DNA of 57,893 nucleotides from Candidatus Omnitrophota bacterium (GTDB lineage: Bacteria; Omnitrophota; Omnitrophia; Omnitrophales; Aquincolibacteriaceae). The stretch is from assembly GCA_903856085.1 (NCBI GenBank), contig CAIOAT010000049.1, forward strand, positions 1-57,893, in the 5' to 3' direction. A program made the position numbers and the translations under genes. The first letter of the stretch is position 1, and the number at the start of each line of letters is the position of its first letter. The notes under the pieces are model-generated. The model saw only the letters and a list, made by a program, of their open reading frames with translations. It ran no database searches and was not told the origin of the DNA. Positions 1 through 57,893 of the stretch are shown here, piece after piece.

Positions 1-73
1 CTTTCCCTTGCTGGATCTCGACCTCTCGTAATTTAAGAATGATCTCCTCGGGTTGAAGCCTTTTTCTCGCCAT
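1..73 (-). CDS. IS3-family transposase OrfA, N-terminal 24 codons (partial)
   Basis: Only the first 24 codons are inside the window. They start at ATG 73-71 behind an AAAGGGG ribosome site. The peptide carries the Pro-Glu-Glu-Ile-Ile...Lys-Leu-Arg-Glu pattern typical of the helix-turn-helix OrfA of IS407-like elements, which binds the terminal repeats and is fused to OrfB by -1 frameshifting. The rest lies beyond the edge. The OrfB at 57005-57893 belongs to the same type of element. Confidence 0.7.
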   Translation of the reverse strand, partial: MARKRLQPEEIILKLREVEIQQGK

Positions 74-140
74 CTTTTTGCCCCTTTCTGTTGCCAGAAG
101 TCTATCACAACAACTGGCTCAGTTTTCGGGGGCTAGGTCA
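1..140 (-). mobile_element. IS3-family (IS407-type) element, orfA-side end
   Basis: The element runs off the left edge. Its terminus is at 140: read on the minus strand it starts TGACCTAGCCCCC, matching the TGACCTGCCCC terminus of the IS at 56992. The start of the upstream transposase frame lies at 73-1. The element sits directly against in-frame coding sequence of a BON protein, which it truncates. The 4 bases outside this end (141-144, atcc) differ from those outside the right IS (56988-56991, ttca), so the two ends do not show a shared target duplication. Confidence 0.8.
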
Positions 141-801
141 ATCCTCCTTCAAGGAATCCTATGTATCCCAAACCTATCTCAAAGGCGACGCAGTGAAAGC
201 GGAGTCCAAAGACGGCGTGGTCACCTTGTCAGGGACAGTCGATCAGCAATCTCACAAAGGTTTGGCCGAGGAAACCGCCGCGAATCTTCCTGGCGTCACA
301 AAAGTGGATAATCGCCTGGAACTTAATGTGCAACCCACTCCTGAAAAGAACAATGAGTGGCTCGCGATGAACATCAAGGCCGCACTGCTCTTTCACCGTA
401 ATGTAAGCCTTTCGAATACTAAGGTTTATGTTGAAGAAGGTATTGTCACCTTGCGCGGAGAAGCTGCCAGTGAAGCTCAAAAAGAGCTGACGGCTGAATA
501 CGCAAATATTGAGGGTGTTCGGGAGATCAAAAATGAAATGACGGTCTCAAAGGCTCCCAAAAATACCGATCAAACGATACAAGAAAAGATCGATGATGCT
601 TCCATCACCGCCCAGGTCAAGATAGCGCTCTTAACCCACCGTTCGACAAGCGCCCTCAAGACTTCGGTCGCGACGAAGGAAGGAATCGTCACACTAAGCG
701 GTAAAGCCAAGAATGCCGCGGAAAAAGATTTGGTCGCAAAACTCGTGAATGACATTCATGGAGTGAACAGCGTGGTTAACAACATGACGTTAGAAGGATA
801 A
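91..801 (+). CDS. BON-domain protein, 5' end replaced by IS
   Basis: Three BON domains follow one another at about residues 26-80, 92-153 and 168-235, each with the V-x-L-x-G-x-V strand and a G-V-x-x-V-x-N end. BON domains bind phospholipid membranes, and multi-BON proteins such as OsmY are periplasmic osmotic or envelope stress proteins. Homology begins at codon 142 (Ser-Ser-Phe-Lys). Everything before it, including the TTG at 91, belongs to the inserted IS, so the original start and signal peptide are gone. Any product made from 91 would lack a signal peptide. Family members have an exported N-terminus, so this copy is probably non-functional in the periplasm. Confidence 0.85.
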   Translation: MPEVYHNNWLSFRGLGQSSFKESYVSQTYLKGDAVKAESKDGVVTLSGTVDQQSHKGLAEETAANLPGVTKVDNRLELNVQPTPEKNNEWLAMNIKAALLFHRNVSLSNTKVYVEEGIVTLRGEAASEAQKELTAEYANIEGVREIKNEMTVSKAPKNTDQTIQEKIDDASITAQVKIALLTHRSTSALKTSVATKEGIVTLSGKAKNAAEKDLVAKLVNDIHGVNSVVNNMTLEG

Positions 802-820
802 TCGAATAAATCGATATCGC

Positions 821-854
821 GCTGCGGGCTGTGCAACCCATGGCGGCCCGCAGC
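821..854 (+). terminator. Hairpin after BON gene
   Basis: A perfect 9-bp stem (GCTGCGGGC at 821-829 with GCCCGCAGC at 846-854) closes a 16-nt loop 20 nt after the BON stop codon. There is no strong U-tract, so it may be a weak terminator or an mRNA-stabilising hairpin. Confidence 0.45.
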
Positions 855-952
855 CGTTCCGATACCTTTCAATTTTCACGTAGCAGCACCTGACTCTTTT
901 TCATTTCAAAAACAAAGTTAATCAGTACCGTCCAACGATTGAGGAGAATTCA

Positions 953-1093
953 ATGTTATACACAATTGCTCTAGTACTGCTGGTTCTATGGGCGCTGGGT
1001 CTGGTGAGTAGCTACACCCTGGGGGGATTTATTCACATCCTGCTCGTCGTTGCGTTGATCGTGGTAGTACTCAGAATCCTTCAGGGACGCTAA
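953..1093 (+). CDS. lmo0937-type small membrane peptide (46 aa)
   Basis: This 46-codon ORF has a GAGGAG ribosome site at 941-946, 6 nt before ATG. The product is almost wholly hydrophobic: two transmembrane stretches (about residues 3-18 and 25-42) around a Tyr-Thr-Leu-Gly-Gly turn, ending in a short basic tail. That layout matches the lmo0937/DUF5670 family of tiny inner-membrane peptides of unknown function. They often neighbour stress genes such as BON/OsmY or CsbD, as here. Confidence 0.8.
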   Translation: MLYTIALVLLVLWALGLVSSYTLGGFIHILLVVALIVVVLRILQGR

Positions 1094-1397
1094 ATTCTGG
1101 CTGACCTATACCGCCATTTCAAAAATTTTACCGGATTAGACCAAGCAAAGGGCCCTCTGGCGGCTTTTCCTCCCCAAAAAAACCCCGCGTAATCTGCCAT
1201 TCACCAGAGATACTGGATGAGATTCTCCCCCATTCACCGATTGCGTGGTGAATGGACCGTTTTGGCGCAGAGCTGTGTACCGGTAACGCCAATAATCACA
1301 TTCACCCAGAGGCTTTTTGGAGATATCCGGCGGATCATGGGCCTATCTTGGGGGTATGAGCTGCGGGATAATACGGAATTCCGGGAAGTTCACGGGG
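1094..1397. other. Intergenic, small repeats only
   Basis: No credible gene is visible. It holds a perfect 9-bp inverted repeat (CCATTCACC at 1230-1238, complement at 1247-1255) and a further direct copy of CCATTCACC at 1197-1205. No promoter stands out. Confidence 0.5.
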
Positions 1398-1420
1398 AAA
1401 ATCTATCTCTGTGAACAGAG
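1398..1420 (-). terminator. Weak terminator of the HAD phosphatase gene
   Basis: Five nt after the stop codon on the minus strand lies CTCTGT-tc-ACAGAG (1407-1420), followed by ATAGATTTT (1398-1406). The stem is short and the U-run modest. Confidence 0.45.
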
Positions 1421-1424
1421 CGGA

Positions 1425-2411
1425 TTACTTCTTCTCGGATGCGTAGATGCTCTTCCAATCGTCTTTCATGCTCACGACCGTCCAGCCCTTAGCCAAAGCT
1501 TCGTCGAGACCTTTGTCGAAGTGGCCCACGTCCGACTCGCGGTCATAAGCCCACTCCCGTTTGGCATCGGTATGGTGAACATAAAGACAAAAACGGGGGC
1601 CGCTGCCGGCGGAAGTCCATTGCATCATTTGCAGGTCGCCGTCGGAATTGCCGAACGAAGCGATCGGACGACGGCCGATCCGGGACTGGATGCCGATGGG
1701 TTTCCCGTCACTGTTGTCAATGAAGTCCAACTCCGGCACGTAGATCAGTATGGGCTTACCGTCGCGAAATTCAAACTTCGTCTTGATACTACTTCCGACG
1801 ACTTGTTCGGGCGGAATGCCATAGACTTTTTCGGACCAAGGACGCATGAAATCGACGCCGCCGCCGGAAACAATATAGGTCTTGAATCCGTTGGCACGTA
1901 GGTAGGCGAGCAGTTCGAGCATGGGCTGGTATACCATCTCTGTATACAACCGCTGGGTCCGGGGATGTCTCGCGGCTGTCATCCAATCCGTCACGACTTT
2001 TCCAAATTCATCGGGGGTCATTCCCGACTGCGTAGCCATGAACATTCCCAGGAATGCCTTATCGCCGCCGGCCAAAGCGCCCTTCGAGTCGCCTTTGAGG
2101 ACAGAAGCAAAAGGCTCCTTGCTTTTCCACTCTGGATGTTGGGGCGCGAGGGCTTTGATGCGGTCAAAGGCAAAGGTGTACTGGAAATAGATCGGCTGTT
2201 CCGCCCAAAGCGTGCCGTCGTTGTCGAAGGTGGCAATACGCTCGGCAGGCGGCACAAAGTCAGGAGAACCTTCCTTGGTCACTTCCTCGACGAAAGTAAC
2301 GATGGCCTTCTTCGGCGCGGTGTCATTCCAGGATGGCAATGGATCGGAGGCGAAGGCTGTGTTCGCGAACAGCAGCAGAGCGAGCAGGCTCTTTATAAAT
2401 AAACTTTTCAC
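1425..2411 (-). CDS. Exported HAD-family phosphatase
   Basis: Starts at GTG 2411 with AAGGACC 7 nt upstream. Residues 1-21 form a Sec signal ending Ala-Phe-Ala. The mature protein carries haloacid-dehalogenase motif I (FDNDGTLW, nucleophile Asp near residue 64), a Ser motif II in SGGGVDF (about 185), and the Mg2+-binding acidic motif FGNSDGDLQM (about 255). The family hydrolyses phosphomonoesters through an aspartyl-phosphate; the substrate here is unknown. Periplasmic location is inferred from the signal. It lies 39 nt downstream of, and codirectional with, the exported metallophosphoesterase, so the two may be co-transcribed as a phosphate-scavenging pair. Confidence 0.85.
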   Translation of the reverse strand: MKSLFIKSLLALLLFANTAFASDPLPSWNDTAPKKAIVTFVEEVTKEGSPDFVPPAERIATFDNDGTLWAEQPIYFQYTFAFDRIKALAPQHPEWKSKEPFASVLKGDSKGALAGGDKAFLGMFMATQSGMTPDEFGKVVTDWMTAARHPRTQRLYTEMVYQPMLELLAYLRANGFKTYIVSGGGVDFMRPWSEKVYGIPPEQVVGSSIKTKFEFRDGKPILIYVPELDFIDNSDGKPIGIQSRIGRRPIASFGNSDGDLQMMQWTSAGSGPRFCLYVHHTDAKREWAYDRESDVGHFDKGLDEALAKGWTVVSMKDDWKSIYASEKK

Positions 2412-2450
2412 AAATAGGTCCTTTTTTGAATTAAATCAGTCCTGTTCTCA

Positions 2451-4238
2451 TTATCTGCGAGCCGATGTGCCGTAATTCTGTAGTTTCGCCTGCATTTCGG
2501 GGCTCAATTTCTTCACAAGCTCCGCATTGTAAGAACCTGTCGGCATGGGTTTGATGGTGGGATCTTGAGTCGGATTCAACTTAGTTACAGCATCCCAAGT
2601 CCCGATTATCTGCTCTGTCGCAATCGCATATTGACGCGATATCGCAGCAGGCGTCCCCTCTTTGACAGCCGGATCGACATCGGTCGTAACGATTGAAAGG
2701 GTCTTGTCGCTATTGAGGTAGATCTCAAATGTGCGAAATTGCTGAGGGAAATCCCTCAACGAGGAGGTCTGCACCTGCCAGAAGCCTTTTTCAGGAGCGT
2801 TGACCGGATCCGGCGATATAAACGCGTTAACGGTATTTACATGACGATGCCCTGTGATCCACATGATGAGATTCGGATGGCTTTGAAGTTCCGCGATCAG
2901 ATCCGGCAGGGTCACCGCATTTTGAGGGTCGGTCCACCAACCCATTTCGGAATTAGGCGCCGTCACTTCGACATTGATCGGTACGTGCGCAGCAACGATC
3001 ATAAGCTGACCGGCAGCATCCCCCGCCGCAAGTTCTTTTTTAAGCCAATTCCAACGTTCTGTGTCTAGAAAGCCGTGCCCGTGGACATCGGGAGAGCCAT
3101 CGTCTTCCCTTTGAGTATCGTCGAGCACGATCACTTTGAGCGGCAGAGTCGCTTTCGGCACAAAGCTATAGCATGCAAAACCCTTGCTAGCATCGGCCAA
3201 ATTAAACCCATGGCCGACAGGATTGGAAGAGGTTGTAAAAAATTCCTTTATCCACTCTGTTCTCAAAAGTGAACGGCGGCCCGGATCGGCGACAACCTTC
3301 GGAGGACTCTTGAAGTTTGCGACAGGTCCCGCATCGATAATGTTACCGTAAGGAGTCGAGCCATCGAGTACGCCCATATAGTAATCATGGTTGTTTATCA
3401 GGGCAGGGTTTTTGAGGATATCTCCCGTGGCGAAGACTTCATCGGTAATGTAGGACTGCCGGAGGTCCTTCCGAAGGCCATGGTCCACGGGAATCGAACC
3501 GATCCAGAAATGATCGTGGTTGCCGAGAGCCTGATACCAAGGGATTGTCTTATCAAGCCCTGCCGCCTTGTAAGGTTTCTGATAATCGATAGTGCCGGCT
3601 CCGAGATGAGCGCCGGAACTTGGGGTGATGACCTTGCCGTCGAGGACATCGATATACCACCGGAGTTCGTTCTGCTGAGTGTTGTTGCAGGTATCACCCA
3701 GAGAAATGCCGAAATCAAACGGCTTTTGTTTGTGAAGGGCATTGATCGTTTGGACGGCCGCGTCGAGAACATGAGTGGTATACAGCATGATCCCTGAATA
3801 GAGCGAAGCGCCAACGGGTAATGTTTCGTGCAGGCGTTGAAGATAGATCAACTGATTCGGGGATTCTTTGTCGGTGATATGAATATCGGATATGGTAAAG
3901 AAATTTAAAAGTTTAGATTTTTTTGTGACTGAGGCACCATCGTAAGCACCTCCCATAAGATCGATCCGTTTTTCGCAAAGGAGAGGTCCTCCCATCGTCC
4001 ATTGGCCATAGCCATATTGTTTATATTTTGAAACCTCATCAAGATGGATCTTCGCTGAAGGTATCGGGCCGGGCACGACCGTTTTCTGGAGCGTCGTAAA
4101 AACATTGGAAGCAATCGGGTATTCTTCGAGTTGATTTTGCTGCTTAACAGCGCTTCCTGAGCACCCCGCTGAGGAGAGGATCATAATACTCATTAAAAAA
4201 ACCAAACAGAAGCTCTTGAATTCACAAAATCGTTTCAT
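2451..4238 (-). CDS. Lipoprotein metallophosphoesterase (TIGR03768-like)
   Basis: The 595-residue product opens with a lipoprotein signal (lipobox Leu-Ser-Ser-Ala-Gly-Cys near residue 26), placing it on the periplasmic face of a membrane. Calcineurin-type metal-binding motifs occur in order: SDIHITD (about 117), GDTCNN (about 183), GNHDHFW (about 240), AAHVPIN (about 416) and GHRHVN (about 463). The spacing and length fit the large PPA1498/TIGR03768 metallophosphoesterase group, whose substrate is not established. The start at 4238 has AGAGGG upstream. Confidence 0.85.
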   Translation of the reverse strand: MKRFCEFKSFCLVFLMSIMILSSAGCSGSAVKQQNQLEEYPIASNVFTTLQKTVVPGPIPSAKIHLDEVSKYKQYGYGQWTMGGPLLCEKRIDLMGGAYDGASVTKKSKLLNFFTISDIHITDKESPNQLIYLQRLHETLPVGASLYSGIMLYTTHVLDAAVQTINALHKQKPFDFGISLGDTCNNTQQNELRWYIDVLDGKVITPSSGAHLGAGTIDYQKPYKAAGLDKTIPWYQALGNHDHFWIGSIPVDHGLRKDLRQSYITDEVFATGDILKNPALINNHDYYMGVLDGSTPYGNIIDAGPVANFKSPPKVVADPGRRSLLRTEWIKEFFTTSSNPVGHGFNLADASKGFACYSFVPKATLPLKVIVLDDTQREDDGSPDVHGHGFLDTERWNWLKKELAAGDAAGQLMIVAAHVPINVEVTAPNSEMGWWTDPQNAVTLPDLIAELQSHPNLIMWITGHRHVNTVNAFISPDPVNAPEKGFWQVQTSSLRDFPQQFRTFEIYLNSDKTLSIVTTDVDPAVKEGTPAAISRQYAIATEQIIGTWDAVTKLNPTQDPTIKPMPTGSYNAELVKKLSPEMQAKLQNYGTSARR

Positions 4239-4488
4239 AAAACCCTCTTCCCCTTAATCTTATCCGCCTCAGAAGTCGCACCCATTCCCACGAGAGCACA
4301 GCCGGATATCAAATCGATCTTTTGCATTATATCTTGTTCTATCCTTTCCACCATACCGAAAGGGCAAGAATTAATGATGAGATGTGGAAACTTCCCTAAA
4401 CGAGAGATAACCTCCTCCTGAAATGCCAAAAACACAAGAATTCCAGAGAAAATAATGCGAGGACTCAGTTCGTAGAGATAAGGATAAG

Positions 4489-4566
4489 TGGCGTCCCCAA
4501 GGGGATTTGAACCCCTGTTACCAGGATGAAAACCTGGTGTCCTAGGCCGACCTAGACGATGGGGAC
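4489..4566 (-). tRNA. tRNA-Glu (UUC), CCA encoded
   Basis: Folded by eye: a 7-bp acceptor stem GTCCCCA/TGGGGAC, an anticodon stem CCAGG/CCTGG around loop TTTTCAT (anticodon TTC), and a T-arm ACAGGGG-TTCAAAT-CCCCT. The mature 3' CCA is encoded at 4491-4489. A likely promoter lies at 4588-4615. Confidence 0.95.
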
Positions 4567-4587
4567 GCGAAAGTCAACGGAGGCAGA

Positions 4588-4615
4588 ATTATACTGTTTT
4601 TCGCAGAAAATCCAA
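4588..4615 (-). promoter_or_regulatory. Promoter for tRNA-Glu
   Basis: On the minus strand TTGGAT (4615-4610), a 16-nt spacer and a perfect TATAAT (4593-4588) predict a start about 15 nt before the tRNA. It fits in the 63 nt between the giant gene and the tRNA. Confidence 0.6.
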
Positions 4616-4629
4616 GAGGATTAAGCAGC

Positions 4630-7600
4630 TCAAGCAGATTGTTTGACGGACTGAAAACCCTCGATCGCATTCATAAGAGCTGTCGTGAGTTCCTGGAAGT
4701 GTGTCGCAATATTCCTGGGCGAGCCTTTTGAGATCTTCGGGTCAAGAGCCGCATACAGCGCTTCCGAGATCTCCGCAGCAAGGATCTTCATATTCTCCTG
4801 AGCTTCCGGACTGTTATACCAAAGCGTTGCCCGATCCGTTCCGGGAAGATCCTTCTTCTCCCCTGCTAGCAAAACATCCTCCCGAACGCCGGGCTCTTTA
4901 AGAGATCTGAATAAACTCCCCTCAGATCCGGCGGCGCCAAAGATACGAAACTGCCCCTCAGCGATTGTGATCCCATTACGCGCGGCTCTGTCGAGGAACT
5001 TCTGCTCAAGCCCCTTGGGAGCTGCTCCCTGCACGTTCAAATAAAGCTTCGTATTAAGCGCCACCGCAAAAGCCAGAAGGATGGGCGCAAACTCTGCCAA
5101 GGCTTCAAGCTTTGCTTGCGTAAGCAGAGGAAGTGCCACATGGACCCCACGTTCCTCCAATGTGGAATCTTTCGCGCCCGTGACCTTGAAACGCTCCAAG
5201 GACGCGATCACCTTCTGCAACGCTTCATTATCGATCCGGCCTTCCGCGCTCTGTTGCGCTCTAAAAGCCTCAAGCAACTTCATCGCGATCCAAAGCCTGG
5301 CTTTTATCAGATTCTCTTCCGTCACACCCTCCTTAAGACCTGCCGCGATCCCTTCCGCCGAAAAAGCTCCCACGGCTTCGGCCGCTTCGACAACAGGAAT
5401 TTGAATAGCCTCGGACAAAAGACCCGCCACAGGCTTGAAATCAATTTTCCCAAGCACCGTTTGGATCGTCCGGGTAGCGCCCTGCCCAAGATCCAGCACA
5501 CGAATCTCCGCCCGGGGAAACGCACCGGATCCATCCTGCTTTGCAGGAGGATTGAAACGGAAGGATTTTGGGACCGCAACAAGAAGTACTTGACTACGGA
5601 ACTGCGTGTTGTATTCAGGATAATCCGTAGGTTTTTTCAAAGTCTGAACGTCAAATCCAGCTTCCCGGATCTCTCTGATAATCCTGGCGTCGATTCCTTC
5701 CGTCACATCCGTTTCTTCGATTGTCACCAAAAGGAGTCCGGAGGGCTTTAAAAGTTCCTTTGCACGGCGGGCGAGTTCCCCGGGAGCTGTTTCAATATGA
5801 TTAATGGTGACGATATCGAAAGTGTTTTCTCCTAAAGAACGGAATTCTTCAGGGAATTGAGCGTTCGCATGAACAATGCTGCCCCGAATACCTGCTGGCG
5901 CTTTATCGATAATGCTTTGTAACGGTTCTGTCCCGATCGCAGTATTGACCCGATAGCCCATGCGTTCTAAAAACGTTTTGAACTCCGGAATAAAATTCCC
6001 CATACCTGTATCAAGATCAGCAGAGGCTAAAACTGAGCCCACCGAAAATTTTTCCTTCAAAATATCCGCCAAGGATCCCCTCATCTCGGGGCGTCCCCCA
6101 ATTCCACTCGGGGTAACCTTTGCGATCCGTTCAACCTCGCGTTGAACACTTTCTTGTGAAAGAATCCGCTCCACACCAATTCCAGGTTTGAAACCTCGTC
6201 TTTTTGCAAACGCTTGAGAACCTGGAGTCATCGCATTAAAACGAATACCGCCCGTCACCCTCAGGTCAGGATTATTGGCCATGGAAATGAGCGTATCCAT
6301 CAGAAGATCCGCAACTCCCTTGATCCGGCCATCACTTCCGATATTTTTGTAATAGATCTCGATCTGCGGGACCGCGAGATGAAAGGTGTATTTCAGCCTC
6401 TTAACGTCAAAACTCTCCGGATCGCCGTCAAACCCGACAAAACCTTCCAGTCTTTCCTGCTTCCCAACCCGGGAAACCACGCCAATGGCAACATCGGAAA
6501 TGTAACCGAAATATGGAAACTGTTGTTTGGTAATCTCCCGGCTGTCGCCCTTCGCTTCGCGGGCCCGGAGCCACATTTCATCCGACTGAAGCTCCGCCTT
6601 CCATTCACCGAGAAAATGGATATCTTCCTTGGGGTCCAGTTTCTGGATAAAAAATGCGCGGCCCTCCCGCTGACTGTCCCTCAAAACTTTCTCGCCGAAA
6701 TACGCCTTCACCTCACCGTCCGTTAACCGGACGGGTGTTCCGAATTTGTCCGCAACATAATTTTTGATGGTATCCAGTCCCAAAGTCTCCACGGCGGAAG
6801 TCCCCACGGGCAAGCGCGCCTCGGAACGAGTTTCCAGAGGGATCGCGGATAAAAGCTTCTTTCCGCCAAGAAGATCATTATCGAATTGGACGAGATCCAA
6901 CGAGTCGACCTGATATTCAAAAAATGTCACGTTTTTATAAGCGTCGAATATCTCCTGCAACTCCTGAGCCTCCGCCGAACTGAGATCATCCTTCAACTGA
7001 AGAAGCGGTACCGCAAAAACCTTCCCGTCGAAAGTATTTAAAAGGTTCCGCATGTCTGAAAATTTGTTCTGGGAAACTACGGAGTTGAGCTCAGGATAGA
7101 TCCTCAAAAAAAGCCTGGCGCCAATTTTATCCAGAGTCCAAAGTCCTTTAGCGCGGATCATGACGGGCGACTGGTCCTTCAGCTGGCTCTGGACCCAAGG
7201 AACAAGCCCGGGAGACCCGGCTGGACGCTTCTCGAGCGCCCCGGCTACCGTCAAATGAATCGCGTCCTCATCTTGCAAAACGATCTTTCCATTGAGAAAT
7301 CCCTTTGAACTCTTGATTTGGCCAAGCAACCGTCGATACTCGGTGCTTTGAGATAGCATCTGCTTTGGAATTTCGTGGATGAGAGAAATCCTCGTACCCT
7401 TGGCAATATCAGCTGCAGCATCAGTCACGTAAGGTTCCTGCCGAAGTAACGGATGCGAAGGATTCACAAGCCTTAAAAAACGGGCCGCATAGGCCGGTAA
7501 CTTGACCGTAAACTTATCCGAGGTGATCGGGATCTGCTGCTCATCATATTTTAATTCCCGGTCATCCGAAAACCTTCGCACTTCGAAGCGCGCTGAAGAA

Positions 7601-10600
7601 GGTGCCGGTGGCAGCTGCAGGAATTCTCTTACATCTGCCCGGGAAAGGAGCGGAACATCGCGACCGTCCAGCAAGAGATTAAGACCCGCCCCAGAAGACC
7701 GGAGGTAGATCCTTATGAAAGGAAATTCCATCGATATGGGAGCCTCGATATTACTCTTTACGGAGAAACGGACTCCGTAAGCCCCCGATTTCGAAGCGGG
7801 AATAAGCGATGGCGGAAATATCAGCGTTCCATTTCCGGAAGCCTTGTCATCCATCACCAGCAGGACCTTTTGCGCCCGATCCGTCATGAGACGGCGAAGG
7901 ATCTGAAAAACCTCCGACTTTTTTGCCAGGGCTTCGACACGAGCCGGAGCTGCCGTTTCGCCCACAATGCCCATATTGCCGTTCTGCATGAGCCACAGCG
8001 TCCGTGGAGCTCCCTGCTCACGCGACCTTCTCAACTCGACGTACAGAACCCTCGCTTCAACGAGATGGTCCAGGATCTCAGGGAGAGAAACCGCAAGGGA
8101 CGGTTGCTCACTGGCTTGTTTCCAGAACGCAAGCGCACCTGCTGTGGACTCTTTACGAATGGCCTCGGGACTTTTGCCAATGTTGTCCGCCAAGAAGACG
8201 TAGCCATCTTTCGCACGAGGTCTTATCTCACGCAGGGAGACTTTGATCTTCTTGTTACGGTTTGCAAGGAAAAAAGCTGTGGCAGTCTTCGGATCACGCA
8301 GCCGGAGAAGTCCCTTAAGCTGGAGCCCTTCATGCTCGAAAACAACCGTGATTGCATTCTCGGTCTCCATCATAACGAGCCCACGAACCGTAACCTCGGT
8401 CCCCTCCAGCACATTCACAAGTTTTTCCAGAGTTTTAAATGCCTTGGAATCCGGTCCCGTTCGCGCCTCGGAACGGCGGGTGTAGACATGAATGCGTTTA
8501 AAAACAGTAGCGGCCGCTGGATTAAAATCAATCACGCGGTCATCAAAAATCCCTCCGCTTTGTCTCAGAGGTTCCAACAACTGCTCCGGACCGTACTCCA
8601 CCACCTTGCCGCCTGACTTCAGATGAGCCACAATCGTTTGCGCCAGGATTTCAACATTACTTGTGCCGGATGAATAGTAGTAGATCACGTCCGCATCCTT
8701 AAAATGCCCGACAGATTCCTCCGAGCGGAAATTACCCGGGTAAAGCTGAATTTGACCTTTTCCGACATACCCTTGGCTTTCGGCGACGGCGAGAAGCTTT
8801 TGACTGGCCTCAAATAATTCCGGATCCATCTCAATGCCCGTAAATTTTGACTGCGGGTAGGCGTGAGCAAGCATGATCAGAAAAACACCGTCCCCGTGTC
8901 CCGCATCAAGCACCGTTTGGGTTTTGTCTTGAGCGATCGGGAAGGCCTTAATGATCTCGACCATATCTTTAAGCGCGGTCCTTACAAAAAATCCCTCTCC
9001 CTTTCCGGTTTCCTTCATCGGGAAAGGACGGAATTCGAGACCTGCATCACGGTAAAGTTTTCTCACCACATCTTCGATCGGAGAAGACCTCACCTCAGAA
9101 CGGAGCGGCGCTTCACGGGCGGCCTGCTGCACCGCCTCTGAAAATTCAATGGCTTTTTTGACAGGTTCCTCCGCCTGAGTGATGGCCGCATTCACCAGCA
9201 CCGCATTAAACCCCATCTGCATGGCCACCCGGGCATCTTCCGGTGATCCAATGCCGCACTCCGCGATCAACTGGATGCCTGGCCGCATTTCCCTTGCCCA
9301 TGCCATCACCTGCAGGATCTGTGCTTTTTCCTCAGGCGTCCCGAGGCCTTTGCCCGAACCCGGTTTCGTCCCTTCGATCCGGAGAGCCAGGACCTGATCG
9401 TATTGGAGCAATTCCTGAAGCATCTCACGCGTGATGCCCTTTCCAATGAGAGGAAGCAATTTAAGATTCTTGTTCATCTCAACAAAGCGCTTGATAACGT
9501 TTAAGATCTCGTCATTTCGGGTCATCAACCCTTTATCCCGAACCTCGATCTTCAGAAAGGGCGTCTTGAACCAACGGATCCCGAAGGCCGCCAGTTGGAT
9601 CGCTTCGTCTGCGGTCTGAGCCTTGCTTGTATTGATGATGGTAAGAAAATTTCGCGTCTCACCGAGAGCCGCCAGCTTTTCTTGAGTTCCCTGAATGTAA
9701 GGAAGCCGCAGGAATTCAGGAAGCGTACGGATGTCCCCGTCCTTGCCCAGTTTCGAACGGCCTGCGTCTTTCTCGAAAGTCGCGCTTCTCAGTATTTGTT
9801 CGGCCTTTTCAACGGGCATTACTCTTCGAACCTGATCGATCTCTCCGGGAAGAAAGATAAAAACCTGCGTCCCCGATCGCACGGCAAGATCACTGGAAGC
9901 CTCTGCCGAAAGTATCCTGTAGCACAATTCACCGGACTCCCCATCAATGTGCGTCACGGCCGTTGGAGCGAGCAGGGGAAATAGATCGAGCCCATCGAGG
10001 ACAAATCGTCCCTGATGCTGATCCATAACTGCAGCTCTCATCACATCAAGTGCCCTTGTCTCCGCACGAACGAGATCACCAGAAAGGGTTGTCTGGCCCC
10101 CCTTCGGTTCTTGAAGATATTTAATGAAGCCTTCTAACTGAGGCAGGGACTCTATATACGGCTTGCGAGAAAGCGCAACCAAGCGATCTTTCGCCGAGGC
10201 CGGCGCATGATCGCCGAGCATTTGCAGAATCACAATAAGTTCTTCACCCAACCGCCTAAGCCCCTCATTCGAAGGGAACTCCAGATCATAAGTCCCCATT
10301 AGCCTTTGAATGTCTGCGCCGGCACTAGCGACGTTCTTGGCACCCCCTAAAGAAAGTTTGTCATAGATCGCCTTGAGCTCATTGCCGATATCTGCCTCCG
10401 AAAAACCGGGTCTTCCCTTGTCCAAGGCCCGGTCTTGAAGGAGCTGCCGGGACTCGGCGCGAATATCGGGATTATGAGCGTCCTTGGCTCCACCGGGCCG
10501 AACCAAGGAAACCCCAAACGGCATCGGAACGAATTGATCCGTTTTTCCATTCGCGATTTCATAAGAAGCAGCCAGCGTAGCCTGCATATATTGATAAAAA

Positions 10601-13600
10601 AACTTTTTATCCTCTTCATTTTCAAAGAAGAGAAGCACCTTTGTATTCGCTCGATCTTTCCGCATCCAAACCACGGGGTGTTCCAAAACCGCGGGCTTAA
10701 AATCATAATCCCGTGCCAGAATCTCCGAAACAGCAGGGTTTATCATAAGCTCATGCGTGGATCGGACTTCCGGAAAACGATCAAAAAATAATTTAAGCAG
10801 AGGCGCTAAAAACCCCTTTCCGGTGATATCCCGATTTGAAGGATTGATATAAACCCCACGGAATTTCCCCTGAATGCTGTAAGCCATAAGATCCGGCGCG
10901 AAGGGTATCCCTTGGGCCGGAGGATTAGTCTGTCTTAAAATGATCCGCTTTAAATCGTCATCCTTATTAACAACAGAAGTAACATTAAACGTAATTTGAC
11001 GCCCTTCATTCGTTTGCCAAGTAACTTCGCCTAGGGCTTCTTCCCGCGCCGGGATGTGGAAGGAAACAGGTGCTGGGGGTATTCCAACGTTCCCTGACCT
11101 ACCTGTTTTTACCATAGGCCAAGAAGAGACCTGCGCTGAACCTTCTGAAGTATGCGCTCGAACAAATGCCTGAAACACTTCCTCGTTCGCAACCACCGGA
11201 TCGATCTGCACAAAATCCCCGCTCGGAGTCCGTATGACATCCGTGGTTAGGGTAAGTCCCACGCTCATAAGTTTCTTGAATAACTCCTGGATTCCTGGAA
11301 ACCCAAAAAGCTTGATGATGTCAGGTATCGATTCTCCCACCACATATTGCATGGCGTATCCCATAATAAGACCGTCCTGATCCCTGAGCACCCCGTAAAG
11401 TTTCGGCCCGACACCCAGAATCGAAAGGACCTGAACAGCGGACAACTCCTCCTTGTAACGAAGGTCCAAAACAGACTTGGTCTCTTTGGAAGAATCACGT
11501 GTTATCCCAAGCGCACGTGTCCCGGGCATTCGGAACAATTTGATAACGGCGGGAATGTTCTTCCCATCTTTTCCGACAGGAAGCGGTCCCAAAAGAACCA
11601 TGACCGATCCATAATTGCCTTCTCCTAAAACAGGGAAAGACTCTAAGGGATGGGCAGGCGTCAGAACCGGCAGTGCCGTCAGATTCGTCACAACAAGGCC
11701 GTTCTTATCCTCGGGGCGGACGCTTTTCATGAACCATCCTTCCTCCTCCCTCGCAATACGATTAAATGAAAGCACGCCATCGCGGCCACTTCCGATCCCG
11801 AAAGAATCGAGGAAAGCCATCACCTCTTTTTTCGAATCGCTAGCGCGCACTTCGAAGCGTGGAATCATCTCAAAGAGAGCATCCGCTTGATCAGCAAGTT
11901 CCGGATCGCTTTTGACACGCCTGTTGAGCTCCCGGAAAATGAGCCAATCCTTCGCGCTTCTTTCCAAAAGCGTAAAATCCTCTCCTGCTAATTTAGCCTT
12001 CATTTCGGTATCATCGATCAACTGCATATAGGTATTCAGCTGCACAAAAAGATTCCGGTCCACATCGCCCTCATAAGATTCAGGGTCACTGAAAAAAGAG
12101 GATGGCATTTTATTCAGGTATTCGCCATCCCTGAGACCTTTGAGAGCCCGGAAATATTCCTTGATAAGAGCCTCGATTTCCCAGCCTTTCACTTCGGAAG
12201 CAAACCGGCTTATTCCCGCGATAACCGATGCCCCCGGATTATCCGTTTGCTGGGCCAATTCATGGACCTTTTCGAAAAGAACCGTATAACGGTCAAAACC
12301 CGCCCTTTGGCGCGCCTCCCTCTCTAATTGATCCTGTCCCCGCAAAGCCTCCTCTTCCACATTTAAAGGCGTCGTGACCCCGATTTTTTTCTCGGAACGG
12401 CCGGACGCACGGTCCAGCGCGCTTCGATAAGCTACTTTCAATTGCTCTTCTGCCTCTTGAAGACGCGCGAGCACCAGTTCGCTATAAACATCTTCCTCGG
12501 GCACACTCTTTCGTATTTCATTCAAAGTCGCAAGCGGCGTCTTCATACTCTCCCGCAATTCATTGAAACCCAAGGTCGCTGCCATCGCCTTGAAGGCCTC
12601 TCCCTCGTATTTCACAACTTCTGGTTTGTGGCGTTCAGACCCGTAAGCAGGCGTCGATGCGGTAAAGAACATCCTAGGAGATCTTGGAGAAAAGAATAAA
12701 CTGCCCTTGGGATTTTCAGGATTGAGTTCATCATAAAGAGCCTGCAACATGTCCGTAGCTTCCCCTAGATACAGAAAAACTTCATCTCCAGGCACAGCTT
12801 TTCCCTTTTCCTCTATTCTGTAAAAATTAAACACAATTAACGCATTTAAAAAAATATGCCCTAGAAGCTCTGCGAACTTCATCGAATCGGCGGGAGTAAT
12901 CTCCGGCTTTGTGGAAATGATTGTCCCCACAAACTCTTCTGGAACTTCACCTGTTTCAGAAACAACACCCTGCGCCGGGATCCTCAGTTCGGAGCGGGGT
13001 TTTGATGTTACAACGGGAACGACCGCCGGCAACCGCTTGCGGGCGATCAGAACATACGGCGGCGATTTCCGATCATACCTGGAAATTCCCGCAGTTCCGC
13101 TGTCAACGAACGTCGCCTCAGTGATACCGTTTGTCTTTTTCCAGGCAGCCAGTTCCTCCATCATTGCTTTCGCCCGCAACCTTCCCGTAATGCCAAAAGG
13201 TTCCTGGCCCACAAAAAGCTTGGTGTAAACATTGCCTTTGGCGTCCACCCCGATCACACTCGCCTTGCCATGGAAAAGCGCCCGGTACCATTCCCTTACG
13301 TTTTCATTAATCTGACCGCCAGGTTTCACCGCGAAAGGGCCGGCCTGAAACGCGAATATTTCCTGGCCGGTGGTGCGATAGGTTTGATTGTCGTAGAACC
13401 GCAGCCTCCCGGAGCGATCGACGACTCCGATCACCTTAGCCATGGCACTGCCGAAATTATTGGGATTGCGGGAACTGACCTCTACGCGCTTCCCATTCAC
13501 ATTGGCGATCACCCATCCTGACGGGATCTTCTGATCCTTATCATTCACACGGTAAGGATTGATCGTCGAAGCAAAAATGAGCCCGCTCTTGGGATTGCGA

Positions 13601-16600
13601 ATGGCGTTGATGAGACTATCGCTGACCGGCACTACTTCAAGCTGATAGTCCGCCGGTGCGAATTTCTTTTCGCCTGCCTTCTCTCTCTGCTCCGCAAGGA
13701 TTTCACTAATCCCTCCCAACAACGCAATCCCCGCAAAAGCTAAAAGTCCCCTTTGAATGGCCACACGACGACTGATGCCTTCTTTCGTCCTCACTTCGGA
13801 ACGGCGCGAGCTCAAAATCCCTGAGGCGAGTTCCATGACCCCCGATTTTAAAATCGGCACCAGTGGTCTCGATTCCGCACGCGGAGGTATTTTAAAAACT
13901 TTTTCACCGTTATCCTCAATCATCGCGAGCTCTTGAAAGTACCGGCGAATCAAAACCTCGGGACCCTTCACGACGAATTTCAAAACAGAACCCGGGCCTG
14001 CGGCGAGCGCCAAAAGTCCCATGATCTTTTTTCCATTGACCCGCTCACCATCTTTCTCGACCTCGATTTCAAGTTCCGGGAACCGATCTCCAACCTTTTT
14101 GATCAAAGTCGAAGGTTGCGCATGAATCCCGAGTTTATTGAGGACCGTACTTTCACGCTCTTCCTGCACACGCGTTTCGGAACGTTCAGCTATTTTTATC
14201 ACCACGGCAGCTTCCATAACACCGGCGGTAAAACCTGGCGGTAAAACCTTCGACTCTGATTGAACCTGACGAAAAATGTCTTCATTCCCATCCTTCGCCG
14301 TAGCAAGCAACTCAGTGAAAAAATTCTGAATAGATCGTTGATCCGGCCCCTCAACCACGAACTTCATTGTGGAACCCGGAGCTGCCGCTAACCGCATGAT
14401 CGACATGAAGAGTGTTTGGTTGTTGGGGAATGTGGCTCGAACTTCGCCGTTCTCATTCTCAACTCGGATCATGAGATTTTGGTGGTTCTTGATGGTTTTC
14501 ACAATCAGCTCCGTGGGAACCGCGTGAATCCCGCGTTTACTCACGATTAAGAATTCCCGCCATTCATGCGCACGCATTTCAGATCGCTGAGACGGCATAA
14601 AAAGCTTGATGGGGCCTTCGCTATCCCCTTGCTCTCCGACAACCTCGGCCTGAATCCTGTACATTAATTCTTTTAGTTTCGCGTTCTTTTTTCCTTCCAG
14701 AATGATCGTCACATCAGTCCCGCCCACAATTCCGGACGCCAGAACAGCACCGATGCTTTTCAGATTGATATCGCGGTCTGCGACACGCAAAACGGCATTC
14801 TCAACGTTATATTGCGCGATCAGTTTTACAAGCTGAGATGCCGGCCGGTTATGAAGTTTCGTTAGCGGATTGATCCTGAGGTTTTTGACGATTTTTTCTG
14901 ATTTCGGGGTCGGTTGTTCGACCACGGCCTCTTTTCCCAGGATGGTAATGGGTTTCATATCCAGAATGCGGGCAACGTTTTTTGCGATAAGATCCTTTTG
15001 AGCCCGGCTTAAAATCTTCCCTTTTCGCGTCAAAAAGATCTGCGTTTCAGGCGGAAAACCTTTAATATGCTCGAATTTCAGATTCTCAATATCGCAGCCA
15101 TGGATCAGTGAAAGCACCGTCGAAAGAATCAGCAGCTGCCCACGCCAATTCGATGACGCGATATGGACCGTCAGAACGCTTACGGTTTTACCTTGATGAG
15201 AAACGTCGTCCAAAAACTTGGCTTTTGTTTCCGGGCCGATCCACGCATCCCTCTTATCCACGATGATAGACCTGCCATACACTTCATCCGCTCGCTTAAA
15301 ACGGATCTCCATATCGGTCTTCAGAATACGGAAGACCTTATCCCCTATGTTGATCGGTGCAAAAATGGCCCCCAGTTCCGACGTTATTTTTTTCTGGACC
15401 ATGGGCATCTCTTCGCCGTGGGGAAAGAAACCCAGATACCGGATGAACGCCGGTTGGCCGGGCGGATTGCGGATCGCTGCATTCTCCACCGAAAAACCGT
15501 TTTCAAACAGAGTTCTTGTGTAGAGAGCCACATCCCCAGACTCCTCAAAGGCACTCCCGAAGATCACTTCATAAGCCTGGTTATACTGGTGCGGCAACGG
15601 GGAAAATATCGTAGCCCGGGTGGATCTGTCCCCTTTTTCCTTGAGGTACAAAAGATGCCGGAAGAAAAAAAGTTGCTTCAGCAAAGAACCAAGATCCATG
15701 GTCCTCATGTAGTATGTGGACGTCCGACCGCTGAATTGCCTGAACAATGGATCGAAAAGGGCAGGCGTCTCCACGGTCTTCACTAAAAGTTCACGCAATG
15801 ACACATCGTCGCCTCCCTGGGTATTGGCCAGGTAATCGTCCAAAATACTTCCCCATTTCTGTGCTCTGATAAACTCTCCCAGCTGCGCCGCAAGCTCCTC
15901 TTTTCCTCCCCAAATGACCGTCTGCTTCGCTTCCTTCATCGCCGTTTGCGCAGAAAGCTGCTTGTCGCCCAACATCTTCATACCGGCAAAAAAGAGCATG
16001 TCCAGATCCGCCAACGGTGAATCCGCACCTTGACGCGGGAGCATGATCCTGCTTTCCGGATTAGCCTCCGCCGCCTGTTTTGAAAAAGTCACGGCATACA
16101 GCACCCGGAAAAGATCGAGGGTGACGCCTTTGCTATGAACTACTTCGGACATTGTTTTTACAATATCATCTTCCGATAGAAAACCATGTCTGGCAAAACG
16201 GTGCTGATTTAGCATAAGCCAGACCAGCTTGTCCCTGAGAGGGTTCGGTTGATCCAGAGAACCCTGGTCCATGTTCGATTTTTGTAAAAATTCGTGAGTG
16301 ATGCGCTTGACATCCTCCACCGAAAAACGATCGCCCGCTTCCACTTCCACGATCGGGTGCAACATTACGGCCAATCTCGCGAGCTGCACGGCTTCAGGAT
16401 CAGACCGTAATTCCCGGTAAACTCCGGCGGCCCGTTGATACACGAAACCTTTTTCTTTAGTGTCAAGACGCTCTAAAGTCTCCAGGGTTTGCAAAGCCTG
16501 CATCTTCAAGGGAAAGAGAGTGCCGTCTTTGAGGGAATACATGTTCAGTTCGCTGAGATGGTGCAGAGATTTGTCCAAAAATCCGAATTCTTCCATTCTC

Positions 16601-19600
16601 CACATCACATAGGAGATATCCTTTTTTGATCTCAGAAGTTCTCCAAAAAAATCGTTAAAAGCATCCTGATAATCGAGAGAGCCTTCGAGCATCAAGGCTT
16701 CCATGGCCCATTGGGTCCGGTGGCTGATAAAAGCACCCTTTTCAGCCGCCAGCATAAAAACTCTGAACATCAACGCCGGATTTGCACGGAAATTCTCCAG
16801 CGCGTGATCGACATGGATATAATATCCGGCCTCCCCTTTGCGCCCTCTCTCACGGCTCATGGTCAAACCATAGCGAGTCTGACCTAGGATCCAAGAAGGT
16901 TGGCCGTCCCAGCCTGCAAACGCCTCTAGCTTGCCCTCATTCTCTCCATACGTATAGACAGGGCGAATGAGAACGCCATCAATTTCATGCAGTGTCCGTC
17001 GAACGGTGTAAAAGATGCTGGCTGCGGAATTATGAAAGTACCGGTAAAAATCGTTGATCCGTTGTTCTTCTTTTCGATCCCCTGCCGACGTTTCATCCCG
17101 GTCGGTCCGGCCTTCGGCGAGCCAATCCGGACGGCCATATTTTTTCTCCCAAGCGTTAATAAATTCGCCCATAATGGCCGGATAGAGGTTCCCGCTAAAT
17201 TTATCAGGATCTTTCCCCTGAAGTTCCCGGTAGGTCTCCTGGACGGATTGGATAAAATCAAAGGACTGCAACACCTTTTCGATATTGGCGGGGATCAGCA
17301 TTCCCCTGTTTGCCAAATACTGCAGGATCCTCTGGATCTCACTGCGATCGACCGAATTTTCTGTTGATGAAAGCCGGAGGGAAGCCAGGGCTTCGGGATC
17401 ATTGGCCAACCAGACCTGCATAAGATTTTTCAGAAAAATGAATTCCGAGCTTCCGCCGATCCCTTTCTCTGGATCAATGTTCAAGCGGTAAAGGGCGTGA
17501 TGAAAACCTGCGCTTTCATACCGTTCTTGCCATTCTTCGACAAGGATCGAAACCTTCTCTGACACTGAAAGATAACGATTCGAAAGCTCCTGGGCCCTAC
17601 CGTCCAAAATATCCGACCCCTCGGCGGCACCAAAAACAGCGCTGAGTTCCTCGTCAGGGATCGCACGAAAAACCTGCAGGGCATGATTCACACGGGCAAC
17701 GACATCGCCCGTGACGCTTACGGAAAACGGAGAATCCTTGGCTGAAAGATCTTTGACGCCAAATTTACGTCTCCACCATTCGGCGGCAAGAAGAAATTTA
17801 TCCGTTTCCGCGATACCACCGCAAAAACAGACCTTTTTTCCACTCTGCTGAGCTCGCGAGATAAGTGCCTCGAGAGTCACCGTCAGATGGCCGTCAAGAT
17901 CATCCATGAGAAAAGCCGCTGCGGAATTCTCTCGGTCCACCTCCACATTTTTCGTCTGCCAATAATCTTTCCAGAGATCATTGTTCCCGACATTCAGACG
18001 CACGATAAACGGATCCTCCCAAAATTTCACCATTTCCGGGCTAAAGGTCTTCTTTCTCTTGCTCGGATCCGGCGTCTGATCCTCTGGATCCGTCACTTCT
18101 AGCAGAGACATATATTCGACCATGATCCCGAATCGTGTTTCTTCGCCGATTTTGCGAATGTCTCCCTCTGCGCGCTCGATTTCTTCCGGATTAGCTCCCG
18201 ATCCCGTCGCGATCTCCCAAAGCGCGATCTGCTGCGCTAACGGCCACAGTTTCTTTCTGATCCATTCGAATTGGGCGTGAGTTTTTATAAGAGGAAAAAG
18301 CGGCACAAGCCGGCCACGCTCCGTTTCCGAAAGCGTTCTTCCCGCTTTCTGAGCCGCAACGATCATGGCTGCCAACTCAAGCACAAGGACCAATTCACCC
18401 AGGGAACTGTTTTCATACAAATCAAACCCGCTGATGGGTTGGGACGGATCTTTGCGCAGCGTCGAAGCGGGATGCTCGGCAGCGATCGCTTCCAGCATTT
18501 GAAGGATCGCGCGGTTCTTGCTATCCCGTTGAAGATCTATGGTCCGAATAGGAACATCACCCCCGGAAAACGCTTTCTGTGTCAAGATCTGCTCAAATGG
18601 AACGGCCCAGAATTTCAAAAGGCCATGAATGGCTTCGGCATTTCCAACGCCCTCGGGATCCAACCGGGAGAAACGAGCCATGAGGTCTTCAGACCCCGCC
18701 GTCCTTATCTCCGACCTTGTTTGGAAACTTTGCAGCCATTTGAGCGGGTCCACTTTAGTTTCAACCACGCCTGTAGCCAAGGTCTTCAAGTATTGAAACA
18801 ATACTCCTGAAGAATCATCCTCGTTTTTCGGAACGATATCCACATCGGTCCGAATGAGACCCGGCAGAGTGCCTCCTTCAATAGCCGCCACAGTACTCTG
18901 GGCTTCAAAATTTCCTGCGATGGGAATGGAGGATGGGATGTTCCGCATGAGCCCCTGGAACCGCCTTAACCTCCGATAGTCTTCTGCTTTCTTTTTTTCT
19001 GCCGCAAGATCCTCAAGACTTGGATTCAGGATAAGAAGACCCTGGCGTCCCTGCTGGGGCATGAGAATGGCCTTGGTCCCTTCAAGCTTGGTCAGTTTTC
19101 CCTCTTGGGAGGCAGGCACCAGCAGGATTTGCGGAACATAAGCCCGCCCCCGGATCAGCACAACCCAATGGGTCTGACGATTTGCCCCGACGCCGATGAT
19201 CCCTTTGATCTGGTGTTTGTAACGTTCCATCATGCGCGAAATATCTAAATTCGAAGTCTCCAGCGGCACCACCAGGATATAGGATGCTCCCGCGTCCGGC
19301 ACACCCTTTCCTTGGTTTCCCTCCTCCTTGGCTTCAAGATCATCCATCACTTCCCGAAAAAAATCCTGCCCCGTTTTCCCGGAATCCGAGAAGCTGGTGA
19401 AGTTTTGCGTCCCCCGATGCACTCCCATGCGCAAACGGCTTTGAAACACCCGTAAAAAGAAATCATCATAAAGTAGCCTTAGCATGGATGCGCCCGACTT
19501 TTGTTGGGTTTCTTTTTCCACACGCTCATTCAGCGTGAATGGAAACCCCTCGTAGATTTGCTGCTTGCCTGATGCCGCATTGCTCCTCGTCGGAGCATCT

Positions 19601-22600
19601 TCGTGCTCATCAATATATTTTTTATCAATCTCCATAGTCGTTGCTAGAATTTTCAGATCTTTCCTGACTGCCCCAAGAAATTTTGAAATGTCCGCGGCTT
19701 GCGAAAGTTGGGCCGTCAATTCCCGAAGCCTTACGTCAATAGCTTTTCTCCTTTTTTCAAGCGCCTGCTGCTTATACAGAAGATCCCTCTTGGGGAATGA
19801 ATCGGGCTTTTCATCAGCTACTTTTTCCAATTCAGCGTGGGTCACCTCCAATTGCCGTCCCAGTTCCCCATCCAGGCTTTGAAATCTTCCTTGAATGATC
19901 GCCGCAATCTCCTGTTTCCAGCCCCCGGCTGAAAACCTTTTAGGCAAAGGGCTCTGACTCAATACATCCCGGATATGCTCAAGCTCCTTTTTTTCGAGAT
20001 CGTGGGTCGCTTGCGCCTCTTTTTTCATGGCAACGTACAAAGCGGTCGTCGTAAGCATTTTGGTCTGACTTTCAAAAACAGCTGCGTACAGCGCGGCCTT
20101 TTCATTCACTAATCTTTGGATGAATCCAAGATCGTCCTTTCCGTTTTGGGTGAGGTAAAACATTTGAACAAAATCCGCCACAAGCCGGATAAGTTCTTTG
20201 ACCGCGAGATTTGCCCTATCATGGGTTGTACTTCCGTCTTCAGGGACAGGGATCGTGGCATCGTGTTCATAGGCCGTTTGGAGATGTCGAACAAGCACCT
20301 CTTTACTTGCCTCAAGCAATGACAAAATCCGGCTGACGGGATGTTCCACGGGACCTGTGCCCCCTGGAACCGCCAAGCTACTTTCCATTTTTGATATCTC
20401 TGAGAGGGCATCACGGAAAATCCCAGCCTCCACTGCGGGGAAGATCCAATGTAAAAGCCCACGTTCCGAGGGAGGGATCGCAACCCATTTTCCGGCCCCG
20501 TCTTTTCTTCTCCCCACGGAGATATCGCCCTGATAACTCGTAGTGAGTTCCTTCGCAAATGCAGCAGCCATTTCCTGGGCATTGGAAAAACGTTCCGCAA
20601 AAGAATCACTCCTGGGCATATCCCAGTGAAAGGTCGCATGGTCCGTTTCATCCCCGGGTTTGGATTTTTGTTTAAACTGCATCTGCAAAATCTGTCCGAC
20701 CGCAGGCCTAGAAGTAAAGATGGTTCCATCCTCAATCACTTCACGGACGCGCACTTCGGAACGCGGAGAAGGACTGCCAGGACCGGGAGCTTCCGGAGGT
20801 TTCGGAACGGTCCGGAGAATCTGTGTTTGGCTGAATTGTTTTTTTCGCGCTCGAACAAGAAAAGCTTCTTTCTCACTCTCTTTTAAAAAACCGCTCGCGA
20901 TCATCGCGTCGAATAATTTTTCGAGACCTGTGACGGACAAACGATCCTGTCGAACGAATGCCTCCATAAGAGAAAAAATGGCGTCGTGCTCGAGGAGCCC
21001 GATCTCGCCCAACTCTCTGATGAATATTCCAAAATTTTCAAAACCTCCCGGAACGACCCTAATGACTTCATGCGCGTGACCTTCATCAACTTCACGAACC
21101 ACGGGACGCTCGATCCACTCCTTTAGCTTCCCAGCCGTCACCGCCCGGGCTCCTTTCTTTCCGCTAAGCTCGCCTTTTGTCAGTAAAGCCTTGATATCCC
21201 CGAGATCCATCAAAGCGGTTTCTCCCGCAAAATCAAGCAGCTGACCCGTCCCGGAACGCTGAAAATCTGTAAGTCCATTCAGTGCTTCTAGCACAGCCGC
21301 TGCTTTTTCTGATTCGGAGCTTCCAGCACCGGGTTGGACCAAGACGGTCTCGGGAGCTAAACGCTCCCCGACAGGCTCGTAACGCAACGAGGAAAAAGTG
21401 CCGAGAAATCCTTCGAAAGCATGGGCGGCCGTCTGGAGATCTTCCGGAACATTTGCGGGGATTTCACTTTCCTGGGGAAGAACACTGGGGTTATTTGCCG
21501 GGAAAAGGCCGCGGTATTCCGAGAAGAGATTCAGTTTCTGGCCTTTTGCTTTAAAGCTATCGACCACGGCCTGAGGATATCCGATCACGTAGCCCATCAT
21601 TTCGATCAACTCTTCATCCGTCATGCCTTCGAGCTGCACGGGATAAGTCCCGTACTTCTTGGGCGTCCACGTCTTTCCGTCCCAGGCTTTCCTGGCCGTC
21701 GCCTGGGCCCGTCTCAAAAGCTGAGGCGCCGTGACGATCGCGATCACCGGATGTTCCACACCCGCCGTTGCCGTTTCGATCACCGGAGCACTGAATGTAA
21801 AATTTTCAACGGTGACTGTGGAATGTTGAATCTCGTCCCGCACCAACGTGCGATCCCCTTTCACGGCCACACCTTCCCGCTCTAAAACGAATCTCATAAG
21901 ATCACTTTCATAAACTCCGCCCTCCCGGGTCATCGCCCTCTGGATCCAGGCTTCTTCGGCCGGATCAAGCCGGCCCAAGGATTTGTAATGATCGATGATC
22001 CGACGCGCTAAGGGTGGAGTTCCGCGACCGTAGCCTCCGGCCAACACAATGGGAACACTCCGTCCCGTTTCCTGCTTGATCGCTTTCCATTTTTTTGAAA
22101 ATTCAAGGAAGGACCGGAGAGAAGGGTTTCCCAAGAGAAGGAAAGCATCCGGCGAACTCGCGAATTCATCGGGCGCTGAAATATAATTCACATAACGCTG
22201 CCCGGGCGGGATGAGTTCATTGCGGAACTTTTCCCGCATCTCGGAACGAGTTTTAAGTGGCTCACGAACCTCCGACCGCGAGGAGATCGAGCTCCAAATG
22301 AACGGCACTTGTTTGGCCAGCGAAAGCACGGCCTCGATCTTGCTTTCGGTGCTGAGCGTACTCTCCTCGGGCGAACCGATCCAGACAACTGGCACTTCCA
22401 GAATCTTCTTTTTCGCGTTCCGGATCCGGAGAAGCAGATGCGTATCAAAAGCAAAGTTGTAAGTGAAATCAGGGTCCAGACGCCACTGGCTATCAACCGG
22501 CAGGATCTCCTCGAGCAGTTCACGGGTGAAACCTTTGAACCCGCACTGCGTGTCACGAATCCCCCAGAATCCCAAAAAGAGTTTGGTTGTCATGTTGTAG

Positions 22601-25600
22601 ATGAAACTGCCACGTTTTTCATCGCCCGATCGCCCCTTGACCACGGCGCCGCTTTGCCACCGCGAACCGATTGCCGCATCCGCTTTGCCATTGGCGAGCT
22701 GTTCCAATAAAAGACCGCTCTGGCCCATGTGCGTGGCCCGGTCCGCGTCCGTAAAGATCACATAATCGCAACCGTCTTCGAGCAATTTCCTCATCCCGAG
22801 AATGATCCCGCTCCCCTTTTTGCCGCCAATCTGCAGTTTCTGTTGGCGATTGATGAACCGCACCTGAACTTGACCCGAAGCAAGCCTATCGGGAAATCGC
22901 TCACGCAGGATATCCAAGGCGACTTCGCCAGAACTTTTCTGCGTTTTGATGACCGGGGCCGGAACGTTCCCTTCCAGTTTGCTTTTTTGCATCATCCGGA
23001 GCCCAAAAAACAGGCCGGACCGAACATGCTGGGAAAGAAATTTGATATACCATTGCCAGAACGGCGACTGCATAAGCGTCCCTTCAAGAAAACTCACACG
23101 AAGTTCATCATCGCGCAATGCTCCGTCGGGCACTTTCCGTTCACCGTCATCCATGATCAATAATTCATAAGACAATTTCGGATTCACGGAAAAGAGTTCA
23201 TCGAGCTCCTCCAACTTCGCCGCGATCGCGTCTTCCCCATGGGGATTATCCGCGGACTTCTTCATCAAACGGTTCTGCTCTCCGTACATCGAGAATTCGA
23301 CCCCGACCTTCACAGGCTTTCCGTCCTTGATCGGGAAACGGTAAATCCCCAGGAAGGACCGGATCAGCTTTTCGGCTTCCGGCAAGACATGATGGAATTC
23401 CTTGTCCCGTAAAAGCAATTGGTCAAGATATGTCGCGTGTTCCGCAGCATCCGGGCCCTTGAGGGCCTTGGAAAGGTTTTTCGACAAAAATGCCATACGC
23501 GAACGGTCATCCATCGCAGCCAACGTCCCATCTTCCCACGAGGAGCGCATCAGCACCGTCGACCAGCCATCCCGCACGTTATCAAAACGCGTTTCAGAAC
23601 GTTGCTTACCATCTTTTAACTTGAAGCTGGGGAGCATCTCTTGGGAAGGTTTTATTGAATAGACCATTTCGCCAGATCTTTCACCCGACTGAAAACCCAA
23701 AGCGCTCAGCGCGGGCTGTAAAGAAGCTTGTTCGGCTCCGATAAACTGAAAGATCATAGTGTCAGCTTTATAGAACTGCCCAAGAACATCGCGAAAAAAA
23801 TCGAAGAACCTGCGTCCCTGCCCTTGCGAACGAAACTCTTCAAAAACCTGGAACCTTACGTTGTAAGTTGCTTTCCCCCGGAAATTGAAAAGGGCATATC
23901 CCCGCCAGGACCCGTCTTCACCCTTGTAGCCCAACAAAGCGCCTTGGTTCCGGTCAAAGGTCCACACATACGCCGTTTCTGCCCTTCCGGCTTCCGCTGA
24001 TTTTCTCGAATAAACAACGGGCTGCTTTTTATTATCGATTTTAATCTCATCACCCGAAAAGCTCTCGCCGTCAGGAGCATATCGCTTGAGTGTGATCCCC
24101 CGGTTCCATAAATTATTAAGAAGATCATCTGCTAACGGCGCAATCGTTTGGGCCGACAATTCAATTTTCTCAACCCGCGCCTCTGCGCGCGCGTTGGCGA
24201 CTTGTTCCTTCCCGCGCCGGGTCAGGCGCGCCATCGCGGCCAGAGAAAGCGGGATCCCAGGAAATAACGGCGAAGCGCCAGCCCGGGGTTTAGTTCCCTT
24301 GGGAGTAATGATTTTCAGATCCCGCAAAGAATTCAGAACCGCATCCACATGCTCAGCATGGATCATTCCTTCCTGGCTGTGCATTAAGTTGGGGAGTCCG
24401 TAGAAATCTTTGGCATATTCTCCCCCAGTCAAGCTGAGGATCTTGTGCCGGTCAGGATATGCTTTGAGTTTGGTTCTCAGCTGTTCCGCGCCCAGCACAC
24501 CTCGTGCAGCGCCCGTCTGCTGGCTTAAGCCGGACATCAGTGCCGCAAACGCGTTCTTTTTCTTGTCACTGCCCAAACCCTGAGCCGTCTTGACTAGGAC
24601 CCGTTGGATCTCCGAAGGTTGATATCCGCCCCGGAGTTTCAAGTCCTCGAGATACGATTGGTACAGCTTCTCTAAATCCATATTTTGGCCGCCGGCTTGG
24701 GCAAGACTTAAAGTCTCAAGCCACGCCATATAAAAGGCCGCGCCTTTCACTTCATCCAGATCACGATGCAAATTCTTGCTGACCCGTTCCAGCACCGGCG
24801 AACTGATGTGATCAAGACCTTCCAGAGGATCGATCACAGGAAGATGCCCCATTTCCGCGAGCGCGATCAAAACCTGACTGTCCGAAAGACCCGGAAGCGA
24901 CATCGCCTTGAGCAGGGCTGCATCTTCAAGCACGGCCACCCATTGATTGGTTTCTTTTAAAATTTCCGGCGCCAACTGCAAGATCCTTTGGCCATGGTCC
25001 GGATGTCCGTGACCACCGTAGAGTGCCTCCAAGTGTCTCCCCTCCCACTCCAAAGATTCATGCCGCGCCCCAACTCTTTGGGCTTCTTCTGTTACAACCG
25101 AGGGTTGATCTTCCAATGCCGCAGGATAAAGCCCTTGAAGTATTGAGATCGGGCTCGTAGGAAATACCATTTCGGAGGTCGGCTGCTGAAGATTGTCGCC
25201 CGGCACCAGAACAGGCAGTGGAAGTTGTCCTTGTTCCGCATTTCGCTCCCGGTCCGCGTTCCGCTGGCTTTGCAAGTACACAAGTGTGCCTGAAAAAACA
25301 AGAAACGCCGCGGGAATCGCCCATATCCATTTAGGAATAGCCCCCTGGGTTTTCGGACGCAATCCCTGATCCCGGCCCTTCTTCTCCGACCCCCTCGGCT
25401 TATCTTGCCGCAACTCGGAGCGATTGGCGTCACCGGCCACACGGCCCCCCGCCATCCGCGCAAATTCATCAAAATAATGCTTCAAATCTATAATTGTTTT
25501 AGCCGTTATAGGCGGCTCTCCTGTGCCTTTATTGAACATTTCAACTAATTGTTGATTAACCGCTAATGTTTCCTGGAAGTTTATAAACGATGGATCAAGC

Positions 25601-28278
25601 CTGCCCAAATGACCGCTCGCCTCTGCTCGAATCAATCCGTCCACCGCACCTTTGCTTTTCACTAGACCCGCCGGCAAAACATTGACTTTGCTGCCTTCAC
25701 CAAGACCTAAGAATCCTTTATCTATAAAAGTGCCCGGCACATCAAAAACCAATATCACCATCCGGTGTCCGAATTGATGGCGAATATTCTCATCCAGATT
25801 GTCTGTAAATGTCGGGATACCAATTTGCTGATAAAAACCATAACGCAAAATATCAGCAACATATGAAAAATATGTGCAATGGTACAATCGCTGAGCGGAA
25901 CCGGGCATGGGAGAAACATGCTGTTCCGTCTGGCGTGCCTCGGAGCGGTTCGCGTTATCAGCAATCAGCTGTCTGCTGTCAGCTTGCGTCTGAGGACTGA
26001 CGGCTGGCTTCAGCTGATCTAATGAGCCTATCTCTGCCTTGACGGCGCCGTTGAGTGTCACGGTCTGCTGTTTTGTGGGAATGCCTTGAATGATATTCAG
26101 CATAAGCGCTTTGGGTGTCGGGAAACTCACTGTGGTTGTAACAGCTGAGTTAGCGAGATTCACGGATGTCACCTCTCCGGCATCGGGCGAACGCCACCAA
26201 ACTGCGGTGAGCGATTCCGGCATCACTGCGGAATTTTTCGGAACTGATTCCCGGCGACCGGTAGACTGAAAGCTCAGAGAAGCGGACTCTTTGGGACCGA
26301 CAGGCTCCACGGTCACCGCTGTGGAGAGCACAGGATTTGATCCGATCGAGCGCTGAACATTCGCTGCGATCTCTTCGGGTTTCATTTGGTATTTTTCAAA
26401 AAGGGCGGGAGCAGCGACCTCGAGCATCTCTTTAAAAAAGATCGCCGCCTGTTTGGTAGCAAAAGGATTTTTGACCTTAAAATAGGCGCTCAGATCGGCG
26501 TTATCGCCGGCCATGACCTTCTGATACATTTCGCCGTGATCAGTCCGCGTAATACGAGGCGAAAACACTGCGTAGCCGATCCCCTTCTGACGCAGGATTT
26601 CTTCAACCCCGGGTGTGTGAAAACCACCGCTATAAAGAACGGAAACTCGGGGAACGGAAGAACCTTTTGGCTGACTCTTTCCCGGATAACGCTCCCCTTG
26701 CGTAAGTGCGAGAAGATTCGTAACGAGCGCTTCATCGCGGCGAAGCGACACTTCGTAAAAGTGCTCGGCCTTGTCGAGGAACGCCCCGAGGTATTTCGAG
26801 TCCGCGGAAAAACTCCGGATGGCCGCTTCATCCTCACGTGTCTTGTCATATTCTGATCGGCTCAATTCCAACCGGAGCATCTTCTCAAGAAGATCGAAAG
26901 TCCCGAGCTTTTGAACCAGCGCCTTTTCAGCTTCCGACCGGGCAAGCTTTTCGATCATTTGTCCTTCCAGCATATCCATTTCACGCATCAGTTCGGTCAC
27001 ATCGATCTCTGCTTGAAAGACCGCGAGCTTCCAGGTCTTCCAGAAAGCCTCTTTCCCGTCAAAAGACAGCTGATGCTTTTGGCCCAACCGGAAAAGCCCT
27101 TCAAGTAATTTTCGAGGATAGAGTGCCCGGCCCATGGCAGCGGTCAATGGCACATCGATATTTTTTTTCAAAAAACCGTTTTCCTGGCCAAAAGCGCTCA
27201 ATGCGCGCACATATTCTTTTTCGCCGGCATCCTTAGCCGCAGCCTGAAGAGTCTGGACGACTTCGTTCCACTGGCTTTTTGCAGCCTCAGGATCAAAGCC
27301 CTTACGACTCTCTTCGAGCATCACGATGCGAAAGAGATTCGGGAAACGCAATTGTTCGATGGCGTCCTTGAGATCGATCTCGAGAAGTTTCAGGGCTTGC
27401 TGACGCAAGTAACGAGTGTAGGCCTGAAAATCCGGGTCACTTTGAGCTGAAGTCTGAATCCCAAAACGACCGTCTTTGCGGCGGCTCCGCTCCTTGAGGA
27501 AGGCCCGGAGTTCCCCGTTTAATTTTTGGGAGCTTTCCTTTTCCAGTTCAGCCCGAAGCGGATTCAAAAGAGTCTGTATCTCATCCGTGTGAGACAAAAG
27601 ATCACGATACGTATCAAGATCGTCGTGATAGAGAGCGGTATTTTCGATGCCGTACGCCTGGGACGCGCGGGACGAGGCATGCAGAACGTTGAGCGGATTC
27701 GTTTCCCGTTCCCCGTTTTCCGGCTTTATATGCTGATGTTGCCCCAGCAAATAAAGCTCGGCGCCGTTCAATTCACCTTTTTGGTGGAGATCTTCGATCA
27801 CCGCGCGATTCGCTTCCGGAAATCCCTTAGCAAGATTCAAATATTCAGGATGCAGTTCGCCGGAAGCACCTTCAAGACCGATGACAAGTCCGGGGACTTT
27901 TGTTTCCAGGTACTTCAACATCGCGGCGACGTTTTGCTGGCCCTCGGGATTGGCGTGCGCGTCCTGGACGAGCACGATAAATTGCTCGTGCTGGGAAACG
28001 GGAGACGACAAACGATTAACGGTTTCGCTTGTGCGTTCCGCGCGCCCCGTCCCGCGTTCCCCGAAATAAGTTTCACTTATCGTACCGATCTCAGGCGGCA
28101 AGGAATAAAGATAGCCTTGAAGCTCCTTTTGAAATTTTGCATGATCCTGGAAGGCAAAAGATTCAATGGCGGCCATAGCCTCAGATGGATTTCCGATGAG
28201 AGTGGTCACCGTGAATACAGTGGCTACAAACAAAGAAATTCCCCTAAGCATCAAAGATTTTATGTTAGCAGATGTCAT
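4630..28278 (-). CDS. Giant 7882-residue modular protein with Arg-[Ser/Ala]-Glu-x-Arg tags
   Basis: One frame stays open for 23.6 kb. It begins with a Sec-type signal (Lys-rich n-region, hydrophobic core at about residues 12-30, Ala-Met-Ala-Ala). Nineteen exact R-[SA]-E-x-R tags divide it into domain-sized segments, many resembling whole enzymes; they are listed separately. Order: ChaN/EreA-like, ART-like segment, TM plus helical, GNAT, GT2 glycosyltransferase, YdcF/DUF218, PTS enzyme I-like, GlnD-like HD and ACT, three HPr-like domains, phosphodiester-glycosidase-like, helical segments, kinase-like, ThiG-like, methyltransferase, two unknown segments, GNAT, methyltransferase, and a C-terminal helical part. 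No PKS or NRPS carrier domains, no adhesin repeats and no C-terminal sorting signal were seen. A promoter lies at 28375-28404. The start has no clear Shine-Dalgarno; in-frame TAA just upstream rules out a longer N-terminus. Function of the whole is unknown. Giant ORFs are known in Omnitrophota, which supports the placement. Polyprotein processing is inference. Confidence 0.9.
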   Translation of the reverse strand: MTSANIKSLMLRGISLFVATVFTVTTLIGNPSEAMAAIESFAFQDHAKFQKELQGYLYSLPPEIGTISETYFGERGTGRAERTSETVNRLSSPVSQHEQFIVLVQDAHANPEGQQNVAAMLKYLETKVPGLVIGLEGASGELHPEYLNLAKGFPEANRAVIEDLHQKGELNGAELYLLGQHQHIKPENGERETNPLNVLHASSRASQAYGIENTALYHDDLDTYRDLLSHTDEIQTLLNPLRAELEKESSQKLNGELRAFLKERSRRKDGRFGIQTSAQSDPDFQAYTRYLRQQALKLLEIDLKDAIEQLRFPNLFRIVMLEESRKGFDPEAAKSQWNEVVQTLQAAAKDAGEKEYVRALSAFGQENGFLKKNIDVPLTAAMGRALYPRKLLEGLFRLGQKHQLSFDGKEAFWKTWKLAVFQAEIDVTELMREMDMLEGQMIEKLARSEAEKALVQKLGTFDLLEKMLRLELSRSEYDKTREDEAAIRSFSADSKYLGAFLDKAEHFYEVSLRRDEALVTNLLALTQGERYPGKSQPKGSSVPRVSVLYSGGFHTPGVEEILRQKGIGYAVFSPRITRTDHGEMYQKVMAGDNADLSAYFKVKNPFATKQAAIFFKEMLEVAAPALFEKYQMKPEEIAANVQRSIGSNPVLSTAVTVEPVGPKESASLSFQSTGRRESVPKNSAVMPESLTAVWWRSPDAGEVTSVNLANSAVTTTVSFPTPKALMLNIIQGIPTKQQTVTLNGAVKAEIGSLDQLKPAVSPQTQADSRQLIADNANRSEARQTEQHVSPMPGSAQRLYHCTYFSYVADILRYGFYQQIGIPTFTDNLDENIRHQFGHRMVILVFDVPGTFIDKGFLGLGEGSKVNVLPAGLVKSKGAVDGLIRAEASGHLGRLDPSFINFQETLAVNQQLVEMFNKGTGEPPITAKTIIDLKHYFDEFARMAGGRVAGDANRSELRQDKPRGSEKKGRDQGLRPKTQGAIPKWIWAIPAAFLVFSGTLVYLQSQRNADRERNAEQGQLPLPVLVPGDNLQQPTSEMVFPTSPISILQGLYPAALEDQPSVVTEEAQRVGARHESLEWEGRHLEALYGGHGHPDHGQRILQLAPEILKETNQWVAVLEDAALLKAMSLPGLSDSQVLIALAEMGHLPVIDPLEGLDHISSPVLERVSKNLHRDLDEVKGAAFYMAWLETLSLAQAGGQNMDLEKLYQSYLEDLKLRGGYQPSEIQRVLVKTAQGLGSDKKKNAFAALMSGLSQQTGAARGVLGAEQLRTKLKAYPDRHKILSLTGGEYAKDFYGLPNLMHSQEGMIHAEHVDAVLNSLRDLKIITPKGTKPRAGASPLFPGIPLSLAAMARLTRRGKEQVANARAEARVEKIELSAQTIAPLADDLLNNLWNRGITLKRYAPDGESFSGDEIKIDNKKQPVVYSRKSAEAGRAETAYVWTFDRNQGALLGYKGEDGSWRGYALFNFRGKATYNVRFQVFEEFRSQGQGRRFFDFFRDVLGQFYKADTMIFQFIGAEQASLQPALSALGFQSGERSGEMVYSIKPSQEMLPSFKLKDGKQRSETRFDNVRDGWSTVLMRSSWEDGTLAAMDDRSRMAFLSKNLSKALKGPDAAEHATYLDQLLLRDKEFHHVLPEAEKLIRSFLGIYRFPIKDGKPVKVGVEFSMYGEQNRLMKKSADNPHGEDAIAAKLEELDELFSVNPKLSYELLIMDDGERKVPDGALRDDELRVSFLEGTLMQSPFWQWYIKFLSQHVRSGLFFGLRMMQKSKLEGNVPAPVIKTQKSSGEVALDILRERFPDRLASGQVQVRFINRQQKLQIGGKKGSGIILGMRKLLEDGCDYVIFTDADRATHMGQSGLLLEQLANGKADAAIGSRWQSGAVVKGRSGDEKRGSFIYNMTTKLFLGFWGIRDTQCGFKGFTRELLEEILPVDSQWRLDPDFTYNFAFDTHLLLRIRNAKKKILEVPVVWIGSPEESTLSTESKIEAVLSLAKQVPFIWSSISSRSEVREPLKTRSEMREKFRNELIPPGQRYVNYISAPDEFASSPDAFLLLGNPSLRSFLEFSKKWKAIKQETGRSVPIVLAGGYGRGTPPLARRIIDHYKSLGRLDPAEEAWIQRAMTREGGVYESDLMRFVLEREGVAVKGDRTLVRDEIQHSTVTVENFTFSAPVIETATAGVEHPVIAIVTAPQLLRRAQATARKAWDGKTWTPKKYGTYPVQLEGMTDEELIEMMGYVIGYPQAVVDSFKAKGQKLNLFSEYRGLFPANNPSVLPQESEIPANVPEDLQTAAHAFEGFLGTFSSLRYEPVGERLAPETVLVQPGAGSSESEKAAAVLEALNGLTDFQRSGTGQLLDFAGETALMDLGDIKALLTKGELSGKKGARAVTAGKLKEWIERPVVREVDEGHAHEVIRVVPGGFENFGIFIRELGEIGLLEHDAIFSLMEAFVRQDRLSVTGLEKLFDAMIASGFLKESEKEAFLVRARKKQFSQTQILRTVPKPPEAPGPGSPSPRSEVRVREVIEDGTIFTSRPAVGQILQMQFKQKSKPGDETDHATFHWDMPRSDSFAERFSNAQEMAAAFAKELTTSYQGDISVGRRKDGAGKWVAIPPSERGLLHWIFPAVEAGIFRDALSEISKMESSLAVPGGTGPVEHPVSRILSLLEASKEVLVRHLQTAYEHDATIPVPEDGSTTHDRANLAVKELIRLVADFVQMFYLTQNGKDDLGFIQRLVNEKAALYAAVFESQTKMLTTTALYVAMKKEAQATHDLEKKELEHIRDVLSQSPLPKRFSAGGWKQEIAAIIQGRFQSLDGELGRQLEVTHAELEKVADEKPDSFPKRDLLYKQQALEKRRKAIDVRLRELTAQLSQAADISKFLGAVRKDLKILATTMEIDKKYIDEHEDAPTRSNAASGKQQIYEGFPFTLNERVEKETQQKSGASMLRLLYDDFFLRVFQSRLRMGVHRGTQNFTSFSDSGKTGQDFFREVMDDLEAKEEGNQGKGVPDAGASYILVVPLETSNLDISRMMERYKHQIKGIIGVGANRQTHWVVLIRGRAYVPQILLVPASQEGKLTKLEGTKAILMPQQGRQGLLILNPSLEDLAAEKKKAEDYRRLRRFQGLMRNIPSSIPIAGNFEAQSTVAAIEGGTLPGLIRTDVDIVPKNEDDSSGVLFQYLKTLATGVVETKVDPLKWLQSFQTRSEIRTAGSEDLMARFSRLDPEGVGNAEAIHGLLKFWAVPFEQILTQKAFSGGDVPIRTIDLQRDSKNRAILQMLEAIAAEHPASTLRKDPSQPISGFDLYENSSLGELVLVLELAAMIVAAQKAGRTLSETERGRLVPLFPLIKTHAQFEWIRKKLWPLAQQIALWEIATGSGANPEEIERAEGDIRKIGEETRFGIMVEYMSLLEVTDPEDQTPDPSKRKKTFSPEMVKFWEDPFIVRLNVGNNDLWKDYWQTKNVEVDRENSAAAFLMDDLDGHLTVTLEALISRAQQSGKKVCFCGGIAETDKFLLAAEWWRRKFGVKDLSAKDSPFSVSVTGDVVARVNHALQVFRAIPDEELSAVFGAAEGSDILDGRAQELSNRYLSVSEKVSILVEEWQERYESAGFHHALYRLNIDPEKGIGGSSEFIFLKNLMQVWLANDPEALASLRLSSTENSVDRSEIQRILQYLANRGMLIPANIEKVLQSFDFIQSVQETYRELQGKDPDKFSGNLYPAIMGEFINAWEKKYGRPDWLAEGRTDRDETSAGDRKEEQRINDFYRYFHNSAASIFYTVRRTLHEIDGVLIRPVYTYGENEGKLEAFAGWDGQPSWILGQTRYGLTMSRERGRKGEAGYYIHVDHALENFRANPALMFRVFMLAAEKGAFISHRTQWAMEALMLEGSLDYQDAFNDFFGELLRSKKDISYVMWRMEEFGFLDKSLHHLSELNMYSLKDGTLFPLKMQALQTLETLERLDTKEKGFVYQRAAGVYRELRSDPEAVQLARLAVMLHPIVEVEAGDRFSVEDVKRITHEFLQKSNMDQGSLDQPNPLRDKLVWLMLNQHRFARHGFLSEDDIVKTMSEVVHSKGVTLDLFRVLYAVTFSKQAAEANPESRIMLPRQGADSPLADLDMLFFAGMKMLGDKQLSAQTAMKEAKQTVIWGGKEELAAQLGEFIRAQKWGSILDDYLANTQGGDDVSLRELLVKTVETPALFDPLFRQFSGRTSTYYMRTMDLGSLLKQLFFFRHLLYLKEKGDRSTRATIFSPLPHQYNQAYEVIFGSAFEESGDVALYTRTLFENGFSVENAAIRNPPGQPAFIRYLGFFPHGEEMPMVQKKITSELGAIFAPINIGDKVFRILKTDMEIRFKRADEVYGRSIIVDKRDAWIGPETKAKFLDDVSHQGKTVSVLTVHIASSNWRGQLLILSTVLSLIHGCDIENLKFEHIKGFPPETQIFLTRKGKILSRAQKDLIAKNVARILDMKPITILGKEAVVEQPTPKSEKIVKNLRINPLTKLHNRPASQLVKLIAQYNVENAVLRVADRDINLKSIGAVLASGIVGGTDVTIILEGKKNAKLKELMYRIQAEVVGEQGDSEGPIKLFMPSQRSEMRAHEWREFLIVSKRGIHAVPTELIVKTIKNHQNLMIRVENENGEVRATFPNNQTLFMSIMRLAAAPGSTMKFVVEGPDQRSIQNFFTELLATAKDGNEDIFRQVQSESKVLPPGFTAGVMEAAVVIKIAERSETRVQEERESTVLNKLGIHAQPSTLIKKVGDRFPELEIEVEKDGERVNGKKIMGLLALAAGPGSVLKFVVKGPEVLIRRYFQELAMIEDNGEKVFKIPPRAESRPLVPILKSGVMELASGILSSRRSEVRTKEGISRRVAIQRGLLAFAGIALLGGISEILAEQREKAGEKKFAPADYQLEVVPVSDSLINAIRNPKSGLIFASTINPYRVNDKDQKIPSGWVIANVNGKRVEVSSRNPNNFGSAMAKVIGVVDRSGRLRFYDNQTYRTTGQEIFAFQAGPFAVKPGGQINENVREWYRALFHGKASVIGVDAKGNVYTKLFVGQEPFGITGRLRAKAMMEELAAWKKTNGITEATFVDSGTAGISRYDRKSPPYVLIARKRLPAVVPVVTSKPRSELRIPAQGVVSETGEVPEEFVGTIISTKPEITPADSMKFAELLGHIFLNALIVFNFYRIEEKGKAVPGDEVFLYLGEATDMLQALYDELNPENPKGSLFFSPRSPRMFFTASTPAYGSERHKPEVVKYEGEAFKAMAATLGFNELRESMKTPLATLNEIRKSVPEEDVYSELVLARLQEAEEQLKVAYRSALDRASGRSEKKIGVTTPLNVEEEALRGQDQLEREARQRAGFDRYTVLFEKVHELAQQTDNPGASVIAGISRFASEVKGWEIEALIKEYFRALKGLRDGEYLNKMPSSFFSDPESYEGDVDRNLFVQLNTYMQLIDDTEMKAKLAGEDFTLLERSAKDWLIFRELNRRVKSDPELADQADALFEMIPRFEVRASDSKKEVMAFLDSFGIGSGRDGVLSFNRIAREEEGWFMKSVRPEDKNGLVVTNLTALPVLTPAHPLESFPVLGEGNYGSVMVLLGPLPVGKDGKNIPAVIKLFRMPGTRALGITRDSSKETKSVLDLRYKEELSAVQVLSILGVGPKLYGVLRDQDGLIMGYAMQYVVGESIPDIIKLFGFPGIQELFKKLMSVGLTLTTDVIRTPSGDFVQIDPVVANEEVFQAFVRAHTSEGSAQVSSWPMVKTGRSGNVGIPPAPVSFHIPAREEALGEVTWQTNEGRQITFNVTSVVNKDDDLKRIILRQTNPPAQGIPFAPDLMAYSIQGKFRGVYINPSNRDITGKGFLAPLLKLFFDRFPEVRSTHELMINPAVSEILARDYDFKPAVLEHPVVWMRKDRANTKVLLFFENEEDKKFFYQYMQATLAASYEIANGKTDQFVPMPFGVSLVRPGGAKDAHNPDIRAESRQLLQDRALDKGRPGFSEADIGNELKAIYDKLSLGGAKNVASAGADIQRLMGTYDLEFPSNEGLRRLGEELIVILQMLGDHAPASAKDRLVALSRKPYIESLPQLEGFIKYLQEPKGGQTTLSGDLVRAETRALDVMRAAVMDQHQGRFVLDGLDLFPLLAPTAVTHIDGESGELCYRILSAEASSDLAVRSGTQVFIFLPGEIDQVRRVMPVEKAEQILRSATFEKDAGRSKLGKDGDIRTLPEFLRLPYIQGTQEKLAALGETRNFLTIINTSKAQTADEAIQLAAFGIRWFKTPFLKIEVRDKGLMTRNDEILNVIKRFVEMNKNLKLLPLIGKGITREMLQELLQYDQVLALRIEGTKPGSGKGLGTPEEKAQILQVMAWAREMRPGIQLIAECGIGSPEDARVAMQMGFNAVLVNAAITQAEEPVKKAIEFSEAVQQAAREAPLRSEVRSSPIEDVVRKLYRDAGLEFRPFPMKETGKGEGFFVRTALKDMVEIIKAFPIAQDKTQTVLDAGHGDGVFLIMLAHAYPQSKFTGIEMDPELFEASQKLLAVAESQGYVGKGQIQLYPGNFRSEESVGHFKDADVIYYYSSGTSNVEILAQTIVAHLKSGGKVVEYGPEQLLEPLRQSGGIFDDRVIDFNPAAATVFKRIHVYTRRSEARTGPDSKAFKTLEKLVNVLEGTEVTVRGLVMMETENAITVVFEHEGLQLKGLLRLRDPKTATAFFLANRNKKIKVSLREIRPRAKDGYVFLADNIGKSPEAIRKESTAGALAFWKQASEQPSLAVSLPEILDHLVEARVLYVELRRSREQGAPRTLWLMQNGNMGIVGETAAPARVEALAKKSEVFQILRRLMTDRAQKVLLVMDDKASGNGTLIFPPSLIPASKSGAYGVRFSVKSNIEAPISMEFPFIRIYLRSSGAGLNLLLDGRDVPLLSRADVREFLQLPPAPSSARFEVRRFSDDRELKYDEQQIPITSDKFTVKLPAYAARFLRLVNPSHPLLRQEPYVTDAAADIAKGTRISLIHEIPKQMLSQSTEYRRLLGQIKSSKGFLNGKIVLQDEDAIHLTVAGALEKRPAGSPGLVPWVQSQLKDQSPVMIRAKGLWTLDKIGARLFLRIYPELNSVVSQNKFSDMRNLLNTFDGKVFAVPLLQLKDDLSSAEAQELQEIFDAYKNVTFFEYQVDSLDLVQFDNDLLGGKKLLSAIPLETRSEARLPVGTSAVETLGLDTIKNYVADKFGTPVRLTDGEVKAYFGEKVLRDSQREGRAFFIQKLDPKEDIHFLGEWKAELQSDEMWLRAREAKGDSREITKQQFPYFGYISDVAIGVVSRVGKQERLEGFVGFDGDPESFDVKRLKYTFHLAVPQIEIYYKNIGSDGRIKGVADLLMDTLISMANNPDLRVTGGIRFNAMTPGSQAFAKRRGFKPGIGVERILSQESVQREVERIAKVTPSGIGGRPEMRGSLADILKEKFSVGSVLASADLDTGMGNFIPEFKTFLERMGYRVNTAIGTEPLQSIIDKAPAGIRGSIVHANAQFPEEFRSLGENTFDIVTINHIETAPGELARRAKELLKPSGLLLVTIEETDVTEGIDARIIREIREAGFDVQTLKKPTDYPEYNTQFRSQVLLVAVPKSFRFNPPAKQDGSGAFPRAEIRVLDLGQGATRTIQTVLGKIDFKPVAGLLSEAIQIPVVEAAEAVGAFSAEGIAAGLKEGVTEENLIKARLWIAMKLLEAFRAQQSAEGRIDNEALQKVIASLERFKVTGAKDSTLEERGVHVALPLLTQAKLEALAEFAPILLAFAVALNTKLYLNVQGAAPKGLEQKFLDRAARNGITIAEGQFRIFGAAGSEGSLFRSLKEPGVREDVLLAGEKKDLPGTDRATLWYNSPEAQENMKILAAEISEALYAALDPKISKGSPRNIATHFQELTTALMNAIEGFQSVKQSA
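4633..5499 (-). other. Giant-protein module 22 (res 7594-7882): C-terminal segment
   Basis: About 290 residues, mainly helical, with one hydrophobic helix near the middle (around 'FAPILLAFAVAL') and a polar C-terminus. No anchor, sorting signal or known family was seen. Confidence 0.4.
5515..6078 (-). other. Giant-protein module 21 (res 7401-7588): second methyltransferase-like domain
   Basis: TFDIVTINHIETAPGEL, RAKELLKPSGLLLVTIEE and an Ile-Arg-Glu-Ala-Gly-Phe helix match motifs IV-VI of class I methyltransferases. The Gly loop is degenerate (DLDTGMGNF), so SAM binding is uncertain. Confidence 0.5.
6094..6813 (-). other. Giant-protein module 20 (res 7156-7395): second GNAT-like domain
   Basis: IEIYYKNIGSDGRIKGVADLLMDT fits the GNAT acetyl-CoA-binding strand-helix (degenerate G-x-G), and NAMTPGSQAFAKRRGFKPG fits the C-terminal 'A...yek.GF' segment. 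Confidence 0.55.
6829..8460 (-). other. Giant-protein modules 18-19 (res 6607-6896 and 6902-7150): unrecognised
   Basis: Two beta-rich segments separated by a degenerate tag (RFEVR, residue 6897). An 'HLTVAG' strand in the second recalls one half of a 2H phosphoesterase motif, but the partner His motif was not found. No assignment. Confidence 0.3.
8476..9087 (-). other. Giant-protein module 17 (res 6398-6601): SAM methyltransferase-like
   Basis: VLDAGHGDGVFLIML is the SAM-binding Gly loop, KFTGIEMDPELFEAS the acidic strand-2 end, DADVIYYYSS the motif-IV strand and LKSGGKVVEYGP motif VI. It is a complete class I Rossmann methyltransferase in size and order. The substrate is unknown. Confidence 0.75.
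9103..10053 (-). other. Giant-protein module 16 (res 6076-6392): ThiG-like (thiazole synthase) barrel
   Basis: NTSKAQTADEAIQLAAFG, FLKIEVRDKGL (with the Schiff-base Lys position kept), a GSGKGL turn, ECGIGSPEDARVAMQMGFNA and VLVNAAITQAEEPVKKA follow the ThiG order closely. ThiG condenses DXP, ThiS-thiocarboxylate and dehydroglycine into the thiamin thiazole. The upstream ~90 residues are not recognised. No ThiS or other thi genes are in the window. Confidence 0.75.
10069..10446 (-). other. Giant-protein module 15 (res 5945-6070): small helical segment
   Basis: About 126 residues of predicted helix between two Ala-type tags (RAESR and RAETR). No family recognised. Confidence 0.35.
10462..11844 (-). 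other. Giant-protein module 14 (res 5479-5939): protein-kinase-like domain
   Basis: LGEGNYGSVMVLLG is a glycine-rich ATP loop. AVIKLFR supplies the candidate Lys, and ILGVGPKLYGVL and MQYVVGESIPD fit the N-lobe and hinge. The C-lobe is short: instead of HRD and DFG there is DVIRTPSGDFVQIDP, so it is probably a pseudokinase or atypical kinase. A second half ends in a GNAT-like strand-helix (GKGFLAPLLKLFFDRF). Confidence 0.5.
11860..12981 (-). other. Giant-protein module 13 (res 5100-5473): helical, unrecognised
   Basis: Mostly charged amphipathic helix, divided by a degenerate tag (RSEKK, residue 5294). A short hydrophobic helix near 5135 is too polar at its ends for a sure TM call. No family recognised. 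Confidence 0.4.
12997..13788 (-). other. Giant-protein module 12 (res 4831-5094): Tat-like signal plus phosphodiester-glycosidase-like domain
   Basis: Six residues after the tag at 4826 comes Ser-Arg-Arg-Val-Ala-Ile-Gln followed by a hydrophobic core, a Tat-like signal. The domain behind it has FQAGPFAVKPGG, a 'GVDAKGNVY' strand and FVDSGTAGIS, matching the NAGPA/DUF2233 pattern (QAGPxLV...IGxDxxGxxx...LDGGxS). Such enzymes remove GlcNAc from phosphodiesters or act on envelope polymers. Confidence 0.55.
13882..14169 (-). other. Giant-protein module 10 (res 4704-4799): HPr-like domain 3
   Basis: LGIHAQPSTLIKKV places His4719 at the active site with Gln replacing the usual Arg. VNGKKIMGLLALAAGPGSVL is the clearest HPr signature in the protein; Lys stands where the regulatory Ser would be. 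It is a recognisable duplicate of module 9. Confidence 0.75.
14185..14571 (-). other. Giant-protein module 9 (res 4570-4698): HPr-like domain 2
   Basis: RGIHAVPTELIVKTI puts His4585 at the phospho-acceptor site, but the neighbouring Arg is Val. TLFMSIMRLAAAPGSTMKFVVEG corresponds to the regulatory helix and the strand-Gly-turn of HPr. A Gly-Val-Met-Glu linker and then a tag follow. Confidence 0.65.
14587..14880 (-). other. Giant-protein module 8c (res ~4468-4564): HPr-like domain 1
   Basis: LHNRPASQLVKLI places His4476 at the HPr phospho-acceptor position with the Arg two residues later retained. INLKSIGAVLASG matches the HPr 'Ser46' helix, including Lys-Ser. A strand, a Gly and a final helix complete the ~85-residue fold. 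Confidence 0.6.
14880..17618 (-). other. Giant-protein module 8b (res ~3554-4467): degenerate GlnD-like HD and ACT region
   Basis: The order recalls the uridylyltransferase GlnD after its catalytic domain: a helical run, an HD-like helical domain, and a terminal ACT-like fold. In the HD-like part LARLAVMLHPIVEV stands where 'LLHDIGKG' is expected, NQHRFARHGFLSEDDI resembles the 'H...R.....D' segment, and LFRVLYAVTFSKQAA resembles 'Ly.LT.aDi.A'. The ACT-like part starts VSVLTVHIASSNWRGQLLIL at about 4364. The HD metal ligands are largely lost, so catalysis is unlikely. Confidence 0.4.
17619..20748 (-). other. Giant-protein modules 7-8a (res ~2511-3553): PTS enzyme I-like protein
   Basis: Enzyme I landmarks occur in the correct order: an N-terminal 'S-R-P-A-x-G' strand, a long coiled coil, the phospho-His swivel region with His3037 in a Gly-Ala-Asn-Arg-Gln-Thr-His context, a 'LILNP' strand, IRTD (about 3142), VPIRTIDL (about 3240), ENSSLGE, MVEY, NVGNNDLW (about 3430) and CFCGG (Cys3484/3486). 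EI passes phosphate from PEP to HPr. Here the barrel Glu after Cys-Gly is Gly, and the total is nearly twice usual length. The tag at 3188 falls between the swivel half and the PEP-binding barrel. Confidence 0.6.
20764..22233 (-). other. Giant-protein module 6 (res 2016-2505): YdcF/DUF218-like domain
   Basis: DAFLLLGNPSLRSFLEFSKKW, PIVLAGGYGRGTPPLARR, an ESDLMRFVLEREGV helix and a 'ST...EN' helix start reproduce the DUF218 (YdcF/SanA/ElyC) core, a Rossmann-like family linked to envelope functions. The C-terminal 250 residues are helical, with a Pro-rich end before the tag at 2506. Confidence 0.6.
22279..23586 (-). other. Giant-protein module 5 (res 1565-2000): family-2 glycosyltransferase-like
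   Basis: The sequence resembles dolichyl-phosphate glucosyl/mannosyltransferases. It has a Gly-Lys-Lys-Gly-Ser-Gly turn, the metal-binding IFTDADRATHM (Asp-x-Asp), AAIGSRW, DTQCGFKGF and a later FDTHLLLRIRNAKKKI-LEVPVVW. The first ~120 residues are helical. In GT2 enzymes these motifs bind the nucleotide sugar and acceptor lipid; no TM anchor is seen. Confidence 0.75.
23602..24174 (-). other. Giant-protein module 4 (res 1369-1559): GNAT acetyltransferase-like
   Basis: The strand-turn-helix of GNAT motif A is visible: FQVFEEFRSQGQGRRFFDFF, with R/Q-x-x-G-x-G/R for acetyl-CoA pyrophosphate binding. A later LSALGFQSG matches the usual 'GF' strand before the C-terminus. Confidence 0.6.
24190..25407 (-). 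other. Giant-protein module 3 (res 958-1363): internal TM segment plus helical region
   Basis: A basic stretch directly after the tag at 953 is followed by one clear transmembrane helix (about residues 979-998, starting Trp-Ile-Trp-Ala-Ile-Pro). It looks like the N-terminus of a separate membrane-anchored protein. About 350 mostly helical residues follow; no family recognised. Confidence 0.5.
25423..25932 (-). other. Giant-protein module 2 (res 783-952): possible ART-like domain
   Basis: LYHCT near the start, an Ile-Leu-Arg-Tyr-Gly-Phe turn and a Pro-Thr-Phe-Thr-Asp strand recall the 'LYHGT...IL..G...S' pattern of ADP-ribosyltransferase-like folds. No catalytic Glu can be assigned. The C-terminal part is helical. 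Confidence 0.25.
25948..28278 (-). other. Giant-protein module 1 (res 1-777): signal peptide plus ChaN/EreA-like domain
   Basis: After the signal, VQDAHANPEGQ (about residue 102) and IGLEGASGELHPEY (about 133) resemble the metal-ligand and 'E-G' motifs of the TIKI/ChaN/EreA fold. YSGGFHTPGVEEIL (about 560) resembles its C-terminal His motif. Between them lies a long alpha-helical insertion. The final 120 residues are low-complexity linker. The fold assignment is tentative; hydrolase or haem-binding roles occur in that superfamily. Confidence 0.4.
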
Positions 28279-28336
28279 ATTTTTTTAGGTTTTCATCTGT
28301 TATGGTGATTGGATTTAACCTTGAAAAGTCACACGC

Positions 28337-28357
28337 CTTGAAATCCTTTTTTTCAAG
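28337..28357 (-). promoter_or_regulatory. 5'-leader hairpin of the giant gene
   Basis: A perfect 7-bp stem CTTGAAA/TTTCAAG with a 7-nt purine-rich loop sits about 11 nt after the predicted transcription start, in a leader of about 90 nt. It may protect the 5' end of a 24-kb mRNA; no known riboswitch was recognised. Confidence 0.35.
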
Positions 28358-28374
28358 ATTTATAATCTAACAAA

Positions 28375-28404
28375 AGTATAGCCGTCTATTCAGACATTTG
28401 TCAA
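28375..28404 (-). promoter_or_regulatory. Sigma-70-type promoter of the giant gene
   Basis: A perfect TTGACA (28404-28399), an 18-nt spacer and TATACT (28380-28375) point at the giant ORF. It is the best promoter match found in the window, predicting constitutive transcription. Confidence 0.75.
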
Positions 28405-28580
28405 ATCGAGCGGTATCCGTTAGACATTGAAAACAAAGGGGTTACATCGTTTTTTGATTTTTTATCGAGACTGGACTCAAACAGGCAAAAAACATGCTCT
28501 ACAAAGAGGCTTTTACATGCCGGTTGGTACCTTCAACATGAGGGGAGACCTACGGATAACTCCATCGACTTGGGGGATGA

Positions 28581-28595
28581 GCTTGCGAAGCAAGC
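28581..28595 (-). terminator. Short hairpin after uup
   Basis: GCTTGC-ttc-GCAAGC begins 1 nt after the uup stop codon on the minus strand. It lacks a U-tract, so it is a weak terminator candidate at best. Confidence 0.35.
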
Positions 28596-28596
28596 A

Positions 28597-30492
28597 TCAA
28601 AGATTCTTCAATTTCTCCAGACACTCCCAACGGTCATACATGCGGGCAAGCTCAGCAGACAACGCTTCGGCCTGCAATTTGACACGAGAAATCTCCTTGG
28701 GATCTTTTTGATAAAAGCCGGGCTCGGCCATGATCTTATAGAGATCTTCTTGCTCCGCTTCGGCCTTTTCGATCTTTTTCAAAAGATCCTTCAGTTCACG
28801 CTGCTCGATCGGAGAAAATTTCGATGAACTCTGGTTCTTTTCAGGCGCTGCGAAGCTTTTGGTTGTCGCGGTTTTCCCTCCGCTGGTTTCGGGTTTTGTG
28901 ATTCGCTGACTGAGCCAATCATCATACCCTCCCGGATATTCACGGACCACACCCTCCCCCTCCATCGCCAAAGTCGAGGTGACCACATTGTTCAAGAACG
29001 ATCGGTCGTGACTGACTAAAAGCACCGTCCCTTGATATTCGACGAGCAATTCCTCGAGCAATTCCAGGGTCTCCACGTCCAGATCATTGGTGGGTTCGTC
29101 CATTACGAGCATATTCGAGGGCTTAGCGAAAAGCCTTGCAAGGAAAAGACGGTTCCGCTCCCCTCCGGAGAGCACCTTCACAGGAGTCCTGGCCCGATCC
29201 GGGGAGAAAAGGAAATCCTGCAAGTAACCGATGATGTTTTTGGGCCTGCCGTTGACGATCACCGTATCTCCAGATTCACTTACGTTCTGGGCAACCGTTT
29301 TTTCAAGATCAAGCTGCTCTCGCAGCTGATCATAATAAGCGATCTGAAGACCCGTCCCGACATGGACAGAACCCTTGTCTGGCTCGATCTGTCCCAAGAG
29401 AAGACGCAATAAGGTCGTTTTACCGCATCCGTTCGGTCCGATCACACCGATCTTATCCCCGCGCATGATCTTGACCGAGAAGTCCCGGATGAGGGACTTG
29501 TCGCCGTAGCCATGACTGATATGAAGCACTTTGGCGATCAAGTGTCCGGACTGTTCGGTGGCCTGCGCTTTCATGCGGACGCTCCCGATCCCGCGCCGCT
29601 CGGCCCGTTTCTTCGCTCTCAACCGCTCCAGCGCCACCACGCGGCCCTGATTGCGGGTCCGGCGCGCTTTGATGCCCTGCCGGATCCAGATCTCTTCCTT
29701 CTCCAGTTTTTTCTCAAACCGTTCGCGCTCAGCCTCTTCCGCATCCAGGGCCATCTGCTTGCGCTCCAAAAAGGTCGGATAATCACACGCCCAGCTAAAG
29801 AGCCTTCCCCGGTCCAGCTCGACGATCCGCGTCGCGAGATGCGTCATGAAGGTCCGGTCATGCGTTACAAAGAAAAGGGTTCCCGGATACCCTTTCAAAA
29901 AACCTTCCAACCAATCGATCGCCTCGATATCCAAATGATTGGTCGGCTCGTCCAAGAGGAGGATCTCGGGCTTGAGGACAAGCGCGCGAGCCAGCAAAGC
30001 CCTCTTTTTTTGACCCCCTGATAATTTTTCAAACTGACTTTCAGGATCCAGTTTGACACGAGAGATCACTTCTTCGACTTCGCGGTTCGTCTCCCAACCC
30101 TGAGTATGATCCATTTCCGATTGAAGATCGCCAAGCTGCTTCATGAGCTGCTCCGAATACTCGGTCTGGAGACGGTGATTCACATGATGATAATCGCTCA
30201 AAAGTTTCACGCGCTCTCCCAACCCCGAAAGCACAAGGTCGAAAACATTGCCCGAGATCCCCTGAGGGACTTCCTGCGGCAGATGCGTGACGCGAACGCC
30301 TTTTTGATAGACCACCTGGCCTGAGTCGGCCTGCAAATGCCCGGCCATCACTTTCATGAGGGTAGTTTTCCCCACACCATTGCGCCCCAAAAGAGCCACG
30401 CGCTCCCCTTGTTCCAACTGGAGATCCATGTGATCAAAAAGAGGCGGTCCCCCGTAAGCCAACGTAATGTCCTGCAGACTGATCAACGCCAT
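28597..30492 (-). CDS. uup: ABC-F ATPase, Uup type
   Basis: At 631 residues it has two ATP-binding cassettes without membrane segments. The first has Walker A GRNGVGKTT (about residue 36), signature LSGGQKKR and Walker B ILLLDEPTNHLD. The second has GPNGCGKTT, LSGGERNR and MLVMDEPTNDLD. A charged linker separates them and a C-terminal coiled coil (about 560-631) follows. The coiled coil and length point to Uup, an ABC-F ATPase that acts on ribosomes and is linked to DNA branch stability and transposon excision. The start ATG at 30492 matches the usual N-terminus. Confidence 0.9.
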   Translation of the reverse strand: MALISLQDITLAYGGPPLFDHMDLQLEQGERVALLGRNGVGKTTLMKVMAGHLQADSGQVVYQKGVRVTHLPQEVPQGISGNVFDLVLSGLGERVKLLSDYHHVNHRLQTEYSEQLMKQLGDLQSEMDHTQGWETNREVEEVISRVKLDPESQFEKLSGGQKKRALLARALVLKPEILLLDEPTNHLDIEAIDWLEGFLKGYPGTLFFVTHDRTFMTHLATRIVELDRGRLFSWACDYPTFLERKQMALDAEEAERERFEKKLEKEEIWIRQGIKARRTRNQGRVVALERLRAKKRAERRGIGSVRMKAQATEQSGHLIAKVLHISHGYGDKSLIRDFSVKIMRGDKIGVIGPNGCGKTTLLRLLLGQIEPDKGSVHVGTGLQIAYYDQLREQLDLEKTVAQNVSESGDTVIVNGRPKNIIGYLQDFLFSPDRARTPVKVLSGGERNRLFLARLFAKPSNMLVMDEPTNDLDVETLELLEELLVEYQGTVLLVSHDRSFLNNVVTSTLAMEGEGVVREYPGGYDDWLSQRITKPETSGGKTATTKSFAAPEKNQSSSKFSPIEQRELKDLLKKIEKAEAEQEDLYKIMAEPGFYQKDPKEISRVKLQAEALSAELARMYDRWECLEKLKNL

Positions 30493-30520
30493 ATTCTTTT
30501 CTTACCTTAAAATGAAAAAC

Positions 30521-30685
30521 TTATGTCCCCGAAGGATTCGCTCCTTCAACGGGTGTAGCCCCTTGAGCGGGCGGCATTTGAGGAGCGTCACTATTTCGAT
30601 TAAGTCGCTTGAGCCTTTTCGCTTCCTGTTCCTGTTTACGAGCCGCCTCTTTTCGCATCTTGTTTCCTTTGTAATTGACTCTCAT
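30521..30685 (-). CDS. Small basic protein (54 aa)
   Basis: It starts Met-Arg-Val-Asn-Tyr-Lys-Gly-Asn-Lys-Met with AAAGGA 7 nt upstream. A Lys/Arg-rich helix of about 30 residues resembles short basic proteins found widely in environmental bacteria, followed by a Pro/Gly/Ala-rich tail. Charge suggests RNA or ribosome binding; that is inference. It lies just upstream of uup and could share its transcript. Confidence 0.65.
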   Translation of the reverse strand: MRVNYKGNKMRKEAARKQEQEAKRLKRLNRNSDAPQMPPAQGATPVEGANPSGT

Positions 30686-30756
30686 TTTTTTCCTTTCGTT
30701 GGTTCCGATACTAACCAATTTCAGGGCATCTGAAATTGGGTCTACCTAAGTCGCCA

Positions 30757-31020
30757 TCAGCTGAAAGAAGACGAGGGCTTGGGTGGAATTGCGCAAAAAC
30801 GTTTTTTAAAAACTTTGACGTACAGAGCTTCCACTTTTTTCCGGGCCCAGGGCGTTTGCCGGAGAAACCTGAGACTTGAGGTAAGGGTAGGCTCGAACAT
30901 AAAACACCGCACGGGAATGCTCGCGCTAAGCCCCTTCCACCCGACCTGTTCGACCAACCGGCCCAGGATCACTTTGAGCGTCACACCATGCAGCGGATCT
31001 TTAAAATTCTGATGCGGCAA
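30757..31020 (-). CDS. VF530-family DNA-binding protein (DUF2132)
   Basis: The 87-residue product shows the full family pattern: DPLHGVTLKVILGRLVEQVGW, IPVRCF, and SSLRFLRQTPWARKKVEALY. VF530 proteins are small double-stranded-DNA-binding proteins with an unusual fold and no proven role. Translation starts at TTG 31020 behind a GGAGGAGG ribosome site. A hairpin with a T-tract lies upstream at 31062-31099. Confidence 0.9.
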   Translation of the reverse strand: MPHQNFKDPLHGVTLKVILGRLVEQVGWKGLSASIPVRCFMFEPTLTSSLRFLRQTPWARKKVEALYVKVFKKRFCAIPPKPSSSFS

Positions 31021-31061
31021 AACACCCTCCTCCCCCAGTCCAACTTTAAATTCTTTGGGAA

Positions 31062-31099
31062 CAAAAAAAACGCCTGACGCACTTGTTGTCAGACGTTTT
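31062..31099 (-). terminator. Terminator-shaped hairpin in the leader of the VF530 gene
   Basis: On the minus strand AAAACG-t-CTGAC pairs with GTCAG-g-CGTTTT around a 9-nt loop, and the run of eight T continues to 31063. No gene lies just upstream on this strand, so it may be a leader attenuator 45 nt before the start codon. Confidence 0.5.
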
Positions 31100-31449
31100 A
31101 GGAAAACAGCATTCCCTAGCTTTCATTATTTTTTAGAATAGAAATCAGGGAGACGCCCCCTTTAATAATAACATTTTATAGATAATAAGCATGACGCACT
31201 CGTGTCGAGACATCACCGCATCTCGACCAATTCGGTACATTATAGCATGACGCACCCAAGTATTACCAAATTTACGCTGGTTGGAGATAGCGTCACCGCC
31301 CGATTCCTTGGCGTTAGATTCTATGCAGACTCAAGAACGCCACTCGTTGCAAATCTTCAATCGCAAGAAATCGTCACATCCGCAACCGTCCCTCACACTC
31401 ATCACAAGTCACGCTGCGGGGCCGTAGAATTTAAAGGTTATCCCGTAGA
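31100..31449. other. Intergenic with short direct repeats
   Basis: No convincing gene. AGCATGACGCAC occurs twice in direct orientation (31188-31199 and 31244-31255), with an inverted TCGAGA/TCTCGA pair between. A weak 85-codon ORF (31202-31459) lacks a ribosome site. Confidence 0.45.
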
Positions 31450-32418
31450 ATGTCGATGAATAGGTCGTTGGATTTTCTAAAAACGGGCTTATGGGACATG
31501 AAACAAAAAAAATTGCGCATCGCTGGCGCTATAGCGCTTTATTTCGAGAACTACATTTTGCCGTGGTCCTCTGTTTCCCTTGTGTATGGGATCGCTTCAG
31601 CGATGTATGTGGATCGCACAAGAATCTTGCAATTACTGCACGCCTTTTCCATTGGGGAACTCCAGCAGAGCCAAACATTTTTGTTCCTGCATTTTATATT
31701 CCTCATCGCGATGATGATCTACAATTTGACCATCGCCTTCGGATTGCTTACAAGAAAGAAATTCCAGCATAAATTCGAGAGTTTTAAGGAAATTCTTCTC
31801 CCGTTCGCGAGCTGTTTTTATTATTACCTTTTCAACCTTGCTCTCTTCCTTCCCCCGGAAACGAACATCCTATTGATACCCGATTTCTTCCATCGTTATT
31901 TTACAATTTTCGGGGTGGCGATGATGGTAGCGGGATTCCTTATTTCAACCGTTGGCATTTTCAATCTCGGAAATTCCTTTGCCCTGTTCGTCGAAACCCG
32001 CGGGGTGGTCACGCGCGGGCTCTATCAGTTCACAAGGCACCCGATCTACTTCGGCCATTTTATCCGGACCGTGGGAATGTGTTTTGCCGTTTGTTTATTG
32101 TTCCACGTAACAGTCAATATTCTTGTGATCTATTTGCTGGTTCATAGAGCCCTTTTAGAGGAGAAAAAACTACTCCATAACTACCCTCACTACAAAACCT
32201 ACCTAAAAAAAACACCTTCTTTTTTCCTCAGGTTGTTTGGTAAAGACAAACAACTTCTCGAAAACACCCCAAAGGAACATCATTATGATTTCAGCTCCCA
32301 ATTGCTTTCAGCTGAAACCACTTGCGGCACATGGGTTGGAACTAGCCGTCTGAAAACAAAGACGCTTTTGGAGGTTGACCTGGAAATGAGGAATACATAC
32401 AAAGCGCAATCATTGTAG
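31450..32418 (+). CDS. Membrane methyltransferase, ICMT/phospholipid type
   Basis: About five or six transmembrane helices precede the family signature. TRGLYQFTRHPIYFGHFI (about residue 195) has the Arg-His-Pro-x-Tyr core that binds S-adenosylmethionine, and a helix with LLEEKKLLHNYP-HYKTYLKK supplies the paired Glu. Such integral membrane enzymes methylate isoprenylcysteine, phospholipids or other lipophilic groups; the bacterial substrate is usually unknown. ATG 31450 has no clear ribosome site; Met at 31498 is an alternative start. Confidence 0.8.
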   Translation: MSMNRSLDFLKTGLWDMKQKKLRIAGAIALYFENYILPWSSVSLVYGIASAMYVDRTRILQLLHAFSIGELQQSQTFLFLHFIFLIAMMIYNLTIAFGLLTRKKFQHKFESFKEILLPFASCFYYYLFNLALFLPPETNILLIPDFFHRYFTIFGVAMMVAGFLISTVGIFNLGNSFALFVETRGVVTRGLYQFTRHPIYFGHFIRTVGMCFAVCLLFHVTVNILVIYLLVHRALLEEKKLLHNYPHYKTYLKKTPSFFLRLFGKDKQLLENTPKEHHYDFSSQLLSAETTCGTWVGTSRLKTKTLLEVDLEMRNTYKAQSL

Positions 32419-32619
32419 ACGTCTGCCCTTGAATCGGCACGATTCAGCATAATACACTTCTCCGCATTCCAAGGATCCCACGACTGCATCCGGAGATGAT
32501 CCATCATCGACCTCAAACCTAAATTATCTGCAATCCCCCATCCATCACATGGATCTCAGGCCGTGCTCGCGACATGTTCGGTGGCATGGATCATGATAAC
32601 CGGCCATTGCCGCAGCAGA

Positions 32620-33882
32620 TTATTTTCCGTCTTTGCGGATACGGTTTAAAATCGCAGGCATGTCTCGTTGAATATGCGCGTAAAACTTCTTCAGACCGGG
32701 ACAAAGATAATTCAGGCCGGGCTCGCCGGCAGGTGTCCGAATAAAGCGGTTCTTCGGACATTCGCCCCAGCAAAGTTTCAGATGTAAGCAAGTACGGCAG
32801 TCCTGAGGCAAAGCGTCCCGTTTGTCAAAACCGAACTTTTTTTGCCGCTCAGAATAGGCCATAGCGCTCCAGTGCTTTTCACGGATATTTCCGACGCGGT
32901 ATTCGGGATAGACGTAGTGATCGCACGTAAAAACATCGCCGTTATGCTCCACCACCATCCCTTTGCCGCAAAACTCGTTCGTGACGCAGCGCTGCCCCGG
33001 CAATCCCATGGATTGCGCCACCGCTGTCTCAAATAGATCCACAAATACTTTGCCGCAATCACGCCTATACCAATCGTCCCAAACCTTGCAGAGGAAATAA
33101 CCCCAATCATCCGGATCTACCGACCAATCCGTCACCACCGAATCCTCCGCTCCAGGCTTGGATTGTAGCGTACCGACCCCCGGCATGTTCGCCTTGTCCC
33201 ACCGCTGTGGTGCTACGCTGCAAAAAACTTTCGGTTCAACGCAGGCGATCAATTGCACCCGCTGCACGCCCAGCTCGCGCGTCAGAAAACGATAAACATC
33301 GTATGGAAATTTTGCGTTTTCACGGTTCACAACACACAATGCGCAGAATGGGACGCCATGTTTTTTAAGCAGGTGCGCAGCAGCCATGACTTTATCGTGT
33401 GTCGGCTCGCCACCTTTCGTCACGCGGAAACGATCATGGAGACGCTTCGGGCCATCAATACTGAGCCCCACAAGAAAGTTGTGTTTCTTGAGAAAAAGAG
33501 CCCATTCTTCATCAAGCAGAATCCCGTTGGTTTGCAGATCATTCTCGATTCGCTGGCCCGGCTTGCAGTATTTCTCCTCCAGAGCGATCACTTTGTAAAA
33601 AAAATCAAGACCCAAAAATGTCGGCTCGCCGCCCTGCCAGGAAAACACCACCTCATCGCCCGTCTGCGCTTCGATATATTGGCGTATGTGCTGCTCGAGG
33701 ATTTCATCAGACATCCGCGATGCTTCCGGCTGGCGGAGCAGTGCTCCCTTGTGCAGGTAGTAGCAATAAGTGCAGTTGAGATTGCAGGTCGAACCGATCG
33801 GCTTGACCATCGCGTGAAAGCGATGTTGTTTATCGGCAGGCTGCGGCAGGAACGTCACGCTAGGTTCAACGGGAAGAAGCAT
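32620..33882 (-). CDS. Anaerobic sulfatase-maturating enzyme-like radical SAM protein
   Basis: The radical-SAM cluster CNLNCTYCYY (Cys-x3-Cys-x2-Cys, about residue 34) is followed by the SAM-binding FSWQGGEPT, a SIDGP strand and a C-terminal SPASM domain holding two auxiliary Fe-S clusters (CGKGMVVEHNGDVFTCDHYVYPEY, then CRTCLHLKLCWGECPKNR). The 420-residue length and motif order match anSME, which oxidises a Cys or Ser in sulfatases to formylglycine. No sulfatase gene is in this window, so the substrate must be elsewhere or unconventional. Confidence 0.88.
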   Translation of the reverse strand: MLLPVEPSVTFLPQPADKQHRFHAMVKPIGSTCNLNCTYCYYLHKGALLRQPEASRMSDEILEQHIRQYIEAQTGDEVVFSWQGGEPTFLGLDFFYKVIALEEKYCKPGQRIENDLQTNGILLDEEWALFLKKHNFLVGLSIDGPKRLHDRFRVTKGGEPTHDKVMAAAHLLKKHGVPFCALCVVNRENAKFPYDVYRFLTRELGVQRVQLIACVEPKVFCSVAPQRWDKANMPGVGTLQSKPGAEDSVVTDWSVDPDDWGYFLCKVWDDWYRRDCGKVFVDLFETAVAQSMGLPGQRCVTNEFCGKGMVVEHNGDVFTCDHYVYPEYRVGNIREKHWSAMAYSERQKKFGFDKRDALPQDCRTCLHLKLCWGECPKNRFIRTPAGEPGLNYLCPGLKKFYAHIQRDMPAILNRIRKDGK

Positions 33883-34001
33883 GGCAGAGCATTTGCTTTT
33901 TCATCCGATCTCTACGCTGGACGACTTCGTTTGGAATATTCATTGTTATATGAATAAAATTTCAGTCACAAAAATCACTCTTAACAGGATCCCTGATTTC
34001 C

Positions 34002-34628
34002 TTAGCTCTGTGCATTCAAAAGCAATTTCCGGAAACGAGAAAGGCTGTTGAAAGGGATGTTCACCGTAAGATTGTTCACAAGCCAGGCAGGGATATGTCC
34101 GCCGACCTCGCCATGTTGTTGATAATATATTTCCGTACGGCCATCCGCCAGCGGCGTAAAACGCCAAAGCCCTTTCGAATAAGGCATGCGTACCTTGCCG
34201 GCCTGTTCCGGATAAACCTTCGCCAAAGCCGATGACCTGTACTCCACGACCCCAGTGGTGGGATCCTTGGAACGGACACGACGGAATACCAGATCCCTGT
34301 CTTGTACCGGCCAGGGCATCGAGATCACAAAATAGAGGACTTCATCCTCCGGGGTATTCGCCTTGATCAGCCGGGCCTCTGCACATTGATGAAACCATTC
34401 CGGCATCCGTCCGTTATCCCCAAACAAACGGACCACCGACTCCAGGCTCGCGTTCACCACGACCGTCCCTTTATATTCCAGAATCGACGAACCCTCGACC
34501 TTGCGAACAGACACCCGGATCCCATCCTGATCCTTTTTTAATTCCCAGGGGTACTCCGCCGCAACAGCAGAAGAAGAAACGGCAAGAAGAATACCGAGAA
34601 ACATCCCCGCACAAAAAAAATTTTTCAT
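34002..34628 (-). CDS. Exported START-domain lipid-binding protein
   Basis: A signal peptide (about residues 1-23, Val-Ala-Ala end) precedes a ~185-residue START domain: YPWELKKDQDGIRVSVRK, VRLFGD...MPEWFHQCAEARLI, ISMPWPVQDRDLVF and a C-terminal amphipathic helix. START domains form a deep lipid pocket, and bacterial exported ones are thought to carry lipids in the periplasm. A good GGAG site stands before the ATG. A Cys-rich small membrane protein follows upstream in the same direction. Confidence 0.85.
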   Translation of the reverse strand: MKNFFCAGMFLGILLAVSSSAVAAEYPWELKKDQDGIRVSVRKVEGSSILEYKGTVVVNASLESVVRLFGDNGRMPEWFHQCAEARLIKANTPEDEVLYFVISMPWPVQDRDLVFRRVRSKDPTTGVVEYRSSALAKVYPEQAGKVRMPYSKGLWRFTPLADGRTEIYYQQHGEVGGHIPAWLVNNLTVNIPFNSLSRFRKLLLNAQS

Positions 34629-34658
34629 AAAACTCCTTGCGCCTCCGGCACCATTTTT

Positions 34659-34862
34659 TTAATTGTCATTTTTGGTCTTACACGTCGACGAGCAGCAACA
34701 CTGACGGACCAACTCCTTTAAAATAATGACGACCCCCAAGACCGTCAGGGCAATCGCGCCCCAGAGGACCTTCCACCAAGCAAACACGATCACAAGAACC
34801 CCGACAAGTGCCATGCAGCAACAAGGCTTGGCTTTCATCTCCTGCTTTGCGGTATGTTCCAT
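34659..34862 (-). CDS. Cys-rich small membrane protein (67 aa)
   Basis: Two close transmembrane helices (about residues 16-30 and 33-48) are flanked on both sides by cysteine clusters, Lys-Pro-Cys-Cys-Cys before and Cys-Cys-Cys-Ser-Ser-Thr-Cys after. No family recognised. With this hairpin topology both Cys clusters would face the same side of the membrane, which suggests metal or thiol chemistry; that is inference. It is codirectional with the START protein and the alcohol dehydrogenase, 30 nt from each. Confidence 0.7.
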   Translation of the reverse strand: MEHTAKQEMKAKPCCCMALVGVLVIVFAWWKVLWGAIALTVLGVVIILKELVRQCCCSSTCKTKNDN

Positions 34863-34892
34863 CTTTTTCTCCTTGGTTGTTTTGTCTTTCCC

Positions 34893-35936
34893 TTATTTCA
34901 ATGAAGCGATATCGATAACAAACCGAAATTTGACGTCGCCTTTAATGACACGTTCGTACGCCTCGTTAACCTTGTGGATCGGGATCATTTCAACATCGGA
35001 CACGATCCCGTGCTTCCCACAGAAATCAAGCATCTCCTGGGTCTCGCCGATCCCGCCGATCAGAGATCCCGCCAAACTGTGCCGTCCGAAGATCAGACTG
35101 TGTGCTTGCACGGTCGGGGCTTTCGGAGGTACACCCAGCACCACCATGGTCCCGTCGCGCTTGAGGGTATTGAGATATTGGTTCCAATCTATGTCCACGG
35201 AAACCGTGCAGAGGATCAGATCGAAAGTCCTCTCCAGTTTCTCGAACGCACCGGCCTCGCCCATCGCGTAATAATATTTTGCGCCAAGCCGTTTGGCATC
35301 CGCTTCCTTAGTACGGGAACGGCTCAACACGGAGACCTCTGCGCCCATGGCTTTGGCGATCTTAACCGCCATGTGCCCAAGGCCACCCAGCCCGATCACT
35401 CCGACCTTTTTCCCGGGGCCCGCTTTCCAATGACGGAGCGGCGAATAAGTAGTGATCCCGGCGCAGAGAAGCGGCGCCATCGCGTTCAAAGGCAACTTTT
35501 CAGGTAATCGGAGAACAAAATCTTCGTCCACGACGATCCGGGCCGAGTAGCCCCCCTGCGCCAGGGTTTTGCCGTTTTTTTCTTTGCAATTGTAGGTAAA
35601 GACCGGGTGTTTACAGAACTGTTCATAGCCTTCATGACAATCGGGGCAATCGCGGCATGAATCCACGAGGCATCCCACACCGACTTTGTCGCCAACCTTG
35701 AATTTTTTAACCTTGGTCCCTACTTGGGCCGCCACGCCCACGATCTCGTGCCCCGGAACCATGGGATACAAAGAACGACCCCATTCGTCACGAACCTGGT
35801 GGATATCCGAGTGACAGATCCCGCAGAAATGGATGTCGATCAAAACATCGCGCGGCCCGATGGCGCGGCGTTCGATCTCAAAAGGAGCCAGCGGTTGGTC
35901 CGCGCTCCCGGCGGCATAAGCTTTGGTCCGGTACAT
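34893..35936 (-). CDS. Zinc-dependent NAD(P) alcohol dehydrogenase (YahK/CAD type)
   Basis: Catalytic-zinc ligands lie in CGICHSDIH (about residue 37) and GHEIVG (about 62). The structural zinc uses the Cys set in CRDCPDCHEGYEQFC (about 93-107). The NAD(P) fold shows GLGGLGHMAVKIAKAMGAEV (about 174). This order and 347 residues fit the cinnamyl-alcohol-dehydrogenase branch, which reduces aldehydes with NADPH, often for detoxification. A GGAGGTG site sits 6 nt before ATG. The gene is the first of a run with the Cys-rich and START genes. Confidence 0.9.
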   Translation of the reverse strand: MYRTKAYAAGSADQPLAPFEIERRAIGPRDVLIDIHFCGICHSDIHQVRDEWGRSLYPMVPGHEIVGVAAQVGTKVKKFKVGDKVGVGCLVDSCRDCPDCHEGYEQFCKHPVFTYNCKEKNGKTLAQGGYSARIVVDEDFVLRLPEKLPLNAMAPLLCAGITTYSPLRHWKAGPGKKVGVIGLGGLGHMAVKIAKAMGAEVSVLSRSRTKEADAKRLGAKYYYAMGEAGAFEKLERTFDLILCTVSVDIDWNQYLNTLKRDGTMVVLGVPPKAPTVQAHSLIFGRHSLAGSLIGGIGETQEMLDFCGKHGIVSDVEMIPIHKVNEAYERVIKGDVKFRFVIDIASLK

Positions 35937-36252
35937 TTTCCACCTCCAGGTTGAAGCCTTATCGAGAAAGACAACAGTCTTTGCGATTTTGATTTGTGAG
36001 AACTAACGGTGCTGAGACTTGCAATTCTACCCCATTCTCTACCACAGATAACCCCGCATCATTTTAGCTCTTTTTCTCTCGAACTTCCGCATAAAGAAAT
36101 AACCTCAAAACTCGGAACGATAGGCTTGATACATCTCAAATAGGAGACGAGAGCCCGACGAGTGCATGCCCCGATTTGCACAAAAGCAACATCTCCACTG
36201 AACCGACTCCGCACCGAAGCGGCATTTTTCGGATTCAGTTGTAATAAGAAAC
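35937..36252. other. Divergent intergenic region
   Basis: This separates the alcohol dehydrogenase (minus) from the MFS transporter (plus). Apart from the -35/-10 pair listed next, no gene, hairpin or repeat stands out. Confidence 0.4.
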
Positions 36253-36280
36253 TTGGCTTATTAAAAAAATAGGCGATAAT
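36253..36280 (+). promoter_or_regulatory. Promoter of the MFS gene
   Basis: TTGGCT (36253-36258), a 16-nt spacer and GATAAT (36275-36280). The predicted start is only about 5 nt before the ATG at 36292, so the transcript may be leaderless. Confidence 0.5.
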
Positions 36281-36291
36281 CTTGTCCTCAT

Positions 36292-37545
36292 ATGGATACT
36301 CCCAAAAGATCCGGTCATTTTATGGCGGCTTTAAAAATACCCGATATCCGTTTTTTTATCGGCTCAGTCGCTTTCTTTACATTGGCAAGCCGCGCCCTGG
36401 CTGTCGTAATCGGCTTTCAGATCTACCAGATCACGCACAGCCCCTTGTCCCTTGGATGGCTAGGACTCGTGGAAGCGATCCCAGCTATTTCTCTGGTCCT
36501 TTTCGGGGGCTACGTGGCTGACCACTTCAACAGGCATAAAATCCTTATGATCACCCGTACCGCATCGTGCCTTTGCGCTGTCGCGCTGGCGGTACTGTCA
36601 TGGCACAGCCACACAACCTCGTTGATGGGGCTTTACGCAGTGATCTTTTTAGCGGGAATCGCCCGAGGGTTCGCAGACCCGGCAAGCACGGCGTTTGAAG
36701 CACAGATCATTCCAAAAGAGTTAACCGTCAACGGCGCCTCATGGATCAGCAGTATGTGGATCACGTGCTCGATCGCCGGTCCTGCCGCGATTGGTTTTGT
36801 TTTTGACGCTTGGGGCGCCGCCGGGTCCTATCTACTCATCGCCGGAAGTTTTGTCTTGTCATGCCTCTGGACTTTTCTGATACATCCCAAACCTCAGATC
36901 AAGCCTGAACGGCAAGAGTCTATTTTAAAAAGCATCGCTTCCGGCTGGCATTTCGTGTTCACACATCAGCCGCTTTGGGCCGCCATGGTCCTGGACCTTT
37001 TTGCCGTCTTTTTCGGAGGCGCTATGATCCTGCTTCCGATCTATGCAAACGATATTCTGCACGTCGGAGCGAAAGGATTGGGCCTTTTGAATGCCGCACC
37101 TTCGGTCGGCGCCCTGATTATTACCCTGATTGCGACCCGGCATCCCCCGATTGCTCGCGCCGGCAGGAATTTACTCGGGGCAGTCATTGGCTTCGGGGTC
37201 TGTATTATCCTTTTTGCTTTCTCGAAGCATTTTTGGTTCTCAATGGTTCTGCTATTCCTGAGCGGCGCCTTTGATGGGATCAGTATGGTGATCCGGCGAT
37301 CCATGGTAAGGCTGCTTTCCCCGGATGCTTTGCGCGGCCGCATCGCTGCTGCGAACTGGGTTTTCATCTGCGCATCGAACGAGCTCGGCGCCTTTGAGAG
37401 TGGACTGGTAGCCGCGTGGATTGGAACTATCCCCTGCGTAGCGGTGGGCGGCGTAATCACGCTTGGAATCGTGGCCCTCATCTCATGGATCGCTCCTCAA
37501 CTCCGCACTCTCAAATTTGATCCGCAGACGATGGAACAGCAGTAA
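36292..37545 (+). CDS. MFS transporter (EntS/YbdA-like)
   Basis: Twelve hydrophobic helices span 417 residues. The loop between helices 2 and 3 carries a major-facilitator motif A variant, GGYVADHFNRHKILM (about residue 72). The N-terminal LKIPDIRFFIGSVAFFTLASRALAVVIG and the later SPDALRGRIAAANWVF resemble the enterobactin-exporter-like group of the superfamily. Inner-membrane proton-coupled export of a small molecule is likely; the substrate is unknown. No ribosome site is visible at ATG 36292 or at the next Met (36322). Confidence 0.85.
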   Translation: MDTPKRSGHFMAALKIPDIRFFIGSVAFFTLASRALAVVIGFQIYQITHSPLSLGWLGLVEAIPAISLVLFGGYVADHFNRHKILMITRTASCLCAVALAVLSWHSHTTSLMGLYAVIFLAGIARGFADPASTAFEAQIIPKELTVNGASWISSMWITCSIAGPAAIGFVFDAWGAAGSYLLIAGSFVLSCLWTFLIHPKPQIKPERQESILKSIASGWHFVFTHQPLWAAMVLDLFAVFFGGAMILLPIYANDILHVGAKGLGLLNAAPSVGALIITLIATRHPPIARAGRNLLGAVIGFGVCIILFAFSKHFWFSMVLLFLSGAFDGISMVIRRSMVRLLSPDALRGRIAAANWVFICASNELGAFESGLVAAWIGTIPCVAVGGVITLGIVALISWIAPQLRTLKFDPQTMEQQ

Positions 37546-37608
37546 TCAATCCGTATTCTTCGCAAGGCCTCCGGCGCTTTTTATTTAAAAAAAGACATCC
37601 GAAGGCGA

Positions 37609-38373
37609 TTATTCGATCGAGAAACTGGCATTAACAACAGCGGTGACTCTCTTTTCGAGGGCAGTGGTGTCATTCATCCCCCAGTCCGAGATTTCGGTAG
37701 AGTTGACCGGCGTGATCTGAAAGACCCCCATTTTGGCCGAACGCATAAAGCCGATCTTGTTCCCCGTAGCCTTGACCATATTCTCCGCGCGCAGCTTTGC
37801 GTTCTCGGTTGCTTTGGCGAGCATCTCAACTTTCAAATCGTCCAGCTTTGTGTAGAAATATTCCGGACTTCCGGAATAGAACTCGATCCCTTCGTTGATC
37901 AGGCCCGTAGCTTCACGTGATATCCGGCCGATTTTTTCAACATCATTCGACCGTAATTCTACGGTCTGCTTGAGGCGATAGCCTTCGATATCGTTTGTAT
38001 TATTCCCCTTCTCATTCTTTTTGTAGATTGTTTCAGTCTCGATCTGCCGAACAATGATCTCCTTCTCACCGATCCCCTGGCCGGCGAGGTATTGCTTCAC
38101 TTTAGCGAGATCTTCACCGAGTTTCTTATAGGCCGTCGCCATATCGGCCTCGCGTCTCGAGAAATCCCCCACCCAGACCGTATAGTCACTTTTGATGTCT
38201 TTCTGCGCCGAGCCTGTCACCGTAATCTGTTCCCGCATAAATTTAGTCACCGATAAAAAGCCTTTGGAAAAAATAATGCTCGCGGCGATCGTGGCCCCGG
38301 CGATACAAAGCCCTAGAATGATGATCTGAGTGTTCTTGAGAAAATTCATTTTACCGTTAACGTGGTCTTCCAT
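37609..38373 (-). CDS. SIMPL-domain (DUF541) protein
   Basis: A near-N-terminal transmembrane helix (about residues 15-38) anchors a ~200-residue SIMPL domain: ITVTGSAQKDIKSDYTVW, a helix LGEDLAKVKQYLAGQGIGEKEI, YRLKQTVELRSNDVEKIG and a final VTAVVNASFSIE strand. SIMPL proteins (E. coli YggE type) sit in the periplasm or on membranes and are linked to oxidative stress; the mechanism is unproven. GAGGAGG stands 6 nt before the start at 38373. Confidence 0.9.
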   Translation of the reverse strand: MEDHVNGKMNFLKNTQIIILGLCIAGATIAASIIFSKGFLSVTKFMREQITVTGSAQKDIKSDYTVWVGDFSRREADMATAYKKLGEDLAKVKQYLAGQGIGEKEIIVRQIETETIYKKNEKGNNTNDIEGYRLKQTVELRSNDVEKIGRISREATGLINEGIEFYSGSPEYFYTKLDDLKVEMLAKATENAKLRAENMVKATGNKIGFMRSAKMGVFQITPVNSTEISDWGMNDTTALEKRVTAVVNASFSIE

Positions 38374-38572
38374 GTGTTGCCTCCTCGGGATTGCCCCGAT
38401 GTTGAGTGGATTGTGATTGTTGACCCGAAATTCTGGGGACAGTGTTAACGGTCTATCCCGAAAAAACTAAATACCAAAAGATATAGCGCGTTCTAGCATT
38501 CTGTTTCACCATCCTGGATAGATCGAAAAATGCGGGAATAAAGGGGCCTGGAAATGGACCGGAAAGTTGAAA

Positions 38573-38591
38573 TCCCCTGAGCTGTCGGGGA
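38573..38591 (-). terminator. Terminator after kdpE
   Basis: TCCCC/GGGGA stem (38573-38577 with 38587-38591) lies about 60 nt past the kdpE stop codon, followed on the minus strand by TTTCAACTTT. It is a plausible end for the kdp transcript. Confidence 0.45.
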
Positions 38592-38651
38592 GATATTATC
38601 TCTGCCTTGTAGATATAGGCATCAGAAGTGCCCTGATTTACGAAGTTGTAT

Positions 38652-39338
38652 TCAAACGAGACAAAATCGGTAACCGACGCCGGATTCGGTTTTGATGTGC
38701 GATGGTTTGTTTGGATCAGGCTCGATCTTTTGCCGGAGGTGAGTGATATAAACGCGTAAATAGTGGGTTCGCTCTTCCGAATTGGGGCCCCAAATTTCCC
38801 TAAGGAGCTGGCGGTGAGTCAGAACTTTCCCCGCGTGCTGAACGAATAATTTTAAAAGACCATATTCGATCCCGGTCAATTTGATTTCTTTCCCGCCAAC
38901 CAGAACGCGCCTATCGGCAAAATCAACGGTCAATTTGCCGTTCTGAAAAACCGGAAGATCAGCCTTTTCGGGAGAATGTCGCAAGATTACACGTAACCGG
39001 GCTAGCAATTCCTCCTGGCCGAATGGTTTGGTAACATAGTCATCCGCTCCGCCGTCAAGGGCTCGCACCTTCTGTTTTTCGTCGTCTCGAACGGACAGGA
39101 TCAGGACCGGGGCCTTACTCCATTCCCGAAGTCGCTTGAGCACTTCGACACCATCGATGTCGGGCAAACCGAGATCGAGAATAACCGCATCTGGTTTTTT
39201 TTGAGTGGCCTCAAGAAGCCCGGAGTCCCCGTTTTCAGCTTCGCAATATCGGTATCCCCCGTTTTCAAGTGTTCGTCGCAAAAGTCGACGCATTTGGACC
39301 TCATCATCGATCACAAGAACAAGCGGTGGCTGGCTCAT
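38652..39338 (-). CDS. kdpE: Response regulator KdpE
   Basis: The receiver domain (residues 1-120) has the acid pair in VIDDE, phospho-Asp in AVILDLGLPDIDG, and Lys in VTKPF. An OmpR-type winged helix (about 130-225) follows, with LTGIEYGLLKLFVQHAGKVLTHRQLL and RVYITHLRQKIEPDP. It activates kdp transcription when phosphorylated by KdpD. It overlaps kdpD by 4 nt, indicating translational coupling, and is the last gene of the operon. Confidence 0.95.
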   Translation of the reverse strand: MSQPPLVLVIDDEVQMRRLLRRTLENGGYRYCEAENGDSGLLEATQKKPDAVILDLGLPDIDGVEVLKRLREWSKAPVLILSVRDDEKQKVRALDGGADDYVTKPFGQEELLARLRVILRHSPEKADLPVFQNGKLTVDFADRRVLVGGKEIKLTGIEYGLLKLFVQHAGKVLTHRQLLREIWGPNSEERTHYLRVYITHLRQKIEPDPNKPSHIKTESGVGYRFCLV

Positions 39339-42007
39339 GACGGCACTCCTTTTTCTTCGCGGAACAATTCCACCGGTAATCGGATCTCAAAACAGGCGCC
39401 GCTACCTTTCTGATTATAGGCTCTGATCTCTCCTCCATGAGCCTCGATAAAGCGTTTAGCGATTGACAGCCCGAGCCCCAAACCTCCGGTCGGGACATTT
39501 TTCCCGCGATAAAATTTTTCGAAAATCCTGTCTGCATCCTCTTCTGCAATCCCAGGGCCGTGATCAATCACTCCAATCACTAGAGTGTTTTCATCTATCT
39601 GAACAGAGATAATGATCTCCGTTCCTTTTGGAGAATAGGCGGCCGCATTTGATAATAAGTTCGAAAGAACCTGGCGGATGATTTCGGCATCGACACGGAC
39701 AGGCGGCAAGACATCAGCATACCGGGTGACAAGTTTATGGTGGCTCAGTGGCTCTCCGAGATTTTGAATAGTCGATGCGATAATATCGCGCACATCATGC
39801 CATTCCAGATCGAGCTGTAAACTCCCGGAATCAAGCCGCGTCATATTGAGCAAGCTGTTAACGGTTTGAAGCAACCGACGGCTGGCGGTACGGATTTCAC
39901 TAACGAGCTTATGGAATTCCGCGTCGTTGCCTAATTTTTCGAGATGTTCCGCCGAACCGGCAATGACCGTCAAAGGAGTCTTGAGTTCATGGGAAACGCT
40001 GTCCAGAAGAGCCGTCTGAAGTTTCTCAGTCTCGACCTTGACCTTGGCCTCCTCTGCCATCCGCGTCAGGACATCTTTTTCAAGGATCACGGTCATCAAA
40101 GACGCGAAGGATTCCAGGAGCGTTCGCTGGTCTAACGTCCACACTCCCTCCTGCAGGGGGCAAATCACAAGCACTCCCAAAGACTTATTCATGGAGACCA
40201 GCGGAAGAAAGTAATTTTCGGCCTCCGGAAGGGTTTCCGTAAAGCGTCCCGCGGTTTCCCGTTTCTGGAACGCCCACGTGGCCACGCTTCTTTCTTTTCC
40301 GGAAAGGACCAGATTCCCGCATCGGGACTTCTCAAAATCCGGACGACCCTTGGAGTCTGTCAGAAAGATCGCCCCACGGACTTTCAGAACTTCTTCGAGT
40401 TTCTCTAGGGCGTTCTTGATCGCTTCTTTGGATTCACGGGTCATGGCGATGATCCGGGTCAACTGATAAAGAGTATTCAACCGATCTTCCTGCTTCCGTT
40501 CGGTCTGTTCACGTTCCCGAAGGCGTGTCGTGATATGCCCCATGGCCAGAGCGATCACGAAAAACATTCCTAACATCATCAAATCGTGAGGCTTATTGAT
40601 CACGAATGTAAAGCGCGGCGGGATAAATAGATAATCCCATAGCAATGCGCTCAAAGCTCCCAGGAGTAACACTGACCACCGACTCAGGATCATCCCCGAA
40701 AGAACGATTGCCAAAAGATAGATCAAAGAGATCGAAGAATAACCACTCAATTTTTCAAGGTAAAAACAAAGAGCCGTTACCCCCGTAATAATCAGGAGCG
40801 TGATTCCGAGCTCTTGGGGTTTTGCCGCGATAAAAGTTCGCCGACGGGGTCTAGGTTTTCCTGCCCCAAGGCTTTTGACCCGGACCATGTGAATATCGAT
40901 GTCGCCGCTTTTCCGAATCAATTGTTGAATTAAAGAACCGCTCCGGAACCATTCCCAAAAAGGGTTCCCGGAAGGTTTCCCGACGCAGATCTGGCTAACA
41001 TTGTTTTGACGGGCAACCTCAAGCAAAATCCCGGCAACGTCCGATCCGGACTTCACGATCACCTCAGCGCCTAGCTGCCTCGCGAGGGTCAAATTCCGTG
41101 TCAGGCGTTTCTTTTCATCGTCATCAAGCGTAACAGATGTCTCAACATAAACCGCCAGCCAGGAAGCATTCAGAGAGGCGGCCGCAAGACGAGTCCATCG
41201 GATCAGGCTTTCTGAGAACGGTGTCGGTCCGACGGCGACCATCAGGCGTTCGCCGGATTTCCAGGGGCCTTCGATCTTCTGCTCGGTCATGATCTCGCGA
41301 AGATCCTGATTCACACGTTCCGCAGTAAGGCGTAGTGCCATCTCCCGCAGAGCCGTGAGATTCTCTTCGCGAAAAAAATTATCGGCGGCTGTAACGGCGC
41401 GCTCGCCGAGATAAACTTTTCCATCGTCAAGACGCTGGCGTAGCTGCTCGGGAGAGAGATCGATCAGCGCAATTTCGTCCGCTCCGTCGACAATGGAATC
41501 CGGAACCGTTTCCTGGACTCTCACTCCCGTGATCTGATACACCGCCTCGGCGCGACTTTCGACGTGCTGGACATTCAGGGTGGTAAAGACATCGATCCCC
41601 GCGGCAAGAAGTTCGAGAACATCCTGATAACGTTTGGGATGGCGACTTCCGGGGACATTGGAATGCGCCAGCTCGTCGACCACGGCAAGTTGTGGGCGGA
41701 TCATAAAGATCGTATCAAGGTCCATCTCCTCAAGTAAAGTCCCTCGGTATTCGATCTTGATCTTGGAAGCAGCTGTTAGGCCTTCAAGTAGCGCTTGGGT
41801 CTCTTTGCGTTCGTGTGTTTCAGCAACACCGATCAGAACATCAATGCCTTCTGCTTGCTGCTGACGGGCGGCTTGAAGCATGGCGTAGGTTTTGCCAACA
41901 CCAGGACACATACCGAGAAAGATTTTGAGCTTTCCTCGTTTATGTCTGGCCTCTTCACGTTTGAGAGACGCCAATAAAGCATCCGGATCCGGACGTTTAG
42001 TTTCCAT
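39335..42007 (-). CDS. kdpD: Sensor histidine kinase KdpD
   Basis: Full length at 890 residues. The N-terminal KdpD domain has Walker A GMCPGVGKTYAM (about residue 32) and VVDELAHSNVPGSRH. A Usp-like domain (about 250-370), four transmembrane helices (about 400-495), a GAF-like segment, HisKA with DSVSHELKTPLTVI and an HATPase with GLGLGLSIAKRF follow. It senses K+ limitation and ionic strength and phosphorylates KdpE. It starts 8 nt after kdpC and overlaps kdpE. Confidence 0.96.
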   Translation of the reverse strand: METKRPDPDALLASLKREEARHKRGKLKIFLGMCPGVGKTYAMLQAARQQQAEGIDVLIGVAETHERKETQALLEGLTAASKIKIEYRGTLLEEMDLDTIFMIRPQLAVVDELAHSNVPGSRHPKRYQDVLELLAAGIDVFTTLNVQHVESRAEAVYQITGVRVQETVPDSIVDGADEIALIDLSPEQLRQRLDDGKVYLGERAVTAADNFFREENLTALREMALRLTAERVNQDLREIMTEQKIEGPWKSGERLMVAVGPTPFSESLIRWTRLAAASLNASWLAVYVETSVTLDDDEKKRLTRNLTLARQLGAEVIVKSGSDVAGILLEVARQNNVSQICVGKPSGNPFWEWFRSGSLIQQLIRKSGDIDIHMVRVKSLGAGKPRPRRRTFIAAKPQELGITLLIITGVTALCFYLEKLSGYSSISLIYLLAIVLSGMILSRWSVLLLGALSALLWDYLFIPPRFTFVINKPHDLMMLGMFFVIALAMGHITTRLREREQTERKQEDRLNTLYQLTRIIAMTRESKEAIKNALEKLEEVLKVRGAIFLTDSKGRPDFEKSRCGNLVLSGKERSVATWAFQKRETAGRFTETLPEAENYFLPLVSMNKSLGVLVICPLQEGVWTLDQRTLLESFASLMTVILEKDVLTRMAEEAKVKVETEKLQTALLDSVSHELKTPLTVIAGSAEHLEKLGNDAEFHKLVSEIRTASRRLLQTVNSLLNMTRLDSGSLQLDLEWHDVRDIIASTIQNLGEPLSHHKLVTRYADVLPPVRVDAEIIRQVLSNLLSNAAAYSPKGTEIIISVQIDENTLVIGVIDHGPGIAEEDADRIFEKFYRGKNVPTGGLGLGLSIAKRFIEAHGGEIRAYNQKGSGACFEIRLPVELFREEKGVPS

Positions 42008-42014
42008 AGGATTA

Positions 42015-42584
42015 TTATAGCGAATCTACCGCTAAGTTCAGTCGGAAAACATTCACCCGAGGATCGCCCAACACACCGAACTGAGGCGCCTCCGTATACT
42101 GATCAATCAGCTTATAGAGCATCTGGCGTTTTCCTTCACTCAATTTTCTTGCTTTAGCAACACGGTCCGCTTGGAGTCGAGCGGCCTCGGGACTGATGTG
42201 TGGGTCCAGTCCGCTTCCGGATGCAAAAACTATGTCAGACGGAAGCGCTACTCCTTGGGAAAGATGGTTGGCTTTTCTGAATGCCTCCGCCCGTTTCAGT
42301 ACAGCTTCCTTCAGGGCTGCACTGGTCGGTCCCAAGTTGCTGGCGCCGGAAGGCACCGTGGCAAAATCTGCCGCAGAAGACCGTGACCAGAAATATCCCT
42401 CTCCTTGGAATTTCTGGGCGAGCAATTCCGAACCAACCAGCTTCCCATTCTTCATTACCAAACTTCCATTCGCCTGGTAACTAAAAAATAACTGGGCTGC
42501 CATCGTAACAACCGCTGGATAAACGACGCCGGTGAGCAAGGTTAGAATAAGAAAGAGTCTCAATGCCTGAATAAGCAATTTCAT
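42015..42584 (-). CDS. kdpC: K+-transporting ATPase subunit KdpC
   Basis: The start is set at ATG 42584 because GAGGAGG lies 6 nt upstream and the frame then opens directly into the single transmembrane helix (residues 8-30). Family signatures include GSELLAQKFQGEGYFWSRSSA, an 'ASNLGPTSAAL' segment, ASGSGLDPHISPEAA and LGDPRVNVFRLN. KdpC stabilises the KdpA-KdpB complex and raises ATP affinity. Its ribosome site lies inside the end of kdpB. Confidence 0.95.
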   Translation of the reverse strand: MKLLIQALRLFLILTLLTGVVYPAVVTMAAQLFFSYQANGSLVMKNGKLVGSELLAQKFQGEGYFWSRSSAADFATVPSGASNLGPTSAALKEAVLKRAEAFRKANHLSQGVALPSDIVFASGSGLDPHISPEAARLQADRVAKARKLSEGKRQMLYKLIDQYTEAPQFGVLGDPRVNVFRLNLAVDSL

Positions 42585-42594
42585 CGTTGCCTCC

Positions 42595-44649
42595 TCATAC
42601 CCAATGTAAAGTGACAAGCAAGATATCGACCAATTTAATACCGATGAACGGCACGACCAACCCTCCGAAACCGTAGATCAAAAGATTCCGACGCAACACA
42701 ATTGCGGCGCCCTGGGCTCGGTAGGTGACACCCCGCAGGGCAAGCGGGACCAGTGCGATAATGATCAGCGCATTAAAGATCACCGCGCTTAAAATAGCGC
42801 TTTCGGGCGAATATAGTTTCATGATATTCAATGCGGCCAGCGGTCCGTTCACACCATGGAGCGCGTAGAGAGCTCCGAACATCGCGGGAAGTATCGCGAA
42901 ATATTTTGCAACGTCATTGGCAATACTGAACGTAGTCAAGGCTCCACGTGTCATGAGAAGTTGTTTGCCGATCTCCACGATCTCGATCAATTTAGTGGGA
43001 TTGCTGTCCAGGTCTACCATGTTGCCTGCTTCGCGCGCGGCCTGTGTGCCTGAGTTCATCGCAACGCCTACGTCCGCCTGAGCTAGGGCCGGCGCATCGT
43101 TGGTGCCATCTCCGGTCATGGCCACGAGCCGTCCGTGTGACTGTTCGTCCCGGATCCTTTTTAATTTGTCCTCCGGTTTCGCCTCCGCCATAAAATCATC
43201 GACTCCGGCCTCTGCCGCGATAGAAGCCGCAGTAAGAGGATTATCGCCTGTGACCATCACGGTCCGTATTCCCATTTTCCGGAGCTGGGCGAAACGTTCC
43301 TTGATCCCGCCTTTGACAACATCTTTGAGCTCGATCACGCCCAAGACTCTCGCGTTTTCCGACACAACGAGAGGGGTCCCTCCTTTTTTAGAAATGCTTT
43401 CGACTTCCTCCCGGACTGCGGAAGGGAATATCCCGCCATCCGATCCCACAAAATCCCTGACGGCATCAGACGCGCCCTTGCGTATTTTGCGGACGGGTCT
43501 CCCTTCATGTTCGTAAAAATCCACGCCGCTCATTCGCGTCTGGGCGGTGAAAGGAATAAAATGTGCTTCGTGTTCAGCTACCTCTCGGCTCCTAAGACCG
43601 AATTGATTCTTTGCGAGAACGACGATCGAACGTCCTTCGGGAGTTTCATCCGCAAAGGACGATAGTTGGGCCGCATCCGCTAGTTCTTCGGCTTTAACTC
43701 CCGGTGCTGGGATCAAACGGGTCGCCATACGGTTCCCAAAAGTGATCGTCCCTGTTTTATCCAGTAAAAGCACGTCAATGTCCCCGGCCGCTTCGACCGC
43801 ACGGCCACTTAGAGCCATGACATTGCGTCGTGTCAACCGATCAATGCCGCTGATGCCAATGGCGCTGAGGAGTCCTCCGATGGTCGTGGGGATCAAGCAG
43901 ACCAAGAGGGAAATCAGGATCGGGATTGTAAGATTCACTACACCGATTTGCCCCGAGGCTTTTTCACTGTATTGAGCAAAAGGTGGCAAAGTGAAAACTG
44001 CCATCACGAAGATTGCCGTCAAACTGACCAGCAGGATCTCAAGAGCGATCTCATTCGGAGTTTTCTGACGGTGAGCGCCTTCTACCATAGCAATCATTTT
44101 GTCGAGGAACGCCTTTCCGGGTTCCGAAGTTACACGAATCAGGATGCGGTCGCTCAGGACCTTTGTCCCCCCTGTCACTGCGCTCCGGTCGCCGCCGCTT
44201 TCCCTGATCACTGGTGCAGATTCTCCCGTAATGGCCGACTCATCAACACTGGCAATGCCTTCGATCACTTCACCATCCGCCGGAATAGTGTCCCGGGCAA
44301 AGCACTCCACAATATCCCCGAGCTTTAGGTCAGCGGCATTCACGCGTTCGAATTTTCCATGAGCCACTTGCTTCATCGCAAAAACCTGTGTTCGCATTTT
44401 ACGGAGCGCATCAGCCTGGGCTTTCCCGCGACCCTCCGCGACCGCTTCAGCGAAATTGGCGAAGAGGACGGTTATCCAGAGCCAGATCGTGATCTGAAGA
44501 TTGAACGGCGAGAAATTCCGCCATAAGAGAACGGTAGTCAGTATCGCTCCTACATAGACAACAAACATGACCAGGTTCTTGATCTGCACAAGGGGGTTCA
44601 GTTTCTTGATGCTTTCAAAGATCGCGGAGAGGATTATTTCTTTTTTCAT
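42595..44649 (-). CDS. kdpB: K+-transporting ATPase ATP-binding subunit KdpB
   Basis: A P-type ATPase of 684 residues: actuator motif ITGESAPV (about 140), phosphorylation site [12 protein letters not shown] (Asp near residue 303), nucleotide-binding KGASD, and hinge [13 protein letters not shown] and [18 protein letters not shown]. It hydrolyses ATP to drive K+ uptake through KdpA. Its ATG shares its first base with the last base of the kdpA stop codon (44649), so the two are tightly coupled. Confidence 0.97.
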
Positions 44650-46340
44650 TAGAAGGCCCTCCCTTGCAACATCAGAAAATGCTCGACAATCGGGCCCAGC
44701 GTAAGCACCGGCAAAAAGGTCAACGCGCCGACGATCAGAATTACGGAAACAAGCAAGAGAATGAAAAGAGCGCCGTCGGTCGGAAAAGTTCCGGAAGAAA
44801 CCGGCGCGGTCTTTTTCCCGGCCAAACTTCCCGCGATCGCGAGCGCCGGTATAATGACCACGAAACGGCCAATCAACATGGCGATCCCAAGTGCGACGTT
44901 ATAGAAAACCGTATTAACGTTTAACCCCGCAAAGGCACTCCCGTTATTCCCCGCTGCCGAAGAAAACGCATAAAGGATCTGGCTGAGGCCGTGTGGACCT
45001 GCACTGCTGATGCCGGAGATCCCGCACGGAAGCATATTTGCCAGGACCGAGCCTCCAAGGATCACAGCATTAGGAATAAGCACTGCAACGACCGCCCAAC
45101 AGATCTCAGGTCCCTCTATTTTTTTTCCGAGATATTCCGGTGTGCGGCCTACCATGAGCCCCGCGATAAAAACCGTGAGGATCACATGCATTAAGATGCC
45201 GTAAAAACCGGCTCCTACTCCCCCGAAAATCACCTCGCCGAGCATGATGTTCAACATCGCGATCAAACCTGCGAGAGGCGAGAGACTGTCATGCATGGCA
45301 TTGACGGACCCATTTGACGCGGAGGAAGTTGCAACGGCCCAAAGAACACTGTTGGCGATTCCGAACCTGGTTTCTTTTCCTTCCATTGCAGCAGAAGTTC
45401 CTAAAACAGGATTCGGAAGCAACTCAGCTTTTAAAGCAACACCGAACGCGAGCACAAAAATAATACTCATGGCAGCCAGGAGCGCCAGGCCTTGCCGTTT
45501 TCTCTTGATCATCACGCCGAACATATAGACCTGTGCGGCGGGGATCATGAGAAGCGCAAACATTTGAAGAAAATTCGAGAAAGGCGTCGGGTTTTCAAAA
45601 GGATGAGCGCTATTCACTCCAAAGAATCCTCCGCCATTGGTGCCAAGCTGCTTGATAGCGATCTGGGAAGCGGCGGGTCCGAGAGGAATGATCTGCGCTG
45701 AGCCTTCGAGGGTCGTTGCTTTAAGGTAGGGTGTGAAGTTCTGAACAACACCTTGGCCAGTGAGTAGCAACGCCCAGAGCAAGGACAGCGGCACCAACAC
45801 ATAAAGCGTCGAACGTGTCAGATCCACCCAGAAATTTCCCAATCCGACGGCGGATTTTCGGGTCAGCCCTCGTATCAGACCCAGCATCACCGCAATCCCG
45901 GTCGCAGCGCTTAAAAAGTTTTGAACCGTAAGGCCCAGCATCTGAACGAGATAGCCCAAGGTCGATTCACCGGAATAGGCTTGCCAGTTCGTATTCGTCA
46001 TAAAACTGACGGCTGTGTTGAAGGCCAGGTCCCAGCTGACATTAGTGAGTCCCTGGGAATTAAGCGGCAGGCTCTTCTGGAAGATCTGAAGGAGATAAAC
46101 CGTCAGGAATCCAAGGGCGTTGAATACCAACAGCGCCAGGCTATAACGCTTCCACCCCATTTCTTCCTTCGGGTCAATACCGGCAAGGCGATAGCTCAGT
46201 TTCTCCGGCGGACCCAATAACGGCGACAAAAAGTTCTTTTCCCCTTCAAAGACTTTCGCCATAAAACTTCCGAGGATCGGCGTAGCAACGATCAAGCAAG
46301 CGGCATACAAAACAATCTGAGTGAGATCAAGAATATCCAT
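44649..46340 (-). CDS. kdpA: K+-transporting ATPase channel subunit KdpA
   Basis: Ten transmembrane helices across 563 residues. Selectivity-loop signatures of the KdpA/Trk superfamily are seen: [40 protein letters not shown], a '[10 protein letters not shown]' loop and [12 protein letters not shown]. It forms the high-affinity K+ pore of the KdpFABC pump in the inner membrane. It lies 16 nt after kdpF. Confidence 0.97.
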
Positions 46341-46356
46341 ATCTGTTTTTCCTTTT

Positions 46357-46440
46357 TTACCGGGCCAAGGAACCTATCACCAGGTAGGCCATAAGGCACA
46401 TCGTTATGCTGACTCCGAACCAATAAACTTTATCGTTCAT
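46357..46440 (-). CDS. kdpF: KdpF-like 27-residue membrane peptide
   Basis: A 27-codon ORF starts at ATG 46440 behind a GGAGGG site. It encodes a single hydrophobic helix (about residues 6-24) with a C-terminal Arg. Size, position immediately before kdpA and one-helix topology fit KdpF, the lipid-like stabiliser of the Kdp complex. Sequence identity to known KdpF is low, as is usual for so short a peptide. Confidence 0.75.
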   Translation of the reverse strand: MNDKVYWFGVSITMCLMAYLVIGSLAR

Positions 46441-46475
46441 GTTCAACCCTCCTTGGTTAATTTATATCCAAAGAG

Positions 46476-46543
46476 AGCATAACAACGGAGTGGCGCGGAA
46501 GCTAATTAAAAGGGGGGCCGCAAGCATTAAAAAAACATTAAAA
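46476..46543 (-). promoter_or_regulatory. kdp promoter with phased ATTAAAA repeats (candidate KdpE operator)
   Basis: ATTAAAA (plus strand) occurs at 46505-46511, 46526-46532 and 46537-46543, spaced 21 and 11 bp, on one helical face. Just downstream on the minus strand is TATGCT (46481-46476) with only a poor -35, as expected for an activator-dependent promoter. OmpR-family regulators such as KdpE bind direct repeats of about 11-bp period. The assignment is inference. Confidence 0.5.
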
Positions 46544-46595
46544 GCTTCCCCCTTCGGGCTGGAAATGAGCGGGATCAAATGGGCTATAAAGTAAA

Positions 46596-46620
46596 AATCC
46601 CCCGACACCGTCGGGGGATT
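46596..46620 (-). terminator. Strong terminator upstream of kdp
   Basis: A perfect 11-bp stem AATCCCCCGAC/GTCGGGGGATT with a 3-nt loop is followed on the minus strand by TTTTTACTTT. It would insulate kdp from upstream transcription or act as an attenuator. Confidence 0.75.
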
Positions 46621-46957
46621 GTATCTCTGCGATTCAGAGATAGACAAGAGAAGTGACGCGCTCACGTCACTATGGTGTCATACGATCTGACGCGTCAGTG
46701 GCTGCATCATACAGCTACCTATCTATGTATGTCAAACGTTGGCTCCACGGAGGTAGCGCTATAGACCCGATTTTCCCATGTCCAGACATGTCCAGATGGT
46801 GAAACAGGCCTGAAAAATGTCCGTTTTGTCCGCTTTAGAGAGGTGGACTTTTCTGCAAGATCATATTGCTGAATAGGATAAGAAATGTCCAGCCCCGAAG
46901 GGCGGACATCGATGTTTTAGCACCGTGGCTGGGACTTATTGTCCCAGTTGGAATCGC
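46621..46957. other. Structured intergenic region
   Basis: No gene. Inverted repeats include TATCTCTG/CAGAGATA (46622-46643), AGTGACG/CGTCACT (46651-46670), the palindrome CTGACGCGTCAG (46687-46698), ATGTCC-a-GCCC/GGGC-GGACAT (46885-46909) and CTGGGAC/GTCCCAG (46929-46947). TGTCC recurs at 46779, 46789, 46818, 46827 and 46886. Confidence 0.5.
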
Positions 46958-47281
46958 TTAAATCGAGGGTAATCGGGCTTTGAGCTCGTCCAGAATCTGG
47001 ACCCCAACGTCCCTGTCATGGCCGGGTGATTGATACTGTGTATTTAGGATGGAGAGAAGTTCGCGGAGCATCCGCTGGACCGTGAAGATCCGCTCCCCAC
47101 GCATGCCCATTTGCTCAATGGCAGCATACAGAATCGACTTGGCAGAGTGGATCTGATCGTAATCCTTCAATGCCTCATCCTGAGCCAAAAGCTGATGGGT
47201 CCGGTCAATGGCCTTAATGAGACAACGCAAATGGCCATCCGGGATCTTGCTTATTTCCAATGACAGCTCGCTTGTTTCCAT
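46958..47281 (-). CDS. Hypothetical protein (107 aa)
   Basis: The start at Met-Glu-Thr-Ser-Glu (47281) is chosen because GAGGGGAG lies 6 nt before it. The product is soluble and mainly helical (IKAIDRTHQLLAQDEALKDYDQ, and an ELLSILNTQY helix). No family recognised. It ends a run of three codirectional small genes divergent from the XRE-cupin regulator at 48006. Confidence 0.6.
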   Translation of the reverse strand: METSELSLEISKIPDGHLRCLIKAIDRTHQLLAQDEALKDYDQIHSAKSILYAAIEQMGMRGERIFTVQRMLRELLSILNTQYQSPGHDRDVGVQILDELKARLPSI

Positions 47282-47291
47282 GCGGCTCCCC

Positions 47292-47417
47292 TCAGCACGC
47301 CTCAAGCTGGCTACCGAGTTCAGATTCGATCATCCGAACGTGTTTACGGTAACAAGTGAACCAGCGGTAAAACGCAGCGCATTTTCTTGTGATTCTCTTA
47401 AGCAATTTCTTCTTCAT
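47292..47417 (-). CDS. Very small basic peptide (41 aa)
   Basis: An AGGAGG site precedes ATG 47417. The peptide begins Met-Lys-Lys-Lys-Leu-Leu-Lys-Arg and contains aromatic and basic residues with two Cys (CAAFYRWFTCYRK). It sits in the gap between two codirectional small genes, 13 nt after one and 10 nt before the next. Function unknown; strong ribosome site and spacing favour a real gene. Confidence 0.5.
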   Translation of the reverse strand: MKKKLLKRITRKCAAFYRWFTCYRKHVRMIESELGSQLEAC

Positions 47418-47430
47418 TTTCATCCTCCTG

Positions 47431-47829
47431 TTAAACATCGTCTTTAAGATGCAGGCCAAACGCATCATAGATCGCTCGGATAAATTCCTTCGCTCGATCC
47501 CTCTGAACGACGCTGACATCCGGAAGTTTCTCGAAAAACAGTTTTAGCCACTTGAATATACGCCTGTACCGCTTTTGCAAGCTCCCCTCAAACATGTGGC
47601 GGAACATGTCATCCAAAAAGCTATGGACCGTTCCGACCAGCACAGGATTAGGTTTTACTCTCTTGGCCTGGATAAGGAAAAGCAGGAGCGTCATCTTGTT
47701 ATTGAAGTAGCCGGTGAATAGCTGGCTAATCTTACGCTCATCCATAACAAAATTCCGCTCCTGGAGATCCTGGATTGCCGTCCCTCTTGCCTGCACCTGA
47801 TTGTCTACCACCGCTGGATTCTTTAACAT
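47431..47829 (-). CDS. Hypothetical protein (132 aa)
   Basis: Soluble, with amphipathic helices and a run of basic and aromatic residues (KRYRRIFKWLKLFFEKLPD). AGAGG lies 8 nt before ATG 47829. It is first of the three-gene minus-strand run that diverges from the XRE-cupin gene, with 176 nt between. Family not recognised. Confidence 0.6.
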   Translation of the reverse strand: MLKNPAVVDNQVQARGTAIQDLQERNFVMDERKISQLFTGYFNNKMTLLLFLIQAKRVKPNPVLVGTVHSFLDDMFRHMFEGSLQKRYRRIFKWLKLFFEKLPDVSVVQRDRAKEFIRAIYDAFGLHLKDDV

Positions 47830-47919
47830 TTCATTGTCCTCTACTCAGATGCTTAGCATTTCCTGTCTGTAGAGACAAGAGCAATTCAAAAAGTGCTTTA
47901 AAAGTTACTTTTAGTCATC

Positions 47920-47948
47920 TTGTAAAACGTTACGAGGCGTGTTATGCT
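47920..47948 (+). promoter_or_regulatory. Promoter of the XRE-cupin gene
   Basis: TTGTAA (47920-47925), exactly 17 nt, then TATGCT (47943-47948), giving a leader of about 50 nt. Autoregulation by the encoded repressor is plausible. Confidence 0.55.
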
Positions 47949-48005
47949 TATATATAGATAAAGAAACTGATTATATCGTTTAAAAAACATTTCGGAGATG
48001 CAGCC

Positions 48006-48644
48006 ATGTATGACGAAATCGGGAAAGACCTGAAGGAACAGAACAAGGGAAAGCGACCTGTCCGAGCGCCCCATTGGGGCAAAGCAATCAAATCGCTACT
48101 GGTTCACAAATCCGATTCAGAACATCCCCTGCCTGTCAGTTGGCTCGCCAAAAAGACCGGTATCAATGAAAAGAACCTGCACAACATCATTGCCGGACGG
48201 GTCCGTGATCCGTCATCGGACAAACTTGTCATGGTCTCAGACGCCTTCGGAATATCGCTTGCCGAGCTTGCTACGCGTGCCATGGCAGAGAATCCCGGAA
48301 GTCTCTTTGTCTGCGGTTATGGGGAGCGCGGATTTATTGATTATCCTCAGCATGGCTTCACGATTCAGACCCTAAGCCCTCAATCAAAAAGCCAGCGAGA
48401 TTTTTTCTTTGGAAGGATGACGATTAAACCGTTCAAGGAGATCAGAAAGTGGCAGTTCCGGGATAATTCAAGCGTGGCGATCTTTGTGGAGTCGGGAACG
48501 CTTGAGATGACTTACGGGGACCAGAAACGGGAAGTTCATTCCAACGAATCAGTCTATTTCGACGCAGGAGTTCCGCACAAGCTCAAAAACATCGATTCAA
48601 TTGAGGCAAAACTCTTTATCGTAACGTCTCCGGCTCTGTTCTAG
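48006..48644 (+). CDS. XRE-family regulator with C-terminal cupin
   Basis: Residues 20-85 form a helix-turn-helix of XRE type (SWLAKKTGINEKNLHNIIAGRVRDPSSDKLVMVSDAFG). Residues 125-205 form a cupin barrel with SVAIFVESGTLEMTYGDQ and SVYFDAGVPHKLKN. The pair is typical of regulators that bind DNA and sense a small ligand. GGAG lies 9 nt upstream of ATG. Its stop overlaps the convergent receiver gene by 4 nt. Likely targets are itself and the divergent small genes. Confidence 0.88.
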   Translation: MYDEIGKDLKEQNKGKRPVRAPHWGKAIKSLLVHKSDSEHPLPVSWLAKKTGINEKNLHNIIAGRVRDPSSDKLVMVSDAFGISLAELATRAMAENPGSLFVCGYGERGFIDYPQHGFTIQTLSPQSKSQRDFFFGRMTIKPFKEIRKWQFRDNSSVAIFVESGTLEMTYGDQKREVHSNESVYFDAGVPHKLKNIDSIEAKLFIVTSPALF

Positions 48645-49465
48645 GCTTTCTTCCGAAGAAGCTTGTGCCTGACGCAAATCTTCTTGAGAACCTCAACTAA
48701 GGTTTCAAGGTCTGTCGGCTTCGAAAAGAATTTGTATCCGAGTTTTTTAGCCCGATCCGCTTGCCCTGGGTCAGCAACGCTTGTATAGATCACGAAGTCT
48801 TTCGGCGAATGTCCTTCCCCGGCTTTGAATCGCTCGATCAGTTCATCACCCCACATATGCGGCATCTTGATATCAATAATCCCGATATCGGGTTCGAATT
48901 CACGAGAGATCCTTAACGCATCATCACCTGAAAGCGCCCACTTCACTTCAAAATGAGCATCTCCGACGTCTTCCGCAAGAGCAGTCCCTAACAATTCACA
49001 GACATCCAGTTCATCATCCACGACAAGTATCTTCGCACAAGGCTCATAGCCCGGGTCGATCTCCACTTCACCCTTATCCTCATTCTTACGCTCGATCACA
49101 TGCTCAATCCGATCATAGAGATCTTTCAAGCTGTAAGGCTTCCGAATAAAAGCTTCGATTCCAAGCTTTTCACACGCTCCCTGCTCGTCATGAAGCGCTG
49201 TAAGAATGATCACGGGAAGGTCGGGTTGATGCTTACGAATGGACTTCAATACTTCAACGCCACCCATTCCGGGCATATAAAGGTCGAGAACAACAAGATC
49301 CAGCTTTGCGCCGCATTCCTCAACGATCTTGAGTGCCTCCATTCCGCTTCCTGCGGTTAGGATGTCATACCCGAATGACTGACAAGTTTTTGAAATGAAA
49401 AAGAGCGTATCTGCTTCGTCATCAACGATCAGTATTGTTCCCTTGGGTTTTGGAATGTCTACCAT
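48641..49465 (-). CDS. Tandem double-receiver response regulator
   Basis: Two complete receiver domains stand in one 274-residue chain without an output domain. The first (residues 10-127) has IVDDEAD, LVVLDLYMPGMGG and IRKPY. The second (about 146-265) has VVDDELD, IGIIDIKMPHMWG and FSKPT. Both keep the acidic pair, phospho-Asp and Lys, so both should be phosphorylated. It could act as a phosphate sink or protein-interaction output. It is last in the signalling operon; GGAGG stands before ATG. Confidence 0.9.
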   Translation of the reverse strand: MVDIPKPKGTILIVDDEADTLFFISKTCQSFGYDILTAGSGMEALKIVEECGAKLDLVVLDLYMPGMGGVEVLKSIRKHQPDLPVIILTALHDEQGACEKLGIEAFIRKPYSLKDLYDRIEHVIERKNEDKGEVEIDPGYEPCAKILVVDDELDVCELLGTALAEDVGDAHFEVKWALSGDDALRISREFEPDIGIIDIKMPHMWGDELIERFKAGEGHSPKDFVIYTSVADPGQADRAKKLGYKFFSKPTDLETLVEVLKKICVRHKLLRKKA

Positions 49466-49476
49466 GTTTCCTCCGC

Positions 49477-49836
49477 CTATTTTCCGGTGTATTTCTCGAT
49501 AATGTTAATAAGGTCCTGAAGTCCCACGGGCTTGTGCAAACACATAACCGCGCCATATTTGATCGCATCCTCATCAATCTGCGTATCATTAAACCCGGTA
49601 AAAATAATGATCTTGAGGTTGGGCTTCTGCGCCTTCACCTGCCGCAGCACCTCCATACCCTTTAACCCGCCCAAGCGGACATCCACAAAAGAAAGATCCG
49701 GTTCATTCTCAAGGATCAGACGAAGCCCTTCCTTTCCATCCTCGGCAGTGTAGACCTCATGACCAAGTTCGGTAAAAACATTTTTGACCGTTCCGAGCAT
49801 GTCTGGTTCATCATCCACAAAAACAATTTTCGCCAT
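49477..49836 (-). CDS. CheY-like single-receiver protein
   Basis: Start set at Met-Ala-Lys-Ile-Val (49836), where GAGGAAA lies upstream and the receiver fold begins; a longer frame to 49890 overlaps the kinase and is unlikely. Motifs: VFVDDEPD, DLSFVDVRLGGLKG and LHKPVG. At 119 residues it is a bare receiver, 1 nt after the histidine kinase stop codon and 11 nt before the double receiver, hence a direct phosphorylation partner. Confidence 0.88.
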   Translation of the reverse strand: MAKIVFVDDEPDMLGTVKNVFTELGHEVYTAEDGKEGLRLILENEPDLSFVDVRLGGLKGMEVLRQVKAQKPNLKIIIFTGFNDTQIDEDAIKYGAVMCLHKPVGLQDLINIIEKYTGK

Positions 49837-49837
49837 A

Positions 49838-52045
49838 TTAATTTTCCTCGGCAGAAGGCAGATAGATATCAAACGTCGTTCCCTTGCCATACTCTGACTC
49901 TATCTTGATACGCCCCTGATGAGCATCGACCATTCGTCTTATGATATAAAGTCCGAGCCCTGTTCCCTTGATCGCCGTTGCCTTCATCGTAAAGAATGGG
50001 ACAAATATCTTTTTCTGCGTTTCATCATCCATGCCTATGCCATTTTCTCGAACCGAAATCAGAACATAAGGCTTGCCGTTCAAATCAGCATTCTTTGCAT
50101 TCAGCCAAATGGCACCCTTCTGGTAGTCGGCCGACTTTGCGAGATTCCCAAGCTGGACGGCCTCCTCTTTCATTTTGATGGCATCTGCGGCATTATCCAG
50201 CAAATTAAAGAGGATCTCTTCAACCTCGCTAAAGTTGCCATTTATTCTCTTAAGATCGCTTGCGACTTCCATTTGAAACCCGATCTCCCGAAGATCATGC
50301 TTGCACTCCCACAACCGTACGCTGCTTTCAATGGCTTCTTTTACATCCATTACCTTAAACCCCTGAGCAAGGCGGCTGAAATCAAGTAACCGCTTAACGA
50401 TCTCGCCCCCGTGTTCCGCGTTCTTCGCGATCCTTTGACAGGTATCGGAGAGTGCGGCAACCATTTTTTTGCTCACTTCGGTATCGTTCGAATCCAGACA
50501 TTTCGCAAGCTTACGAAGCTCCACCATGAGCGCCGACTCCGCCCCGAGCTTGATCACATTAAAACGGTTATTTACCTGGTGTCCGATACCGGAGGCCATG
50601 GTGCCAAGATCCGCCATCTTTGCCGCCTGAAAGAAGTGGGCCTGCTGATGTTCAAATTCTGTCAAAAAAATGCAGTTCTCAATTGCGAGCGCGGCTTGAT
50701 TGGCAAGCGTTGTGAGGATATCAAGATCGCTTTCAGTATAAAGACCGTTGGACTTCTTATTACCTAAAACCACAAAACCAATAAGGCGGTTTTGGACGAA
50801 GCTTGGGACCACGACCGCGGCATCTATCTTTTCCATTTCCCCAATTACGATATCGGACACCAGACCGTGAGAACGGATCTCTTCAAGCATCAGCGGTTCT
50901 TTGTCCGTATGTAGTTGCTGAATAAGCGCCGCATTCTCGTCCATGACATCATCTCCCACCTTGTGGTGGTCCCCGCGAACAGCCTTGCAGACATAATTTT
51001 TCGCCCCGTTGTCCCATAGGAAGATACGGGCATGTGTGATCCGGATCGTTTTGGTCAGAATGTGAACTATGAGTTTCAACAAACGATTAAGATCTTTGAT
51101 GAGCGTCATTCCGCGAGAGGCCTGCAGTAGCGTTTGTTGATAAGCTTTTTGTTCCTTTAGCAGGACCGCTTCTGCTTTGCGTTGCAAAATTAAATAAATG
51201 AACGGGCCTATCGCGCTAAGCACGGCATAAAAACCAAGCGGAAAATACCACCAACGCTCTCCCCAGTGGTAACTCAACCATGATTTACCCCAAGCAATGA
51301 TCGCAAGAGGAACTCCGATCACAACCGCGTACAAGAGGACAAATATCGTCGTGCGAGTAATTGCGACATTAACATCCATGAGCCGAAACTTGATGATCGC
51401 ATACGCCAAAGTCGCAATGTAGATAGTCACGAGAAAATTGAGAACCGGAGGAATCGGGATGCCATACCATAAAAGATAGTTCGTACACCCGCCGACAAAA
51501 CCTATAAGAGTTCCTATGAAAACATATTTGATCTGATTCTGCTTCAAACCTGATGTTTGCTTAATAGCGTTCCACATCAAAACGTGAGCCCAAATAATAT
51601 TTGCAGAAAAGTGCAGTAGCATGAAGTGGAAGAGAATCCCTGGGATGGGCCAGAACGGAAAGAAAAGCCGTGGCTCTACTCGAGTGATATAGAGTGGGCT
51701 GAAACAGAACAACAGAAATATTGTTGATATGAAGTAATTACCAACCACAACGATCTTGCGAGACTTCCACGGGGCTTCAATTAGGCTTAATACCAAGTGC
51801 ATGAACGCCGACGGGATAAAAATCGCTCCTGCCATAGCGTTTCTTATGAAGAAGAGAGCTGAATCAGCTTGGTTAGCAGAAAGCCAGAAGTAGTAACTGA
51901 GGCCCCAATACCCTACGGAAAATGCAAAAAATAAAAAACGCTTATCGAGGAGAGTTTTTTGTTTCTTTAATGCAATAAATGCAACTAATGCAAAGCTGGT
52001 TACCGCGTTGAGAAGACCGGTGTAAGCACAAAAAACAGCGCCCAC
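49838..52045 (-). CDS. Multi-TM sensor histidine kinase with GAF domain
   Basis: A GTG start 3 nt after the methyltransferase stop opens into about eight transmembrane helices (residues 1-285), a GAF domain (about 320-460), an atypical H-box MADLGTMASGIGHQVNNRF with His489, and an HATPase: EEILFNLLDNAADAI (N-box), VRENGIGM (G1, with Glu667 where Asp is usual), and KGTGLGLYIIRRMV. The multi-helix sensor is suited to lipophilic signals. Genes on either side encode a possible signal synthase and receivers. Confidence 0.88.
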   Translation of the reverse strand: MGAVFCAYTGLLNAVTSFALVAFIALKKQKTLLDKRFLFFAFSVGYWGLSYYFWLSANQADSALFFIRNAMAGAIFIPSAFMHLVLSLIEAPWKSRKIVVVGNYFISTIFLLFCFSPLYITRVEPRLFFPFWPIPGILFHFMLLHFSANIIWAHVLMWNAIKQTSGLKQNQIKYVFIGTLIGFVGGCTNYLLWYGIPIPPVLNFLVTIYIATLAYAIIKFRLMDVNVAITRTTIFVLLYAVVIGVPLAIIAWGKSWLSYHWGERWWYFPLGFYAVLSAIGPFIYLILQRKAEAVLLKEQKAYQQTLLQASRGMTLIKDLNRLLKLIVHILTKTIRITHARIFLWDNGAKNYVCKAVRGDHHKVGDDVMDENAALIQQLHTDKEPLMLEEIRSHGLVSDIVIGEMEKIDAAVVVPSFVQNRLIGFVVLGNKKSNGLYTESDLDILTTLANQAALAIENCIFLTEFEHQQAHFFQAAKMADLGTMASGIGHQVNNRFNVIKLGAESALMVELRKLAKCLDSNDTEVSKKMVAALSDTCQRIAKNAEHGGEIVKRLLDFSRLAQGFKVMDVKEAIESSVRLWECKHDLREIGFQMEVASDLKRINGNFSEVEEILFNLLDNAADAIKMKEEAVQLGNLAKSADYQKGAIWLNAKNADLNGKPYVLISVRENGIGMDDETQKKIFVPFFTMKATAIKGTGLGLYIIRRMVDAHQGRIKIESEYGKGTTFDIYLPSAEEN

Positions 52046-52048
52046 CGC

Positions 52049-53077
52049 CTACCCCGCCCTGGTGCCGATAATGTATTGCAAGACGCCCTGTTGATCCGCA
52101 CCAAACGAAAGCTCTTTTTCTGAAAATCCTGCGTCGATAAAGATTTGACGAAATTCCTCGTCGGGACGATAGACCAGATTCCAGTCCCCAACCCATTCCA
52201 TAAAATGAACGGATGGGTTTTTGTATTTTTCCCGCACATCTGATATCGCTAGAACCCCGTCCGGTTTTAACATTTTTCGAAGATTCTCGACAAGCTTCGT
52301 TGCTATGCGCTTGTCTAGATAATCAAAAAGCCCTGTCGAATAAATTAAATCGTATTTTTGAGGCATCTGCTCTTCAATATTCTTCCTCAAGGCGATACGC
52401 ACGACGTTTTCTTTTACAAATTTAACGCGCTTCACATCTTCTTGGAGCAGACCTTTGGCATAATTCCATGCATTTTCATCTTGATCGTAACAATCAAACG
52501 TAACGTTCGGAGAATCTTTTAAATCCCCTCTCAGCAGTTCTTGGAGCTCACGGCATGGACCTGAAGCGAGATCCATTATTTTTATCTCTTTTGCATGGCG
52601 CGCCTTGACTGTGGAGAGGATTATCTTCTTAAAATCTTCTTTACGATTTCTTACAGCGACCGATATAGCAGCAGCTTGGTAATAATTATCAAACAGCCTC
52701 CCAAACCCCTGTGTCTGCGGATCGTTCCGGTAGATATCATCGATAATTTTGAAATCACCCGCATAGCCATAAGGTTTATTCAGACTCCGAACAACATAAT
52801 CACCATGCAGAAACTCTTTTTGTAGCCGTGATGTAAATAAACTCTTTAACTTATAAACGCTATCCTCATTTCCTTTCGAAAGCTCCTGCTTCTCAAAAAC
52901 CATTATCTCTCTAAAAATTACATTGAGTTCTCCGTTAAAATCACTCTGGAAGCGCCCCCATTCGTTCGGATTTTTATCGAGATATTGTTTAATCTCACGA
53001 GCCACAGCCTTGTAGGTTTTTATTTTTCCAAGCAATGACTTTTCTTGCGCTTTAAAGAGATCGTCCATCTTTAACAT
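52049..53077 (-). CDS. Class I methyltransferase, PhcB-like (3-OH fatty-acid methyl-ester synthesis family)
   Basis: The C-terminal half is a SAM methyltransferase: IMDLASGPCRELQELL, FDCYDQDENAWNYAK, YDLIYSTGLFDYL and MLKPDGVLAISDV. The N-terminal half carries KPYGYAGDFKIIDDIY and GRLFDNYYQAAAISVAVRNRK, characteristic of the family named for 3-hydroxypalmitate methyl-ester (extracellular factor) biosynthesis, including PhcB of Ralstonia. It lies between a receiver (3-nt gap) and a membrane histidine kinase (3-nt gap), as expected for signal synthesis beside signal sensing. The exact product is inferred. Confidence 0.75.
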   Translation of the reverse strand: MLKMDDLFKAQEKSLLGKIKTYKAVAREIKQYLDKNPNEWGRFQSDFNGELNVIFREIMVFEKQELSKGNEDSVYKLKSLFTSRLQKEFLHGDYVVRSLNKPYGYAGDFKIIDDIYRNDPQTQGFGRLFDNYYQAAAISVAVRNRKEDFKKIILSTVKARHAKEIKIMDLASGPCRELQELLRGDLKDSPNVTFDCYDQDENAWNYAKGLLQEDVKRVKFVKENVVRIALRKNIEEQMPQKYDLIYSTGLFDYLDKRIATKLVENLRKMLKPDGVLAISDVREKYKNPSVHFMEWVGDWNLVYRPDEEFRQIFIDAGFSEKELSFGADQQGVLQYIIGTRAG

Positions 53078-53080
53078 GCG

Positions 53081-53458
53081 TTATTCTCCGAGCGCTTTTT
53101 TAACTTCTGTCAGAAACTCTATGAGATCGAAGGGTTTCAAGATATAGGCCTTTGGCTTTAGAGTCTTCGCACCCTCCTCAGCCACTTGGTCCGCATAACC
53201 GGTCATGAAGATCCTGGGAGCTTGTTTAACGCCCCGCTTTGTCATGAGGTCTAGAATCCTTCTTACGGTTTCAATGCCATCAACTCCGGGCATCCGGATA
53301 TCGCTGACGATAAGATCGAAATCGATGGCTTCAGCCATCGCTAATGCCTCATCGCACCGTTTGGCGACTAGCACCTCGTAACCGCTCTTTTCAAGCGCAA
53401 GAACGAGACTTTTGGTTATAAGCTCTTCATCGTCGATTACTAGAATTTGTTTTGTCAT
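53081..53458 (-). CDS. CheY-like receiver protein
   Basis: Start set at Met-Thr-Lys-Gln-Ile (53458) where the fold begins; GGAG lies 9 nt upstream. A 125-residue bare receiver with VIDDEEL, FDLIVSDIRMPGVDG, FMTGYAD and ILKPFD. It overlaps the upstream small membrane gene by 32 nt and precedes the PhcB-like gene by 3 nt, showing translational coupling. Confidence 0.88.
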   Translation of the reverse strand: MTKQILVIDDEELITKSLVLALEKSGYEVLVAKRCDEALAMAEAIDFDLIVSDIRMPGVDGIETVRRILDLMTKRGVKQAPRIFMTGYADQVAEEGAKTLKPKAYILKPFDLIEFLTEVKKALGE

Positions 53459-53666
53459 TTTCATCAACTCCATGTTCTTTGAGCTTATGCTTGAAGAGCC
53501 ATCTGAGATTCTCAAGGCCGGGCGTTTTAATATCTTCCTTCAATTGTTTCCGTCTGGCTTCATACTTGCGGACAATCCGAACCACCACGATTGCCAGAAT
53601 CGAACAGACAACCGCATTTACTAAAAAAAATACCGCCCAAAAGGGACTATTCGGCCCCAAGTCCAT
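53427..53666 (-). CDS. Small membrane protein heading the signalling operon (79 aa)
   Basis: GGAGGT lies 6 nt before ATG 53666. One transmembrane helix (about residues 7-31) is followed by a basic coiled tail (RIVRKYEARRKQLKEDIK). Family not recognised. It is first of six tightly packed minus-strand genes, so it may anchor or assist the sensor. Confidence 0.7.
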   Translation of the reverse strand: MDLGPNSPFWAVFFLVNAVVCSILAIVVVRIVRKYEARRKQLKEDIKTPGLENLRWLFKHKLKEHGVDENDKTNSSNRR

Positions 53667-53793
53667 AGACACACCTCCGCAGTAAGCCTTTTATTCCGTT
53701 CTTAATGTATCGGGACTTATTGAATATCCTATAGCGGAACTCTTGGAAAAGACAGTACCAGCAAAAACATCAGCTGCGCAGAACGAGAGGAAC

Positions 53794-54870
53794 CTATTGG
53801 AGGGGTGGTTTCAGCTCTCTTAGAGGGTCCAGCTTGTTTGCATAGGCGGTTGCCCAAGCTACCCACTTGGCAAATTGGCTGTCAGAAGCGTACTCTCCCC
53901 GCTTAGCGATCGCGGCTTGAACGAGCTCAAGAATAGCCCGGCTCTTCTGCCAATTAGCAGCTTGGCGTTCAAGAGCCTGGCCGCGTTCCTTCTCCTCTTC
54001 TGCTGCCAGTCGGTTGCGCTCTTCTTCTTTCCTTGCGTCTTCCCACCGTTGGCGTTCTTCCGCACGTTCTCTTTTCGACTTCTTAATGTAGGCTGCGGCA
54101 AGCGATAATCCGTTCACAAAGGAAGCTAGTTTATCTTCCAGTTTTCGGTTCTCTCCATCCGACCACTTACTCTGGCAGCCCCCCAAGTAATCATTGATCC
54201 GTAAGACCAGCTTTCCATTGGGAACATAGTCAGTGTTGGTGTAACCATATTTATCCGGCTCCATCTTGACCATTCTCGTAAGCTCATCAAGTTCGAATTT
54301 AACCTTCTCACCATCAAACTCCACGTAGGTGTGTGTTCTATATTCATTCTCACGCTCAATCCCAACCTTGACGCCATGCTGCTCCAGCACTTTGAGAATG
54401 GTGTCGAGGATTCGATACGCTCTAGGAAGTTGCTCCGCACTAACACAAATATCCAAAGCATTCTGATTCCCGGGAGCACGAAGCCTCCCATTATGCTCAT
54501 ACCCCTTTTTAAGAAGCCTTTGAGTCTGCTGTACCAGCAGATGGAATTTCTCGATAGTCTCGGGGACCGCGATAGATTCTTTTACGATGAGGACAGGCTC
54601 GAGGTTTTCCTTTGAGCGAGGCAGAATATTAATAGCAACGACTTCAGCACTCTTGCTGGGAGGAAGAGGCGTTTTTGAGGTAGGCTTTCCGTAGCGGATC
54701 TTCTGCCAATGCCCCATCTTTGGTACGGGGATGGAATACTTCCTACAGATCTTACGCAGACCATTATCTGAAAAGTTGAACTGCTTAGCCAAATCAATCA
54801 TCGGCGTAGCCCAAACCAGATCGTACAGTTCCTGCCGCGTTAAAACTTTGGAGCTTTCTTTAGTATTCAT
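53794..54870 (-). CDS. Hypothetical protein of accessory-genome type (358 aa)
   Basis: The N-terminus (LTRQELYDLVWATPMIDLAKQF, then LRKICRKYSIPVPKMGHWQKI) is a helix-turn-helix-like segment seen in many proteins of mobile regions. The middle is mixed alpha/beta. Residues ~255-325 are a highly charged coiled coil rich in Glu, Arg and Lys. No enzymatic motif was found. It stands between the signalling operon and the IS-rich end. Confidence 0.7.
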   Translation of the reverse strand: MNTKESSKVLTRQELYDLVWATPMIDLAKQFNFSDNGLRKICRKYSIPVPKMGHWQKIRYGKPTSKTPLPPSKSAEVVAINILPRSKENLEPVLIVKESIAVPETIEKFHLLVQQTQRLLKKGYEHNGRLRAPGNQNALDICVSAEQLPRAYRILDTILKVLEQHGVKVGIERENEYRTHTYVEFDGEKVKFELDELTRMVKMEPDKYGYTNTDYVPNGKLVLRINDYLGGCQSKWSDGENRKLEDKLASFVNGLSLAAAYIKKSKRERAEERQRWEDARKEEERNRLAAEEEKERGQALERQAANWQKSRAILELVQAAIAKRGEYASDSQFAKWVAWATAYANKLDPLRELKPPLQ

Positions 54871-54896
54871 CGTTCTCTTAGACTATTGGACAGGAT

Positions 54897-54933
54897 AAAA
54901 AATAGAGCAGCCGGAGGTATTCACCGGCTGCTC
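54897..54933 (-). terminator. Strong intrinsic terminator
   Basis: GAGCAGCCGG (54905-54914) pairs perfectly with CCGGCTGCTC (54924-54933). On the minus strand the 10-bp stem with a 9-nt loop is followed by TATTTTTT. It ends the 46-codon gene at 54947-55087. Confidence 0.88.
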
Positions 54934-54946
54934 TACAAGCTTTAAA

Positions 54947-55087
54947 CTATTTCCTGCCTTTTCCCGGCAGCGGGACCCTCTCAACAACGGTCGTACTCGG
55001 ACGTCGACGCGCCTCTTTCAGGGGAATGAATTGCCCCGTTTCGGCATCGCGCCCTTTCAGACTTGTTTCTGGCTTCTTTTGCGACAT
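54947..55087 (-). CDS. Small conserved protein (46 aa, 'GRDAETGQFI' type)
   Basis: AAAGGA lies 8 nt before ATG 55087. The product contains the recurrent small-protein pattern Gly-Arg-Asp-Ala-x-Thr-Gly-x-Phe-Ile, then an Arg-Pro-Ser-Thr-Thr-Val-Val-Glu segment and a basic end. Such peptides are common and uncharacterised. A strong terminator directly follows, which supports a discrete transcript. Confidence 0.7.
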   Translation of the reverse strand: MSQKKPETSLKGRDAETGQFIPLKEARRRPSTTVVERVPLPGKGRK

Positions 55088-55269
55088 TTCTGATTCCTTT
55101 CAGGTTGAGTTTCATTAGCGAAACAACGCGTTCAGGCCTTGGCGTCACTGGCCTTTAATGCGCGGATTCTATTCCTCAAGCTTTTTTATTCAAGAACAAA
55201 TATATTTTTTTTATTTTACCGCACCACATTCTGAGTCTGCCAGGAGGAAGACGAAGGTAGCCTTTGGTG

Positions 55270-55306
55270 GTAAAAGCGACATTCGATAAGCGGATTTTTA
55301 CTCAAA
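55270..55306 (-). repeat. Imperfect direct repeat, copy A
   Basis: Matches 56821-56859 at 32 of 37 aligned positions with one 2-nt gap. The two copies bracket the AlbA_2/RecG-like ATPase gene. A degenerate version of the copy-B hairpin arm precedes it. Confidence 0.55.
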
Positions 55307-55365
55307 ATATGACGTTCGTTGCATGCGGAGGACGCAATCGGAAGAATAAAACAAAATCGGTTGTA

Positions 55366-56721
55366 TTAGCTGAGAACTTCCCAGTGCCCACCCTTATCTG
55401 GGCCGACTCGGCGAAGCTCTTTTTCCTTCTTCGCCTTTGCCAAATTCCATTCAATCCCCTTGGGGCTTATTCCTAATCTTTGTGCAAGCTCAAGAACCGT
55501 TACGGAAGGATTTTCTCGTATGAGGCGTAATAGTTTCTCCCTAGTTTTCTCCCTAGTTTTCTCCCTAGTTTCCTTACCTCCCTGCCTCCCACCTTTCAGA
55601 GAATACTCAGAATCACGATAAAAGGTTGCTCGAAAGAAGGTGTCTGCCTCAAAAACGGGCGGCTTCAAGCCGGCCTGTTTCATAAGGCTCTTCATTCTGC
55701 GAATACCAGACCCCATGCGCTCCACTTTTCCCATGCGATGGAAGAGGTCCGCAAGAATGAGATTCCGTCGAATCGAGGTTTTCCCAAAGTTTTGTTTGGT
55801 AACTCCCGCCGTAAATCCTCCCGGGCTCTCGATCTCGACGCGATCATCATAAACCGCAACATAGATGTTCGTTCCCCTCATACTATAGTCCCTGTGAACG
55901 ATCGCATTTACCACTGCTTCACGGAGGGCATCCAGGGGAAGTTCACAAATATCATGTCGGTTAATTCCTCGGATCTCGCTACGAACATTCAACTGCCTCT
56001 GAATAAACGCCATTGATTCATTTAGCTGGGTCAAAAGATCGTCGCGCACATCCTTGCGATCATAGATATAGTCCCGATTCGTCCCTTTGAAAGCGCCACA
56101 AATGACCTCTGAATAACGGATGAACTGTTCGGTCTTTGCCGCAAACATCAGGACACCGGCATTATTGATCTTTCCATCTTTGTAAATGCCGAGGCTGGTG
56201 AGAAAAGAAACAAGGTTTTTCTTTGTAATCTTGAAGGACGTATGTGATTCCGCAAGGAACGCTTTGATCTTTTTGATCGAGAGATCATCCAGCTTACAAT
56301 CTTTCCTCGGGAGGTCTTCGAAAAGTCTGTCCACCGTTTCCCGAAAGATCGACTTAATCTCCTTCTGGGTCATCTTCTGGGTCACAGCATCAAGCCGTTG
56401 GTAATACCCTGACGAGCAGGAATACGGTTTTTCAGTGCCCTCAGCCACGCCGATTACCACAACACGCTCGGCCTGTTTGATTGAAACCGGAATGGCCGGG
56501 TCACAGTTACGGGCCATGCTTACGATCTGCGATTTCAAAGAGTTGTTCAGCTTCTCGCCCTTAACTTTCCCGTCATCCGTCACGCCAAGAAGGATCTGAC
56601 CGCCGCGACCATTCGCGAAAGCCACCATGTCTTCCAGCATCCGGGACGAGAATCGCTCCTTGAACTCAACCGTAAGACCTTCCCCTTCCGCAATTAGCAA
56701 TTTCAGTTCTTCAGGATTCAT
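55366..56721 (-). CDS. AlbA_2/HATPase_c_4 (RecG-like helicase-related) DNA-binding protein
   Basis: The N-terminal AlbA_2 (Schlafen-type) domain has EGEGLTVEFKERF, MVAFANGRGGQILLGVTDDG and a KPYS strand. The middle HATPase_c_4 domain has PLDALREAVVNAIVHRDYSMRG, VEIESPGGF and RMGSGIRRM. A three-fold Thr-Arg-Glu-Lys linker leads to a C-terminal winged helix (TVLELAQRLGISPKGIEWNL). Members are putative transcriptional regulators or nucleic-acid NTPases. At 451 residues it is full length. Imperfect repeats flank it and an IS lies beyond. Confidence 0.85.
   Translation of the reverse strand: MNPEELKLLIAEGEGLTVEFKERFSSRMLEDMVAFANGRGGQILLGVTDDGKVKGEKLNNSLKSQIVSMARNCDPAIPVSIKQAERVVVIGVAEGTEKPYSCSSGYYQRLDAVTQKMTQKEIKSIFRETVDRLFEDLPRKDCKLDDLSIKKIKAFLAESHTSFKITKKNLVSFLTSLGIYKDGKINNAGVLMFAAKTEQFIRYSEVICGAFKGTNRDYIYDRKDVRDDLLTQLNESMAFIQRQLNVRSEIRGINRHDICELPLDALREAVVNAIVHRDYSMRGTNIYVAVYDDRVEIESPGGFTAGVTKQNFGKTSIRRNLILADLFHRMGKVERMGSGIRRMKSLMKQAGLKPPVFEADTFFRATFYRDSEYSLKGGRQGGKETREKTREKTREKLLRLIRENPSVTVLELAQRLGISPKGIEWNLAKAKKEKELRRVGPDKGGHWEVLS
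55531..55573 (-). repeat. 12-bp tandem repeat encoding (Thr-Arg-Glu-Lys)3
   Basis: TAGTTTTCTCCC (plus strand) occurs twice exactly at 55542-55565, flanked by an 11-nt copy and a partial copy. It is in frame and forms the linker between the ATPase and winged-helix domains. Confidence 0.85.
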
Positions 56722-56805
56722 TTTCTATTCCTATTTTTAGAATTACTCTATAGGGAATAATACCCTCGATGAAAACCAGATGCCAGCACTATTAAGCCGA
56801 GCTTC

Positions 56806-56837
56806 GAATGTCGCTTTTCAGTAAAAAAGCGACATTC
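56806..56837. repeat. 13-bp perfect inverted repeat
   Basis: GAATGTCGCTTTT (56806-56818) and its exact complement (56825-56837) enclose a 6-nt loop. It follows the stop codon of the truncated gene at 56855 on the minus strand and overlaps repeat copy B, so it may act as that gene's terminator. Confidence 0.7.
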
Positions 56838-56859
56838 AAAATGCGGGTTTTTCCTCAAA
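56821..56859 (-). repeat. Imperfect direct repeat, copy B
   Basis: Partner of 55270-55306. It contains one arm of the inverted repeat at 56806-56837 and the stop codon of the gene remnant. Confidence 0.55.
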
Positions 56860-56991
56860 CGGAGAAGCCGACGAGCCTCCGGGCGTCCTTGTTGGCATAC
56901 ATGCCCTGCCTTTCGATCTCCGCACCGAAGACCAGGTCCTCCATTCGCAACGTTTGCTCGTCGCGGAAAATGACACGCCTCAAAGTGTTCA
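56855..56991 (-). pseudogene. C-terminal remnant of a gene cut by the IS
   Basis: A frame of about 45 codons runs out of the IS and ends at TGA 56857-56855. Its apparent ATG uses the first base of the IS. The peptide (ending DARRLVGFSV) is not recognised. Confidence 0.45.
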
Positions 56992-57893
56992 TGACCTGCC
57001 CCACTTAGTTGTACCAGCATGAGTGAGAGAGTGGCTGCCGGTTTGACCACCTTAACTGTACTGCTTCTGGTGCCGGAGGACGATAGCCCAGCGAGCTATG
57101 CGGCCTGATCGTGTTGTAATCGATTCTCCAGCGTTCGATCAGGACTTGTGCTTCGAATAGCGTATCAAAGATCTCTCTTTCCAGCAATTCATCCCGCAAC
57201 TTGCCATTGAACGATTCGATATATCCGTTCTCCCAGGGACTGCCTGGCTCAATATACAGCGTCTTGACCTGTTGCTTGCCAAGCCAGACTCTGACCCGCT
57301 TGGCAATGAACTCCGACCCGTTATCTGAACGGATATGCTCCGGAGCTCCGTTCTTAACAAACAGCTTCGACAAAACATCGAGTACATTTGCCGAGTTCAG
57401 CCGCCGGTCGACCTCGATGGCCAAACACTCCCGCGTGAACTCATCAATGACATTGAGCATCCGAACAGCCCGGCCATTGCTAGTCCGGTCCATTACAAAA
57501 TCATAGCTCCAGACATGATTCTTATGCTTTGGCCGCAGACGAACGCAAGATCCGTCGTTATCCCACAGACGCCTACGTTTCGGCTGCTTCTTCGGAACCT
57601 TCAGCCCTTCCCGTTGCCACAAGCGCTCAACCCGCTTATGGTTCACTCGATGCCAGCCTTCTAACCGAAGCAGTCCCGTGACTCGTCTGTAGCCGTATCG
57701 GCCATATTGCTTTGCCAACTCGATAATGCGCTTCAACAAGACAGCTTCATCATCCTTAATGCGACAACAATACCTTTGCGTTGATCGACCTTGGCCAAGG
57801 ATGGCGCATATCCGGCGCTCGGATACACCCATAAACTTCTCGATCAACTCTGCAATAGCCCGGCGTTTTTTTGCCGGGCTTAGAAGTTTCCCC
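56992..57893 (-). mobile_element. IS3-family (IS407-type) element, orfB-side end
   Basis: The terminus at 56992 reads TGACCTGCCCCACTTAG and matches the first bases of the IS end at 140. The element contains orfB and runs off the right edge before orfA. It is in the same orientation as the left-edge copy. Confidence 0.85.
57005..57893 (-). CDS. IS3-family transposase OrfB (IS407 group), 5' end beyond window
   Basis: The frame is open to the edge; Met at 57847 is internal, because the preceding codons (LLSPAKKRRAIAELIEK) belong to the family. A HTH_21 segment (RRICAILGQGRSTQRY, YGYRRVTGLL) precedes the retroviral-type integrase core with catalytic acids in YDFVMD, IRSDNGSEF and NGYIESFNGKL (DDE). 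A run of seven A on the minus strand (57872-57866) lies near the expected frameshift joining OrfA and OrfB. The C-terminus is complete. Confidence 0.92.
   Translation of the reverse strand, partial: GKLLSPAKKRRAIAELIEKFMGVSERRICAILGQGRSTQRYCCRIKDDEAVLLKRIIELAKQYGRYGYRRVTGLLRLEGWHRVNHKRVERLWQREGLKVPKKQPKRRRLWDNDGSCVRLRPKHKNHVWSYDFVMDRTSNGRAVRMLNVIDEFTRECLAIEVDRRLNSANVLDVLSKLFVKNGAPEHIRSDNGSEFIAKRVRVWLGKQQVKTLYIEPGSPWENGYIESFNGKLRDELLEREIFDTLFEAQVLIERWRIDYNTIRPHSSLGYRPPAPEAVQLRWSNRQPLSHSCWYN

Follow-up and report, generated by a model that had tools for sequence, protein, structure and literature searches.

A giant open reading frame punctuated by a short tag

What kind of product is encoded by a bacterial gene of 7,882 codons, in which the five-residue sequence Arg-[Ser/Ala]-Glu-x-Arg recurs between segments that resemble separate enzymes? 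The question is raised by an intact open reading frame (ORF) on the minus strand of the window, the whole 57,893-nt stretch of DNA analysed here, which runs from an ATG at 28278 down to a single terminal stop at 4630 (Table 1). Giant ORFs (>20 kb) are already known in Omnitrophota, and their function is described as obscure in the accessible parts of the reports (Seymour et al. 2023, PMC10066038; PMC12057145; PMC11573180). At 23.6 kb, the present ORF exceeds this length, and the gene adjoining it shares 87–90% identity with genes of Candidatus Omnitrophota genomes, which places the window in this phylum. Elsewhere in the window, sequence reading points to an apparent kdp potassium-transport operon (38652-46340; KdpA/B/C and a KdpDE-like two-component pair), a protein that opens with a radical-SAM Cys motif and resembles the anaerobic sulfatase-maturating enzyme (32620-33882), and a transposase-like ORF that runs past the window end (57005-57892).

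Exactly 19 R[SA]E.R matches (14 RSE.R and 5 RAE.R) occur in the giant ORF, compared with 0.40 expected from composition and a maximum of 4 in 2,000 shuffles, which bears out the count of nineteen exact tags, far above chance, given by an earlier sequence-only reading of this DNA. That reading had also allotted one tag to the other proteins of the window; these ordinary proteins hold three loose matches (RAERR, RAEER, and RSEIR), and the figure of one holds for the form with a hydrophobic residue at x (RSEIR).

The ORF opens with a signal-peptide-like N-terminus, of a kind present in nearly all complete homologous giants, followed by an N-terminal family domain whose fold was predicted with a pLDDT of 87. 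Foldseek returned no significant PDB match for this domain, with erythromycin-esterase-like hits at E > 1 only; a single-protein phmmer search of residues 1-4000 against the PDB and a search of the domain against the genome_contigs collection also gave no match. The whole ORF contains 8 Cys, few hydrophobic segments, and no adhesin domain in Pfam scans. The hydrophobic segment at residues 984-1003 may be a membrane anchor that a captured protein has kept, and the twin-arginine-signal-like segment is apparently a leader left over from such a protein.

The first 660 residues match 14 loci in this genome and 1–34 loci in most relatives of the order, and giants carrying the domain are often open frames of 5,000–11,700 residues. 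A sample of 40 long frames from 18 genomes of the order (239,274 residues; the N-masked 26,995-codon frame G001_C5 was left out) contained 408 R[SA]E.R tags, 78 of them with Ala at position 2, so that the high tag density proposed as a check on wider Omnitrophota was indeed found, within one order. Cys accounts for 0.00–0.27% of residues in the giants versus 0.91% in adjacent shorter ORFs. RSE.R is the most enriched four-residue pattern in the giants of this genome, and likewise in most RSE-type genomes. In genome-wide DNA counts, RSE[hydrophobic]R exceeded its reversed control by 50 to 7 in this genome and by up to 265 to 18 within its family, with no enrichment in the other classes of the phylum; by these whole-genome counts, the tag is restricted to a single order of Omnitrophota. 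The same family also includes tag-poor giants of comparable length (G010).

Table 1. Features of the giant ORF and a trypsin-like gene of the same genome (window positions unless a contig is named; aa, residues of the giant ORF)
Feature	Position	Strand	Remarks
Giant ORF	4630..28278	-	7,882 aa, intact
Signal-peptide-like N-terminus	28168..28278	-	aa 1-37, ...NPSEAMA/A; sequence reading
N-terminal family domain	26299..28167	-	aa 38-660
Tag RSEAR	25933..25947	-	aa 778, joint after N-terminal module
Tag RSELR	25408..25422	-	aa 953
Hydrophobic segment	25270..25329	-	aa 984-1003, shortly downstream of tag; sequence reading
Tag RAEAR	24175..24189	-	aa 1364
Tag RSETR	23587..23601	-	aa 1560
GT2 glycosyltransferase-like module	22504..22818	-	aa 1821-1925; Pfam scan
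Tag RSEVR	22264..22278	-	aa 2001
Tag RSEMR	22234..22248	-	aa 2011
DUF218-like module	21670..21921	-	aa 2120-2203; under Pfam cut-off
Tag RSEVR	20749..20763	-	aa 2506
Module aa 2517-2912	19543..20730	-	homologous to aa 772-1145 of G021_C20
PTS enzyme I (EI)-like region	17719..19299	-	aa 2994-3520
Tag RSEIR	18703..18717	-	aa 3188; conserved in G021_C20
Block aa 3231-4564	14587..18588	-	conserved in homologous giants
HPr-like module 1	14677..14886	-	aa 4465-4534, His kept
Tag RSEMR	14572..14586	-	aa 4565, low-pLDDT linker
HPr-like module 2	14299..14550	-	aa 4577-4660, His kept
Tag RSETR	14170..14184	-	aa 4699, low-pLDDT linker
HPr-like module 3	13957..14160	-	aa 4707-4774, His kept
Tag RAESR	13867..13881	-	aa 4800, low-pLDDT linker
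Tag RSEVR	13789..13803	-	aa 4826, low-pLDDT linker
Twin-arginine-signal-like segment	13690..13776	-	aa 4835-4863, SRRVAIQRGLLAFAGIALLGG, directly after tag
Tag RSELR	12982..12996	-	aa 5095
Tag RAESR	10447..10461	-	aa 5940
Tag RAETR	10054..10068	-	aa 6071
ThiG-like module	9109..9687	-	aa 6198-6390
Tag RSEVR	9088..9102	-	aa 6393, 3 aa past ThiG match
Methyltransferase module	8599..8958	-	aa 6441-6560
Tag RSEAR	8461..8475	-	aa 6602
Tag RSEAR	6814..6828	-	aa 7151
Tag RAEIR	5500..5514	-	aa 7589, opens conserved C-terminal module
C-terminal module	4633..5514	-	aa 7589-7882
Trypsin-like A1 member	G000:C32:7665-8423 (L110:1166-1927)		this genome

Tags mark the joints between modules

Tags do not fall inside domains as often as between them. 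In a Pfam scan of seven giants, none lay within any of the 40 domain matches, where 13.6 would be expected, and the modules often started 3–30 residues downstream of a tag (MraZ, 3; HPr, 3 and 7; RtcA, 6; ACP, 9; starch synthase, 11; IMPase, 13). In 132 inter-giant alignments, which are mutually non-independent but show a tag effect far beyond the simulations, 69 of the 264 ends lay within 25 residues of a tag, compared with 25.7 expected and a maximum of 38 in 300 simulations, and the alignment interiors held 23 tags against 143 expected, an approximately sixfold depletion. Tag spacing has a median of 336 residues, about one tag per module, and in 22 of the 25 giants with the N-terminal domain the first tag is located 580–820 residues from the start, just past that domain.

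Within the window ORF, HPr module 2 can be aligned with HPr module 3 from one tag to the next. An AlphaFold model of residues 4440-4860, built on a shallow alignment of three sequences, contains three HPr folds with pLDDT mostly of 60–80; the four tags all fall where pLDDT is under 50, which puts these tags in predicted disordered linkers between or after the HPr folds. Comparison with homologous giants revealed that the module at residues 2517-2912 occupies a different slot in G021_C20, where it comes after the tag behind the N-terminal module. The block at residues 3231-4564 has no tag in the window ORF; in several homologous giants it terminates at a tag or close to one. The C-terminal module is conserved in three homologous giants (G002, G003, and G021), each of which has a tag where this module starts or close by. 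As a counterpoint to the polyprotein reading, the 23 alignment-interior tags and the one at residue 3188 in the EI-like region indicate that tags may lie inside modules in some cases; the latter possibly sits in an insertion within the EI-like barrel, as an exception to the joint rule. Overall, the claim that the tags stand between domain-like segments is strongly supported, as joints between modules, order-wide.

The tag is constrained as an amino-acid sequence

Arg at positions 1 and 5 and Glu at position 3 are strictly required: Lys was not above chance at R1 (4 found, 5.1 expected) or R5 (2 found, 5.1 expected), nor was Asp at E3 (2 found, 4.4 expected), compared with 384 copies of the tag itself where 6.4 were expected. 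Across 387 tags, the residue directly after R5 is rarely Pro (4 versus 17.7 expected), though Pro is enriched just upstream of the tag, and is frequently Ser, Thr, or Ala (154 versus 78 expected), with Leu, Arg, and Tyr avoided. These preferences are indirect evidence of cleavage, in that they recall those at P1′ of a protease whose cut follows R5; alternatively, the avoidance of Pro could reflect binding of the tag as an extended strand.

Tags are kept at homologous joints whose flanks are 19% identical, so they do not go unconserved where the domains are conserved. In 46 such aligned pairs, picked for a tag on both sides and hence informative on codon divergence rather than on the rate of tag loss, the successive tag codons differ in 31, 35, 20, 40, and 38 of the 46. 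The tag Ser is encoded by TCN in 323 of 330 cases and by AGY in 7 (108 expected), with AGY freely used by other Ser residues of the same proteins. No single silent change leads from TCN to AGY or back, which makes one coding ancestor of the tags, followed by silent drift, probable.

Position x varies by genome (heterogeneity p about 1e-60): Leu fills it in 62 of the 63 G019 tags, Val is the commonest residue in G009, G021, and G028, and Met in G014. Such dialects are the picture that would be expected of a tag co-evolving with its recogniser. Families f4, f5, and f7 are without RSExR enrichment, and their giants (L066-L105, L160-L178) carry a joint tag of the form [AG]-x-SLG, namely A-x-SLG in f7 (G032, G036, G039) and f4 (G038) and G-x-SLG in f5 (G030), which appears to stand in for RSExR. 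The Ser of this tag is nearly always encoded by AGY, the mirror image of the RSExR tag. One such giant (G039:C16:137000-154800; L083) contains many copies of a repeat of ~40 residues (LRELGEGVREGKV...EVLNVELFERIAEASGE) between its A-x-SLG tags.

Four further accounts of the tag were tried and rejected. A DNA motif, palindrome, or hairpin is contradicted by the lack of covariation and by unconserved flanks, and a larger repeat inserted in frame by flanks without conservation; translation starts within the ORF, at the codon-4 NTG, do not agree with the use of every Leu codon in G019, nor does phosphorylation at the tag Ser agree with the roughly one-fifth of tags (78/408) in which Ala takes its place.

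Modules retain catalytic residues

The domains named in the sequence-only reading were largely recovered: GT2, DUF218, the EI C-terminal domain, three HPr, ThiG, and one methyltransferase were found, some of them under the Pfam cut-off. The claimed GNAT domain had no Pfam hit in the window ORF; one GNAT occurs in a related giant. Residues 3484-3490 of the EI-like region (CFCGGIA) look like the Cys motif of the EI active site. Across the giants, the modules keep DSL (ACP), DPIDGT (IMPase), GGGKGG (GDH), HDDQHGT (malic enzyme), YxxxK (epimerase), Walker A and DEAH (helicase), and the Asp of the receiver, assignments that we take from established knowledge of those families. GGSCFPKD is preserved in the UDP-glucose dehydrogenase module of a frame that has 4 Cys among more than 6,200 residues, and the Cys retained in these otherwise Cys-stripped chains are few, with catalytic ones among them. 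Judged by such motifs, the modules look active.

In this genome (G000), UDP-glucose dehydrogenase C-terminal domains were found solely in the giant ORF at G000:C13:334000-353999 (L051), which may thus hold the only copy of this enzyme in the genome. Most genomes also carry an ordinary stand-alone HPr, which makes the HPr modules of the giants diverged paralogues. Many modules require cytosolic cofactors (ATP, NAD, CoA), which is odd in a periplasmic protein and speaks against export. With dehydrogenases, a kinase, a helicase, receiver and HTH domains, and carrier proteins among their modules, the giants could be exported libraries of cytosolic-type enzymes and regulators, nearly Cys-free and cut at a lineage-specific tag that co-evolves with its protease, possibly acting in the cell of another organism; we regard this broader proposal as tentative and rather doubtful.

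A proposed processing route and its candidate proteases

Our best explanation, to which we give an even chance, is that the giants are exported polyproteins cut after the tag by an Arg-recognising protease. A Sec-type signal would take the giant chain out of the cytoplasm, with the family-specific N-terminal module leading a string of unrelated, folded, and putatively competent enzymes, every joint being a predicted disordered linker with R-[S/A]-E-[hydrophobic]-R. The protease would read Arg, Glu, and Arg, cut past the second Arg, and free the modules, which could then act outside the cytoplasm, in the envelope, at the surface, or in another cell. The suggestion of a polyprotein with processing, docking, or sorting signals at its joints thus holds for the placement at joints; processing is favoured among the three by the strict need for Arg/Glu/Arg and by the Pro-poor, small-residue position after R5, with no protease found in the searches below.

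Clostripain (C11) was absent from the genomes searched, as was gingipain (C25), for which the control was likewise silent, and Peptidase C14 occurred in 3 of 56 genomes. A caspase-like C14 gene was observed in this genome (G000:C3:166573-167214) and in only two other relatives searched. A lineage-specific secreted trypsin-like family (A1), single-domain and with an invariant catalytic triad, is present in most tag-bearing genomes, and about half of its members have what we take to be the trypsin-like Asp at position 189. However, A1 is missing from the tag-bearing G002, G008, G015, and G017, of which G015 and G017 are tag-rich, and the proposed check for a co-occurring trypsin-like protease gave no consistent partner. 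None of C11, C25, C14, and A1 co-occurs consistently with the tags, and none fits as the tag protease. A trypsin-like domain was also noted inside a 1,505-codon open frame of this genome (G000:C39:26777-27280).

Alternative readings of the tag

The main rival to cleavage is an uncut docking or anchoring tag, whereby a partner (a surface scaffold, chaperone, or export factor) would bind the extended RxExR so that the modules form a multi-enzyme array at the cell surface. Docking also fits the strict recognition, the dialects, and the position in linkers, the tests of C11, C25, C14, and A1 gave no protease, and one report, in its accessible part, proposes a surface or adhesion role for giant Omnitrophota proteins (PMC10066038). 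Yet small residues and the lack of Pro exactly one position past R5 are seen more typically at a scissile bond than in a binding peptide, and no repeated partner domain was found; we consider docking unlikely. The same report, in its accessible part (PMC10066038), views giant ORFs as coat or adhesins, which would also suit inert structural strings of decayed enzyme paralogues with tags as merely favourable linkers, and the divergence of the HPr modules from stand-alone HPr fits such decay. This is improbable in our judgement: unrelated modules have preserved their catalytic residues, even the catalytic Cys of chains that are otherwise nearly free of Cys, and a generic linker would accept Lys.

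About as improbable is a tag that plays no part in the protein and is the scar of a captured module, formed at the DNA level or through short homology when modules were inserted or duplicated. The Ser codon box, by which the tags descend from one coding sequence, the tag-to-tag alignment of the tandem HPr units, and the different slots of modules among homologous giants all agree with capture. Against it, the tag codons have diverged with R, E, and R unchanged, Lys and Asp are not tolerated, base-to-base covariation and palindrome signals are lacking, and one dialect is fixed across whole genomes; the 46 tag pairs point toward purifying selection at the amino-acid level. Finally, the tag could aid the synthesis or export of very long chains through ribosome pausing, translocation, or holdase binding, being neither cut nor docked, in keeping with signal-like N-termini, a tag density near one per module, and chain lengths that reach 11,700 residues. 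As similarly long, tag-poor giants exist in the same family (G010) and pausing signals need no Arg/Glu/Arg with free codons, we hold such an aid to be very improbable.

Comparison with known systems

The published Omnitrophota giant ORFs share the phylum, the length class, and a predicted extracytoplasmic location with the giants described here; the accessible parts of these papers report few domains and adhesion or transmembrane features, and mention neither a joint tag nor a chain of intact housekeeping enzymes (PMC10066038, PMC12057145). The journal papers we covered, mainly open-access ones, contained no description of a joint tag, and the tag-punctuated enzyme-chain design provisionally appears to be undescribed. 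Through the tag, the largest bacterial proteins that lack an explanation acquire a grammar that can be read: it predicts where modules begin and end in giants that resisted domain annotation, and yields a precise cleavage hypothesis. It also suggests a polyprotein strategy in bacteria, with tag dialects particular to each lineage and two alternative tag types.

The cellulosome likewise organises multiple enzymes outside the cytoplasm; in the giants scanned, Pfam identified no dockerin or cohesin, and the modules are covalently strung and are not glycoside hydrolases. The closest functional analogy is offered by the MARTX toxins, in which one very long secreted protein combines various effector domains and is processed in the unstructured stretches between them (PMC2900308, PMC6315884). 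An array of different enzyme domains is found here too, secretion is suggested by the signal-like N-terminus, and the four modelled tags of the ORF lie in segments predicted to be unstructured, as putative cleavage sites. In contrast to MARTX, the window ORF has no Pfam match to an internal cysteine protease domain or to RTX-type repeats, its modules are metabolic or regulatory, and its tag carries Arg where MARTX is cut at Leu, a Leu-type site that the [AG]xSLG tag of f4, f5, and f7 loosely recalls, as a lead only. As in viral-type polyproteins, one ORF encodes several functional proteins and a short recognition sequence recurs at the module joints; unlike these, the giants are bacterial, apparently exported, composed of about 20 modules, and encoded at many loci per genome.

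Follow-up and report, generated by a model that had tools for sequence, protein, structure and literature searches.

The closest described counterparts of the locus analyzed here, in a Candidatus Omnitrophota genome, are PtsI and EI-Ntr (PtsP) with HPr/NPr, and the PII uridylyltransferase GlnD. As in the former, the phosphohistidine and the PEP-binding residues follow in order, and the HPr domains carry their histidine. Unlike PtsI/PtsP systems, the enzyme I found here is extremely divergent, shows no GAF domain in our searches, is fused to a GlnD derivative, is accompanied by three HPr copies and sits inside a giant chain. With GlnD, the chain shares a UTase helical region, an HD region and two ACT-like regions in the same order, recognized through relatives. 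Unlike GlnD, it has no nucleotidyltransferase domain matched by Pfam anywhere along its length, and none of the six copies linked to enzyme I retains the metal-binding HD residues, whereas two giants without enzyme I keep them.

The chain as a whole has two further counterparts. Giant open reading frames (ORFs) have been published from the same phylum, likewise longer than 20 kb and poorly annotated, for which transmembrane and adhesion domains are described (PMC10066038). In contrast to the giants described there, those examined here are motif-segmented strings of cytoplasmic-type enzymes. In the Euglena RBCS polyprotein, an N-terminal targeting signal precedes a series of units that a short, conserved linker connects, and the units are released by cleavage of the linker (PMC4938576). 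The Omnitrophota giant likewise has units and a short linker behind an N-terminal signal, but whereas Euglena repeats one protein, the modules of the giant are unrelated to each other and their cleavage is a proposal.

A giant ORF and its phosphotransferase-like blocks

The window, by which we mean the whole stretch of 57,893 nucleotides that was analyzed, contains the giant as a single reading frame (Table 1). At least eight giants are encoded in the same genome, adding up to 48,108 aa or about 6% of the genome, and nearly all of them open with a hydrophobic signal-like segment. A homologous giant of 7042 aa is present in RA.bin19, and across the enzyme I and GlnD blocks the comparison gives dN of 0.32-0.34 and dS of 1.9-2.9, which excludes chance likeness and indicates purifying selection. 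Together with ORFs of 6,000-8,200 aa that recur across several assemblies, and with the eight giants of the genome itself that bear the motif, this selection makes an assembly or gene-calling artefact, for which no supporting point was found, extremely improbable.

Table 1. Features of the giant ORF, with positions in the window
Feature	Residues	Window positions	Strand	Remarks
Giant ORF	7882 aa	4630-28278	(-)	Single reading frame; residues 2506-4799 = 13882-20763
Signal-peptide-like N-terminal segment	1-36	28171-28278	(-)	By eye; equivalents in relatives
N-terminal domain	37-655	26314-28170	(-)	Common to giants
RSEVR junction	2506	20749-20763	(-)	Start of enzyme I block
Enzyme I-like region	2914-3545	17644-19539	(-)	H3037, R3143, R3245, E3388, N3433, D3434, R3449, C3486
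RSEIR motif	3188	18703-18717	(-)	Within PEP-binding domain/barrel of enzyme I, between R3143 and R3245
GlnD-derived block	3575-4445	14944-17556	(-)	UTase helical region, dead HD (HP at 3974-3975), two ACT-like regions
HPr domain 1		14677-14886	(-)	H4476; Pfam PTS-HPr
RSEMR junction	4565	14572-14586	(-)	
HPr domain 2		14308-14559	(-)	H4585; Pfam PTS-HPr; begins 4 residues past RSEMR 4565
RSETR junction	4699	14170-14184	(-)	
HPr domain 3		13957-14160	(-)	H4719; Pfam PTS-HPr; begins 3 residues past RSETR 4699
RAESR, variant junction	4800	13867-13881	(-)	
RSEVR junction	4826	13789-13803	(-)	
Internal twin-arginine-like signal segment		13693-13788	(-)	Directly behind 4826 junction; hydrophobic segment, twin-arginine by eye
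ThiG-like module	6198-6390	9109-9687	(-)	Ends just before RSEVR 6393
SAM-methyltransferase core	~6456-6517	8728-8913	(-)	
C-terminal module		4633-5514	(-)	Behind RAEIR 7589; also present in three related giants

An earlier note on this DNA had proposed a built-in phosphorelay of enzyme I, a GlnD-like region and three HPr domains in one chain. That order is borne out, and the enzyme I landmarks lie where it had placed them: H3037, IRTD (R3143), IRTID (R3245), GNNDL (N3433/D3434) and C3484/C3486. The catalytic H, R, R, E, N, D, R and C are invariant in all six giants aligned, at identities of 22-58%. With the giant's sequence alone, Pfam reports PEP-utilizers_C at E 0.0037, below the curated cut-off; in two relatives scanned the family is above it (E 6.5e-9 and 3.2e-12). 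A profile built from the six giants matches solved PtsI chains in the PDB (best E 1.8e-13) as well as the PtsI of the genome itself (hhalign probability 98, E 1.2e-13). For the HPr-binding helical domain of enzyme I, residues 2506-2930 gave no Pfam match, and the structural model of the enzyme I region was poor (mean pLDDT 39, three sequences) and set aside. The enzyme I is divergent and probably active, and the suggestion that it could be a structural relic is unlikely for this part of the chain, since its active site has been conserved and has not decayed.

The GlnD signal of the giant itself is almost invisible (UTase_glnD E 0.0078), while the homologous block in two related giants matches at E 8.4e-51 and 2e-37, and both align along the entire block at 23% identity. 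The HD region is degenerate as had been noticed, the HD pair being replaced by HP at residues 3974-3975. On sequence grounds, the block is a GlnD derivative without its catalytic functions, fused to enzyme I. The enzyme I and GlnD blocks are joined in all six aligned giants, and the pair would represent a naturally occurring fusion between the starter enzyme of a PTS and the relic of a nitrogen sensor. A literature search did not confirm that EI-Ntr activity is tied to the GlnD ACT domain, on which the significance of the fusion had been argued.

The three HPr domains, with His4476, His4585 and His4719 as predicted, match PTS-HPr at a joint E of 2.8e-33, each above the curated Pfam cut-off. 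The absence of separate ptsI, ptsH and glnD genes had been named as a check. For glnD this holds, as a search of the 95% complete genome for GlnD (PF08335) found none; for the other two it fails because a normal adjacent pair of ptsH (98 aa) and ptsI (582 aa) lies elsewhere, with a ptsN-like ORF nearby.

R[SA]ExR marks module junctions

A recurrent five-residue motif, R[SA]ExR, divides the chain. The eight giants of the genome contain 91 copies against 2.26 expected from composition, compared with 3 against 1.35 expected in a set of 89 further ORFs from the same stretches; 80 ORFs from relatives contain 173 against 8.2 expected. In an unbiased word count, RSE.R is the top word in many motif-bearing giants. 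No description of the motif was found in the literature searched on Omnitrophota giant genes and polyproteins.

The motif lies where modules meet. With the motif masked, 42 of 238 homology edges have a motif no more than 15 aa away, where 1000 permutations gave 15.8 on average and 29 at most; the other 196 edges lie farther from any motif. Pfam domain starts fall within 30 aa behind a motif in nine of 16 cases and not near one in seven (permutation mean 1.3, maximum 6 in 20,000 permutations), in a hand-compiled list of matches beginning at profile position 5 or earlier, in which the HPr copies are not independent and from which overlapping families and later-starting matches are omitted (including APH, ThiG, the GT2 and DUF218 matches of the 7882-aa chain, Nudix, GNAT, GT1, B12-binding and RNA polymerase alpha CTD). 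Complete glycogen synthase, UDP-glucose dehydrogenase, ITPase, HPr2 and HPr3 all start just behind a motif. Internal hydrophobic segments show a direction: 15 of 78 start 3-30 aa after a motif, against 4.1 on average and at most 11 in 5000 permutations, while two of 78 end before one (mean 4.1), and Tat-, lipoprotein- and Sec-like signals are found just behind motifs. The edge and signal tests used the relaxed form R[SAFP]E[AVLIMTSKGN]R, the domain-start test also allowing K as the last R; L059, a duplicate of G021, was omitted from the codon, conservation, edge and signal counts. The units are bounded by a recurrent junction motif, as expected of a polyprotein. Some motifs, however, do not coincide with domain boundaries: that at residue 3188 falls within the enzyme I barrel, and one relative has a motif inside its GlnD block.

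At the DNA level, the motif is a sharp 15-bp unit with flanks that are not conserved. Its first two codons are biased (CGY, TCC, with AGY/AGR depleted), its glutamate codon and fourth residue vary, and its last arginine follows background codon use. The bias at the first two codons is not explained by a pure peptide site. Together with the sharp outline of the unit, the reordering of modules among related giants and the different recurrent words of other lineages (LSDSR in L110; AxSLG in L073/L135/G035), it favors reading the motif as a junction scar, left by gene fusion and shuffling through a short piece of DNA or the copying of a linker, with the chain uncut and its internal signals as remnants. 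We consider this rather unlikely: in the enzyme I-to-HPr block all four motifs (R[SA]E[AVLIMT]R) have a counterpart in RA.bin19 at flank identities of 0.1-0.4, although 13 of 16 R/S/E/R codons have changed synonymously (counted by eye), and the background codon use of the last arginine also speaks against a scar. The directionality of the internal signals cannot separate cutting from scar, because fusion predicts it too. Shine-Dalgarno-like internal starts were considered since some motifs contain GAG-GTG, and were dropped because the glutamate codon and fourth residue vary and most internal signals lack a preceding methionine (by eye).

Possible fates of the chain

The best explanation is that the 7,882-aa chain is a giant precursor of about twenty motif-bounded segments, of which the enzyme I/GlnD/HPr stretch is one block. 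That it is a heterogeneous polyprotein, cut at RSExR to release enzyme I, pseudo-GlnD and HPr proteins, has in our judgment an even chance of being right. The homologies and junctions are observed; cutting and phosphotransfer are inferred, and might proceed as follows. The chain would be cleaved at RSExR, the N-terminal domain leaving with its own signal, and those modules in which a junction is followed by a Sec, Tat or lipoprotein-like signal being exported separately. Modules lacking such a signal, among them enzyme I/pseudo-GlnD/HPr1, HPr2 and HPr3, would remain cytoplasmic and thus have access to PEP; enzyme I would then autophosphorylate at H3037 and pass the phosphate to the HPr histidines, and the ACT-like regions of pseudo-GlnD may gate it by an amino acid, perhaps glutamine.

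Alternatively, in line with the earlier proposal of a built-in relay, the chain may stay whole in cytoplasm or membrane, with HPr phosphorylated in cis by enzyme I and pseudo-GlnD as a gate. The parts and their order are real, the enzyme I and GlnD blocks are joined in all six giants aligned, and the active site and HPr histidines are conserved. But that proposal had missed the RSExR segments and the N-terminal signal-like segment, because of which one chain may not be the working form, and the case against it is strengthened by the internal signals and by the motifs that separate one HPr copy from the next. We regard a relay in one uncut chain as improbable.

Less probable still is that the chain or its modules are exported to act on a partner, host or prey cell, as has been suggested for further giant ORFs of the phylum, with the PTS modules working in the recipient or as a scaffold. 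Signal-like segments are present, and Omnitrophota giant ORFs have been linked to attachment and predation (PMC10066038). However, many of the modules are enzymes of the cytoplasm that depend on substrates found there, and Pfam shows no adhesion domain in the chain.

Some observations speak against the polyprotein reading. The chain opens with an export-like signal, yet beyond the cytoplasm no PEP would be at hand. In G002, enzyme I, the GlnD block and HPr stand between two motifs with none among them, so that they may form a joined unit. A processing protease was searched for and none identified. A metacaspase was rejected as the general protease: one C14 gene occurs here, but only three of 39 genomes searched have one, and it is missing from all eight of the other genomes in which giants bearing the motif were examined. 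Peptidase C11 is absent from the genome itself.

Extended to the lineage, the polyprotein reading would make each of the at least eight giants here a set of about 5-20 unrelated proteins with RSExR cutting sites, some with their own signals, the PEP-driven, amino-acid-gated phosphorelay being one product set and sister lineages using LSDSR or AxSLG; we hold this broader version somewhat short of even. If the chains are cut, a virus-type polyprotein strategy would serve unrelated enzymes; to our knowledge, such a strategy for unrelated enzymes is known only from viruses. Omnitrophota commonly carry giant ORFs, which are reportedly the subject of a preprint by West-Roberts et al. With the junction motif, each giant can be read as a series of modules and protein ends can be predicted, and whether there is one giant or many proteins becomes testable by proteomics.

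Modules at the ends of the chain

A C-terminal domain common to all giants was considered and rejected, as that of the 7882-aa giant is shared with three relatives and the others form small groups or have none. The N-terminal domain may be EreC/ChaN/Tiki-like, an unproven likeness: no Foldseek match was obtained at E 0.001, the ChaN profile is matched in three of 38 members (best E 0.0019), and the top three chains in VIA-align are those of the EreC group (Z 7.2-6.7, rmsd 4.4-5.2, 167-189 aligned). In other Omnitrophota, this domain occurs free-standing, as ORFs of 532-569 aa.

PTS-related domains and the GlnD-derived block

The giant gene is a single ORF of 7882 aa, and the reading of the earlier note, which placed enzyme I, a GlnD-like region and three HPr domains in one chain, is correct to residue level. 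The enzyme I match of this giant is weak when its single sequence alone is used. Related giants with an enzyme I block were found, and the profile from an alignment of six giants at 22-58% identity matches solved PtsI chains. In this alignment, H3037, R3143, R3245, E3388, N3433, D3434, R3449 and C3486 are invariant and coincide with the TSH, GLxRT, IRT, GxMxE, GTND, DR and CG motifs of the PtsI encoded elsewhere in the genome; in PtsI these residues are catalytic. Relative to RA.bin19, a related genome with a homologous giant, the enzyme I block (dN 0.34, dS 1.87) and the GlnD block (dN 0.32, dS 2.93) are more conserved than the HPr block (dN 0.63) and the C-terminal module (dN 0.68). Of 49 genomes of the class, nine have a match to the enzyme I-GlnD profile at E 1e-20. 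In seven of these nine the match includes the enzyme I part; the seven comprise four of the six genomes from the genus of the source genome and members of three further genera.

GlnD, HD and ACT profiles are recognisable in the same block of two giants without enzyme I, colinear with residues 3575-4445 of the chain. One of these two carries the HD motif as LFHDIGKG, versus LHPIVEVE in the chain, and the motif is gone from all six enzyme I-linked copies. Because the HD motif is lost and no nucleotidyltransferase profile was found in the block by profile searches of the chain and its relatives, classing it as GlnD is ruled out; it is a GlnD derivative, most likely a sensor or scaffold. PF08335 (GlnD) has no match in the source genome (2.36 Mb, 50 contigs, 95% complete), which encodes PII proteins (four matches), and is matched in 12 of 39 genomes (this one and relatives), with some matches lying within other giants.

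Each of the three HPr domains has its histidine, and the number of HPr copies differs between relatives. HPr2 and HPr3 begin 4 and 3 residues, respectively, after RSExR motifs; HPr1 is not preceded by one. On another contig of the genome (C13), ptsH adjoins ptsI, and a ptsN-like ORF (by eye) is close by. E. coli KdpD is a known target of EIIA-Ntr action; no link is shown between the giant and the Kdp-like ORFs of the window.

RSExR motifs and module junctions

RSExR occurs 14 times in the chain against 0.17 expected. DNA patterns for the motif located further giants, so that the genome has eight (7882, 6234, 3915, 6649, 8244, 5108, 2770 and at least 7304 aa, the last extending close to the end of the examined stretch). 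The pattern R[SA]ExR was observed 91 times in these eight (2.26 expected), three times in 89 other ORFs (200 aa or longer) from the same stretches (1.35 expected) and 173 times in 80 ORFs from relatives (8.2 expected). By eye count, 39 of these 80 contain one or more. The relatives' collection is Candidatus Omnitrophota: 78 of 80 kept loci are titled Omnitrophota, Omnitrophica or Omnitrophus (by eye), with 'Bacterium isolate R3-B46' and Candidatus Auribacter as the remaining two.

Blocks shared with RA.bin19 start at or near motifs, in rearranged order, and the junction statistics include a control with the motif masked. Motifs enclose whole enzymes: in the 6234-aa giant, for example, those at 2298 and 2830 flank a glycogen synthase, while a UDP-glucose dehydrogenase and an ITPase start 19 and 12 residues after a motif. 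Signals typed by eye follow junction 5478 of the 8244-aa giant (twin-arginine-like) and junctions 687 (lipobox) and 1802 (Sec-like) of the 3915-aa giant. The broader result is the build of the chain, a string of enzymes divided into segments; putative cutting at RSExR, as yet unproven, is the explanation in best accord with the junctions and the internal signals. The RSEIR at 3188 falls within the PEP-binding domain, with R3143 and R3245 on either side; it is common to RA.bin19 and absent from the compared genome G016.

Features of the window and of compared giants
Feature	Position	Strand	Remark
Giant ORF, 7882 aa	window 4630-28278	-	contig C49
tRNA-Glu	window 4489-4566	-	directly 3' of giant gene, 63 bp from stop
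KdpA, KdpB, KdpC, KdpD, KdpE-like ORFs	window 38652-46340	-	potassium uptake operon (by eye)
Transposase-like ORF	window 57005-57892	-	integrase-core type (by eye); contig end
Shared block	chain 1-792		RA.bin19 giant 28-807
Shared block	chain 2501-2912		RA.bin19 giant 781-1172
Shared block	chain 1054-1298		RA.bin19 giant 3906-4151
Shared block	chain 7589-7882		RA.bin19 giant 6742-7042
GlnD helical-domain match	G003:C43 48382-48780		inside giant ORF of 7845 aa
GlnD helical-domain match	G011:C205 20335-20715		inside giant ORF of 5870 aa

Peptide or DNA function of the motif, and further features

Conservation of the motif is limited to 15 bp. Between orthologues the peptide is kept with 13 of 16 codons changed, and a peptide function is therefore favoured. 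The motif may itself have anchored these alignments, and over all pairs 52 of 66 aligned motif instances have a motif in one of the two sequences only. The first two motif codons are biased in choice, so a DNA role or common descent is also possible.

The giants have the N-terminal domain in common, and other Omnitrophota carry it as a free-standing ORF of 532-569 aa. Its predicted structure is good (pLDDT 87), and the model had no Foldseek match; the EreC group tops a second structural comparison at Z about 7, within the range of chance. A ChaN/Tiki profile matches 3 of 38 members, and since Tiki-superfamily members include proteases, self-processing by this domain is a conceivable guess. A metacaspase-like gene, rare among relatives, is encoded in the same genome (locus L148, 1501-2448).

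Other words also recur. In locus L110 (RIFCSPLOWO2_01_FULL_50_24), LSDSR appears about 10 times at linker-like places of ORF 9839-21523, and its DNA has YTCCGA and the final CG in common with that of RSExR. AxSLG is found in linkers of loci L073 and L135 and of the giants of genome G035 (L048, L049), sometimes inside a repeat of about 25 residues; the GlnD block in G035 begins directly behind it. Among seven own-genome giants read to the end, five terminate in -SA and two in -AA.
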